Source of the DNA: a virus
IMG/VR virus record: IMGVR_UViG_3300037245_000951
Location: 1-41,669 of that record
Direction: 5' to 3' (one strand)
DNA: 41,669 nt
Part shown: positions 1 to 41,669 of the stretch, piece after piece
Layout: every line of letters begins with the position of its first letter
Numbering within the stretch: the stretch's first letter is position 1
Program-made: the position numbers and the translations under genes
The notes under the pieces: generated by a model
Seen by the model: the letters and a program-made list of their open reading frames with translations, nothing else
Databases searched by the model: none
Told to the model about the DNA's origin: nothing

Positions 1-73
1 TCTTTAAAACTACATGGCTGCTCGCCTCGTTCAAACTATTAAACTCCCGAAGTAATTTTACTAAGTCTTTCAC
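1..73 (-). CDS. Partial small protein, N-terminal part (first copy)
   Basis: The window begins inside this gene. Reading from a GTG start at 73, it encodes the first 24 or so residues of the same protein that is complete at 39941-40123, and the DNA of the two is identical here. The rest lies off the left edge, or at 39941-40050 if the unit is circular. Function unknown. Confidence 0.6.
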   Translation of the reverse strand, partial: MKDLVKLLREFNSLNEASSHVVLK

Positions 74-90
74 GGCTTTAATATTAGGGT

Positions 91-324
91 TTAAATAGCT
101 TTAAGTTGGGGGGATATAAAATGGCAATTTTTTTCATCTTTACATACCGCCCTCGGATATCTTTGAAAAAAACTTGCGTTTCGCCACGACAGCCATAATT
201 CCGTTTTTGGCTTTAATTCGCCACAAAACCCACAATACAACTCAGGCTCTTCCATGTCCTCAAAAATTTCTTGACCTGGAATCTCACTACTTTCATTTTG
301 ATAATCTGCTGCTTTTTTTTTCAT
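91..324 (-). CDS. Small zinc-finger-like protein, 77 aa (first copy)
   Basis: A short acidic N-terminus is followed by four cysteines arranged as two pairs, C31-x2-C34 and C61-x5-C67, which suggests one zinc site. It lies 10 bp downstream of the M15 peptidase gene in the same operon. A second version is at 40134-40373. The two share almost all residues up to about position 70 and then have unrelated C-termini (ISPQLKAI versus IPPNLNLFKP), caused by small indels at 100-125. No function is recognised; a small nucleic-acid-binding or adaptor protein is possible. Confidence 0.75.
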   Translation of the reverse strand: MKKKAADYQNESSEIPGQEIFEDMEEPELYCGFCGELKPKTELWLSWRNASFFQRYPRAVCKDEKNCHFISPQLKAI

Positions 325-334
325 AGCTTGAACT

Positions 335-772
335 TTAAGGTAGGAAAATATAAATAGGTTTACCAGTATCCCTTACATCGAGATGGACCCAATTAACGCC
401 TTCCTCCAGACGAATCGGATAGGGTAGTTCGTATTGGTGTTCAATAAGCCACCACCTAACCTCAAATGCGGTCATGTCTTCTACGTCAAAGTCTGCTGCT
501 TGCCCATTTGGGTGGGGAGAACAATAGATGACTCCTTTTTCTGTTTTGGAGAGTACGATAGGGTCCATATTGCATCGCAGACCTCGCTGGGAGAATTGGC
601 CACCCCATCTCCAATTATTGACGGTGATGCGCTTCCCCAGCTTTTCCCGGAGCCAGTCAAGGATTATTAAAAGACGGGGATCAAAAAATTGCCAAGCTGT
701 CGCCCCATACTTAGCCAGGACCTGCCTTGATACTAATTCATGTAATTTAAAGTACTTGGGTCTGTGTGCCAT
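335..772 (-). CDS. M15-family peptidase, probable endolysin (first copy)
   Basis: This 145-residue protein has the zinc-peptidase M15 signature. The SPHPNGQAADFD segment holds H87 and D94, and WVHLD holds the second histidine H130 and D132. M15 phage proteins of this size are typically L-Ala-D-Glu or D-Ala-D-Ala peptidases that cut the peptide of peptidoglycan. No signal peptide is seen, so release would need a holin, and holin-like genes lie far away at 18210-19493. Nine of 145 residues differ in the second copy at 40384-40821, but all catalytic residues are kept, so this gene appears to be under selection. The fold is a confident call; the role as endolysin is inferred. Confidence 0.82.
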   Translation of the reverse strand: MAHRPKYFKLHELVSRQVLAKYGATAWQFFDPRLLIILDWLREKLGKRITVNNWRWGGQFSQRGLRCNMDPIVLSKTEKGVIYCSPHPNGQAADFDVEDMTAFEVRWWLIEHQYELPYPIRLEEGVNWVHLDVRDTGKPIYIFLP

Positions 773-783
773 AATATAAATAT

Positions 784-1368
784 TTAAAGTTCAAAATCTA
801 TTTCGGTTACAATTCGATACACAGCCCTGGTCAATTCGATATCATAGGCAGCATCGTGTAATTTGGACTCATCCACCTCCAGGCCTAATTCCGTCGCTAC
901 TGTTCTGAGTTTGAAGTCCAACATATTTGGGCGCCTGTTGATGAGATACTGGGTCGCCAGGACACGGACATCTAACGCCGAGGCATAGAACCATGCACCA
1001 AAGTAAGGGTTGCCCATTTGATCGAAAAAGGCCCTTAGAAACTCGTTAGCAAAAGCCGCGTTATTGTAGCCTACCAAATAGGCTTTACTCTTCTTATCGA
1101 AGGGGTCTATGTAGGGATTAAGGATACTAAGAAACTCATTAAAAATCTGATCCCTTGGCGGGTAGGCCTTAATTTGCTCCTCGGTCACGTTGCTCTTTTT
1201 AAGGGCCTTGGGTTCTATCTGCGCCCGATCGTGTGGCCGGACTTTAAGATCGAAAGCCTTAAGCACCTCACCATTTAACTCTACACATCCAGCTATCTGG
1301 TGAATGCTATGCTTATTAACATTAACTCCAGTTGTCTCCAGGTCGTAAAACACTTTAACTAGTTCCAT
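784..1368 (-). CDS. DnaQ-like DEDDh 3'-5' exonuclease with lost ExoII aspartate (first copy)
   Basis: 194 residues with the RNase T/DnaQ exonuclease layout. ExoI is YDLETTG (D9, E11). The ExoII region is GYNNAAFANEF, where the usual FD is FA (A107). ExoIII is HDAAYD (H171, D176). The family uses two metal ions held by four acidic residues, so replacement of the ExoII aspartate should abolish or strongly reduce activity. The second copy at 40833-41414 keeps D107 but has lost ExoI and ExoIII. The gene lies between a membrane protein and the M15 peptidase, with a 4-bp gap upstream. The family call is firm; activity is doubtful. Confidence 0.85.
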   Translation of the reverse strand: MELVKVFYDLETTGVNVNKHSIHQIAGCVELNGEVLKAFDLKVRPHDRAQIEPKALKKSNVTEEQIKAYPPRDQIFNEFLSILNPYIDPFDKKSKAYLVGYNNAAFANEFLRAFFDQMGNPYFGAWFYASALDVRVLATQYLINRRPNMLDFKLRTVATELGLEVDESKLHDAAYDIELTRAVYRIVTEIDFEL

Positions 1369-1372
1369 AGCC

Positions 1373-1729
1373 TTATCGTTTTAATCGGTTTCTTAGTCGT
1401 TGCATCTTAGCCATATTAGCCTCTGATTTCATAAGCTTATCGGTCTGAACCCTTTCCGAGTCCATAATCTTATACGATTCAGCATCTAGCTTTTCAATCT
1501 CCCTGCGTAATCTGCTCTTAGTCATAGGGAGAAAATAGTGGGTCACATAGTAGGCCTTAATTTTGTGGTACCAGGGCATAACCCCCTTATTAACAAAAAT
1601 CTTTAATTGGGCAATCCCCAGAATAAGTCCGAATCCCAATAGCATAAAACCAAAGACGAAGACCATTAGACCAAGCCAGAGAATGCCAAGGGCGTAAAGT
1701 TGTTCTATAACTTCTATAAGTTTATTCAT
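1373..1729 (-). CDS. Membrane-anchored coiled-coil protein, 118 aa (first copy)
   Basis: One long hydrophobic, glycine-rich N-terminal segment (about residues 14-42) is followed by a basic linker and a charged helix rich in K, R and E (about residues 70-118) that looks like a coiled coil. The start overlaps the end of the preceding gene by 8 bp, implying translational coupling. The second copy is cut by the right edge (41419-41669). Its place next to another one-TM protein and the M15 peptidase fits a lysis or envelope role, but this is only inference from context. Confidence 0.72.
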   Translation of the reverse strand: MNKLIEVIEQLYALGILWLGLMVFVFGFMLLGFGLILGIAQLKIFVNKGVMPWYHKIKAYYVTHYFLPMTKSRLRREIEKLDAESYKIMDSERVQTDKLMKSEANMAKMQRLRNRLKR

Positions 1730-2189
1730 GGTTTAGGGTTTTATATACATGTAATTCGCCACAAATAGTGCAACGTATAGAAGTTTGTCCTTCTGTTGAT
1801 CCAACAGACCAAAGATGCCCTGCGCAGAGTTGGGGCCCACCAGGGATACCTTTCAGTCGTTTAGCAGCTCTCAGTCGCTTAATAGCTCTCAATCTCAGTC
1901 GTTTAGCAGCTCTCAGTCGCTTAACAGCCTTTAACAGCTCAAGGCCGTCAATTAATTGCTGGCTGAGTAACCTGTGATTGTGTGACTCAATGCGCTTCCG
2001 AAGCTCATCAGCTTTGGCCAAATCGATAGTTTCAACCCTTCTATCATTATACCCTTTCTGCGATTTAGTCCGAGTAAGGTACTTGCGCCCACGGGAAGGA
2101 GTTAGTAAGGCTAACCACACACCTATTATAAATATAAATAGGACCCCAAGTACTACTTCACCAGTCATCGGTAGGGTGAATAACAGCAT
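1722..2189 (-). CDS. Membrane protein with KRLRAA repeats and C-terminal zinc-finger-like cysteines
   Basis: 155 residues: a hydrophobic segment at about residues 11-29, then a basic soluble part. A run of near-repeats built from KRLRAA and KRLRAI lies at about residues 89-113, encoded by imperfect tandem DNA repeats. The C-terminal tail has C122, C140 and C143 with a nearby histidine, resembling a small metal site. The start overlaps the end of the SEC-C gene by 25 bp. No known family is recognised. The repeat is the kind that changes length by slippage. Confidence 0.65.
1852..1945 (-). repeat. Imperfect tandem repeats of about 18 bp inside a gene
   Basis: On the plus strand the unit TCAGTCGYTTARYAGCTC occurs about four times with small changes and one interrupting TCAA segment. 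It encodes the [12 protein letters not shown] array of the gene at 1722-2189. The pattern suggests duplication of one 18-bp unit followed by drift. Confidence 0.75.
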
Positions 2190-2356
2190 TTTTTAGCCTT
2201 CTTGCCGCTGCCACAGGTACAAGGGTCATTCCTTCGGATTTTAGGGTCCTTGCGGACCAGTTGCCAACCCTTACCTCTTATTAGTCCATTGGTGATTCCG
2301 TTCTTAGGCTTCAGATCCTTAGGGATTGCAATATCTATTTCGTCGCATTTTTTCAT
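2165..2356 (-). CDS. SEC-C motif protein, 63 aa
   Basis: The C-terminal part reads [17 protein letters not shown], the classic SEC-C zinc-binding motif known from the SecA tail and many small proteins. The cysteines are C46, C48, C57 and C58. The N-terminal 40 residues are unassigned. The motif binds zinc and often mediates contact with other proteins or nucleic acid. The gene is in the early operon, 4 bp after its upstream neighbour and overlapping the next gene. Motif certain, role unknown. Confidence 0.82.
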
Positions 2357-2360
2357 AACT

Positions 2361-2840
2361 TTACGATTTTAAAGATTTGTAGGCTTGAGCTATCAGATCC
2401 TCGACGCCCATTTTAGGATGCTCGGCCTTAAATGCGCCCAGTAATAAAAGGAGCATTTCCGAAAAAGATTCAATCCCGAAGCCCTTGGATTGCGTCCGAT
2501 TAGATAACCGTCTCAAGAGTTTGAAAGGGTCTGAACTAGATACCTCAGCGCCCTCTATCAATCGCATTAACTCCATAATACTCGGCGTCGCCGGGGTTAC
2601 ATCCAGCCCAAACTCTTCAGGTTTAAGGGTAGACAACCTAATAGGTTGTAGATCATTACCGAAAGTCAAAACAGAAAGCCATAACCTTTTAGTCTGATTT
2701 ATTTGGGCAAGTTCCTCCTCATCCAACTCCATACAAGTGGTAAACGTTCCATCAGGAGCTTTATACCCTGGTAGGGGGATATACTCTTCTTGGCCTAATC
2801 CAAAAACGATATCCGTTCCTTCAAAAATAATAGGTTTCAT
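2361..2840 (-). CDS. Hypothetical phage protein, 159 aa
   Basis: Acidic protein with an N-terminal beta-like part ([16 protein letters not shown]) and a helical C-terminal half rich in leucine ([11 protein letters not shown]). It has no membrane segment or catalytic motif that I recognise. The layout loosely recalls small tail-assembly chaperone-like proteins, but it lies among early genes, so I leave it unassigned. Confidence 0.7.
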
Positions 2841-2870
2841 AATTTTAAGTGTTTATTTGTACCATGAAAT

Positions 2871-2894
2871 CCCCACATTTATTTCAGTGTGGGG
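2871..2894 (-). terminator. Hairpin in the gap between 2840 and 2917
   Basis: CCCCACA at 2871-2877 pairs with TGTGGGG at 2888-2894 across a 10-nt loop, just after the stop of the gene ending at 2917. There is no T-run after it on the minus strand, so it may be a weak or factor-dependent terminator or an RNA-stabilising hairpin. Confidence 0.4.
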
Positions 2895-2916
2895 GGCGTT
2901 CCGGGTTGCTGTATTT

Positions 2917-3180
2917 TCATATCAAATTAAAAGGGCTAATAGTATAATTGAATAAAGTAACTGTAGGAATTTTAAGGATAGCGCCCTCAATATCCGGGTA
3001 ATCTACAATCTGGACCGTATCTACGATGCAAGGCTTATTCCAGTCTATACCTTCGCCTATAAGATCCCTAAAATGAGGGACGTCGTTAAGCTTACAAAAC
3101 ATCAACACCCTATCCCTGATTTCGGCGTTGTCTTTGCCTAATCTTTCAGCAATTTCGAAACTGGTAGTGTAATTTTTCAT
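2917..3180 (-). CDS. Small protein with possible helix-turn-helix start, 87 aa
   Basis: The N-terminal 30 residues (TTSFEIAERLGKDNAEI) resemble the start of a Rha-like winged helix, where the pattern is t-S-x-x-I-A-x-x-x-G-K. The rest has no clear match. It is the first gene after promoter-like module A (3213-3280), so it probably begins a transcription unit. A regulator is plausible but uncertain. Confidence 0.6.
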   Translation of the reverse strand: MKNYTTSFEIAERLGKDNAEIRDRVLMFCKLNDVPHFRDLIGEGIDWNKPCIVDTVQIVDYPDIEGAILKIPTVTLFNYTISPFNLI

Positions 3181-3212
3181 CGGGTAAAGCCCTTTTAATT
3201 GGTATCCTAACT

Positions 3213-3280
3213 CACTACTAAATTACGACATTAAACTGATATAAAAAATAAATCTTATAGAAAATTAAAATTTATTTTAA
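3213..3280 (-). promoter_or_regulatory. Promoter-like module A of the early region
   Basis: An AT-rich 68-bp stretch nearly identical to 4868-4934, with six mismatches by eye. On the minus strand it holds TAATTTAG followed by TAGTG, one base from the Bacteroidota -7 consensus TAnnTTTG, preceded by an A/T-rich upstream part. It lies directly upstream of the gene starting at 3180. Confidence 0.55.
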
Positions 3281-3670
3281 AGCTAAGTTTAGCAATTTCA
3301 ACATTTTGGAGTTTTGTCCGTCTAAATCTTTGGACAAATCCCAATAAGCTACATCTTCCAGTGCCCAGAAATTAAAGCTTAGCCCTATACTGTGCGTCTG
3401 TAATATGTCTACTTTGGCTTTACCTATACGAAGAGCCTCCAGGATGTGATTTAGCCCAATAGGCTGCCCCAGGTTATGGTCCCTAACATCCTCTATTTTG
3501 TGGAGCTCTTGTCGCCCATCCCAGCCCACTGTCCAAACTGAAGCACCTTTGACTTGGGTAACTATTACCGGTTGTCTCCAACTAAGTTTTAATACTGACC
3601 CTAATTTCAGGAGCATAGGGTCTAGATATGACCCCTCCAGTATTTCGCAAATTCTCTTTTTTAGTCTCAT
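3272..3670 (-). CDS. Hypothetical protein, 132 aa
   Basis: A basic start is followed by a beta-strand-like middle (KLSWRQPVIVTQVKG, ASVWTVGWDG) and a leucine-rich helical end. The order, with a short SH3-like hydrophobic core then a segment LGQPIGLNHILEAL, resembles small early proteins seen in other Bacteroidota phages. I do not recognise a function. Its stop codon lies inside promoter-like module A. Confidence 0.65.
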   Translation of the reverse strand: MRLKKRICEILEGSYLDPMLLKLGSVLKLSWRQPVIVTQVKGASVWTVGWDGRQELHKIEDVRDHNLGQPIGLNHILEALRIGKAKVDILQTHSIGLSFNFWALEDVAYWDLSKDLDGQNSKMLKLLNLALK

Positions 3671-3702
3671 AGCTTTATTTTCTTGTTAGCAACAAAGTTT
3701 TT

Positions 3703-3951
3703 TTAGTAGTTCTTGCCGTGCATCCGTTCGCGAGTAGCCTTGTATTTCAATTTAAGGTATATATGTTTTTCAAGGTCTATCCCGCGCGCACCACATAAGT
3801 CAAGTATGCGTATAACTGTATCTGCAAGCTCGTCTTCAAATGTGTCTTTAATGTTTTCTTTAAAGTACATTATTTCCTTTTCCTGCTTAAAATTCTGCGC
3901 TTTCATCAGCCTACCTAAGTAGTTTTGAGAATACGTATATAAACTTCTCAT
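3703..3951 (-). CDS. MazG-like NTP pyrophosphohydrolase, C-terminal half only
   Basis: The segment FEDELADTVIRILDLCG and the following DLEKHIYLKLKYKATRERMHGKNY are typical of the second half of phage MazG-like proteins. These enzymes split (d)NTPs to NMP and pyrophosphate. The first metal-binding ExxE helix, which should lie about 20 residues earlier, is not visible, and the 82-residue protein starts at an ATG at 3951 (or an overlapping ATG at 4005). It may be a truncated, inactive relic, or the missing part was lost by frameshift. The intact-looking MazG-like gene at 5331-5582 may do the work. Confidence 0.65.
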   Translation of the reverse strand: MRSLYTYSQNYLGRLMKAQNFKQEKEIMYFKENIKDTFEDELADTVIRILDLCGARGIDLEKHIYLKLKYKATRERMHGKNY

Positions 3952-3955
3952 TTGC

Positions 3956-4288
3956 CTACGCGCCCTTTTTAAATGCTTCTGGATATTGTAGTTTGGCCGA
4001 GTCAATCATACGCTCAAATTCACCATTTAAATCTTTATCCAGCATCATCAACTGCATAATCATTGACATTCCAACCCAACCTTTACCAATCAACCAAGTT
4101 TGATAATTGTCTTTTTGGTCTTTATCCAAACATACTTCTTGCCTATAACCTTTTATGCTGTCATAAGCGTTTCTTAAGTCAACATTATCAAACTTCTCTT
4201 TAATCTCTTTTTTGAAATCTATTTCAAATTGTCGGCTATCGTCTTCATACTCATAACCGAAATACATTACGTCCATCATTTTATCCAT
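3956..4288 (-). CDS. Hypothetical acidic protein, 110 aa
   Basis: Helical, charged protein starting MDKMMDVMYFGYEY, with methionine-rich stretches (MSMIMQLMMLDKD). No family recognised. It sits directly upstream of the truncated MazG-like gene but shows no ExxE motif that would make it the missing half. Confidence 0.6.
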   Translation of the reverse strand: MDKMMDVMYFGYEYEDDSRQFEIDFKKEIKEKFDNVDLRNAYDSIKGYRQEVCLDKDQKDNYQTWLIGKGWVGMSMIMQLMMLDKDLNGEFERMIDSAKLQYPEAFKKGA

Positions 4289-4366
4289 TATTTCTAAATT
4301 TTAAGTTACTTTGCCACCCCCTCAAAACGAACAGCTAACAATAAATAAAAACACTAAAACGATTTT

Positions 4367-4849
4367 TTAGGCACCTATCCAAAGATAATGATCTGGTCCT
4401 AACTGGTGGAATTGGAAACCCTCTAATTCGGAAGTAGCCCGGGCTTTAACCTCATCAAGGCTATAACAACAGTGGTCTCTTATAACTTCCTCCTCAGTCC
4501 CCTCTACCCATTCACCCAAATACGATTTTAGAGGTCTTGAATAAAATTGCATTAATTCTAGGCGGCTATCGTCCAGGGCTACACCCTCGAGGGCCCAACA
4601 AGTTAGGAAGTCTACCGCCATAGGAGAAAGCAAACGGGGGCCTTTGCAGATAGTCTTAAACTCCTCGCGGGTTACGAGATTTTTATCTTTACAGATAGTC
4701 TCCATATTACCGATAACCCTAATGAGTTTACGGTTTAGCATCGTTGTAGGTATTATCCGCTTGCTATCGGTTATAAATCCCGAACGGAATTTAAGGTCGG
4801 TATGATAGCTACCTAGCATATACACGTTATCAACATTTAGGTTTCCCAT
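4367..4849 (-). CDS. Hypothetical protein, 160 aa
   Basis: A soluble protein of mixed composition with six cysteines and no recognised motif. It is the first gene after promoter-like module B (4868-4934). No membrane segment. Confidence 0.65.
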   Translation of the reverse strand: MGNLNVDNVYMLGSYHTDLKFRSGFITDSKRIIPTTMLNRKLIRVIGNMETICKDKNLVTREEFKTICKGPRLLSPMAVDFLTCWALEGVALDDSRLELMQFYSRPLKSYLGEWVEGTEEEVIRDHCCYSLDEVKARATSELEGFQFHQLGPDHYLWIGA

Positions 4850-4867
4850 TTTGTAGGTGTTTTAGTA

Positions 4868-4934
4868 CACCACTAAATTACGACATTAAACCAATATAAA
4901 AAATAAATCTTATAAAAAATGAAAATTTATTTTA
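4868..4934 (-). promoter_or_regulatory. Promoter-like module B of the early region
   Basis: Nearly identical to module A. On the minus strand it reads TAATTTAGTGGTGTACTAAAA over the core (given here without its upstream A/T-rich part). The TAnnTTnGTGGTGTA core is shared with the late promoter at 39282. It precedes the gene starting at 4849. Confidence 0.6.
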
Positions 4935-5309
4935 GGATCCTAAAAGTGAGGGTTCCATATCAAATATAGGAATAAACAGCGCTCTAAAAATAAGCTGTCC
5001 AGGTCTTATCAAGGCTAATTGGTCACCTATATTAGTTACACGTATGTGAAATCCTGCACTTGGACCCTTAGTAGTGCCATAGACATCGATTTTAAAGTTA
5101 TCCTCTTCCCGGTCATTGATAACAGTGACGGGGAATAAAGCATAACCCTTTGGTATTTCAATTTCTAGGCCTGAATATATTCGAACCGATTGGTTAGGCG
5201 CTAAAAAATGATTCCCTGGGAAGTCATCCGGGACAAAAAAGTCTATTCCGTTTTTCGATTTTACTGGGCTTTTAACTTTACGTTTTTTGAGAAAATTTAA
5301 AAGTTTCAT
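4932..5309 (-). CDS. dUTPase-like protein with degenerate catalytic motif
   Basis: 125 residues with the dUTPase/dCTP-deaminase beta fold pattern. Motif I is NGIDFFVPDDF, then LAPNQSVRIYSGLEIEIPKGYAL, where dUTPases have the S-G-L-x-I-x-I-P stretch. A late segment (VTNIGDQLALIRPGQLIF) resembles motifs III-IV. The aspartate-tyrosine pair of canonical motif III (D-x-D-Y-R-G) is not seen. It may be a divergent dUTPase or a non-enzymatic member of the fold. It lies near two MazG-like genes, which fits control of the nucleotide pool. Confidence 0.65.
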   Translation of the reverse strand: MKLLNFLKKRKVKSPVKSKNGIDFFVPDDFPGNHFLAPNQSVRIYSGLEIEIPKGYALFPVTVINDREEDNFKIDVYGTTKGPSAGFHIRVTNIGDQLALIRPGQLIFRALFIPIFDMEPSLLGS

Positions 5310-5330
5310 AATTTGATATTTTAAGTGTTA

Positions 5331-5582
5331 CTACATCGATTCCAGCATTCGCATGCACATTGCTGCTGTTTGTATTAACTCAAGCTTAATGTCTTTTAAG
5401 CTTCCACCCCCGAAGTGGTTATCAAGCACCGCCTTTGTAACTTCGCCTGACTCTTCGTTCATTATAGCTAATTGCTTAAACCTATCCTCCGGAAAGTTAG
5501 GGTGTATTTTTTTAGCTCTTTTTAGCTCGGTTTCGATGGGAGCATATTTTCGTAATCTGTCTAATTCAGAATTTAATTCCAT
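5331..5582 (-). CDS. MazG-like nucleotide pyrophosphohydrolase, 83 aa
   Basis: The core NEESGEVTKAVLDNHFGG supplies the EExxE helix and ELIQTAAMCMRML the second metal helix, as in small all-alpha NTP pyrophosphohydrolases. I take the ATG at 5582 (MELNSELDRL); the longer frame to 5645 adds a stretch with no family likeness. Likely role: removing non-canonical or excess dNTPs during phage replication. Confidence 0.75.
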   Translation of the reverse strand: MELNSELDRLRKYAPIETELKRAKKIHPNFPEDRFKQLAIMNEESGEVTKAVLDNHFGGGSLKDIKLELIQTAAMCMRMLESM

Positions 5583-5673
5583 AATATATTTTTTAAAGTT
5601 TAATAATATTCGATAGTTATAGCTGTCTTGGTCGCTACACAACATACACGGCTACGTTACCGACAATAAAAAA

Positions 5674-5817
5674 TTATATCTTCATTGCCGTTCCGATACA
5701 CAATCCACCTAATATACAACTTGCTAACCTGTGCCATTCCATTCCTTCTGTAAATCCGTAGCTTAATGCAATTATTGCTATTGCTACTAATGTCGTTCTA
5801 ATTAATTTTAGTTTCAT
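5674..5817 (-). CDS. Small membrane protein, 47 aa
   Basis: A short frame from ATG at 5817 to TAA at 5674. A basic start (MKLKLIRTTL) is followed by a hydrophobic helix (about residues 9-20), a polar turn (TEGMEWHRL) and a second hydrophobic stretch rich in glycine (SCILGGLCIGTAM). It fills an otherwise empty gap between two genes. No family recognised; small membrane proteins of this kind are common in phages. Confidence 0.55.
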   Translation of the reverse strand: MKLKLIRTTLVAIAIIALSYGFTEGMEWHRLASCILGGLCIGTAMKI

Positions 5818-5883
5818 AATTTTTAAAAGTTGGTAACACGCAATATAAATCAGTTGCTATGTTACTGTTTACTAAACTTGAAG

Positions 5884-5916
5884 CGTCTTATATTTGCAAC
5901 CGCTTCATATTGCATC
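5884..5916. other. 146-bp gap with two inverted repeats
   Basis: GAAGCG and CGCTTC flank about 15 bp, and a little further on (5931-5954) GGCAAT and ATTGCC flank nine A/T bases, just after the stop of the gene at 5964. These may form RNA hairpins; neither is followed by a T-run on the minus strand. No gene is seen from 5818 to 5963. Confidence 0.3.
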
Positions 5917-5963
5917 TACGTTATAGGCAATAAAATTAAAATTGCCCACGCACTTTGGTTTTT

Positions 5964-6584
5964 TCAAAACCATTGGGCTGCCATTGCCTCTGCTATTCCT
6001 GTAAATGTTTTTGAACGTGCCTTTCTTCTTTCTTCCTTTGGTAATTTAAGCGTTTCAAAATGTAATTTACTGGTAGTCCTTCCGCTTTTATGCACAATTA
6101 TATCAGGCTCAACAATATCAGTAGGTTTTAATTTTGGTAATCCTGCAAGCCATAGGCAAGTGCTTTTTCTTTCGGTATGCCCAAACTGGAAAGGCTGTAT
6201 TATTTGATTAGGCTTTCTGTAAAGTCGGCTCATAATTCCGATTGGGTTTTCGATATACCCTTTGCCTACTTTTTCCAAAGCCATGGCGCACTTAAAAAAA
6301 TGGGCAACCGCTTCTGTTCTGTCCATGTGTTGAGTAGGAAACCTTTCGGCATACTCAGGCTTATAGTACTTATTTCTAGTGTTTGTTAAAAAGGTGCATT
6401 CTGGGTGCATCCCTAAAAAGTCAGGTTTTATTTTTTCAATAGCTTTAAAGCAATCCATTTGTAAATGTCTTTCAGGATACTTTCCGCTTGTCGGTAATAA
6501 ATCACAACTGTAGGCATCATGCCCTGCATTTAAAAAAGCCTCCATTACTATCTGGCTTTCCTCGTGCGTAATTAATACTATCAT
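5964..6584 (-). CDS. Cytosine-methylase-like phage protein, 206 aa
   Basis: Starts MIVLITHEESQIV, as in a phage family related to C5-cytosine DNA methylases that usually opens with an FEESQ-like motif. It continues with AYSCDLLPTSG, a catalytic-loop-like HPECTFLTN (usually HPPCTYLS, cysteine kept) and ENPIGIMSRL, then a C-terminal region ending AMAAQWF. ATG at 6584 is chosen because GGGAGGG lies just upstream; the longer frame to 6626 adds a hydrophobic stretch of doubtful value. It may modify phage DNA or be a non-catalytic relative. It is shorter than cellular methylases. Confidence 0.75.
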   Translation of the reverse strand: MIVLITHEESQIVMEAFLNAGHDAYSCDLLPTSGKYPERHLQMDCFKAIEKIKPDFLGMHPECTFLTNTRNKYYKPEYAERFPTQHMDRTEAVAHFFKCAMALEKVGKGYIENPIGIMSRLYRKPNQIIQPFQFGHTERKSTCLWLAGLPKLKPTDIVEPDIIVHKSGRTTSKLHFETLKLPKEERRKARSKTFTGIAEAMAAQWF

Positions 6585-6706
6585 AAAAATCCCTCCCAAA
6601 ATTTTAATTTCTAAAACCAATAACATGCGGTAATAAGTAAACCGACATCAGGCTTTGTTTGCAAAATAAGTAGTCTTAAGTGCGGTCTACTCATACCTCC
6701 GATCCG

Positions 6707-6997
6707 CTATAAACAAAGCTTTAAAATCCCAATTATTATTTTTGCATTGTTACCATCAATTATGTGTCCGTCCAAAAATTGAACATAAGGCTTGTTTTTC
6801 CCGTGCCCACAACATGCATTCATTAACCCTTTCAAAGTCCCTAAACATGCATCATGTCCTTCTTTTGTTTCTTTTTTACCACATTTTCCACAGGCTCTTA
6901 ACTTGTGTGTTTCTGCGGTTGGTTGTTTATTATCTGAGTATACCCACCCATTATTAATAAATTCAATTTTATGCCCTCGTAAGTATGCTTTTCCCAT
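6707..6997 (-). CDS. Zinc-binding phage protein of the GHDACLG/ACCGHG type, 96 aa
   Basis: Contains CGKCGKKETKEGHDACLG and NACCGHGKNKPYVQFLDG, a cysteine/histidine-rich core found in small proteins of many phages, with the general pattern CxxC...GHDACLG...ACCGHG...Y..F..G. Function unknown. Likely transcribed from the TAnnTTTG promoter at 7043-7050. Confidence 0.78.
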   Translation of the reverse strand: MGKAYLRGHKIEFINNGWVYSDNKQPTAETHKLRACGKCGKKETKEGHDACLGTLKGLMNACCGHGKNKPYVQFLDGHIIDGNNAKIIIGILKLCL

Positions 6998-7042
6998 CTT
7001 GGTTTTTTTTTAAAGTGTGACTTAAAACCCTTTATATATTAA

Positions 7043-7050
7043 CAAAGATA
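7043..7050 (-). promoter_or_regulatory. Promoter -7 element TATCTTTG
   Basis: A perfect TAnnTTTG match in the AT-rich gap 6998-7104, oriented toward the gene starting at 6997. The upstream part is A/T-rich with no clear TTG at -33. Confidence 0.5.
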
Positions 7051-7104
7051 AGGAATTTTAAGAGGACATAAAAATAATTTTAAAAATAAAAGGTAAATTT
7101 ATTT

Positions 7105-7494
7105 TTAAAAAGGTAATTCCTCAGGGACTATCTGTTTCGCATCCTCCCAGCGTTTAGAGGTATTGGCTGACAGAGTAAGAACTTGTAAATTGCCAAACTC
7201 ATAACCTTTATTAGGATCTTTTCGATCAATAGAAGCCGACCCCCCAGTCTTGCCTTTAAGCTCTATATAGTTGGTATCAGTACAAAATTTTTTGAATTGT
7301 TCCAAAGTAAGAGTGAAAACTTTGTTTCTTGTTTTGGCATTTTGTTTCAGCATATCGTAAGTATAGGCAATAGGATTGTTCTCTTTTTGATAGCGCCGTC
7401 TATGCTTGCAGCAAAATCGACCGTTCCCATAGCTCGGGCTCAGACACCGACAAGCCGTGCATATCCCTTTTATCTTATTTTTAACTTCTTTCAT
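7105..7494 (-). CDS. HNH-like endonuclease, 129 aa
   Basis: The N-terminus has several cysteines (C12, C15, C17, C28, C29) in a zinc-knuckle-like arrangement. The C-terminal segment SIDRKDPNKGYEFGNLQVLTLSANTSK matches the phage HNH pattern (D-R-x-D-x-x-x-G-Y-x-x-x-N-x-Q-V-L...N). HNH proteins cut DNA, as homing enzymes or in phage genome processing. Its stop overlaps nothing, while its start overlaps the end of the helicase gene by 4 bp. Confidence 0.75.
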   Translation of the reverse strand: MKEVKNKIKGICTACRCLSPSYGNGRFCCKHRRRYQKENNPIAYTYDMLKQNAKTRNKVFTLTLEQFKKFCTDTNYIELKGKTGGSASIDRKDPNKGYEFGNLQVLTLSANTSKRWEDAKQIVPEELPF

Positions 7495-9035
7495 AGCTTC
7501 AGATATTTGTTGATTCTCGATTTAATGGCCCGCATAAGACCCTCCTGCGTTTGGTCCTTAGATTTTTGGGAGCTTATGACATCTATATCCATAGTCTTGT
7601 GGGCTATCAGCCTGTTGATTATTACTGGCACCGTTTGCCCTTGCCTATCCAGGCGTTTACAGAGTTGCAAATATAATTCGAGGCTCCAGGTTTGGCCGAA
7701 CCAAATTATAATATGCCCCCCGTATTGGAGATTCAAGCCGTGGCCCCCACTAGCTGGGTGCATCATTAAAAGCCTAATTTTACCCGCGTTCCAATCTAAT
7801 ATATCTTGTTCGGTCTTTAACTCCCTGGGATCATACTTGGTAAGCTTTTTTTTAAGTCTATACATATCTGAGCGATAGGTCCAAGCCAATAGAACAGGCT
7901 GACCATTTGCATTTTCTAATAGCTCCTCAACGGCTTCGATTTTAAGGTCATGAACAACGTGATAATTCTTATCCTCGTCATATATCGCCCCATTTGCAAA
8001 CTGTAAAAGCTTGTTGGATAGAGCTGCTGAATTTACGGCGTTTATAGACGCCCCTTCTTTTTGATCTTCGAATAGTTCTAAAACCTGTTCACGCTCAAAA
8101 TCATCATATTGTTTTTGTAATTTTTCAGGGAATCGAATCGCCACATCGTTATAAATTGTCTCTGGTAGATCTAGATAGTCTTTAGCTTTCATGCTCATAC
8201 AGATATCGCTTATTCTCGCGTGTATCCTTGACTCCCCGTCTTTTTGTAGCCGATAATTATATACTATATGGCCATTTCTTTGACCAGGATTAAAATAGTT
8301 ATCGCGATAGGAAGTGATAGTTTTACCAAGTCTTTCCCCTCTATCCAATAGATATATTTGGCTCCACAAATCGATCAGTCCGTTGGGCGCCGGTGTTCCG
8401 GTAAGCAGGACGACCCTTTTAAATGAGGGCTGTACTCTTTTAAGGGCTTTAAATCTTTGAGATTTCGGATTTTTAAAGCTTGAACTTTCATCGACCACGA
8501 GCATATCGAAAGGAAGCATAGACCCGCCATATAGTCCGATAAGCCACGCTATATTATCGCGACTTATCAGGTATATATCCGCCTTCTCAGCCAATGCTGC
8601 ACGGCGTTGTCGCTCAGTGCCTATTATCTTTGATATCCTGAGATCTTTTAAGTGTTCCCACTTCTTACATTCTGTAGACCAGACGGTCTCTGCCACACGT
8701 TTAGGTGCGATAACAAGGGTTTTAAGGATATCTAGGTCTTCTAACAATATCTTGACTGCTGTTAGCGTAGCCACAGTCTTCCCCAGCCCCATATCAAGAA
8801 ATAGCCCTGAAAAAAGATTTTCTATGATATGGTATTTTGCTGTGCTTTGGTAGTCATGCATATTAGACTCCGCGAACAAAAAAAGGTTTTTAGGATAACC
8901 TTGAGTGACCCCCAGATCATTCTCTAGGAAGTATAGATTGCTGTTTTTGTCCACCTCAAGGTAATACCCGCCTCGGGTCAGGCCTTTAAACCCCCCAGTG
9001 TTATCGCAGTATAACCTTAATTTTTTAGCAGTCAT
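7491..9035 (-). CDS. SNF2-family DNA helicase/translocase
   Basis: 514 residues. Walker A MGLGKT at about residue 80, the DEAH-like box VVDESSSF at about 180, motif III TGTPAPNG at about 215, and the C-terminal motifs GLNLQYG and QLCKRLDRQGQT near 465. This is the usual compact SNF2 protein of phage replication modules. It lies between the VRR-NUC nuclease and the HNH gene, overlapping both slightly, and probably works with the polymerase and primase-helicase in replication or recombination. Confidence 0.93.
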   Translation of the reverse strand: MTAKKLRLYCDNTGGFKGLTRGGYYLEVDKNSNLYFLENDLGVTQGYPKNLFLFAESNMHDYQSTAKYHIIENLFSGLFLDMGLGKTVATLTAVKILLEDLDILKTLVIAPKRVAETVWSTECKKWEHLKDLRISKIIGTERQRRAALAEKADIYLISRDNIAWLIGLYGGSMLPFDMLVVDESSSFKNPKSQRFKALKRVQPSFKRVVLLTGTPAPNGLIDLWSQIYLLDRGERLGKTITSYRDNYFNPGQRNGHIVYNYRLQKDGESRIHARISDICMSMKAKDYLDLPETIYNDVAIRFPEKLQKQYDDFEREQVLELFEDQKEGASINAVNSAALSNKLLQFANGAIYDEDKNYHVVHDLKIEAVEELLENANGQPVLLAWTYRSDMYRLKKKLTKYDPRELKTEQDILDWNAGKIRLLMMHPASGGHGLNLQYGGHIIIWFGQTWSLELYLQLCKRLDRQGQTVPVIINRLIAHKTMDIDVISSQKSKDQTQEGLMRAIKSRINKYLKL

Positions 9036-9312
9036 AGTCCTTAAGTATAGATGCTATTTGTGCGCTTGTATCAATCACTTCTACGCGGAAACCTAATTTC
9101 CTAAGTTTGCGGTGTATTAGCCTTTGGATAGGTGAGGGCTCTTTCTTAGTAGTCTTTATCTCTGCAAAGAACAAGATGCCCCCAGGCAGTAGGCAAAGCC
9201 TATCCGGTAAACCCCTGATATGTGTAGACAACATTTTTATAGACCATCCTCCGAGTTTTTTAATCTCTCGGGATAGTCTTTTTTCCAGTGTTTTTTCTGA
9301 TTCAACTCTCAT
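9025..9312 (-). CDS. VRR-NUC domain nuclease, 95 aa
   Basis: Compact VRR-NUC protein. The early helix LEKRLSREIKKLGGWSIKM is followed by GLPDRLCLLPGG (catalytic PD), then FFAEIKTTKKEPSP (E-x-K) and a helix QRLIHRKLRKLGF. These PD-(D/E)XK enzymes act on branched DNA. It is coupled to the SNF2 helicase gene by an 11-bp overlap, a common phage pairing. Confidence 0.88.
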   Translation of the reverse strand: MRVESEKTLEKRLSREIKKLGGWSIKMLSTHIRGLPDRLCLLPGGILFFAEIKTTKKEPSPIQRLIHRKLRKLGFRVEVIDTSAQIASILKDYDC

Positions 9313-9709
9313 GTTTAGATAAGCCTCTGTTAAATCTAAGCATTTTTGAGATGCTCTCCCAATTCGCGAATAACTCCGGAGATAGGGAGCTTATACACAT
9401 CTTGTGTACTTGGACTAGGTGTACCACTTCGTCTTTTGCCTTAATCCTAGCAAAGGCTAGCGCGTCATTGAAATCCCAGAATAAGCCTAACTGGCTAACA
9501 GCCTCCTCTTCTTTTGGGTGAGCTACAGAATCTATCTGAAGCACTACGTAGCGCCCCATATTCCTGTAAGGGATTTTGTATCGGGCTTTGTGTCGGGTCT
9601 GCTTACAGATTAAAATACATTCCGTATTAGGTTGAAAGGCTGGGTTGTCTGCCTTAGGTATTTCTGAAAAGGTTTTACCTTCAAAAATTACCACGTCTAA
9701 CTTTTTCAT
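9302..9709 (-). CDS. Hypothetical protein, 135 aa
   Basis: Soluble, mixed alpha/beta. A beta-like start (LDVVIFEGKTF) is followed by ILICKQTRHKARYKIP and VVLQIDSVAHP. No motif recognised. It lies between the primase-helicase and VRR-NUC genes, with a 3-bp gap and an 11-bp overlap, so a role in replication is likely only by position. Confidence 0.72.
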   Translation of the reverse strand: MKKLDVVIFEGKTFSEIPKADNPAFQPNTECILICKQTRHKARYKIPYRNMGRYVVLQIDSVAHPKEEEAVSQLGLFWDFNDALAFARIKAKDEVVHLVQVHKMCISSLSPELFANWESISKMLRFNRGLSKHES

Positions 9710-9712
9710 AAC

Positions 9713-12109
9713 TTACATTAATTTACGTGAATAGTACTTTTGCTTTCCATATAAGGTGAAATTTCGGGGGCTTTTGCCAGGTACCCAGTCATATAGTCCC
9801 CGCATAATATCATTTATTTCGCGGGTATTGTATCGGCTCATGTCCGCTTTTTCTTTTCCAAGACACTCGCACCATATTTCAGCGATACAAGTTTGTTCCC
9901 TCTTTATTTTGCCCTTAGTTTCTTTGCAGACTAAGAATGTGCGACGGTCATAAAGCTCCATATCGGTCCAATTTTTGGGTAATAATCTATCTAAATATTG
10001 TTCTATTAGTCCGCGTCTTTCGTCATTCTCAGAGTGGTTTATTTGCTCATCCTTAGCTAGTCTTTCGGCATCCGGACTTAAGAAAAGTTTTTCTTTAGCC
10101 TTGAATAATACCACCACCTCTGCCCAGATTTGATCTATCTCCGCATCAAAATCCAACGAAAATAAATCTTTCTTAATCGCTTTTGGTCGAATATCCACGG
10201 GTAAAAACCGTCTATTCCCTGAAGGATCCCGCAAAAAATTGTCAATATTAGTAGTAGCAACAAATATGCACTGCCTAGGGTAGGTTTCTGAGGTGTGGGC
10301 GTAAGCTGGTCTAAAAATATCTTCTTGCTTAGAGATAAAATGTTTTATAGGCTCAACTTCAGCTTTACGCAAGCCTGCGAGCTCAGCCATCTCTATAATC
10401 CAGGAACCTTGTATTTGCTCCAAAGCTTCTTTACCGTGGACGGTCATAAACGTGTCTGAGAACCAAGATTTTCCTAGTTTTTTGAGAAAAGTACTTTTCC
10501 CAGTTCCTTGAGCCCCCACTAAAGTAAGTACTAAATCGAATTTTACGCCTGGATTGAACACCCGGGCGACTGCTCCGACCAGCATTTTTCTAACAGCCTC
10601 CCGCGTATAAATTGTGTCTTCAACGCCGAAATATTCGATAAGCAAAGTATCTACCCGTTTAAGCCCATCCCAAGTGAGCCCTTTTAGATAATCAGTTACT
10701 GGGTGGAAAGACTGCTTTTCAAACTCAAGCGCTAAGGAGTCTCCTATCTTAAGGCTCCCTGAAATGCCATAGACACTTTCTATGTAATTCCTAACTCCTG
10801 AATAATCTACATCCCTAACAGGCTCCGAGCCTTTTACTTTTCGCCAAGGTAGATTCCCAAATATATATTGCTTCCCATCAAATTTATTTTGTTTGAATAA
10901 CCCTTTTAACCTTGGGTCATTTGCGAATATGATATTTAGATTCGAAGCCGAAGCCAAAAATTTACCCCCTCTGTCTACTTCCATCTCAGCCGCCCAATCG
11001 GTATCCTCCTCTAAAGGATCTAAACTTTCCGTATCTGGGTCCGTCTCCAGGGGGACCGCAAAATCATATTTGGCAGCCGTTAAGGTTTCAGAGGCTATTG
11101 TCTTTCGTACCTTCTCCTCGCTGCGGGCGAAATCCTCCATAGCCCGGAAGCTCTTAGATTTAGCTCCGTTGGTCTGGATAGTTTCATCCAAATGACCAAA
11201 CATGTGAATCCTAGTTAGGTCGAAAGCATTACAAAGTTTGCCCCCGCAGGGGTCTGTCCCGTGATGCGAATAAGCATATTTATCGTCATAGATGATAAGC
11301 CCTGAAGCTGTTGAACCTTTAACGTATGTGTATCGGTCCTCTATCGTTGGGGAGTAAGCATCAGATAAGAATAATTCGATAGCCTCACTAATAGAATAAG
11401 TCCGACAAAAGGCACCAATAACCCCTCTTTTAGTTTCTGGGTCTTCCTGTTTTATTGACGCATCTTTTATTTTCTGAAAATCTTTTGAAGCGGTAGGCCA
11501 AAGACTCGAATCCTTCCAGTCAACATAAGAATCAAGAATTTCGTCAGCATCAAGCCAGGGACCGTCCTGAAATTCACTATAGTATTCGACGTCTTTAGGT
11601 GTAGAGGGCCAAAACATTAGTCTATTAATTTCAAAAGTAGTCCCGTCGAATAAATCTATACCTAATAATCCGGCAATACGTCGAGCTATCGCCACATATT
11701 CATCTGGCGATACTTCTCTCGATAAGGGCATAACTAGCCGATAGCGAGGGTTTGACGCGTGGTGCTTGTGGGTCCCATGTATAAATGCTGCATTACCAAA
11801 TTGTAGCGTGAAATCCCCCCAAAAATCAATATGCGCAAAGTCGATATCTAAAGTTATTAGCTGTTTATTAGCTATATTCCCGAGCTTACGCCGTCCATTA
11901 CGGAGATACCCACCAACATATCCGCCCACATCTTTTATTTTAGCTTGATCCTCTTTAGACGCGGCCATAAACTCTTTGTAAGTCTCATTAGTTTTACGCC
12001 CATCCTGTAGTCGCGTAACTAAATCAGACCAATTAAAGGTTTTATTTTTCCAAAGCTTGGATCCAGCTCCCATACCGAGAGCTAAATTTAAAGAGCCATC
12101 ATATATCAT
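9713..12109 (-). CDS. Primase-helicase: BT4734-like primase domain plus VapE helicase domain
   Basis: 798 residues. The N-terminal part has a primase/polymerase-like core (LITLDIDFAH, then HGTHKHHASNPRYRLVMPLSR) as in BT4734-type proteins of Bacteroidota elements. The C-terminal half is a VapE/SF3-like ATPase: Walker A GAQGTGKST near 535, acidic box IIEMAELAG near 570, sensor VATTNIDNF near 618 and arginine finger GNRRFLPVDI near 630. It likely primes and unwinds the phage DNA. It follows the DUF4406 and polymerase genes almost without gaps. Confidence 0.93.
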   Translation of the reverse strand: MIYDGSLNLALGMGAGSKLWKNKTFNWSDLVTRLQDGRKTNETYKEFMAASKEDQAKIKDVGGYVGGYLRNGRRKLGNIANKQLITLDIDFAHIDFWGDFTLQFGNAAFIHGTHKHHASNPRYRLVMPLSREVSPDEYVAIARRIAGLLGIDLFDGTTFEINRLMFWPSTPKDVEYYSEFQDGPWLDADEILDSYVDWKDSSLWPTASKDFQKIKDASIKQEDPETKRGVIGAFCRTYSISEAIELFLSDAYSPTIEDRYTYVKGSTASGLIIYDDKYAYSHHGTDPCGGKLCNAFDLTRIHMFGHLDETIQTNGAKSKSFRAMEDFARSEEKVRKTIASETLTAAKYDFAVPLETDPDTESLDPLEEDTDWAAEMEVDRGGKFLASASNLNIIFANDPRLKGLFKQNKFDGKQYIFGNLPWRKVKGSEPVRDVDYSGVRNYIESVYGISGSLKIGDSLALEFEKQSFHPVTDYLKGLTWDGLKRVDTLLIEYFGVEDTIYTREAVRKMLVGAVARVFNPGVKFDLVLTLVGAQGTGKSTFLKKLGKSWFSDTFMTVHGKEALEQIQGSWIIEMAELAGLRKAEVEPIKHFISKQEDIFRPAYAHTSETYPRQCIFVATTNIDNFLRDPSGNRRFLPVDIRPKAIKKDLFSLDFDAEIDQIWAEVVVLFKAKEKLFLSPDAERLAKDEQINHSENDERRGLIEQYLDRLLPKNWTDMELYDRRTFLVCKETKGKIKREQTCIAEIWCECLGKEKADMSRYNTREINDIMRGLYDWVPGKSPRNFTLYGKQKYYSRKLM

Positions 12110-12110
12110 A

Positions 12111-12443
12111 TTATGGTTTTTTAGGAATTAATCTTTTTAATACTCGTAAAAATTTAATGTTTAGGTTACATCGACGCGCCTCTGCGAGTTCTAGAGTAGC
12201 TCCTTTAGAATAATTATGGTTTTCGAGTAAGCAAATAGTTGAGCAACTCCGGACTAGTGCCAGATCCTCAACCATATACTCCTCCCAAGTTTTATATTTA
12301 CTTAGGTTTGTAGCTGTAAGTGGATTGATTATTTCAGCTTCAGGGTAAAGCTTACTTACTACCACCTCAGCCTGTTTGAAATTTGAGCTAGCCTCAGTCA
12401 AGGTTAATCCTGTGATTTTTCCAGATATGTAAATTTTTTCCAT
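12111..12443 (-). CDS. DUF4406 protein (deoxyribosyltransferase-like), 110 aa
   Basis: Starts MEKIYISGKITGL. It contains INPLTATN, WEEYMVEDLALVRSCSTICLL and YSKGATLELAEARR, the signature order of DUF4406, a Rossmann-like family related to nucleoside 2-deoxyribosyltransferases. The family fits nucleotide metabolism or nucleotide-signal handling, but no function is proven. One base separates it from the primase-helicase gene. Confidence 0.88.
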   Translation of the reverse strand: MEKIYISGKITGLTLTEASSNFKQAEVVVSKLYPEAEIINPLTATNLSKYKTWEEYMVEDLALVRSCSTICLLENHNYSKGATLELAEARRCNLNIKFLRVLKRLIPKKP

Positions 12444-12456
12444 AGCGTTTTATGTT

Positions 12457-14478
12457 TTAATCCTTTTTATAGAATGGGGTTATATAACCATCGGCTGTGA
12501 GGGGCAAATCCCGGGCCCAATCTACAGATTTGCCCATAATTTGGCACATTATATTAAGAGCGTTTTGGGCATCATCAAGGGGGACCTCACAGATAGCTTC
12601 ATCATGGACATGCATTACAATATCAAAACCCTCCTGGTCTAGTTTTTGCATAGAATAGGCTAACAGGTCCCGCGCTATCGCTTGCACAATATTCTCTGTA
12701 AGCTTCCCCCCATAAGTATCTATATGGCCCCATTTATGGGTCTCTTGATTCATGCCTAAATACTGGAGGTTTTCTTTGCCAAATTTATTAATACCGAATC
12801 GTGGTCTTTGGTAAAAAAGTTTCCTACCTGACGGTAATACTACCGTAAGCGCGCCCTTCTCCATATTAAATACTAAACCTTTATGCTTATCTATTATAGG
12901 ACCTCCTGATCGTAAAGCCCGTTTAGCGCTGGTCTCCACACTCTTCCAAAGGTTTACAATGGCGGGGGATTTAGCCCTCCAACGAGTTACTATATCTTGC
13001 TTTTCAGTTTCTGAAAGGATAATGTCTTTACTGTCTTTATTTTTTCTTTTGGCTTTGGCATTCTCTTGGTCAATCATTGAGGTTAATGCTCCCGAGGCTC
13101 CTTGGTATCCGAGCGCGAGCTCAGCAACTTTTCCTCTATTCCTAAAATCAGACCCTTTAGTAATTTGATCCATAGGGACCTTAAACATCATAGATGCCGA
13201 GGTTTCATATATTTTTCCGTGGGTATTGAATACTTTTAGCCGCCATTGTTCACCGGCAAGCCACGCAATCACCCTGGCCTCAATAGCGCTGAAATCTGCT
13301 ACAACAAAGGTGTATCCCTCTTTAGCTATAAACGCCGTGCGTATCAATTGTGATAGTATTGCTGAAATGTCATCGTAGAGCATTGCAACCAAATCAAAAT
13401 TACCTGAGGATACGGCAGCTTTCGCGCCCTCAAGGTCGTCTATGTGGTTTTGGGGAAGATTTTGAAGCTGTACTAAGCGACCAGCCCAGCGACCGGTCCG
13501 ACTAGCCCCATAGAACTGTAATAGCCCGTGCGCTCGGGCATCATCGCAAACACAGGATACCATTTTATGGTATTTTTTAATAGAGGTCTTAGATGCCTTG
13601 GTTCTAAGTCTTAAAACATCCTTAACAGTGCCGTCCTCAGTTTCCTCAATAAGCTCTGGAATAATATCTTTAGCGAGGGATTTTATAATTCTACCCATTC
13701 TGAGACCTAACCAGTTTTTGAGCCGGGCGGCACTGTTAGGATTATCTAGTCCTGTTATACTCTTCATCTGTTCAGATATACCAACAGAACTTATATCGTC
13801 CAAGCGAATAGCTTGTTTAACAAAATTAAGATCTATCAGAATCCCCTTATCGTTAATTTTCTGGTCGAGAATATACATCTCTCGCTCAAAAGCCGGGATA
13901 GTGTAATATCTTAGTCGTTTCAAAACGTTGCGCTCCGCCGTAACATCTTGCTTGCAATATTGTTTGAATTGTTCCCATTTATCAGGATCATGATAATAGA
14001 AGTTACGGGTCCTTTGTCCGTTTTTCTTAGTAGGCTTAACGGGACATGAAAAGAAACGTATAAGAGCATCTCCTGCGGTGTCCTTACCCTTGCCCCCTAG
14101 CCCCATAGCCTCAGACACGCCTCTCAAAGACAGAGGGTATCCGCAGTATCCTGATTTAACCATAGAACAATACCAAACAGACGCTGGGGTATCCGTCTTG
14201 TAAGCCCTGAAGGCTAGGCGCTCAAAAGTTGCATTGTGGGCATGCTTTCTTATTTTGGGATTTTTAATAGCTCTGACAAGGGCTTTCGGTAAAATTTCGC
14301 CTTGGGCTAAATCAACTATTTGGACGGGATCATCTCCGAAAGCATAAGCTACCATTAATATCTCAAAATCTATCGACTCGATATACTTATAAACCCCAGC
14401 ATCTTTAAGGCTGACTGAGCTATAAGTTTCAATATCAAGATGTAAATCTTGGGGGGTATTATAGGCCTGAGATTCCAT
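12457..14478 (-). CDS. Family A DNA polymerase with 3'-5' exonuclease
   Basis: 673 residues. The exonuclease domain has HLDIETYS (D15, E17), AHNATFE near 80 and YCKQDVTAE near 173. Polymerase motif A is VVADFSAIEARVIAWLAGE near 390, motif B is RNRGKVAELALGYQG near 450 and motif C is HVHDEA near 624. No 5' nuclease domain. This is the usual phage single-chain replicase. It lies directly downstream of the tRNA-like block and upstream of DUF4406. Confidence 0.95.
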   Translation of the reverse strand: MESQAYNTPQDLHLDIETYSSVSLKDAGVYKYIESIDFEILMVAYAFGDDPVQIVDLAQGEILPKALVRAIKNPKIRKHAHNATFERLAFRAYKTDTPASVWYCSMVKSGYCGYPLSLRGVSEAMGLGGKGKDTAGDALIRFFSCPVKPTKKNGQRTRNFYYHDPDKWEQFKQYCKQDVTAERNVLKRLRYYTIPAFEREMYILDQKINDKGILIDLNFVKQAIRLDDISSVGISEQMKSITGLDNPNSAARLKNWLGLRMGRIIKSLAKDIIPELIEETEDGTVKDVLRLRTKASKTSIKKYHKMVSCVCDDARAHGLLQFYGASRTGRWAGRLVQLQNLPQNHIDDLEGAKAAVSSGNFDLVAMLYDDISAILSQLIRTAFIAKEGYTFVVADFSAIEARVIAWLAGEQWRLKVFNTHGKIYETSASMMFKVPMDQITKGSDFRNRGKVAELALGYQGASGALTSMIDQENAKAKRKNKDSKDIILSETEKQDIVTRWRAKSPAIVNLWKSVETSAKRALRSGGPIIDKHKGLVFNMEKGALTVVLPSGRKLFYQRPRFGINKFGKENLQYLGMNQETHKWGHIDTYGGKLTENIVQAIARDLLAYSMQKLDQEGFDIVMHVHDEAICEVPLDDAQNALNIMCQIMGKSVDWARDLPLTADGYITPFYKKD

Positions 14479-14494
14479 AATTGTTGATTTTTAG

Positions 14495-14568
14495 CGGGGA
14501 GACGGGGGATCGAACCCCGAAACTAGAAGCCGTTTAAACTTTTAGCGCTAACCAATTCGCATCGCCCC
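14495..14568 (-). tRNA. tRNA gene or tRNA-like, anticodon not assignable
   Basis: Read from 14568 to 14495 it has acceptor GGGGCGA/TCTCCCC with one mismatch, D-arm GCG...TTGGTTA...CGC, T-arm CGGGG-TTCGATC-CCCCG and discriminator G, with no encoded CCA. The D side is one base short. The anticodon stem AAAAG/CTTCT has an A-C mismatch and encloses nine rather than seven bases, TTTAAACGG. After the conserved U the triplet could be UAA (Leu) or AAA, but neither fits well. It may be a degenerate tRNA or an unusual one. Confidence 0.6.
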
Positions 14569-14571
14569 AGG

Positions 14572-14705
14572 TGACCTGCAAGGGATTCGAACCCTCATAG
14601 TGTATCTGCTTTGCCTAAGCTCACGGGCCTAGAAATCCGCTTCGGGGATTTTAACCCCTTACAATACCCTACCCACCGATTGGAAGCGAGTACACGCTAC
14701 AGGTC
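14572..14705 (-). tRNA. 134-nt tRNA-like element with a nested 54-nt tRNA-like stem
   Basis: The outer ends pair as an acceptor, GACCTGT (14705-14699) with GCAGGTC (14579-14573), with discriminator A. Next to it is a textbook T-arm, GAGGG-TTCGAAT-CCCTT. Between them is about 100 nt instead of the usual 42. Inside, 14689-14636 forms its own acceptor-like stem TCGCTTC/GAAGCGG enclosing CAAT...ATTG and a GGGG-TTAAAAT-CCCC arm. A further hairpin CTAGGC/GCTTAG lies next to it. No normal anticodon arm is evident. It could be an intron-bearing, fused or decayed tRNA pair, or a tRNA mimic. Confidence 0.45.
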
Positions 14706-14714
14706 ATTTTTAGG

Positions 14715-14746
14715 TTAAGATTGCGACCTAAAAGCCGCAATCTTAA
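14715..14746 (-). other. Perfect 11-bp stem-loop upstream of the tRNA-like block
   Basis: TTAAGATTGCG (14715-14725) pairs with CGCAATCTTAA (14736-14746) around a 10-nt loop. It lies between the stop of the DUF2815 gene and the tRNA-like element. There is no T-run after it on the minus strand, so RNA processing or stability is more likely than termination. Confidence 0.6.
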
Positions 14747-14766
14747 AAATAATAATTTACTGGTGT

Positions 14767-15309
14767 TTACATTAGATCGTCATCCTCATCATAACCAAAA
14801 TCTTGCTCTGCAGAAGCTCCACATCCTCCAAGATTCTCGCCGTCTTCTAATTTCTGAAGATTGTTGAGACCACAAGCGACGCCTTTATTACCTGATACAT
14901 TGAACGAATAAAAGTTAAGGGCTGCACGTCCGTAACAACCACTGTAGAAATCTTCAGAGTTAATGATCCTCTGCCCATTCTCATCTAATATTCCAGGACG
15001 ATTTTTGGAACTGGCACTTATAAAATAGCACCCCTCATAGTTCTCGTCGTCTTCACGCTCATCATCCCCATCTCTGAGAGGCAGTTTGAAATTCTTGGGG
15101 ATTTTACCCCCGTTTTTAGTTTTAAAATCAACCACAGCTACCTCGATAGCCGCATTAATCTTCTTAAGTGTTTTCACATCCTTCTTTCTGATAAGGATGG
15201 AAACGCTATATTTAGGCTCCGAATTCTCATCTATTGCCTTGGGGGTATGTATGTGGCAATATGAAAATCTAACTTTCTCTGTTACCACCTTAGTTGTTTG
15301 ATCCTGCAT
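14767..15309 (-). CDS. DUF2815 protein, probable single-stranded DNA-binding protein
   Basis: 180 residues with the DUF2815 pattern: an early VRFSYCHIHTPKA, then KYSVSILIRKKDVKTL, a central PLRDGDDE, then YFISASSKNRPGI and FYSGCYGRAALNFYSF. The C-terminus is strongly acidic (FGYDEDDDLM), as in SSB proteins that recruit partners. In phages this family sits between a DUF2800 nuclease and a family A polymerase, exactly as here. Confidence 0.9.
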   Translation of the reverse strand: MQDQTTKVVTEKVRFSYCHIHTPKAIDENSEPKYSVSILIRKKDVKTLKKINAAIEVAVVDFKTKNGGKIPKNFKLPLRDGDDEREDDENYEGCYFISASSKNRPGILDENGQRIINSEDFYSGCYGRAALNFYSFNVSGNKGVACGLNNLQKLEDGENLGGCGASAEQDFGYDEDDDLM

Positions 15310-15339
15310 AATTCTGAATTTAATTGTGAGTATTGATTT

Positions 15340-15410
15340 TAGTACACTGCTAAATTAATATTTTAAAACAAGAATAAAAAATAATTTAACGTTAATATTA
15401 AAAAAAGTTT
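15340..15410 (-). promoter_or_regulatory. Promoter-like module C of the early region
   Basis: AT-rich gap between the DUF2800 and DUF2815 genes. The minus strand has TAATTTAGCAGTGTACTAAAA-type sequence (core TAATTTAGYRGTG), as in modules A and B, but the upstream part is more diverged. Likely drives the DUF2815 gene. Confidence 0.5.
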
Positions 15411-16620
15411 AAAGTAGGCCATCTGAGGTATCAATTCCGAAATCGTCTTCGGCTGAGTTCAAATCTATCTCCGGTCTTTTGTCTGTCTCCAGAGCTATAG
15501 TCGGCGCTCCCACAGGCTTAATTACGTAGGGACCTAGTACCCTTAAGAATTTGGTTTTACCTAAAGCCTTTTCCATATCCCCAATGCCCTTTAACTTAGC
15601 ATTATAATATTGACTTGGTAAAAGGTCGGTCTTTAACCTAATGGACTCTATAACTTTCTCCTCGTCAGCCCATTTCCTATTGGCTCGACCCACTACCAGT
15701 TTATAACCATCCCATTTTTTACCACCTATAGCCTCAGCTAATACGTGGGCATTGACTGATTTAGCCCAATCGGTTAAACTTGGTATTTGCTTATAAATAT
15801 CTATGATTTCATGATCTTCAAGAAGCATAGGCTTAGCGAATTCGTACTGCGCCAATCTTAAATTGTCCTCAGCTAACGCCCGACATTGAGCTTTAACCTT
15901 ACACCATTTGCACCAGCTTCCTGCGTGTTGTTCGCCTTTTCCAGCATAAGCTAAAGCTGCTTTCGGCTTAACTTCCTCTTCTGCCCAATGCTCCAGATCT
16001 TTCACGGATATCCCCCAAGTAGAAACGTGGTCCAGTCGAGGCTGTACGATAACCAATTTAATCTTGGTTATGTCGTACAACATTTCGTAAGACCTTAGAG
16101 CTCCTAATGCGTATATCTTAAGTTGTGGATTATCGGCGGCATCTACTTTTATCCCCTTACCATACTTAAAATCAAGAGCCCACAGAGTGCCGTCAGATAT
16201 TAGGATAGTGTCACCAGTCCCGAAGCCCCCCGGGATTAAATGTGTTAAATCTAGTTTCTCCTCAATCAAAAGAACCGCATCCCCCTTAGATCGGTTGGCG
16301 GTATTGAACCCCCCCATAACGAAGTCGGTATACTTTTTAACATGCTCCTCCATCTCGTCGGTATAGAGCTCATGTTTTCTAAGCTTTATTAGCTCGTTTA
16401 CTATTAATCCTTTTTGGCTTTTTTGGGTAAAGGGTGATAATAGCTGTAGGTTTAGGTCCCCAAATTCATGGGCCAATGTTCCTTCCTTCGCAAAATCAGA
16501 GTCTCCAGTTTCTGGTACTGCGTCTTCCAGTCGTGGGCTGGGTGTGCAATTGAGCCACCTATCCGCCCCTGAGGCACTCAGTAAAGCGTGCTCTCGGTTT
16601 TCATGTTTTACGGCTGGCAT
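15409..16620 (-). CDS. DUF2800 RecB/Cas4-like nuclease
   Basis: 403 residues. The start HALLSASGADRWLNCTPSPRLE and KEGTLAHEF are typical of DUF2800. The PD-(D/E)XK core is LWALDFKYGKG followed by NPQLKIYALGAL. Cysteines in WCKWCKVKAQCR suggest an iron-sulfur cluster, as in Cas4/AddB. It probably processes DNA ends in replication or recombination. Its start overlaps the stop of the gene upstream by one base. Confidence 0.9.
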   Translation of the reverse strand: MPAVKHENREHALLSASGADRWLNCTPSPRLEDAVPETGDSDFAKEGTLAHEFGDLNLQLLSPFTQKSQKGLIVNELIKLRKHELYTDEMEEHVKKYTDFVMGGFNTANRSKGDAVLLIEEKLDLTHLIPGGFGTGDTILISDGTLWALDFKYGKGIKVDAADNPQLKIYALGALRSYEMLYDITKIKLVIVQPRLDHVSTWGISVKDLEHWAEEEVKPKAALAYAGKGEQHAGSWCKWCKVKAQCRALAEDNLRLAQYEFAKPMLLEDHEIIDIYKQIPSLTDWAKSVNAHVLAEAIGGKKWDGYKLVVGRANRKWADEEKVIESIRLKTDLLPSQYYNAKLKGIGDMEKALGKTKFLRVLGPYVIKPVGAPTIALETDKRPEIDLNSAEDDFGIDTSDGLL

Positions 16621-17153
16621 TAAGAAAGGGTGTTCATGAACTCAACAAAGATCGAGTATTTAGAGGGCTCTAGTTGCGTAGCATTCTCAGCGCCTAGCTC
16701 CAGGAGTTTTGCTTTAAGCTTTGGTCCATTATCCCGATTTACAAGTTTAGAGGAAATAAACTTACGAATTTCTGTTAAGTCTATTTTTTCAGTAGCTTCC
16801 TCAGTAGCTTCCTCTTTGGCCTGGGTTATAGGCGATGCTGAGGCTTGTTCAGCACCATCTTCTAGCTCTTCAAGTTTAGCTAAAAAAGCTAATTTAGACT
16901 TCGCTTTAATACCTGGGTATTTAGCCTTTAATTCCCCGAAAGAAAGATCAGCATCAGATTTCTGCTCACCGGATTGGTTGGCGGCTACTATCAAATTAGC
17001 CGCTTGAGCTATTACCGGAGACACTCTTTCATCAAGGGGTTTTATTTCGGTTAGCCCACTAACAGGTAGACCTGAAAGGGTGTTAAAGAAAGCGGCCATT
17101 GCCTTAACCTGATTCTCATCCCTAAAATCGATGTTTAGTTTAATGTTACTCAT
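16620..17153 (-). CDS. Hypothetical early protein, 177 aa
   Basis: An N-terminal part with beta/alpha character is followed by an acidic linker rich in A, E and T with a short EEAT repeat. A conserved-looking C-terminal domain follows (IRKFISSKLVNRDNGPKLKAKLLELGA), suggesting a helical binding module. Its place before DUF2800 and DUF2815 suggests an accessory role in replication. Function unknown. Confidence 0.75.
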   Translation of the reverse strand: MSNIKLNIDFRDENQVKAMAAFFNTLSGLPVSGLTEIKPLDERVSPVIAQAANLIVAANQSGEQKSDADLSFGELKAKYPGIKAKSKLAFLAKLEELEDGAEQASASPITQAKEEATEEATEKIDLTEIRKFISSKLVNRDNGPKLKAKLLELGAENATQLEPSKYSIFVEFMNTLS

Positions 17154-17180
17154 AGTTGTTGATTGTTAAATTGATTAATA

Positions 17181-17588
17181 TTACTTTTCAAAAGTTTCAA
17201 TAATTGTGTCTAGTTTAGCCACAAATTCGGCTATGGTGAGAGCATTAGCAAATATTAATTCATCGTGGAAAATAGAATCTTTGTGGTATACTTTTACCCG
17301 ACCAGTGCCAAAGCTAAACTCCGCCAAAAAATCACCGTTAATGAAACGGTGGATAATCCCTTGGTTTTTGTGTTCCCAAGTGTTCGTAGATTCGAACAGC
17401 TCGGAAATGTCAACCCCATAAAGCATAGATAGTTTACTAATTTGGCTAGCATCTAATAGCGCCTCACCAGTTAGTATTCTACTCAAAGCCATCTTTGGGT
17501 ATTTGGCCTTGGGGAATAAGTGCTTTGCTACTTCTAGTACCGATAAATGACCTTTCGCGATTATAGCGTTTAAGTTGATATATTTCAT
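17181..17588 (-). CDS. XRE-type helix-turn-helix regulator, 135 aa
   Basis: Residues about 15-66 form a Cro/CI-like domain: LSVLEVAKHLFP (helices 1-2), ALSRILTGEALLDASQISKLSMLYGVDISELFE (recognition region to helix 5). The rest is a small C-terminal domain of unknown fold. Being near the head of the early operon and close to the dyad sequences at 18159-18177, it is a good candidate for the regulator that binds them, but this is inferred. Confidence 0.83.
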   Translation of the reverse strand: MKYINLNAIIAKGHLSVLEVAKHLFPKAKYPKMALSRILTGEALLDASQISKLSMLYGVDISELFESTNTWEHKNQGIIHRFINGDFLAEFSFGTGRVKVYHKDSIFHDELIFANALTIAEFVAKLDTIIETFEK

Positions 17589-17611
17589 ATTTCTAAAATT
17601 TGATTTCAGTA

Positions 17612-17619
17612 CAAAAATA
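17612..17619 (-). promoter_or_regulatory. Promoter -7 element TATTTTTG upstream of the XRE gene
   Basis: A TAnnTTTG match 24 bp upstream of the start at 17588, overlapping the stop region of the zinc-ribbon gene. An A/T-rich context weakens the call. Confidence 0.4.
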
Positions 17620-17624
17620 GTTTA

Positions 17625-17792
17625 TTTTTAAACCCTCTCTAAAGATATTATCCCATTTACCCCCTCATAGGGGAGGTATAATATCTGACAATCCGGATTA
17701 CAACACTGTAAAAGTACTACCTGTGAAGGGTACAATTCTACACCACAAATGAAACAATACTTAGGCATTTCTGAGATTTGAGGGTCGTCCAT
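17625..17792 (-). CDS. Small zinc-ribbon protein, 55 aa
   Basis: ATG at 17792 to TAA at 17625. The peptide begins MDDPQISEMPKYCFICG and has C13-x2-C16 and a second group C30, C31 and C35, fitting one zinc-ribbon site. A shorter start at the second Met (MPKYC) is possible. It is the first gene of the early operon after the 17793-18209 control region. No function recognised. Confidence 0.6.
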
Positions 17793-18088
17793 GATTGTTT
17801 GGGTCTGTTGATTTCTCTGTAAAATTAGGTATTTATAACCGAAATAAAAATAAATATTGCAGAAATTTTTAAAATATTTTTAGGGGGTAGGCTAAGCAGT
17901 TATAGGTTAGGGGATTAACTGCCAATAAGGAAGGCCTACAAAGCTTTTTAGTCTTTGTATACCTGTATTTGTCTGGCAATCAGCTTATTAGATCACAAAG
18001 CTTTTGAAATAAACAAAGTAAACAAAGATCCCCTAGACTACTATAACCTATATATTAACCCTATATTAGTATTATATATTTACTAATT

Positions 18089-18189
18089 AAAGGTTTTGGT
18101 ATATTATTGTTTATTTTGTTTATTCGCTTCTAATCGGCTGGCGCTCAAATGATTTGAGATAAACAACCTTTGTTTATTTTTGTTTATTA
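18089..18189 (+). repeat. 101-bp repeat R1
   Basis: Begins AAAGGTTTTGGTATATTATTG and ends TTTATTTTTGTTTATT, in register and equal in length with R2 (39558-39658). The outer parts are nearly identical and the middle (18136-18158) has diverged. Contains a perfect dyad ATAAACAA-CCT-TTGTTTAT at 18159-18177. Confidence 0.85.
18159..18177. promoter_or_regulatory. Dyad operator-like site in R1
   Basis: ATAAACAA, three bases, TTGTTTAT: perfect 8-bp arms. The same dyad (7-bp arms) occurs in R2 and R3. Typical size for a dimeric repressor or an initiator. Confidence 0.6.
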
Positions 18190-18209
18190 GTATTTACATA
18201 CTGTCTTTC

Positions 18210-18662
18210 CTATCTTTCTTTCCTATCTTTCTTTTTTAGAAAGGGAAGATCAATATTTCGGGTTACTGTGTTTGCAATCTTCTCAACTGAACGGCCAACC
18301 ACATAACCCCCTATGCCGATTTTAAGCAGCCCCCAGAACTCTTCAGGCAATTCGTCCCTTACGCTAATTGAGTTCGGTAAAAATGCTGGCTGAATGAAAA
18401 AAGCGTATACAACTACAAAGGCGAATGCTAACATTACAAGTGGCCTCCAAGATCTTTGCAACCAGTTTCCGGTAGCTTCTTTTGAGATTATAGCCGCTTG
18501 TAAAGTCTGGAGTTTATCAAAGGCCCCCATTATAACAGAAGTTAATTTCTCTTTAGCAGCCATCTTCTTAGCGTCATTTGTGAAGGTGTTATCGAGAATA
18601 CCCCCAACTGAATCAACCAGATCTTTTGCGGCCCCCCCAAAAATTGTGTTTAGAATCCCCAT
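18210..18662 (-). CDS. Holin-type membrane protein (3TM holin family)
   Basis: 150 residues. The start MGILNTIFGG, then EKLTSVIMGAFDKLQTLQAAIISKEA, NWLQRSWRPLVMLAFAFVV and IGIGGYVVGRSVEKIA follow the family of 3TM holins known from gene-transfer agents and many phages. There are two clear hydrophobic segments, about residues 73-92 and 110-123. It is the last gene of the late transcript and probably times host lysis. Confidence 0.85.
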   Translation of the reverse strand: MGILNTIFGGAAKDLVDSVGGILDNTFTNDAKKMAAKEKLTSVIMGAFDKLQTLQAAIISKEATGNWLQRSWRPLVMLAFAFVVVYAFFIQPAFLPNSISVRDELPEEFWGLLKIGIGGYVVGRSVEKIANTVTRNIDLPFLKKKDRKER

Positions 18663-18687
18663 AAAAAAGTGTTTTATTTATAATTTT

Positions 18688-19092
18688 CTATTTACTAAGA
18701 CTTCTTATGTCCTCCTTAATATCTTTCCGAAGTTGCGAAAATTGTTCTATGAGATTAGACATCTGACTAGCCACCAGGGTCTTATTTGAGTCTATTTGAC
18801 GGTCAACGGTATTGAATTTTTCGTTTACGGTTTTAAATTTCTCCTCTATGAGATCTATAATTTGGTCGAAAACGGCGGATACTTGGCCAGCTAAGACTTT
18901 CTTATCTGAGTCTATTTGGGTATCGATGTTTTTAAATTTTTCTTTTATTGTTTCAAGTTGGGCGGATATTAATCGTTCGTCAACCTTAGCGTCAATCCTA
19001 CGATTCATACTTCGAGTCATAAAAGCCCAGGCTGTAAAAACAGAGACGACTAAGCCCGCAGAAGCGCTTAAAGTTGTTATGTTCGAAAGCAT
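18688..19092 (-). CDS. Membrane-anchored coiled-coil protein with tandem repeat, 134 aa
   Basis: I start at the ATG at 19092 (MLSNITTLSASAG), which overlaps the previous stop as TAATG; the longer frame to 19359 lies on top of another gene. One N-terminal membrane helix (about residues 8-25) is followed by a coiled coil made of two similar blocks of about 35-40 residues (KEKFKNIDTQIDSDKKVLAGQ and NEKFNTVDRQIDSNKTLVASQ). Its place in the lysis cassette suggests a spanin- or XhlA-like accessory, but no family is confirmed. Confidence 0.72.
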   Translation of the reverse strand: MLSNITTLSASAGLVVSVFTAWAFMTRSMNRRIDAKVDERLISAQLETIKEKFKNIDTQIDSDKKVLAGQVSAVFDQIIDLIEEKFKTVNEKFNTVDRQIDSNKTLVASQMSNLIEQFSQLRKDIKEDIRSLSK

Positions 19093-19493
19093 TATTTGGG
19101 GGACTTCGGTCGATAAAAGTAGTAGATAATCCATTTGTAAGCAAAGGTTAATAATGTTAATATCGCAACTATGATTAAAGCTACATACACTTTGCTCATT
19201 CTTAATTTGTCTAGAAATAGCCAATCCAATAACGAAAAGGTAAAGCAACAGAAAAAGAAGACGAAAGACAGCATGTATAAAACGCTCACTAATTCTTTTC
19301 TTTTCTCCATAAATAACAAGCCCGAATAGGAGGAGAACAAGAAACAAGTAGATAACCAATACAAACCATCGAGATTTATCCCGAGTTTGGCGAAGTAATA
19401 AACAATTGAGAATACGACTATTCCTAAAATAGCCGTAAATCCTCCTAATAGATTAGTCCACAGGTGGGACCTTTGGTGTGGGGTCGTCATCAA
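19092..19493 (-). CDS. Four-TM membrane protein, 133 aa
   Basis: Hydrophobic segments at about residues 13-33, 44-61, 70-90 and 102-126, separated by short polar loops, with a basic C-terminus (YRPKSPK). It is coupled to the next gene by a TAATG overlap. Probably a second holin, antiholin or envelope protein of the lysis cassette. Confidence 0.7.
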   Translation of the reverse strand: MMTTPHQRSHLWTNLLGGFTAILGIVVFSIVYYFAKLGINLDGLYWLSTCFLFSSYSGLLFMEKRKELVSVLYMLSFVFFFCCFTFSLLDWLFLDKLRMSKVYVALIIVAILTLLTFAYKWIIYYFYRPKSPK

Positions 19494-19539
19494 GTTCGTC
19501 AGGTTCTTCCGGGCAACGGTATTTAAGATAATTTTCCAT
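19453..19539 (-). CDS. Possible 28-aa leader peptide
   Basis: ATG at 19539, TAA at 19453. The peptide starts MENYLKYRCPEEPDELDDD and is acidic. It overlaps the start of the four-TM gene in another frame and is the first frame after the promoter at 19581-19588. It may be a real small gene or only a coupling leader. Confidence 0.4.
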   Translation of the reverse strand: MENYLKYRCPEEPDELDDDPTPKVPPVD

Positions 19540-19580
19540 GAATAAAAAACTTTTAAGAGTTAAACAAATAACTTGTACCA

Positions 19581-19588
19581 CAAAGATA
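19581..19588 (-). promoter_or_regulatory. Promoter -7 element TATCTTTG for the lysis cassette
   Basis: TAnnTTTG match within GTATCTTTGTGGTAC; the late promoter has GTAGCTTTGTGGTGT. It lies directly after the terminator at 19595-19618 and 42 bp upstream of the small frame starting at 19539. Confidence 0.55.
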
Positions 19589-19589
19589 C

Positions 19590-19618
19590 AAAAAAAAGCT
19601 CATTTATTTTTGAGCTTT
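19590..19618 (-). terminator. Intrinsic terminator
   Basis: On the minus strand, AAAGCTCA, an 8-nt loop, TGAGCTTT, then a run of Ts. It starts 3 bp after the stop of the zinc-ribbon gene at 19622. Confidence 0.8.
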
Positions 19619-19621
19619 AAC

Positions 19622-19918
19622 CTATTGGCCTGCGGATTTGTTTATCACATCAGTTAAAATCTTCGATTGGATCAAAATTTTGGCACCACAGGCTCCGCAA
19701 TAACCGCTAAAGTCCATTATAGAGTCTTCGCTACATTTTGGACATGTAAAGACAAGCCCTTCCCAGCGTCTATAATGCTCTTTTACCAGGTTTTCATCAG
19801 TTACAATAGCATCTCGATTGATAACGACGTCCTTTTGGTGTATGGGGCAGGGCCCGGATTTGAATTCTGCGTCACAATTACATATGACCTCTTGGTTATT
19901 TCTTTTTGGATTGCTCAT
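19622..19918 (-). CDS. Zinc-ribbon protein, 98 aa
   Basis: Starts at the ATG at 19918 (MSNPKRNNQEV). A longer frame to 20044 runs through a hairpin and the previous gene, so I reject it. An early CNC...GPCPIH group and a later CPKC...CGACG group give two likely metal sites. No function recognised. A terminator follows. Confidence 0.68.
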   Translation of the reverse strand: MSNPKRNNQEVICNCDAEFKSGPCPIHQKDVVINRDAIVTDENLVKEHYRRWEGLVFTCPKCSEDSIMDFSGYCGACGAKILIQSKILTDVINKSAGQ

Positions 19919-19935
19919 AATAGGGGTGTTTAGAA

Positions 19936-19967
19936 AAAAGGGAGAAAGTCTATTCCTTCTCCCTTTT
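19936..19967 (-). terminator. Hairpin between two small genes
   Basis: AAAAGGGAGAA (19936-19946) and TTCTCCCTTTT (19957-19967) form an 11-bp stem. On the minus strand it is followed by TCTAAACACC, with only short T content beyond the arm. It may partly terminate after the CHKPG gene or lower read-through. Confidence 0.6.
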
Positions 19968-19986
19968 AAATTAGAATTACTTCTTT

Positions 19987-20157
19987 TTAGCCTCTGTTTT
20001 TTTTTCTCCTTGGCTTTACGGGTTCCTTGATGATTATCGGGCATGCCCCAATTGTGTCGCCATGTCCCAGGTGACCGGGCACAGCACTAGGCGGTACGAA
20101 AATTGTTTTTTCCGCAGGCGTTCCAGGCTTATGACACATAGTTACTTTGCCAGGCAT
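19987..20157 (-). CDS. Small CHKPG...HLGHGD motif protein, 56 aa
   Basis: ATG at 20157 to TAA at 19987. The peptide starts MPGKVTMCHKPGTPAEKT and continues FVPPSAVPGHLGHGDTIGAC. This C-H-x-P-G...A-V-x-x-H-L-x-H-G-D-x-x-G-x-C module recurs in secreted proteins of Bacteroidota. Here it stands alone with a basic tail encoded by nine As. Its function is unknown; metal binding by the Cys/His residues is possible. It is 18 bp downstream of the glycine-rich gene and was probably overlooked because a longer frame overlaps it. Confidence 0.72.
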   Translation of the reverse strand: MPGKVTMCHKPGTPAEKTIFVPPSAVPGHLGHGDTIGACPIIIKEPVKPRRKKNRG

Positions 20158-20175
20158 CGGCACGTCCGGATCACT

Positions 20176-20745
20176 TCAACCGTGATGCTTGTGGCTTAAC
20201 GCGTTGATAGTCTCTAATTGAGTTATCTTGGCATTAGCCGCATCAAGTAATCTGATATTACTACGGCCTTCAACCTCAAGAATCAATTCACGAGTCTTAT
20301 TAGCTTCTGCACTAACAAGCTTCTGAGTATCACAAGCATTCTTTTGAGCCAACAATTTGGCCTCACAACAACACTTGGCCTCGTCTTTTGCATTGCCAAT
20401 CGATAAAGCCTCGATATCGCGCTGACGATCATTGCTTCTAAATTCTTGGTCGGTTATTTGTTTTAATACAGCCTCTATTTGAGAATTTCGAGTTTGGTTC
20501 TCGAAAGAACTCAATAGCGTGTTTAGCCCATCGCTAAACCTAGTAGAACTACAATTAAGGGCCTCCTTAGTTGCAGTCCCATTCGCATGCGCTTCAGCAG
20601 CCAATACACTGTTCCCAGTATACATTCCACCGCCGCCGCCGTAGCCTCCACCGCCGCCATAGCCGCCAAAGCCGCCATAACCACCAAATCCACGAGCCAA
20701 TAACAAGCTAGTGGTATCAATGTCTCTTCCATAATTATTTTCCAT
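20176..20745 (-). CDS. Glycine-rich protein with helical C-terminal part, 189 aa
   Basis: Residues about 19-41 are made of G, Y and F (GFGGYGGFGGYGGGGGYGG), encoded by GC-rich triplet repeats unlike the AT-rich surroundings. A helical region (about 50-185) with a CCCEAK cysteine cluster follows, ending HKHHG. It has its own TAnnTTTG promoter, a 16-bp palindrome and a perfect AGGAGGT ribosome site, so strong expression is likely. A structural or virion-associated role is inferred from its position after the tail genes; no family is certain. Confidence 0.78.
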   Translation of the reverse strand: MENNYGRDIDTTSLLLARGFGGYGGFGGYGGGGGYGGGGGMYTGNSVLAAEAHANGTATKEALNCSSTRFSDGLNTLLSSFENQTRNSQIEAVLKQITDQEFRSNDRQRDIEALSIGNAKDEAKCCCEAKLLAQKNACDTQKLVSAEANKTRELILEVEGRSNIRLLDAANAKITQLETINALSHKHHG

Positions 20746-20756
20746 AATAACCTCCT
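20746..20756 (-). promoter_or_regulatory. Strong ribosome binding site AGGAGGT
   Basis: AGGAGGTTATT directly before the ATG at 20745. Most other genes in the window lack such a site, which marks this gene out for high translation. Confidence 0.7.
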
Positions 20757-20769
20757 ATATTTAGTTGTG

Positions 20770-20785
20770 TTCCCAATATTGGGAA
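20770..20785. promoter_or_regulatory. Perfect 16-bp palindrome
   Basis: TTCCCAATATTGGGAA lies between the -7 element at 20792-20799 and the ribosome site of the glycine-rich gene, roughly at +1 to +20. It is a likely operator for a dimeric regulator. Confidence 0.6.
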
Positions 20786-20791
20786 AAGGTT

Positions 20792-20799
20792 CAAATCTA
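20792..20799 (-). promoter_or_regulatory. Promoter -7 element TAGATTTG
   Basis: A TAnnTTTG match about 47 bp upstream of the glycine-rich gene. It lies between the terminator at 20818-20847 and the palindrome. Confidence 0.55.
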
Positions 20800-20817
20800 A
20801 AAGGTTAGGCGACATAA

Positions 20818-20847
20818 AATAGCCAAGCTTTTTAAGGCTTGGCTATT
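20818..20847 (-). terminator. Terminator after the tail genes
   Basis: AATAGCCAAGC (20818-20828) pairs with GCTTGGCTATT (20837-20847), 11 bp with an 8-nt loop, followed on the minus strand by TTATG. A second short GC palindrome GCCCGCGGGC at 20901-20910, with a run of Ts after it on the minus strand, may add to termination of the tail operon. Confidence 0.72.
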
Positions 20848-21014
20848 AAATCAAACAACTATGAAAAAAGGTTTTGGCTAGGTTTAGCTAAAAAAAAGAG
20901 CCCGCGGGCATGGTCGCCAAACCTTAGTATAAAGGTACTCTAAAAAATCAAATAATCAAATTTATTATAGTGTCCCTATATCCTTAAGAATATCATAAAT
21001 TGGGGCTATTATTT

Positions 21015-22781
21015 TTACAATTCACTTTTATATATTGGCTTAATTTCAAACAACTTGCCTAATATTAAATTGGATATTACTAGATACCCAGGCTTGAATG
21101 GGTGGGTACCATCAGAAAGAAAATAGGTATGGTTGATTGGGTTCCATCCGCAATTACCGAATATAGATATATAAGGCATTCCGTAATATTTAGCAACTTC
21201 AACCATAGCCTCAGCGTAATCACCCATCTTTAGGCCCGCACCGTTTATGGCAAATGTCGAATAACCCGGGGGTGTAATCATCAAGATTCTTACTGTTGGC
21301 ATCAAGGCCAATATCTTTTCAATAGCCATTGAAACGGAACCTTTGAAGGTTGTGTTTGTCAGTACCCCCGCAACTCCTAGAGGGATGTCGTTTGCGTAAT
21401 CATTCGTCCCACCCTCAACTGTTAAAAGTTCTGTATCAAGTGGAATAGTACCTATTCTTTCATCATTACTCATCGAAGTAAATATTTCAAAATAGTCAAC
21501 GCCTTCAGTTCCCGCCGGCGGTGCGGCTGGTGGTCTTGACAATAATAACCCGCTACCATCTACCCAGGCTATTTCAGCTATCTGGGCAAAAGTACTTGAA
21601 CCGATGCCCCTGATAGTATGAACCAAATCAGTGGCCCCAACTATGTTTGGTTGGTATCCGTTTGCCTCCGTTATGCTCGTTCCAAGAGAAGTCCATTTTA
21701 AACCGGCGTACTTGAATTCTGTATTTAATTCTCTGTCATGATCGTATGAATAAGGCTTGTAAGATTCTGGTAGGCTTGCCCCTTCAACTATCATCACCTC
21801 GTAAGGTGCTACGGCTGAAGTCTGAGAAGCTACCCGTATAAACGCCGCATTAGATGGTGTAGTGAAGCTAGTCACCCCATTTAAGGCTGTTATGTATCCT
21901 TTTGCGATATTATAAAACTCAACTTGGTTTGTATTATTGTTACTGTGCAGCTTATTAGGCTTTACTTTCATATAAGCGCTAGTAAAAAAAGCAGCATTCG
22001 GAGTTAATACCCCCCCAGACAAGTAGAACTCGTCTACTATTGTCCTTTTATCAAATAAGTTAATAGTCTTTGATAGAAAAGAGGTTTGCTCTTGATTAAT
22101 AGCTCCATCTTTAAACATAATATCTCTTATGGGTGTATACGCAAAAGGTATATATTCTGCTAAGGTACTAGCTCCTGCCACTACCATAAGGGCCTCAGGA
22201 TCTACTCCCGTGGTTTGGGAGGATACCCTTACAAATACTGCATCCGCTGAAGTTGTGAAACTTGTAACGGCATTAACACTGCTTATATAGTCCTTATTAG
22301 CGTCATACCATTCGACTTGATTGGTGTTATTATTTGAGTATAAAGTGGAAGGCGTAACCTCCATATATCCACTAATAAAAAAATCGGGATTTGCTACGGG
22401 GATACCCCCAGATAGATAAAACCCGTCTATTATAGTGTCCTTATTAAAAATATTTGCTGTAGGTAATACCGAAGTGGCAACGCCTACTTGGTTTATCTGC
22501 CAGCCGTTTCTATATGTGAGTACTGCCATCCTACTCCCATCGTGTAGATAGCCATCAAAGTTAGCATACACCCCCGCTTCTGAGGCTATATAAAATAACA
22601 CTCCGTCGGGAGTACCTGGGGCTGTTGTGGGAGTGGCCACACCTTTAAAAGTTGCATTTTCACCCACATTATCAATTATAGAGTTAAGGGCATTTTGTAG
22701 TAGTTGCCCGGTTATTTCCTCTAATCCGTTTGTCTTTATCACCGCGGCTATAGCGGTTTTTAAATCTGTCCAATTTGCCAT
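21015..22781 (-). CDS. Tail/receptor-binding protein with SGNH hydrolase domain and duplicated module
   Basis: 588 residues. The N-terminus (MANWTDLKTAIAAVI) looks like a tail-attachment part. Two similar modules of about 105 residues follow, near 110-215 and 240-345 (both have FYLSGG, SNNNTNQVE, VTSFTT and VRV/IRV). The C-terminal part is an SGNH/GDSL esterase: block I LGTSITEANG near 364, block III EGGTNDYAND near 458 and block V SDGTHPFKPGY near 555. It likely binds and deacetylates surface polysaccharide of the host. Confidence 0.85.
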   Translation of the reverse strand: MANWTDLKTAIAAVIKTNGLEEITGQLLQNALNSIIDNVGENATFKGVATPTTAPGTPDGVLFYIASEAGVYANFDGYLHDGSRMAVLTYRNGWQINQVGVATSVLPTANIFNKDTIIDGFYLSGGIPVANPDFFISGYMEVTPSTLYSNNNTNQVEWYDANKDYISSVNAVTSFTTSADAVFVRVSSQTTGVDPEALMVVAGASTLAEYIPFAYTPIRDIMFKDGAINQEQTSFLSKTINLFDKRTIVDEFYLSGGVLTPNAAFFTSAYMKVKPNKLHSNNNTNQVEFYNIAKGYITALNGVTSFTTPSNAAFIRVASQTSAVAPYEVMIVEGASLPESYKPYSYDHDRELNTEFKYAGLKWTSLGTSITEANGYQPNIVGATDLVHTIRGIGSSTFAQIAEIAWVDGSGLLLSRPPAAPPAGTEGVDYFEIFTSMSNDERIGTIPLDTELLTVEGGTNDYANDIPLGVAGVLTNTTFKGSVSMAIEKILALMPTVRILMITPPGYSTFAINGAGLKMGDYAEAMVEVAKYYGMPYISIFGNCGWNPINHTYFLSDGTHPFKPGYLVISNLILGKLFEIKPIYKSEL

Positions 22782-22783
22782 AT

Positions 22784-23641
22784 CTAAGTTATATTAAAGT
22801 CATCATTATAATCGATATAAAAATCCCCTAGCTCTGTAGGAGCAATACCTCGACCTATTTTCTTTATCACTGTATCACATTGGAATTCACATTCTACAGA
22901 AGCTAGATAGCCTCCCGCTCTCCATTTAGGAGTCATTAAAAAACTGTCAGCTTCATATACCTCCCCCTTATTGGTTATCACAATATTATCAGACATGCGA
23001 ATGAGACGCATAGCATCAAGTAAGTATTCAGGGGCAACAAAATTAAATTTAAAAGTCTTCTCACTTATTTGTTTTTCTATATATTTGAAGCCATCCCTTT
23101 TCTGGACTTCTTCCTCGAAAATGTATTCCGGTCGTCCAAGTTGAGTATCTAGATAGAGATTGAATTTAAAACTCCCAGAATAATCTATTCGCCCCCAGTC
23201 GAGGATTAACTTTTCGTTGTCCCAATACTCCAGTTTTAAATAGTTGTCCAAATTCCGAACCACGTTAAAGACTTCACTATAGAAATATTCTACGCCATCA
23301 AACATTTTTAAGTAGTAGGGACCCTCGGTAACATCTATGACCATAGGTAAAATCCCCTGATATTGTATAATATCATAACCCTCTGATTGGAATCTATTGA
23401 CAATTAAACCCGAAGTTTTCATAGGGTCAACGATGTCAGCTACAAGAGTGTCATCTACGTGCTTTAATTCTACACTAGTGATTTGATTAGCTCTGGTATT
23501 TCGAATAATCTGAAAAGGTAATATCTTCCTATAGGGGGTTAGCAGCGGAAAAACTTCGCCGAAAGCATAGTCCTTTCTATGATTTTGTCTTGAAAGTTGA
23601 CCGTAAAAAGGTAGGATAGATAGAGGGTTATTCGGTGTCAT
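22784..23641 (-). CDS. Tail protein, 285 aa
   Basis: Beta-rich protein with no membrane segment, located between two large tail genes and overlapping the upstream one by 14 bp. This order (tape measure, large tail protein, about 290-residue protein, fibre) is common in Bacteroidota siphophages, where such proteins form the tail tip or baseplate. Exact role unknown. Confidence 0.78.
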   Translation of the reverse strand: MTPNNPLSILPFYGQLSRQNHRKDYAFGEVFPLLTPYRKILPFQIIRNTRANQITSVELKHVDDTLVADIVDPMKTSGLIVNRFQSEGYDIIQYQGILPMVIDVTEGPYYLKMFDGVEYFYSEVFNVVRNLDNYLKLEYWDNEKLILDWGRIDYSGSFKFNLYLDTQLGRPEYIFEEEVQKRDGFKYIEKQISEKTFKFNFVAPEYLLDAMRLIRMSDNIVITNKGEVYEADSFLMTPKWRAGGYLASVECEFQCDTVIKKIGRGIAPTELGDFYIDYNDDFNIT

Positions 23642-25748
23642 ATTTCAAATTTATAGTATTCATTCTACTCGACAAATTTACGGATATTTTTTGGATTTCA
23701 CCGTCTCCTATATTAGTTTTTATAAGCTTAACAGGGTCTAGGTCTAATATACTAGGGAATTTTATAGTTTGTTTTTTCTTACGCTGAACCCCTTCCACGA
23801 CCACAGGCCCTCCATTTATAAGGGCCTCAGTGCTTGGTAAATCGTAGACCCAAAATTTAGGCTGTAAATAAACCCAGCTCATAAAACCATTTTGCAAAAC
23901 TAAATTGGCTTCATCGATAGAGAGATGGACAAAAGGTAGCTTATATTCTCCAGAAACATATTCAGCACCAAATAAGGCGAACCCGTCGGAAGTTATACTG
24001 CCTGGGTTCGCGAGCATATAATCCACATCTGAAGTAAATACTCCGGCGTTGATTGTCTCAATCTTACCTTTTTGCACGAAATTAGATGTTATTTCTATAG
24101 GTTGTCCCCCAAAACCATCGGTTACATCGTCCATCCAGGAAAACTCTATACGTTCCTCCATATCTAATTTACCATAAGTGTATGGAGAAGTTCCAAGTCC
24201 CCAAAGTTTTTTATTTTTTGGGTCTGTCAGAGTGGTTAAGTCGACGCTGTATTGAGGGCTCCAGGAATAACTCCCTCCATTTTTAAACCAGTGTAAATGT
24301 TCTATTTTAAATTTATTATCCTCTATGTACCAATAGCATCGCATAACATTCTTGAGCATGTTAGTCACCCCAGTTAAGGTGATAGGGGCTTTTTGCGCTG
24401 GGCGGTCATACTCTCCGGCTAAAACATTAGATTTCTGAGTAAGCATTACCCTAAAGGCTGGGTCAAGAGTTATGGGATTTGTAACCCCATATAAGAACTC
24501 GCTGTATTCAGCCGTCCCTTCGTGGCTTATTCCAGGGGCAATCTCTGCCAACAACACTTTGATAGCAGCGGATAACATTATGGCATCTTTTAAGATATAA
24601 GCTTTTCGGCCAGCAATTTCTACATTTGCGTCATGGGTAGAGAAATTGAACCATATAGACGAAAGGCCCCAAGTGCTTCGGGCTATAGGGTAGTATTTAT
24701 CTCCGGGAGGTGGTTTAAAGTACAGGCCATCATCGTTGCGCCCGAATTCGGTAGGTTCAATCTGGGCAGCACTTGTGGTGGTATATTGGTCATGTGCGTG
24801 GCCTATCACTCTCCTATAATTTCTGTTATTTGCTGTGATATCTTCTGAGGGTATCCCATAGGTATTAACCCCGAATAACGTGTCAACATCCAACATATAC
24901 CTGGTGAACACCTCTCGGATAGTGTATTGGCAATCCCCACTACCCGAAACGCCGGAACCCAGGGTGGGGTTGATTGTAAAATCTCCAGCACGAACAGGCT
25001 TCGGATAATCCATGGATGCGTATATTTCCTCGCTATCAGCCATTCGGATTAGAGCCCATCTAAAAAAGAATTCCCCGATAGATATAGCCTTGATTTTATA
25101 TGTTGCCTCAGCGTTAGTCCATTCGGTTAAACCTCCCCCAGAGTACCTCCCTAGCGCTTCTGTCTCACTTAGATCCCCCGAGATATTAATCTCCCCCAGA
25201 CTACTGGATTTCTCAAAATGATAGTCGCTTATCAGGCTCCCGCTTTCTAATTCGTCGACCGAAAATAAGGTATCTTGTTCCCAGTAGGTACCGCTTAAAA
25301 AACAACTTATCGTATTATCCCCAGGGACATATACCTGTAACAAAGGGCGCTTTGTGACGCTTACGGGGGTCAAAGCCGGAGCTAATTTAATAAGATTATA
25401 CTCTTTACCCATGCCTGTAAGCACGTCGCTGTAATCGTCTTTAACCGCTGTTTTAACTACTACTTTTCTGTTGTCGGGATCCCACTGGCAATCTGTTTTA
25501 TAAAATTTTCCTGACCAGTAGTCGGACCATGAGCCATTAATTTCCATCTCAATCAGTAGGCTAAATTCCGTATCGAAAGGCTGATTATTTAACCAATCAA
25601 ATTCGGTACGTAAAAAAGTAAGACTACCAGACAGCGATGCCCTGTAAAATCTTTGTTGAGATTCCATTGCATATTCCTTGGATAGTCCGTCTTTATATAA
25701 AGGCGAAACGGATTGCCCGTTTATTGAGAATCTATAATTAATTTGCAT
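23628..25748 (-). CDS. Large tail tip/baseplate protein, 706 aa
   Basis: Starts MQINYRFSINGQSVSPLY and is rich in beta strands, aromatic residues and GSWSDYW-like motifs. It directly follows the tape measure gene, where the distal tail or tail-tip protein is expected. No enzymatic motif is seen. Confidence 0.8.
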   Translation of the reverse strand: MQINYRFSINGQSVSPLYKDGLSKEYAMESQQRFYRASLSGSLTFLRTEFDWLNNQPFDTEFSLLIEMEINGSWSDYWSGKFYKTDCQWDPDNRKVVVKTAVKDDYSDVLTGMGKEYNLIKLAPALTPVSVTKRPLLQVYVPGDNTISCFLSGTYWEQDTLFSVDELESGSLISDYHFEKSSSLGEINISGDLSETEALGRYSGGGLTEWTNAEATYKIKAISIGEFFFRWALIRMADSEEIYASMDYPKPVRAGDFTINPTLGSGVSGSGDCQYTIREVFTRYMLDVDTLFGVNTYGIPSEDITANNRNYRRVIGHAHDQYTTTSAAQIEPTEFGRNDDGLYFKPPPGDKYYPIARSTWGLSSIWFNFSTHDANVEIAGRKAYILKDAIMLSAAIKVLLAEIAPGISHEGTAEYSEFLYGVTNPITLDPAFRVMLTQKSNVLAGEYDRPAQKAPITLTGVTNMLKNVMRCYWYIEDNKFKIEHLHWFKNGGSYSWSPQYSVDLTTLTDPKNKKLWGLGTSPYTYGKLDMEERIEFSWMDDVTDGFGGQPIEITSNFVQKGKIETINAGVFTSDVDYMLANPGSITSDGFALFGAEYVSGEYKLPFVHLSIDEANLVLQNGFMSWVYLQPKFWVYDLPSTEALINGGPVVVEGVQRKKKQTIKFPSILDLDPVKLIKTNIGDGEIQKISVNLSSRMNTINLKYDTE

Positions 25749-25754
25749 TATATA

Positions 25755-28685
25755 CTATGTATTATATATTATTTTTAGGTTTTTATAAGTCTCAATTAAC
25801 CTCCCCTGACCATCAACAAAAAAGGACCTTTCCCCTTGCCTCTTAATTGCGTTGACGTCACTTTCTAGCCCAGTCAAATCCGAACCCTGGGACACAACAT
25901 TTAATTGCATACCACTCATCTCATAGGCTCCCATATATTTTTTCTCAAATACACCTTTGTTAAGACTATCTACAATACCTGGGAGGAGGTGTCTATATTT
26001 AGAAGTCATACTTTTTTTAAAGATTGCCATAGCTTCGCCCCCTTCGGCGCGTCGGTCTTTACCATCTGAGGTAATGCCTAGTGCTATATCATTGCCTGAG
26101 GCGTGAGAGCCGCCCTCAAGAAATTCAAGACCCCCATCCGCATAGGTTTTTTTCTGTTTAGTAACTTGGAAGGCCTTAATCTTAGAGAAAGCAAAGGAGC
26201 CCCACATAACGGCAAGGGCAGGGATAGCCCAAGGAAAACCAAGTTGACCCCATATCTTTGCAGAGGCTAGGACTAGCGAACTGGCTTGCATAACCGAATC
26301 CATGACAAGCTGAGCTTTTTGAGCCTTTTCCTGTTCTTTCAGCGCCTTAGCTTGATTCTTTTTGGCTAAGTTGAGTTCCTTTTGAGCACTAACGACATTG
26401 AAAGCGTAGCCATTGTTACGCGCTTCTATTTCTGCCTCTAAAGTATTCTGCGCCGCGGCAACCTCTCTATCTGAGTTTGCAACTGCTGCATCCGCAGCCG
26501 CTATTTTAGCACTAAGGAATTGCCCTAGCTGGTCTATGGCGAATTGAGTACTAACATTGATAGCCTCTTTTTTTTCATCATCAAGATTGAGGCCCGCCAA
26601 ACTGTAAATGTCGTAGTCTTTGGCCGCGGTACTCTTCATCTCTCTATCTATCTTCTTGATAGTATTGGCTATGATGGCAAGTTGGGTTTTTGATAATTGG
26701 GCACCTCCGGCTTTGTTTAATTCGAGAATCGCCTTTAATCTATCTTTTTCCGCCTGGAGTCTTAATCTTGTCTTTTCGGCTTCTGTGGTCTTGAGCAAAT
26801 CGATTTCAGAAAGAGCTAAACTTCGTTGTGCGTCAATACCCTTTAGCTGTATGTCGTAGGTAGCTTTCGCCTCTTTCTTATCAACAACAGTTTTCTTTTT
26901 ATTTATTTTAGCTTGTTGTTTAGCTAAACCTTCGCTAATTTTAAGGATATCATCCTTAAGTTTTAGCTCTATTAATTTCTTTTGAAGACTGTAATCCTTA
27001 TCACTTATAAGTTTAAGATCTTTACGCCCTTTAAGTTCTGCGAGTTCTAAAGCGCTGGAATCTCTTAGGACTTGGGCCGATAATTGGGCGTTTTGTAATA
27101 GAGCTTTATGTTTAGCGTCATGAGCACTTTCGTCAGAGGCGATTATCGTTTTATTTTTCCTGATAACCTCAGCCTGTTCTAGTTGACCAATCTTAATGAG
27201 GGTCTTTGAGCGTTCTTTTTCTTGTTTCAAAGACTCTTTTCTAATCATGTTTAGGCGCCTTGTTCTTTGCCTCCTAAGCTCCTCGAACCTAGTTTCTAAA
27301 TCAAAGATTTTTGCTTCGGCTTCGGCTATTTCTTTTTTGGCTTCTATATCGTCTACAGCTAAGGCAGAGGTTTGTTTTAATATACTTTCGCGTTGTTTAG
27401 CCAAATTGAGCTCATTAGCTAAAACTTTCTCGTCCATTTTAAATGAGGCTTTCATAGCCTCTATACTCGCCCTGGCATCTAATAATTTAAGGGCTTCGGC
27501 CTCTCTCCTGGCTTTAGCTGCAAGTGTATTTAGTTTAGCATTTTCTATAAGATACTTACGTTCGTCTCTATTAAATTTAGCTTCGGCATCGGCTAACTTA
27601 ATAGCCGCGGCTATATCTTTCTTTATTTCTGAGCCTAGGGCCCTTACTTTTTTAATAGCCCCGTCGAAACTTTTTTGTATTTCTTCGGTAAGTTTTGCTT
27701 GCTCCACGTTCAAGGCCGCTAATTCCTTGCGCGTTTTCTCTACCGCCTTAGTGAGTTTGTCAGCTTCTTCGGAATCTCCTGTCCATTTATTCCAAAGTCT
27801 TCTAGCTATTAAAAGACCAAGCTCTACCTTTTTAAACGTCTTAGTGAACACTATCCCAAAGCGTTTAAATATGGCGGGTAGAGTATCAAATAGGGCGATA
27901 CCCATAGCCGTAAAGATATCCATTATATTGTCAAATATGGAACTAGCAACAGTCATAACCTTATTAAGTCGGTTCTGACCTTCTTCGCTACGCGTCATTG
28001 CTTTGGCCAAAAGCATAACTGTCGCTACTATGAGAACCAACATTGCTACAATTGGGTTAGCAGCTAATATCATTAATTGCTTACCCATAGCTTTAGTACC
28101 CTGAACAGCAGCCCCCGCAGGACCCGGAACCGCTCCCAAAGCAGCCCCGTAATTACCAACGTTTAATGATGTCTTGCCTGTGTTTTCCTGTAAGCGTTTC
28201 ATCTCCTCATATAGCGCTTTTGTATCTGTCTCCAGTTTATTGCCGGCTTTCCCCGCAGACCGTTGCTCTGCTGACAGCTTATTTAGCTTAATCTTATTGA
28301 GACTATACTGCGCGCTAAGCTTATCATACGACCCCTTTACAGAACTATTTAGTTTAGCAGTTAACTTATTGACATTGTTCTGCTCCTGTTGTTTAGCCTT
28401 TAATACTGTTAATTGCTTGGCATTCTCAGTACGTGATTTATTTAATCCTTCATTTGCTTTTGCAAGTTTCTCCGCTTCAGTAGCTCCCTTCTTAATAGCC
28501 TCTGTCCCTTCTTCTGTAGCGCCTGAAGCTTTCTTTAGAGAGGCTTCGGCAGTAGCAGCGTCCGCTTTTACTTTACCCAACATCTCCGAATACTTAGCAT
28601 CTAAAGCGGTAAGCTGCGCAATTAGAGAGGTTATGCTATCATCAGGTTGTATGAAATCGGAATATTTTATGGGATTATCTGCCAT
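25755..28685 (-). CDS. Tape measure protein, 976 aa
   Basis: Very long helical protein rich in K, A, E and L with heptad stretches over most of its length. Hydrophobic segments lie near residues 203-230 (ILAANPIVAMLVLIVATVML) and near 820 (GFPWAIPALAVMWGSF). The C-terminal part (YADGGLEFLEGGSHASGNDIA and RRAEGGEAMAIF) is typical of tape measure proteins in Bacteroidota phages. By the usual rule of about 0.15 nm per residue, it implies a tail of roughly 150 nm. Confidence 0.93.
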   Translation of the reverse strand: MADNPIKYSDFIQPDDSITSLIAQLTALDAKYSEMLGKVKADAATAEASLKKASGATEEGTEAIKKGATEAEKLAKANEGLNKSRTENAKQLTVLKAKQQEQNNVNKLTAKLNSSVKGSYDKLSAQYSLNKIKLNKLSAEQRSAGKAGNKLETDTKALYEEMKRLQENTGKTSLNVGNYGAALGAVPGPAGAAVQGTKAMGKQLMILAANPIVAMLVLIVATVMLLAKAMTRSEEGQNRLNKVMTVASSIFDNIMDIFTAMGIALFDTLPAIFKRFGIVFTKTFKKVELGLLIARRLWNKWTGDSEEADKLTKAVEKTRKELAALNVEQAKLTEEIQKSFDGAIKKVRALGSEIKKDIAAAIKLADAEAKFNRDERKYLIENAKLNTLAAKARREAEALKLLDARASIEAMKASFKMDEKVLANELNLAKQRESILKQTSALAVDDIEAKKEIAEAEAKIFDLETRFEELRRQRTRRLNMIRKESLKQEKERSKTLIKIGQLEQAEVIRKNKTIIASDESAHDAKHKALLQNAQLSAQVLRDSSALELAELKGRKDLKLISDKDYSLQKKLIELKLKDDILKISEGLAKQQAKINKKKTVVDKKEAKATYDIQLKGIDAQRSLALSEIDLLKTTEAEKTRLRLQAEKDRLKAILELNKAGGAQLSKTQLAIIANTIKKIDREMKSTAAKDYDIYSLAGLNLDDEKKEAINVSTQFAIDQLGQFLSAKIAAADAAVANSDREVAAAQNTLEAEIEARNNGYAFNVVSAQKELNLAKKNQAKALKEQEKAQKAQLVMDSVMQASSLVLASAKIWGQLGFPWAIPALAVMWGSFAFSKIKAFQVTKQKKTYADGGLEFLEGGSHASGNDIALGITSDGKDRRAEGGEAMAIFKKSMTSKYRHLLPGIVDSLNKGVFEKKYMGAYEMSGMQLNVVSQGSDLTGLESDVNAIKRQGERSFFVDGQGRLIETYKNLKIIYNT

Positions 28686-29421
28686 TTGATTTGGAGTTTT
28701 TCTTTATAAAATCGAAAGCATTATAAAATTGCAAAGTACTTAGGTTATCAGCATCAAGAGATAATTCCTTTTTTAAGAAAAGACACATCTCTTCAAATTG
28801 TTTTGTGTATTTTATCTCAGCGCTTTCCTTGCCTGCAAAAACTTTAGGGTTAGCGAGAGACAAGAGAAAATCGTCTATCTCCTGGATCTTCTTACGGTTA
28901 TCGTTTCCCCTTATCAAGGTGTCCAGTTGCAGTAATATTCGTGATTTAAGTCTATCAAAATAGTCTTTTACTGCAACGTCGTCAAATTGCCGGGGGAAAT
29001 ACTGTCTTAATTCCGTTTCGATTTTTTTTTTGACCATCTCAATGAGACGGTCTAATACGGTTTTTTTAACGTCTCCCAAGGTATTAATGACCTTTGCCAT
29101 ATTATCATCGGATAAGTCTAAAACTCGCTTAGCGTCTATGCTATGCACTAATACCGCGAAAGAAAGATGTTTGGGATTAATTTCCTCTGAAATAAGGTAT
29201 AGCGATTGTCTAAGATTCTCTAACTCTATCCGCCCTTTATCTAAATCAGAGGTCATATACTGGGCAATTCTGTTTATGTGGACGTTAATATCATTTAGGT
29301 CTGAGCCTATTCCTGAATCAATAAGCACATATCTATTGAATTTATGAAAGCGCCTAATAGGCAATTCATCAATAGAGTCATAAATTAGAACGTGGTGTTT
29401 GCCTATTTGTAATTCTTTCAT
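28675..29421 (-). CDS. Probable tail assembly protein upstream of tape measure, 248 aa
   Basis: Starts MKELQIGKHHVLIYDSIDELPIRRFHKFN, a start seen in proteins encoded just before the tape measure gene in Bacteroidota phages. Helical C-terminal half. It overlaps the tape measure start by 11 bp and occupies the position of tail assembly chaperones. No frameshift site is evident. Confidence 0.78.
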   Translation of the reverse strand: MKELQIGKHHVLIYDSIDELPIRRFHKFNRYVLIDSGIGSDLNDINVHINRIAQYMTSDLDKGRIELENLRQSLYLISEEINPKHLSFAVLVHSIDAKRVLDLSDDNMAKVINTLGDVKKTVLDRLIEMVKKKIETELRQYFPRQFDDVAVKDYFDRLKSRILLQLDTLIRGNDNRKKIQEIDDFLLSLANPKVFAGKESAEIKYTKQFEEMCLFLKKELSLDADNLSTLQFYNAFDFIKKNSKSNGR

Positions 29422-29684
29422 AGTAGTGCACGTGTTAAGGGCGTAGCTAAAATAGCGAGATATAAATCCAGGTAATCATTACTTACAAAAATACAAAAAA
29501 GAATTGAGACGGTAAGGCAGGCCCAGAATGAAAGACAAAAAACACACCCAAACATTTCAGATAATAGGCGGTGCCCGTGAAGCTGCACCCATTCGCGCCA
29601 ACCTAACTTAGTAATTAAAAGGATAATAAAGGCAGCGGGTAAGGCTACATAGCCTAAATTTATTAGTAGTTCCATTTTTAACAC
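29418..29684 (-). CDS. Small membrane protein of DUF1360-like type, 88 aa
   Basis: Three hydrophobic segments, with GCVFCLSFWACLTVSI in the middle, the C-x-x-C-L-S-F-W pattern of DUF1360-like proteins. Overlaps both neighbours by 4-7 bp. Its role within a tail module is unclear. Confidence 0.72.
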   Translation of the reverse strand: MLKMELLINLGYVALPAAFIILLITKLGWREWVQLHGHRLLSEMFGCVFCLSFWACLTVSILFCIFVSNDYLDLYLAILATPLTRALL

Positions 29685-30244
29685 CCTTCTATTAAAGTTA
29701 ATTCTCCGTTAATTCTAACACCCGCATAAGGCTGCATAAGATACTGGCTTTCTACCTCCTTAAGACTATAACCTTTATACACATTCTTAGCCTCAGTCTC
29801 AATACTCTCAACGGTTAGTCGCCCGTCTCTTAAAAATAACTTCCTGGTTAAAAATTTTAAAACGGAAGCTTTTAAAATTTCAGTATTTCGATTAGGCTCA
29901 CTACTGTATATCTTATCTAGATTAACCCAAAAGATTAAAGAGTATTTAGCCTTAACAGTATTAGCTTCATGGGGATTAAAATCTACGATTTCAGGATCGT
30001 GTAATATGAAAAAACAAAAATTCCCTAGTCCGGCATCGGGTAACACGCTTACATATTTCCCGTTTTCGACATGCACAGCAGGATAAGTTACTTCTTTATT
30101 TCCTTTTTTCTTAACGAGTTTTTGGCTTTGCCCAAAGATATGGTCAAGCCATTCGAAGTTACTCATCATAGATAACTGGACAGAGCCTATTATCTTATCG
30201 AAAAATTCAGGATTCGTATGGCGGAGTAGTCTAGTTATTTTCAT
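29678..30244 (-). CDS. Head-tail or tail protein, 188 aa
   Basis: Soluble protein with no recognised motif, coupled by 7-bp and 4-bp overlaps to its neighbours. Position fits a tail terminator or completion protein. Confidence 0.75.
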   Translation of the reverse strand: MKITRLLRHTNPEFFDKIIGSVQLSMMSNFEWLDHIFGQSQKLVKKKGNKEVTYPAVHVENGKYVSVLPDAGLGNFCFFILHDPEIVDFNPHEANTVKAKYSLIFWVNLDKIYSSEPNRNTEILKASVLKFLTRKLFLRDGRLTVESIETEAKNVYKGYSLKEVESQYLMQPYAGVRINGELTLIEGC

Positions 30245-30681
30245 ATCGATCTTAATTCGTTAAGTTTGATTAATACCCTAGGAGCTACATAGTTTTGGAT
30301 TATATCGTTCAGATTCTCATCAGTTAGTCCTAAAATCTCAGGGCCCCAATCTGTTTTTAGCTCTTCAGTTTTTGGATCGCTTGCTTTCATCTCAAAACCA
30401 TCCTTTTGGAACTCCAGATAAAAAGATTCGTGAAAAGCCCCTGTATCTCTTAATGTCGTTCTGTTTGTTGGTTGTCCTTTTTGGCTTTTTATTTCGATGG
30501 TGAAAGGGCTATAGCCGTCTAGTTTAACTCCGTCCCGATAGACGCCTTTTTCGAAAAGCTGATCCTCTGAATTCATCTCGATTATTACTGCCTCATTTTC
30601 TTGTATAACCGTTTCTATGATATTAAAAAGTTCAGATTCAAAAGTCTCCAGCTTACCAATAAGACTATCTAATTTTTTCAT
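30241..30681 (-). CDS. HK97 gp10-like tail completion candidate, 146 aa
   Basis: A helical start and a later NRTTLRDTGAFHESFYLEF segment, which resembles the L-x-D-T-G-x-x-x-x-S-F pattern of phage virion morphogenesis or tail completion proteins. Overlaps both neighbours. Confidence 0.75.
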   Translation of the reverse strand: MKKLDSLIGKLETFESELFNIIETVIQENEAVIIEMNSEDQLFEKGVYRDGVKLDGYSPFTIEIKSQKGQPTNRTTLRDTGAFHESFYLEFQKDGFEMKASDPKTEELKTDWGPEILGLTDENLNDIIQNYVAPRVLIKLNELRSI

Positions 30682-31973
30682 ATGGCTCGGTATCTAATCC
30701 CACGTTTCCCGCAGGGGAGGCAAATTTTGTGCATGCTTGAAAGGTCTAAACTCATAGCCTCCATAGCTTTTTCAAGCTGATAGGCTATGCCACTCTCTTT
30801 ATCGCCTTGACTATCCCCGTCAAGTTCGTAGAGTATTTCCCTTTTATCAAGGTTCTGATTAACTCTAGAGATATTAAAATTAGGATTGTAGGCAAATTCC
30901 CGCAACATGTCCGCGGCCATTTGAAGGCCTACAATGTTTTGAAAAGCTATTCTTTGATTGATAAGCATGTCAGTAATATCGCACTCAATCGAAATCTGAA
31001 GGTTCAGACCGTAGTTAGTGTTATAAGTATATAACATATTGTCAACATCCCATAAGCCTCCAGCCCCATTTGAGGGTAACTTGAAAGGATGCACACTTAA
31101 ATATTTAGACCATATACGCCAAGCAGCTACCTCTGCACGATCACAGGAACCGCAGGGTCCCATTTCCCAATTTTTTATTTTATTTACGGCCAACATATCC
31201 CCCCCAAATCCCTCCATTTCGTCTTGCTTGTAAACTAAATACCAAGCCCCTCCGTCATTTTCCGCACTGGTATGCGGGAGATACAGGTCAGGTATCGGAA
31301 ACCATTCTATTCCACTGGTGCGATTATACTCTAAGGCGATAGTTCTGATAGGATCGTTCCTACTCGAATGGAAAATATACAACGTAATCACCCCGGGGCC
31401 GTCAAATTGTAATCCTATCTTGTCGATTTTAATTGTGAGCCCCTCGTTTTGGATAGCATCAAGTTCGAATCCGACTAGATTGGAATCATTAGGGACTAAG
31501 TCAGCCAACCTTCCAACACCATTAAATAGAGCCTTACTCTCTAATATGCCTCTTGCAGTTCGATTAGCCACCTTAGTAGTCCAAAAAGATCGTACGGCGT
31601 TCAAGATTGAGGCCTCAGTTTTTTGTCTCAGCCAGTCACTAAACCTATCAAACTCAAGCCAGGTCTCGGTATAAGATGGGGGCACTTTGCCCACGCTGTC
31701 CTCTAAAGCCATATATGTTTTATCGTACCATATAGCCACTTGACCTTTAGTGAAAGGAATATCTATTAGCCAGTTCTTATCTCCAGAGGTATCAAATTCT
31801 GGGGCTACTGCTTTTATATTCCCAAGGGTTATAAGAGGGTGTATATCCTGATAGTACTGTCCCGTCTCAGTCACAGTTAAATCTTCTTCGATTATAAAAT
31901 CGGAGGGGTTAGAGGCTTGGCGCCACCCCAGCAAATTGGACCATGATTCCTTAATATCTTTGGTTCTATACAT
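30678..31973 (-). CDS. Structural protein after the major capsid gene, 431 aa
   Basis: Soluble mixed protein with a C-terminal CLPCGKRG cysteine pair and an internal MGPCGSCDR, which may bind metal. It lies between the major capsid and the tail connector genes. Proteins of this size and place occur in other Bacteroidota phages, role unknown. Confidence 0.75.
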   Translation of the reverse strand: MYRTKDIKESWSNLLGWRQASNPSDFIIEEDLTVTETGQYYQDIHPLITLGNIKAVAPEFDTSGDKNWLIDIPFTKGQVAIWYDKTYMALEDSVGKVPPSYTETWLEFDRFSDWLRQKTEASILNAVRSFWTTKVANRTARGILESKALFNGVGRLADLVPNDSNLVGFELDAIQNEGLTIKIDKIGLQFDGPGVITLYIFHSSRNDPIRTIALEYNRTSGIEWFPIPDLYLPHTSAENDGGAWYLVYKQDEMEGFGGDMLAVNKIKNWEMGPCGSCDRAEVAAWRIWSKYLSVHPFKLPSNGAGGLWDVDNMLYTYNTNYGLNLQISIECDITDMLINQRIAFQNIVGLQMAADMLREFAYNPNFNISRVNQNLDKREILYELDGDSQGDKESGIAYQLEKAMEAMSLDLSSMHKICLPCGKRGIRYRAI

Positions 31974-31991
31974 AATTTAGAGCTAAAAATA

Positions 31992-32028
31992 AAAAAGAGG
32001 ATAGGGTCTCAAAACCTATCCCCTTTTT
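31992..32028 (-). terminator. Strong terminator after the major capsid gene
   Basis: AAAAAGAGGATAGG (31992-32005) and CCTATCCCCTTTTT (32015-32028) form a 14-bp stem with one G-T pair and a 9-nt loop. A run of Ts follows on the minus strand. Probably lets capsid transcripts accumulate over tail transcripts. Confidence 0.8.
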
Positions 32029-32051
32029 AATTAATCAAAAATCAACAACAA

Positions 32052-33152
32052 TTAAACTACTTCTTTAGTATTTACAGGATCTGCTTCAGAGTTAACAATA
32101 CGAATATCCATCGCATCAGTTACGTCTTCAGAGCTAATGGTCAATTTCATAATAGGGGTAGCGGCCGCACCCATAAGAGGTGTAATAAAAGCTACATCGA
32201 CACTAAAACCATAATGCTCCTTTCTTACAGCGGTCATATCCGCCGAAGCTGCTCCAGCTATAGCGCTATAATCGCCTTTGCTCTCATAGTAATAAGTTCC
32301 TACAGGAAAATTAAGTAGTGGAAGTGTTTCTATTCCCCACTCTGTGCCGTCGGCCATGGATGTCCCCAAAATAGCTTCACGGTCAAATCGGGTAAGTATC
32401 CCCAAAGATCCACCGTTTACAGCATACATGTTTGCAAACTCACCGACATCATTAGATACTCGGGTTGAGAAATGCAGTATTTTGTCAGAGTATTCTAACG
32501 TTTTATTCTCAACATTGTATAGGTCCTTTTGTGCCAGTTTTCTGATTATTGACTCAACCCCAGCATTACCTAAAACGTGAATATCGCTAAAATAATCATT
32601 GGCAGCCATCATAGGGTTAATATCACCTATAACATTTTCACGCGATTTCCAGGGGGCGATTACGGCAAAGCCTGTTTCGGTATAATTTAAAAGATCAGCA
32701 AAGACCTGAGTCTTAGCAGAAGCTAAGGCAGCAACCGCCGCAGCGTCTAGGACCTCACCGAATTTATACAGATACTTTTTAAATTTCCGCTCAAAATCTT
32801 TCTGCATGGATACCTCATTATTCAAAAATAGAGAAGGTACTGAAGTGAACCCCCACGAGTAGGTCGTAAAAGTAATCTGATACATATCCGAGGTATTCTC
32901 AGAATCAGCAATAACAACTGACCTGGTATCCCCGATAGTTACCCCCGCGTCGAATTCGATGACTGGTGTTTCCAAAGTGGAACCTATGGACTTCTCGGCT
33001 TTGGCTTTCAACTCCTCGGTGATTAGCCCCGCGGGATCTTCGGTTTGGGACATAAAAAGGTTTAGCGCTCCATATCGTGAAGGGCGTAATTCGTACTTAT
33101 CCAAATTACCATTTGCTCTGGCGTTTTGGATTCTAGTATTAATCAATGACAT
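32052..33152 (-). CDS. Major capsid protein, 366 aa
   Basis: Starts MSLINTRIQNARANG. It has an N-terminal arm, a central region with EKSIGSTLETPVIEFDAGVTIG and alternating alpha/beta segments that fit an HK97-like fold. It lies after the scaffold gene and before a strong terminator, as expected for the most abundant virion protein. The assignment rests mainly on place, length and composition. Confidence 0.85.
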   Translation of the reverse strand: MSLINTRIQNARANGNLDKYELRPSRYGALNLFMSQTEDPAGLITEELKAKAEKSIGSTLETPVIEFDAGVTIGDTRSVVIADSENTSDMYQITFTTYSWGFTSVPSLFLNNEVSMQKDFERKFKKYLYKFGEVLDAAAVAALASAKTQVFADLLNYTETGFAVIAPWKSRENVIGDINPMMAANDYFSDIHVLGNAGVESIIRKLAQKDLYNVENKTLEYSDKILHFSTRVSNDVGEFANMYAVNGGSLGILTRFDREAILGTSMADGTEWGIETLPLLNFPVGTYYYESKGDYSAIAGAASADMTAVRKEHYGFSVDVAFITPLMGAAATPIMKLTISSEDVTDAMDIRIVNSEADPVNTKEVV

Positions 33153-33210
33153 AAGTTAAGGATTTAATTAGAAAATAATGAAAACTTATAACGCGTTACC
33201 CTTGCACGTT

Positions 33211-33236
33211 AAAAAAGCGAACCTCAAAGACTCGCT
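33211..33236 (-). terminator. Weak terminator between membrane protein and capsid genes
   Basis: AGCGA and TCGCT arms around about 11 nt, with a run of six Ts after the hairpin on the minus strand. It lies in the 103-bp gap upstream of the major capsid start... in transcript order it comes after the gene at 33256-33654. Confidence 0.45.
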
Positions 33237-33255
33237 CTAATTAATGCAAAATTAC

Positions 33256-33654
33256 TTATTTTTTTTGGAATAATAAAAGGATTCCTTGTATAATTTTTGT
33301 ATCTGCTACTCCGTTAGCCGCGAGTGATGCTCCAGCACCATATAATACCGCCCACCAGAAAGACAACTCAACAAGAAACCCAAGACCTAAAAACCAGCCT
33401 ACCATAGTGAGTCCTATGCCTATCCCCCAGGTTACTACCTGTACAATTATATTATGCGTCGCCTTGGTTTTACCAAGAACCCTTAATATGAAATGGCTAA
33501 CTATAGGGATGGCCAATACAAGCGCCCCGAAAGTTGCAAAGATAGAAGTTAGCACCGTTGGGATTTCCAAATCCCCGCCCTGGGCAAACAAAGCAGAGAT
33601 AGGAAACAATAGCAGCAGCATCAAGGGCAAGCAATATTTTATAAATTTTTTCAT
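33256..33654 (-). CDS. Membrane protein with signal-like start, between scaffold and capsid genes
   Basis: Starts MKKFIKYCLPLMLLLLFPISALFAQGG, a good signal peptide with a likely cut after ALFA. Two or three further hydrophobic segments follow (about residues 38-58, 70-92 and 98-112). It is out of place among head genes; a holin or envelope protein is possible. No family assigned. Confidence 0.72.
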   Translation of the reverse strand: MKKFIKYCLPLMLLLLFPISALFAQGGDLEIPTVLTSIFATFGALVLAIPIVSHFILRVLGKTKATHNIIVQVVTWGIGIGLTMVGWFLGLGFLVELSFWWAVLYGAGASLAANGVADTKIIQGILLLFQKK

Positions 33655-33690
33655 AACGAATTATTTTTAGATATTAGATAATTTTTTTAA

Positions 33691-34632
33691 TTAGCGAGTA
33701 GGCAACTTAGTTACGCCGTTGTCTATTCTTATTTTGCTTTGCTTCTCAGAGAATGACGCAGTACCTTTTAATTCTCCTTGTTGGAGTAGGTACTTGACAA
33801 TTATATTATCAGCTTCGACTTGAGTTTTAGCTCCTGCAATATCAACAATCTCAATAACTGCTGAATCACCACCAGAGGCTCCAGTTCCTGCACCCGTGGT
33901 TTTTTTACCTGTGTCCAATACCTCAGCTAGATTTTTAGCAATGAGTTCTGCCGCGGTGTAGGGCTCTTGTAAATTGTTTGGGTTGCGCATGATCTCGCCT
34001 TTTTCATCTCTGAAAATCATCACTTTCCCCGCGGTCGTCTCAATAAAATCAGTTTTTGAAGTGGCAAGGATGCCAGCCTTCGCCGCGTCGATAAGTGTTT
34101 TTTGAATGGCTTCAGGGTATCCGGCTTTAAATTTAAGGCCTGCGGTTGCTTTATCGAAAACTGCGGACACTTGAATCCCTGATAACTTAGTGGCAAACTC
34201 CCCCTTCTCAGTTTCCCAACTGGTCTTATCTGAGTCGAATTGACCTTGTAGCGCTGTGAGTTTACCCACTGAATCCTTGAGTTGTTGCTTAATTACCTCA
34301 TCCCCCGTACCCTCAGCTATAGACGTTTCAAGACTGGTTATCTTGGTTTTGTATCCAACTACCTCTTTAGTCAAGACCTCGGAGTTTGAGGCTTTATCCT
34401 TGTAGGAGCCCAACACCCTCTTTACAAAATCGTAGCTTTTTTCTCCTTGGTTCTTCTCCATACCCGTCACTTCGAGTACATCCTTGTCGTAGGCACCATG
34501 AATCTCTCCAACTTTGGCGCCTATAACAGTGACCTCGTCATTTGTAGATAAGGTTGCAATTGCCGTTATTTGTTCATCGGTTAAACCCGTTAAGGCTTCA
34601 TTTGCTTTTAATGCTTCTGCGTTTAATGCCAT
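33691..34632 (-). CDS. Scaffold-like head protein, 313 aa
   Basis: Helical, charged central region with a coiled-coil look (YKTKITSLETSIAEG and LTALQGQFDSDKTSWETEK), then a glycine-rich linker and a small C-terminal part. Its place between portal and major capsid is the usual scaffold position. Confidence 0.8.
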   Translation of the reverse strand: MALNAEALKANEALTGLTDEQITAIATLSTNDEVTVIGAKVGEIHGAYDKDVLEVTGMEKNQGEKSYDFVKRVLGSYKDKASNSEVLTKEVVGYKTKITSLETSIAEGTGDEVIKQQLKDSVGKLTALQGQFDSDKTSWETEKGEFATKLSGIQVSAVFDKATAGLKFKAGYPEAIQKTLIDAAKAGILATSKTDFIETTAGKVMIFRDEKGEIMRNPNNLQEPYTAAELIAKNLAEVLDTGKKTTGAGTGASGGDSAVIEIVDIAGAKTQVEADNIIVKYLLQQGELKGTASFSEKQSKIRIDNGVTKLPTR

Positions 34633-34667
34633 AATTTTTCCCTTCGAATTATAGATTTATATAAAAA

Positions 34668-35012
34668 TTAACTACGGTATTTAATCGGATCCCACATGAT
34701 CTTAACTGTGAAACCTAACCCCTTACCATATTTTAAAAAGGCATTCCAATCTGAGGTCGTAAATTTTTGATTGTACGCCTTGCTTAGCTTTTTCCCATTC
34801 TTAATATCGAAGATAGTTTTGTCCAACTCGACATGGAACAAGTGCCTCTCCTTTACTGGTGGTAAATACTTAGGCTTTGGACGCCCCGATTGGGCAGCCT
34901 CAATTTTAGCCGCTTCAATTTTAGCAGCTTCAGTTGTAGCCCCTTTTGTTGCCGAAGATCCTCCCAGAAGGTCATTGATCTCCGTTTGGTTGCTCTTGTT
35001 GCTCTCTGCCAT
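34668..35012 (-). CDS. Hypothetical head-region protein, 114 aa
   Basis: A low-complexity N-terminus with a short AAKIEAAKIEAA repeat, then a basic, conserved-looking C-terminal half (LPPVKERHLFHVELDK). Overlaps the end of the portal gene by 41 bp. Role unknown. Confidence 0.7.
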   Translation of the reverse strand: MAESNKSNQTEINDLLGGSSATKGATTEAAKIEAAKIEAAQSGRPKPKYLPPVKERHLFHVELDKTIFDIKNGKKLSKAYNQKFTTSDWNAFLKYGKGLGFTVKIMWDPIKYRS

Positions 35013-36696
35013 AATCTTTAAATTTTTGAATTATTATATTTATTTTCTTTGATAGTTCTAATTGAGAGCCAAATTCTATGACGTTGGTATTCTCACGCTC
35101 GAACCTTTCAACAAAGGTATTAAAATTTATTTTAATAATTAGTAGCTCTGGATTTAAAAAGTCATTGTTCTTTAATGTCATTAGCTCATTAAGAGAGTAG
35201 TGCGAATAGGGTTCAAGCTGCTTTAATATAAACATGCGCTCTAATTGTGTGGGGTTGTTTCGATATTCAGTTGCCAGGATCTGATCGTTGATGGCGTCAA
35301 GCTCTGACTCACTAGCCCCATTCTCCTTGGCTCTTTTGTAATTAGCATATAGGTCAACCACCGTGTATATATAGAATTCTGTGCCCATTGAGATGGAGCT
35401 CTTGAGAAAATTGTCACCATAGCGTAATCGGCAAATAGTATCATCTGCAAATTTCCTGGCTTTCTCCAGATTACCTTTAAGATTATTTAAGACGCCTACG
35501 CGGCTTTCAAATCCTGCTGTAACTTGTAACTCGTTAAGGCTTTGTTTTTGTTGGACATCTCCACCCAAGCCAACTGTGCTGGTGAATACCTCATTTGTGA
35601 GTCTCTTAACCTCTTCGACATTATAGGCTAAGCTGTCTTTGTCTATTGTGGTTATTTGTACGGGGTTTTTTAAGTCTGGTTCCTCCTTAGTTGGTATAGG
35701 GATTTCAATCATTGACCCAGCCCCGGCTAAACGTTTATTCGAACAAACCGGGCAAACTTGGATAGCCCCATTACGCTCTATTTTGTACATATCATCTTTA
35801 TCCCTCAGATAGCCCCCGTCGCAAATATCTCCGGTAAGCTTATCCTCGAAATCGCAGGACGCTTCATAGGCTGAGTAAATTGGATAAGAGGCATATAAGT
35901 CTAGATGGCGTTTACTGATCGCGAAGAACAGAAGCCAATCAAGATTAGCCAATTGAGGAGATAAGGGTGATTTCTTTATATCTGGTGTTTTTTGGCTCAG
36001 TTCTGTAGACCAAAAGAAATCGGCTGGACAGTATCCTAACCCGTGGGGTTGCTTGGATATCTCAGCCTTAATGGTCTGGTTATCCTCGCTCATCTGAAAC
36101 ACTCTATACTCCTCATCATCAAAAACAGCCAACCTGTTGTTGCTTTGTCTGAAAAATATATCAGTGATAACTCCATCTTTATATGTATAGTCTAACACGT
36201 TCTCAACCCCCAAAAAATAGAAGTAAGGCTCCGGGGCATCTGTAGTTTGTTCAATAGGTAAATCAACAATCAGCACCGAATTAATGGCCGTGCGTACAGC
36301 CTTCCAGCCTTTATCCCTCCATACTTGAGGCTCCTTAAGGTTATCCTGCTTATATCTCTCCCAATCATCTCGGTAATCTGCGTCAGTAAATTGGTAATTA
36401 TAAGTTGGGTTACGACCGTCAAATACCCGCTCCAATTCTTTGAAAATAGTATCTGATAGCTGGATAATAGGGCTAGGAAGTTTGAACAAGCTAACAAAGA
36501 TGTTGTATTTGTCTCGAGGGATAAGGGTCTTAACCCAATCGAGAAAGATTGTAAGAGGCTGGACTATCTCATTTTGATCCATAGCGCTTTCAGTGTGGAA
36601 TCTCAAACGACTTTCATGCTTGATCGCTTTGGCTATAACCTGGGATTTATTTGGACTCTGTATCCTCTTCTTTATTTCGTCTAATGTTAATGCCAT
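34972..36696 (-). CDS. Portal protein, 574 aa
   Basis: Large protein in the position between terminase and scaffold. I take the start at the ATG at 36696 (MALTLDEIKKRIQ); the longer frame begins at 36744 and runs further into the gene upstream. It includes a central segment with VCPVCSNKR cysteines and a helical C-terminal half (NLKGNLEKARKFADDTICRL), as in Bacteroidota phage portals. The assignment is by size and order. Confidence 0.82.
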   Translation of the reverse strand: MALTLDEIKKRIQSPNKSQVIAKAIKHESRLRFHTESAMDQNEIVQPLTIFLDWVKTLIPRDKYNIFVSLFKLPSPIIQLSDTIFKELERVFDGRNPTYNYQFTDADYRDDWERYKQDNLKEPQVWRDKGWKAVRTAINSVLIVDLPIEQTTDAPEPYFYFLGVENVLDYTYKDGVITDIFFRQSNNRLAVFDDEEYRVFQMSEDNQTIKAEISKQPHGLGYCPADFFWSTELSQKTPDIKKSPLSPQLANLDWLLFFAISKRHLDLYASYPIYSAYEASCDFEDKLTGDICDGGYLRDKDDMYKIERNGAIQVCPVCSNKRLAGAGSMIEIPIPTKEEPDLKNPVQITTIDKDSLAYNVEEVKRLTNEVFTSTVGLGGDVQQKQSLNELQVTAGFESRVGVLNNLKGNLEKARKFADDTICRLRYGDNFLKSSISMGTEFYIYTVVDLYANYKRAKENGASESELDAINDQILATEYRNNPTQLERMFILKQLEPYSHYSLNELMTLKNNDFLNPELLIIKINFNTFVERFERENTNVIEFGSQLELSKKINIIIQKFKDYGREQQEQPNGDQ

Positions 36697-36841
36697 GCTC
36701 GTCGAGTTGATAGTTAGAATCTTCAGGTAATCGCCAACCGCCATTATTTGGCATTCTTAGGATGCGCTCGGCGTGGCTTATTTCAAAATCTTGTAATCTA
36801 TCACCCACCTGTAGGGTGATAGACTTTATCCTTCCACTCAT
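36647..36841 (-). CDS. Small protein upstream of portal, 64 aa
   Basis: Reads SITLQVGDRLQDFEISHAERILRM then NGGWRLPEDSNYQL. Small proteins of this pattern (V-G-D...F...S-H-A-E-R-I-L-R...G-W-x-L-P) commonly precede portal genes in Bacteroidota phages. Function unknown. Overlaps the portal start. Confidence 0.75.
   Translation of the reverse strand: MSGRIKSITLQVGDRLQDFEISHAERILRMPNNGGWRLPEDSNYQLDEHGINIRRNKEEDTESK
36797..36823 (-). other. Perfect 10-bp hairpin within the 64-aa gene
   Basis: TCTATCACCC and GGGTGATAGA separated by 7 bp, about 18 bp after the start codon. It may regulate translation or be a chance result of the codons. Confidence 0.5.
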
Positions 36842-36845
36842 AATT

Positions 36846-37481
36846 TTAGACTTGAGGTGTAATTAGGTCAGTTAAGGCGTTAAAATCTGTAGGCGCTATA
36901 ATCACTAGATTATCAGACCAATTAGGATTGAACTTCCAGCTAATAACATTCATGTCCGGTGCCTCTAAACCCCCGAGGGATTTATCCCCAACAAAGAGGG
37001 ATCTTATTGGGATAGGGGAATACTCAGTTGGGGTACCTCTGTCATCCACCAAGCAAGCTATGCGCCCAAATTCATCGACCAGGAATACCCCCAGGTTTTC
37101 ACCTTGGTAATCCTTGAGTGCTGTGATGGTCTCTTGACCCGATCTTAATATGTTGCCTGTGAATGACGTAGGCTCCCGCCCTATAATCATCTCAGCTCCC
37201 CCAAGGGTTTCATTACCACCACCATAGGTAAGCGCCGCGCCAGGTTCCGTGGTCGGTGCTTGAATATAGGGGGTTTGAACTACCTTAGTGCCGTCTGATG
37301 CGGCTAACAGCGTGGACCAACTGGCTAGGACGTGAGGGTCTGCTATAACATTCTTTGTCGCCCCTGTGGAAAAAATACGCTGTAATATAACTTTCTGCAC
37401 TTGCCCTAGTGACTCAGGACAAGTCCCTATTGGTACATCCGGAATCGAAGCTCCCAAAGGGCAATTAAAAAGAATTCCCAT
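36846..37481 (-). CDS. Structural protein between terminase and portal, 211 aa
   Basis: Starts MGILFNCPLGASIPD and has a beta-rich, low-charge composition typical of virion proteins. It has its own promoter element at 37518-37525. It may be a decoration or head-fibre protein; no family is certain. Confidence 0.72.
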   Translation of the reverse strand: MGILFNCPLGASIPDVPIGTCPESLGQVQKVILQRIFSTGATKNVIADPHVLASWSTLLAASDGTKVVQTPYIQAPTTEPGAALTYGGGNETLGGAEMIIGREPTSFTGNILRSGQETITALKDYQGENLGVFLVDEFGRIACLVDDRGTPTEYSPIPIRSLFVGDKSLGGLEAPDMNVISWKFNPNWSDNLVIIAPTDFNALTDLITPQV

Positions 37482-37517
37482 AAGTAATAAACTTTAAATT
37501 AGATAATATTATCAATA

Positions 37518-37525
37518 CAAAGATA
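37518..37525 (-). promoter_or_regulatory. Promoter -7 element TATCTTTG
   Basis: TAnnTTTG match in the 54-bp gap between the large terminase gene and the structural gene at 37481. Would give structural genes extra transcription over the terminase. Confidence 0.5.
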
Positions 37526-37535
37526 CAATTATTTT

Positions 37536-38714
37536 TTAATTTCGTCGCCGTAGCTTTCTTTTTTGTCTTTGCTTAGACAGTTTGAAGGTGGCCAAATACC
37601 TCATAGGGTCAATACAATGGTTAAAAGCATCGATAGGAATATTAAGAGCTTTGCCCGCTCTATCAGTATCCCAGGCATAAGTCCTAAGCTCCTTAATCAA
37701 ATTTGTACTCCTCCTGGTTACGAGGAAATCTGATTCCTGTAAGACATCTATTCCAAACTTTATAGAGTCTTTGCCCTTGATAGCCCCTTGTACTCTAAAC
37801 CCGTAGCGGTTAATCTCGGCTATAGACTTAGGCTCAGCACTATCTGCTACGACAAAATCGAATTTCTTGATACCTTTAGCCTTCATCACTTTGGCTATGT
37901 CCCCATTCGTTAAGCCTTTTTGGTATAGCTCCTCATCCCAAATAACTTTATTATTCCAAGTATATGCAGCCATTATCGTGGTGGGATCGTTGGTAAATCC
38001 AAAGTCAATGGCGTAGCCTATAAGCCTGGCTTCTTCAGGGACCTGATCTATTAGGCGCCAATTATTAAATATGACTCCTTCAAGTTTACCTAATAATCCT
38101 AGCCCGTAGACCTTCCACCAATTAGCCCAATAGCTTGAGGTCTTAGCTTTCTCCTTGGCTTTCTCTATCTCTTTTATAATAGATTCGGCTAAGGCCTCAT
38201 TGTCCTTGTAGGTTAACGCCAACCACTCGATATCCTTATCAGGCTCCAACTCTTCATGTACCCAGAAAGCGTTTGAGGGGTTGAAATCAAGCCATATATG
38301 TAGGTCCGTTCTTATGGCGAGCTGGTGGTATGTTTCAAAAGAAACATTGTTGCACTCGTTAACATATAATATGTTACGTCTTGGGCCCCTTACTTTACCC
38401 TCCTGATCGGCCGAGAAGAATTCTATAACTGAGCCGTTTGAAAAGGTGTAGGTGAGTAGGGTTTTATTGTAGTGGTCGTCAATCCAACGGCCTGTCTGTT
38501 TCATTATTTTAATGAAGTCCTTAAGCGCCCCTTTTCGTAGGTGGGGTATACTCTCAGATACTACAGAGATTTCAAGCTCAGGTGATTTAGTAGCCGTATC
38601 GATTAGTATGGGTAATATCCCATAAGTTTTTCCGGCACTGGTCCCACCAGGAACCACGCGTGTGCGCGCCCGCATTTTTCGGAGCTTCTTTATAGCGGTA
38701 GTGTATACGAACAT
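37536..38714 (-). CDS. terL: Terminase large subunit
   Basis: 392 residues. Walker A GGTSAGKTYG at residues 23-32, Walker B ILYVNECNN near 118, then the RNase-H-like nuclease acids AIDFGFTNDPT near 240, VVADSAEPKSI near 296 and NHCIDPMRYL near 372. This is the packaging ATPase and nuclease. It follows terS with an 11-bp gap. Confidence 0.95.
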   Translation of the reverse strand: MFVYTTAIKKLRKMRARTRVVPGGTSAGKTYGILPILIDTATKSPELEISVVSESIPHLRKGALKDFIKIMKQTGRWIDDHYNKTLLTYTFSNGSVIEFFSADQEGKVRGPRRNILYVNECNNVSFETYHQLAIRTDLHIWLDFNPSNAFWVHEELEPDKDIEWLALTYKDNEALAESIIKEIEKAKEKAKTSSYWANWWKVYGLGLLGKLEGVIFNNWRLIDQVPEEARLIGYAIDFGFTNDPTTIMAAYTWNNKVIWDEELYQKGLTNGDIAKVMKAKGIKKFDFVVADSAEPKSIAEINRYGFRVQGAIKGKDSIKFGIDVLQESDFLVTRRSTNLIKELRTYAWDTDRAGKALNIPIDAFNHCIDPMRYLATFKLSKQRQKRKLRRRN

Positions 38715-38725
38715 TTATTTGGCGT

Positions 38726-39256
38726 TTAGTCTTCTCCGAAAAGAGGCTGCTCTGTTTTGACATCAATTTGGCTCTTAGCTACGAGACCTAAGTCACTGGC
38801 TATTATGTTAGCATTAAAGGCCCCAACCGCGGCGCCGCTGAATTTTTGATCATACATAAGTTTACCTATGTACGCAATGGTGTCCGAGAATTCTGCGTAA
38901 TTCCCCTTAGAATTGGCCTTATAATCCTCTAATTTCGCCAGTAAACCCTTGTTAGACAGGTAGGTATCAAGTCCAGTCCAAGTATAAGGTCTAATCGTTG
39001 GCACCCCTATAATCTTCCCAGCAGCCTGCCCACCTTTCAAAACTTCTTGCTTCATAAAGGGGTTTTCATCTACCTCTATCACATAGTTTTTGAAATGCAC
39101 CAGGAGTTCTTCAGGGTCTTTTATGTTCTTAGGTCTACCAACTTTCCTAACATCCAGGTCTCTCCATTTAGAGCGCTTAGGTTCTATAGTTGGTATCTCT
39201 TCAGGAGCCCCCATCAGCTCATCACACATCTTTTTGGCGTTATATTTTTTAGGCAT
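38726..39256 (-). CDS. terS: Terminase small subunit
   Basis: 176 residues. GRPKNIKDPEELLVHFKNYV near the N-terminus and a helical second part (FSDTIAYIGKLMYDQKFSGAAVGAFNANIIASDLGL) match DNA-packaging small subunits of the gp3 type. First gene of the late operon, 25 bp downstream of the late -7 element. Confidence 0.88.
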   Translation of the reverse strand: MPKKYNAKKMCDELMGAPEEIPTIEPKRSKWRDLDVRKVGRPKNIKDPEELLVHFKNYVIEVDENPFMKQEVLKGGQAAGKIIGVPTIRPYTWTGLDTYLSNKGLLAKLEDYKANSKGNYAEFSDTIAYIGKLMYDQKFSGAAVGAFNANIIASDLGLVAKSQIDVKTEQPLFGED

Positions 39257-39281
39257 ACGATTTTATTTTCAGATTACACCA

Positions 39282-39289
39282 CAAAGCTA
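39282..39289 (-). promoter_or_regulatory. Late promoter -7 element TAGCTTTG
   Basis: TAnnTTTG match 25 bp upstream of terS, in context GTAGCTTTGTGGTGTA. A possible -33 TTTG lies 22 bp upstream. Confidence 0.62.
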
Positions 39290-39557
39290 CACTTATTTTA
39301 GGCTTTTAGGGCAAATAAACAAAGAATTTTTAAACCTAGGCCGCTAATTCGCTGAACCCTAAGGCCTATGACTTTACCAAATAAAGTATTGTTTATCTTT
39401 GTTTACCTATAAAATCTTAGGCGACAACAACTTGACCCCAAAATAAACAGGATATTCAATAAACAAAGCACCTAAACTTATATAAGCTATAAACGTATAT
39501 ACGCGTTACATATATAGATATGTATATACCCCCTATATCTATCTATATTTAATATAT

Positions 39558-39658
39558 AAAGGTTTTAGTATATTATTGTTTATCTTGTTTATTCGCTCCT
39601 AACTAGCTGGCGCATAGAAGTCCACAGGTAAACAATCTTTGTTTATTTTTGTTTATTC
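39558..39658 (+). repeat. 101-bp repeat R2
   Basis: Same length and register as R1 (18089-18189), with the conserved outer parts AAAGGTTTTAGTATATTATTG and TTTGTTTATTTTTGTTTATT. Contains the dyad TAAACAA-TCT-TTGTTTA at 39629-39645. Confidence 0.85.
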
Positions 39659-39702
39659 CTGTTTACCTATTTCTCGATTTCACCAAATGAGAAGTTTTGC
39701 GT

Positions 39703-39786
39703 TTTCTTTGTTTATCTTGTTTATTTGCGCGCAACGTATTGGCTCGCAACAGCTTACAGGTAAACAACCTTTGTTTATTTTTGTAT
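39703..39786 (+). repeat. Partial repeat R3
   Basis: Shares CTTTGTTTATCTTGTTTATT and the dyad TAAACAA-CCT-TTGTTTA (39761-39777) with R1 and R2, with a different middle. Confidence 0.72.
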
Positions 39787-39810
39787 ACCCTACTTCCTAG
39801 CTAAAAAGTT

Positions 39811-39833
39811 AGCTAGCTCGGCTGGAGCTAGCT
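39811..39833. other. Perfect 9-bp inverted repeat next to the terminator
   Basis: AGCTAGCTC, five bases, GAGCTAGCT. It is 7 bp from the terminator stem and could be a second hairpin or a protein site. Confidence 0.55.
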
Positions 39834-39840
39834 TGAAAAG

Positions 39841-39868
39841 AAAACCCCTCATTTCTATGAGGGGTTTT
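39841..39868. terminator. Strong bidirectional terminator
   Basis: AAAACCCCTCAT (39841-39852) and ATGAGGGGTTTT (39857-39868) form a perfect 12-bp stem with a 4-nt loop and T-runs on both sides. It closes the early operon in the circular reading. Confidence 0.85.
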
Positions 39869-39940
39869 TCGGTTCTTGTTTATTAGATTGGTTCTAAATT
39901 GGGTTCAATCTGTATATTGCTTGGTTAAAAAAAGGGTTTT

Positions 39941-40123
39941 TTAAGCTAGACACTCAATAGCACTTTTCAAATAATCCTCCAGTTCTTTTTTATCTTTGAA
40001 CTCAATGCCCATCTTTTCACCATCCTTTATAAGCTTTGCCTTGCTGTTTTTCTTTAAAACTACATGGCTGCTCGCCTCGTTCAAACTATTAAACTCCCGA
40101 AGTAATTTTACTAAGTCTTTCAC
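39941..40123 (-). CDS. Small charged protein, 60 aa, last early gene
   Basis: GTG start at 40123. Lysine/glutamate-rich, helical; no family recognised. Followed by the strong terminator. The 5' part is repeated exactly at 1-73. Confidence 0.65.
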   Translation of the reverse strand: MKDLVKLLREFNSLNEASSHVVLKKNSKAKLIKDGEKMGIEFKDKKELEDYLKSAIECLA

Positions 40124-40133
40124 GGCTTTAATA

Positions 40134-40373
40134 TTAGGGTTTAAATAGATTTAAGTTGGGGGGTATAAAATGGCAATTTTTTTCATCTTTACATACAGCT
40201 CTCGGGTAGCTTTGAAAAAAACTTGCATTTCGCCAGGACAGCCATAGTTCCGTTTTTGGCTTTAATTCGCCACAAAACCCACAATACAACTCAGGCTCTT
40301 CCATGCCCTCAAAAATTTCTTGACCCGGAATCTCACTACTTTCATTTTGATAGTCTGCTGCTTTTTTTTTCAT
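40134..40373 (-). CDS. Small zinc-finger-like protein, 79 aa (second copy)
   Basis: Same cysteine pairs as the copy at 91-324 with a different last nine residues. See there for the shared features. Only two substitutions (D23G, R55S) precede the divergent end. Confidence 0.75.
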   Translation of the reverse strand: MKKKAADYQNESSEIPGQEIFEGMEEPELYCGFCGELKPKTELWLSWRNASFFQSYPRAVCKDEKNCHFIPPNLNLFKP

Positions 40374-40383
40374 AACTTGAACT

Positions 40384-40821
40384 TTAAGGTGTGAAAATAT
40401 AAATAGGTTTACTGGTATCCCTTACATCGAGATGGACCCAATTAACACCTTCCTCCAGACGAATCGCATAAGGTAACTCGTATTGGTGTTCAATAAGCCA
40501 CCATCTGACCTCAAATGCGGTCATGCCTTCTACGTCAAAGTCGGCCGCTTGCCCGTTTGGGTGGGGGGAGCAATAGATGACTCCTTTTTCTGTTTTGGAG
40601 AGTACAATAGGGTCCATATTGCACCTCAGGCCCCGCTGGGAGAATTGGCCGCCCCATTTCCAATTATTAACGGTGATGCGCTTCCCCAGCTTTTCCCGGA
40701 GCCAGTCAAGGACTATTAAAAGACGGGGATCAAAAAATTGCCAAGCCGTTGCTCCGTACTTAACCAGGACTTGTCGGGATACTAATTCATGTAATTCAAA
40801 GTACTTGGGTACATGTGCCAT
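40384..40821 (-). CDS. M15-family peptidase, probable endolysin (second copy)
   Basis: 145 residues, nine substitutions relative to the copy at 335-772 (for example K9E, D99G and L144T). The zinc and catalytic residues H87, D94, H130 and D132 are all kept, so both copies should be active. Confidence 0.82.
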   Translation of the reverse strand: MAHVPKYFELHELVSRQVLVKYGATAWQFFDPRLLIVLDWLREKLGKRITVNNWKWGGQFSQRGLRCNMDPIVLSKTEKGVIYCSPHPNGQAADFDVEGMTAFEVRWWLIEHQYELPYAIRLEEGVNWVHLDVRDTSKPIYIFTP

Positions 40822-40832
40822 AATATATTTAT

Positions 40833-41414
40833 TTAAAGTTCAAAATCTATTCCAGTTACAACTCGATATACTGCCCTGGTCAATTCGATATTATAGGCAT
40901 CGTGTAGCTTGGACTCGTCCACCTCCAGGCCTAACTCCGTCGCTACTGTTCTAAGCTTGAAGTCCAACATATTCGGGCGCCTGTTGAGGAGGTACTGGGC
41001 TGCCAGGACTCGGACATCTAACGCCGAGGCGTAGAACCATGCACCAAAGTAAGGGTTGCCCATTTGATCGAAAAAGGCCCTTAGAAACTCGTTATCAAAA
41101 GCCGCGTTATTGTAGCCTACCAAATAGGCCTTACTCTTCTTATCGAAGGGGTCTATGTAGGGGTTGAGGATACTAAGAAATTCATTAAAAATCTGATCCC
41201 TTGGCGGGTAGGCCTTAATTTGCTCCTCGGTCACGTCGCCCACCTCAAGGGCTTTGGGTTCTATCTGCGCCCGATCGTGTGGCCGGACTTTAAGATTGAA
41301 GGCCTTAAGCACCTCACCATTTAACTCTACACATCCAACTATCTGGTGGATGTTGTGCTTATTAACCTTAACTCCGGTCGTCCCAAGTTTGTAAAATACT
41401 TTAACTATTTTCAT
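40833..41414 (-). CDS. DnaQ-like exonuclease with lost ExoI and ExoIII acids (second copy)
   Basis: 193 residues. The ExoI motif is YKLGTTG instead of YDLETTG, so both acids are gone. ExoII GYNNAAFDNEF keeps D107. ExoIII is HDAYNIEL, with one residue deleted and the aspartate changed to asparagine. This version cannot be a normal DEDDh exonuclease. The rest of the protein is well conserved with the first copy, so it is not simple decay. Confidence 0.82.
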   Translation of the reverse strand: MKIVKVFYKLGTTGVKVNKHNIHQIVGCVELNGEVLKAFNLKVRPHDRAQIEPKALEVGDVTEEQIKAYPPRDQIFNEFLSILNPYIDPFDKKSKAYLVGYNNAAFDNEFLRAFFDQMGNPYFGAWFYASALDVRVLAAQYLLNRRPNMLDFKLRTVATELGLEVDESKLHDAYNIELTRAVYRVVTGIDFEL

Positions 41415-41418
41415 AACC

Positions 41419-41669
41419 TTATCCTTTTAATCGGTTTCTTAGTCGTTGCATCTTAGCCATATTAGCCTCTGATTTCATAAGCTTATCGGTCTGAACCCTT
41501 TCCGAATCTAGAATCCCGTATGATTCAGCCTCTAGCTTTTCTATCTCCCTGCGTAATCTGCTCTTAGTCATAGGGAGAAAATAGTGGGTCACATAGTAGG
41601 CCTTAATTTTGTGGTACCAGGGCATAACCCCCTTATTAACAAAAATCTTTAATTGGGCAATCCCCAGAA
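41419..41669 (-). CDS. Membrane-anchored coiled-coil protein, partial (second copy)
   Basis: C-terminal part of the same protein as 1373-1729; the frame is open through the right edge, and the membrane segment lies beyond it. Ends RNRLKG versus RNRLKR. Confidence 0.7.
   Translation of the reverse strand, partial: LGIAQLKIFVNKGVMPWYHKIKAYYVTHYFLPMTKSRLRREIEKLEAESYGILDSERVQTDKLMKSEANMAKMQRLRNRLKG

Follow-up and report, generated by a model that had tools for sequence, protein, structure and literature searches.

Paired iteron modules heading the early and late operons of a phage are probable replication origins served by a VapE-type primase-helicase

The two related repeats in the viral DNA analyzed here (the window, 41,669 nucleotides) are very probably replication origins of the PICI/SaPI (PriRep/VapE) type, both served by the VapE protein of the phage, whose C-terminal domain would bind their iterons; since they lie about 6 and about 10 kb away from vapE, whereas PICIs have their origin directly 3' of the rep gene, they are to be regarded as a variant that works alike rather than as strict members of that type. 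The assignment is drawn from sequence, that is, from the architecture of the elements, their conservation, their phylogenetic association with VapE and the homology of VapE to a SaPI initiator of solved structure.

Portal, head, tail and terminase genes are present, so the window belongs to a phage and not to a PICI, a satellite island that lacks a complete virion gene set. All genes are minus-strand genes and form two blocks. The early one starts with a 54-aa gene (17792) and the XRE gene (17588) and encodes a DUF2800 exonuclease, an Enc34-type SSB, polymerase A, the VapE-type primase-helicase and an SNF2 helicase, and the late one begins with terS (39256), continues with portal, head and tail genes and ends with a holin-like protein at 18210. 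Gap A (17793-18209) is located ahead of the early block and gap B (39257-39940) ahead of the late block. The window ends (1-1619 and 40051-41669) are about 92 to 94% identical, and therefore a circular genome of about 40.05 kb is probable. The features are as follows (coordinates in the window).

9713-12109, minus strand: VapE/PriRep-type primase-helicase, 798 aa, proposed initiator, with a predicted C-terminal winged helix
12457-14478, minus strand: family A DNA polymerase, early operon (protein search)
15409-16620, minus strand: DUF2800 exonuclease, early (replication) operon (protein search)
17181-17588, minus strand: XRE-like protein, 135 aa, conserved neighbour
17612-17619, minus strand: Bacteroidota-type -7 box TATTTTTG, shortly before the XRE gene
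18010-18026, plus strand: candidate origin A, inner pair of iterons downstream of the core, TAAACAAAG twice with a 9-bp period
18027-18105, no strand: candidate origin A, A+T-rich core, 76% A+T (97.6th genome percentile), presumed melting site
18107-18122, minus strand: candidate origin A, iteron pair in R1, TTGTTTA twice, inverted relative to 18010-18026
18160-18186, minus strand: candidate origin A, outer TAAACAA-N3-TTGTTTA dyad together with a direct TTGTTTA, in R1
38726-39256, minus strand: terminase small subunit (terS), first gene of the late operon (protein search)
39282-39289, minus strand: Bacteroidota-type -7 box TAGCTTTG, shortly before terS (39256)
39316-39323, plus strand: lone iteron adjoining TTTG, the presumed -33 element of the late promoter-like box
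39389-39405, minus strand: further iteron pair in gap B, between candidate origin B and the late promoter-like box
39460-39467, plus strand: candidate origin B, iteron downstream of the core, with a degenerate second site at 39444 (TAAACAG)
39468-39574, no strand: candidate origin B, A+T-rich core, 76% A+T
39576-39591, minus strand: candidate origin B, iteron pair in R2
39629-39655, minus strand: candidate origin B, outer dyad plus direct iteron in R2, 53 bp from the pair
39708-39777, minus strand: R3, extra half module with a pair (39708-39723) and a dyad (39761-39777), no A+T-rich core of its own

A preliminary description had placed two 101-bp repeats, R1 and R2, and a partial copy, R3, in these gaps, and the alignment bore this out: R1 and R2 are 81% identical across 126 bp, R3 (63%) is a half copy, and the family extends over 18075-18200, 39544-39669 and 39676-39801. 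The dyad TAAACAA-N3-TTGTTTA, described there as present in each copy and confined to the two gene-free regions, indeed occurs in its exact form only three times in the window (18160, 39629 and 39761), always inside gaps A and B, and 21 of the 31 TAAACAA/TTGTTTA heptamers of the window fall within the 1.1 kb of the two gaps. When up to three mismatches were allowed, the dyad pattern was not enriched in the window (11 matches, with 6.6 expected); it is the exact dyads and the module that are significant, not the degenerate pattern. The 101-bp repeats each make up just one side of a larger module. Beyond an A+T-rich core lie inverted iterons, at 18010-18026 in the case of R1 and at 39460-39467 (a single site) in the case of R2. 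The module iterons have the consensus (T/G)AAACAA(T/A) and face each other in opposite orientation across a core of about 76% A+T (genome, 60%), with a further dyad in each module placed outward from the iteron pair at a distance of 53 bp that is the same in R1, R2 and R3. The arrangement of PICI/SaPI origins, two oppositely oriented iteron sets around an A+T-rich region, was thus found in the window as well as in relatives. One side of candidate origin B is degenerate in the window, which counts against the origin reading. A hairpin-like short inverted repeat was seen in several of the spacers between dyad and pair (L113, L159 and window positions 18125-18159).

BLASTN searches with gaps A and B against phage records gave no meaningful match, and relatives surfaced via protein or pattern only. 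Croceibacter phage P2559Y is colinear with the window. The module, shared with the window, recurs in both of its gaps, which are about half a genome from each other, and two exact dyads lie in the one that precedes terS. In IMG/VR relatives, the same module was found in the gap preceding the XRE gene and early operon, with no matches in 5.2 Mb of shuffled sequence. A search of related phages, as proposed in the preliminary description, therefore found the dyad in the same two regions. In 15 of 19 near-complete contigs, there were two iteron clusters at a distance of 0.38 to 0.63 of the contig from each other; three of the other four had one cluster, and one was under the threshold. The full form in relatives is >>>< >> [A+T core] << ><<<, and most of them have two copies that look complete, both including an A+T-rich core, while gap B often holds an extra half module resembling R3. 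In several contigs (L189, L190, L202 and L203), the module is kept at gap B in a neighbourhood without detectable similarity to the terminase genes of the window, which argues that the element does not track the packaging genes. The cultured phages P2559S, TCUEAP2, PDS1 and B124-14 have structural genes in common with the window but no VapE, XRE, DUF2800 or module, and the module is absent from the half of the AS73P1 genome that is covered.

The helicase of the window VapE matched SaPI PriRep1 (7pds) with an E value of 5.9e-72, and its C-terminal domain matched the same protein in a profile comparison (E, 1.5e-10) and in Foldseek (E, 7e-6). Hence, the phage encodes a VapE-family helicase homologous to SaPI Rep, including the C-terminal origin-binding domain. 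This domain (residues 665-798) is predicted to be a winged helix with a recognition helix from R759 (mean pLDDT, 82). Forkhead-like Foldseek matches of the VapE C terminus were weak and were taken as generic winged-helix similarity. Neither VapE nor XRE nor the protein at 16620-17153 had a match in NCBIfam. According to PMC7581432, SaPI Rep recognizes iterons by its C-terminal domain, and the isolated C-terminal domain of Cch2 was shown directly to recognize its putative origin. R759 is invariant in the AAACAA genomes compared and is replaced by P in the AAACCAT and by N in the GGAAACA lineage; as there are two such lineages and the overlap of changed columns is near chance (2 shared, about 1.3 expected), this covariation is only suggestive.

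VapE was present in all 35 relative contigs and XRE in 33 of them, and thus presence alone cannot decide which protein binds the iterons. A finder that is blind to iteron identity, detecting a repeated 6-mer pair, a gap and the same 6-mer pair inverted, gave 0 to 1 matches in 1.4 to 3.9 Mb of shuffled sequence. It detected the same architecture with AAACCAT iterons in L120, L122 and both gaps of L274, with GGAAACA iterons in L144 and, in VapE loci without a recognized XRE gene, with GTCAAC, TGTCAA, TGGATA, GAAACA, GTAAAC, TGTAAC, TGATAC and TGTCAC iterons. The module starts at or within about 320 bp of the vapE stop codon in 7 of these 8 cases, and among 74 bacterial loci there are 39 in which it lies 3' of vapE at a distance of at most 600 bp (GTDB genomes, mostly Bacillota, also Bacteroidota), figures from sets that include some related or duplicate loci and some fragmentary contigs and in which a divergent XRE could escape recognition. 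Since the module occurs with differing iterons across VapE loci whether or not XRE is recognized, VapE is the more parsimonious and most likely iteron binder.

PICI origins always have two iteron sets around an A+T-rich region (PMC6092414), and SaPI origins mirror that of SV40 in using two head-to-head helicase hexamers (PMC9894130). Given the homology of VapE and the architecture of the module, the phage elements should work as SaPI origins do. The predicted winged helix of VapE would bind the iterons, VapE hexamers would be loaded on the two oppositely oriented iteron sets and open the A+T-rich core between them, and replication would then be started together with polymerase A and SSB of the phage. 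One such origin would head the early operon and another the late operon, with about half a genome between them, and we infer that both copies fire. It is possible, at slightly less than an even chance, that the origin module was duplicated in one Bacteroidota phage clade to give two simultaneously active origins at opposite poles of the circular genome, tied to early and late gene control. The preliminary description had left the choice between one regulator or initiator for both operons and paired origins; paired origins under one initiator are well supported by the comparison, and the part assigned to XRE is not. GC skew, suggested there as a check for origin activity, gave no signal. Neither gap showed a switch (p = 0.62 and 0.40), although all genes of the window are codirectional, and both the window and P2559Y have a flat skew along the direction of coding, which neither supports nor refutes origins.

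If the repeats were instead operators by which XRE coordinates early and late transcription, with no role in replication, one would expect the architecture to occur with XRE only. The XRE gene usually lies right downstream of gap A in the 33 relatives that have it, the copies head both operons, and a 17-bp dyad has a size typical for XRE dimers. Moreover, in two relatives (G016 and G021; L110 and L116) the outer dyads of gap A read CCACAAT..ATTGTGG while the core-flanking pairs are still AAACAAT; dyads and pairs thus vary independently, and a second protein reading the dyads, possibly XRE, is conceivable. Some relatives also have inverted half-sites near the promoter. Yet an operator does not need iteron sets of opposite orientation on the two sides of a conserved A+T-rich core, the architecture occurs in VapE loci without a recognized XRE gene, and the TAnnTTTG (Bacteroidota-type -7) box lies between the module and the XRE or first gene, not in the module, in 40 of 57 XRE relatives (11 expected from random segments, which were unmatched for base composition). 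Because promoter-like boxes are mostly outside the module and the architecture is found without a recognized XRE, the operator-only reading was rejected as the main one and is very unlikely. The proposal that the XRE protein at 17181-17588 is the main binder is also not supported, VapE being the homologue of a known iteron-binding initiator; XRE may nonetheless have a role at the dyads. A comparison of iterons with the XRE recognition helix was uninformative, the two variant lineages having no altered conserved XRE column in common. Since a lone iteron abuts the late box upstream of terS, the proteins that read the module may also touch transcription, and such lone iterons suggest that VapE could affect it. 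Widely spaced inverted half-sites (AAACAAT/AAACCAT) were observed upstream of the XRE gene in L086, L120, L122, L234 and L274, near TAnnTTTG boxes and with the same iteron identity as in the module; they are possible autoregulatory sites. The small protein at 16620-17153 (phrog_408/5053, unknown function) has a variable acidic middle and a conserved C-terminal domain and is encoded between XRE and DUF2800 in the relatives read.

P4 replication uses a start site, ori, plus a helper cis element, crr, which bears iterons. By analogy, replication in the window could begin at one copy only, with the other acting in cis for the same initiator as a required or helper element. Two sites for one protein, and the extra half module often present in gap B, fit such a division, but both copies look complete with a core each in most relatives, and we consider it unlikely, though less so than the operator reading. 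A packaging, partition or recombination site, to which the position of gap B next to terS could point, is highly improbable: there are two distant copies, the module tracks replication genes and not the terminase, and no partition genes were recognized among the window proteins searched.

With PICI/SaPI origins, the elements share the two oppositely oriented iteron sets around an A+T-rich region and a cognate, self-loading VapE-family helicase with a homologous C-terminal domain, but the window is a complete phage with structural genes, has one copy half a genome from the other and both of them away from vapE, and has extra dyads 53 bp out and a different iteron sequence. P4 alpha with ori and crr is also one primase-helicase initiator with two iteron-bearing cis sites; the window VapE matches SaPI PriRep1, and both copies resemble full origins in most relatives. 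P4 alpha binds its origin by a winged helix (PMC4234260). In the putative SCCmec Cch2 origin, the C-terminal domain of the initiator helicase binds repeats next to its own gene, but that origin has few iterons and no paired inverted sets around a core are described in the accessible part of PMC7581432. XRE (Cro/repressor-like) operators share a compact dyad with an adjoining XRE gene, whereas the window dyad is embedded in the iteron and core architecture. We therefore regard the element as a variant of a known origin type, present in two copies in complete phages, a setting not found described in the open-licence PubMed Central papers searched. The modules and VapE are the likely origins and initiator of a widespread phage and prophage group, and no earlier description of the replication start sites of that group was found in those papers. 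They link phage replication to that of satellites (PICI), whose origin layout the PICI paper treated as unique, and the roughly 20 natural iteron variants with matching helicases could allow a recognition code to be worked out. If true, two origins half a genome apart would be unusual in a 40-kb phage.

The window itself showed some further repeats. Its two ends are variants of one segment, with genes 335-1729 recurring at 40384-41669, and the circle of about 40.05 kb was likely assembled across two strains. Short tandem repeats lie inside a coding region at 1853-1946, where RLRAAKRL-like residues are repeated. A 90-nt A+T-rich repeat (83%) is found at two intergenic spots of the early operon, 3190-3279 and 4845-4934, and these are perhaps repeated promoter regions.
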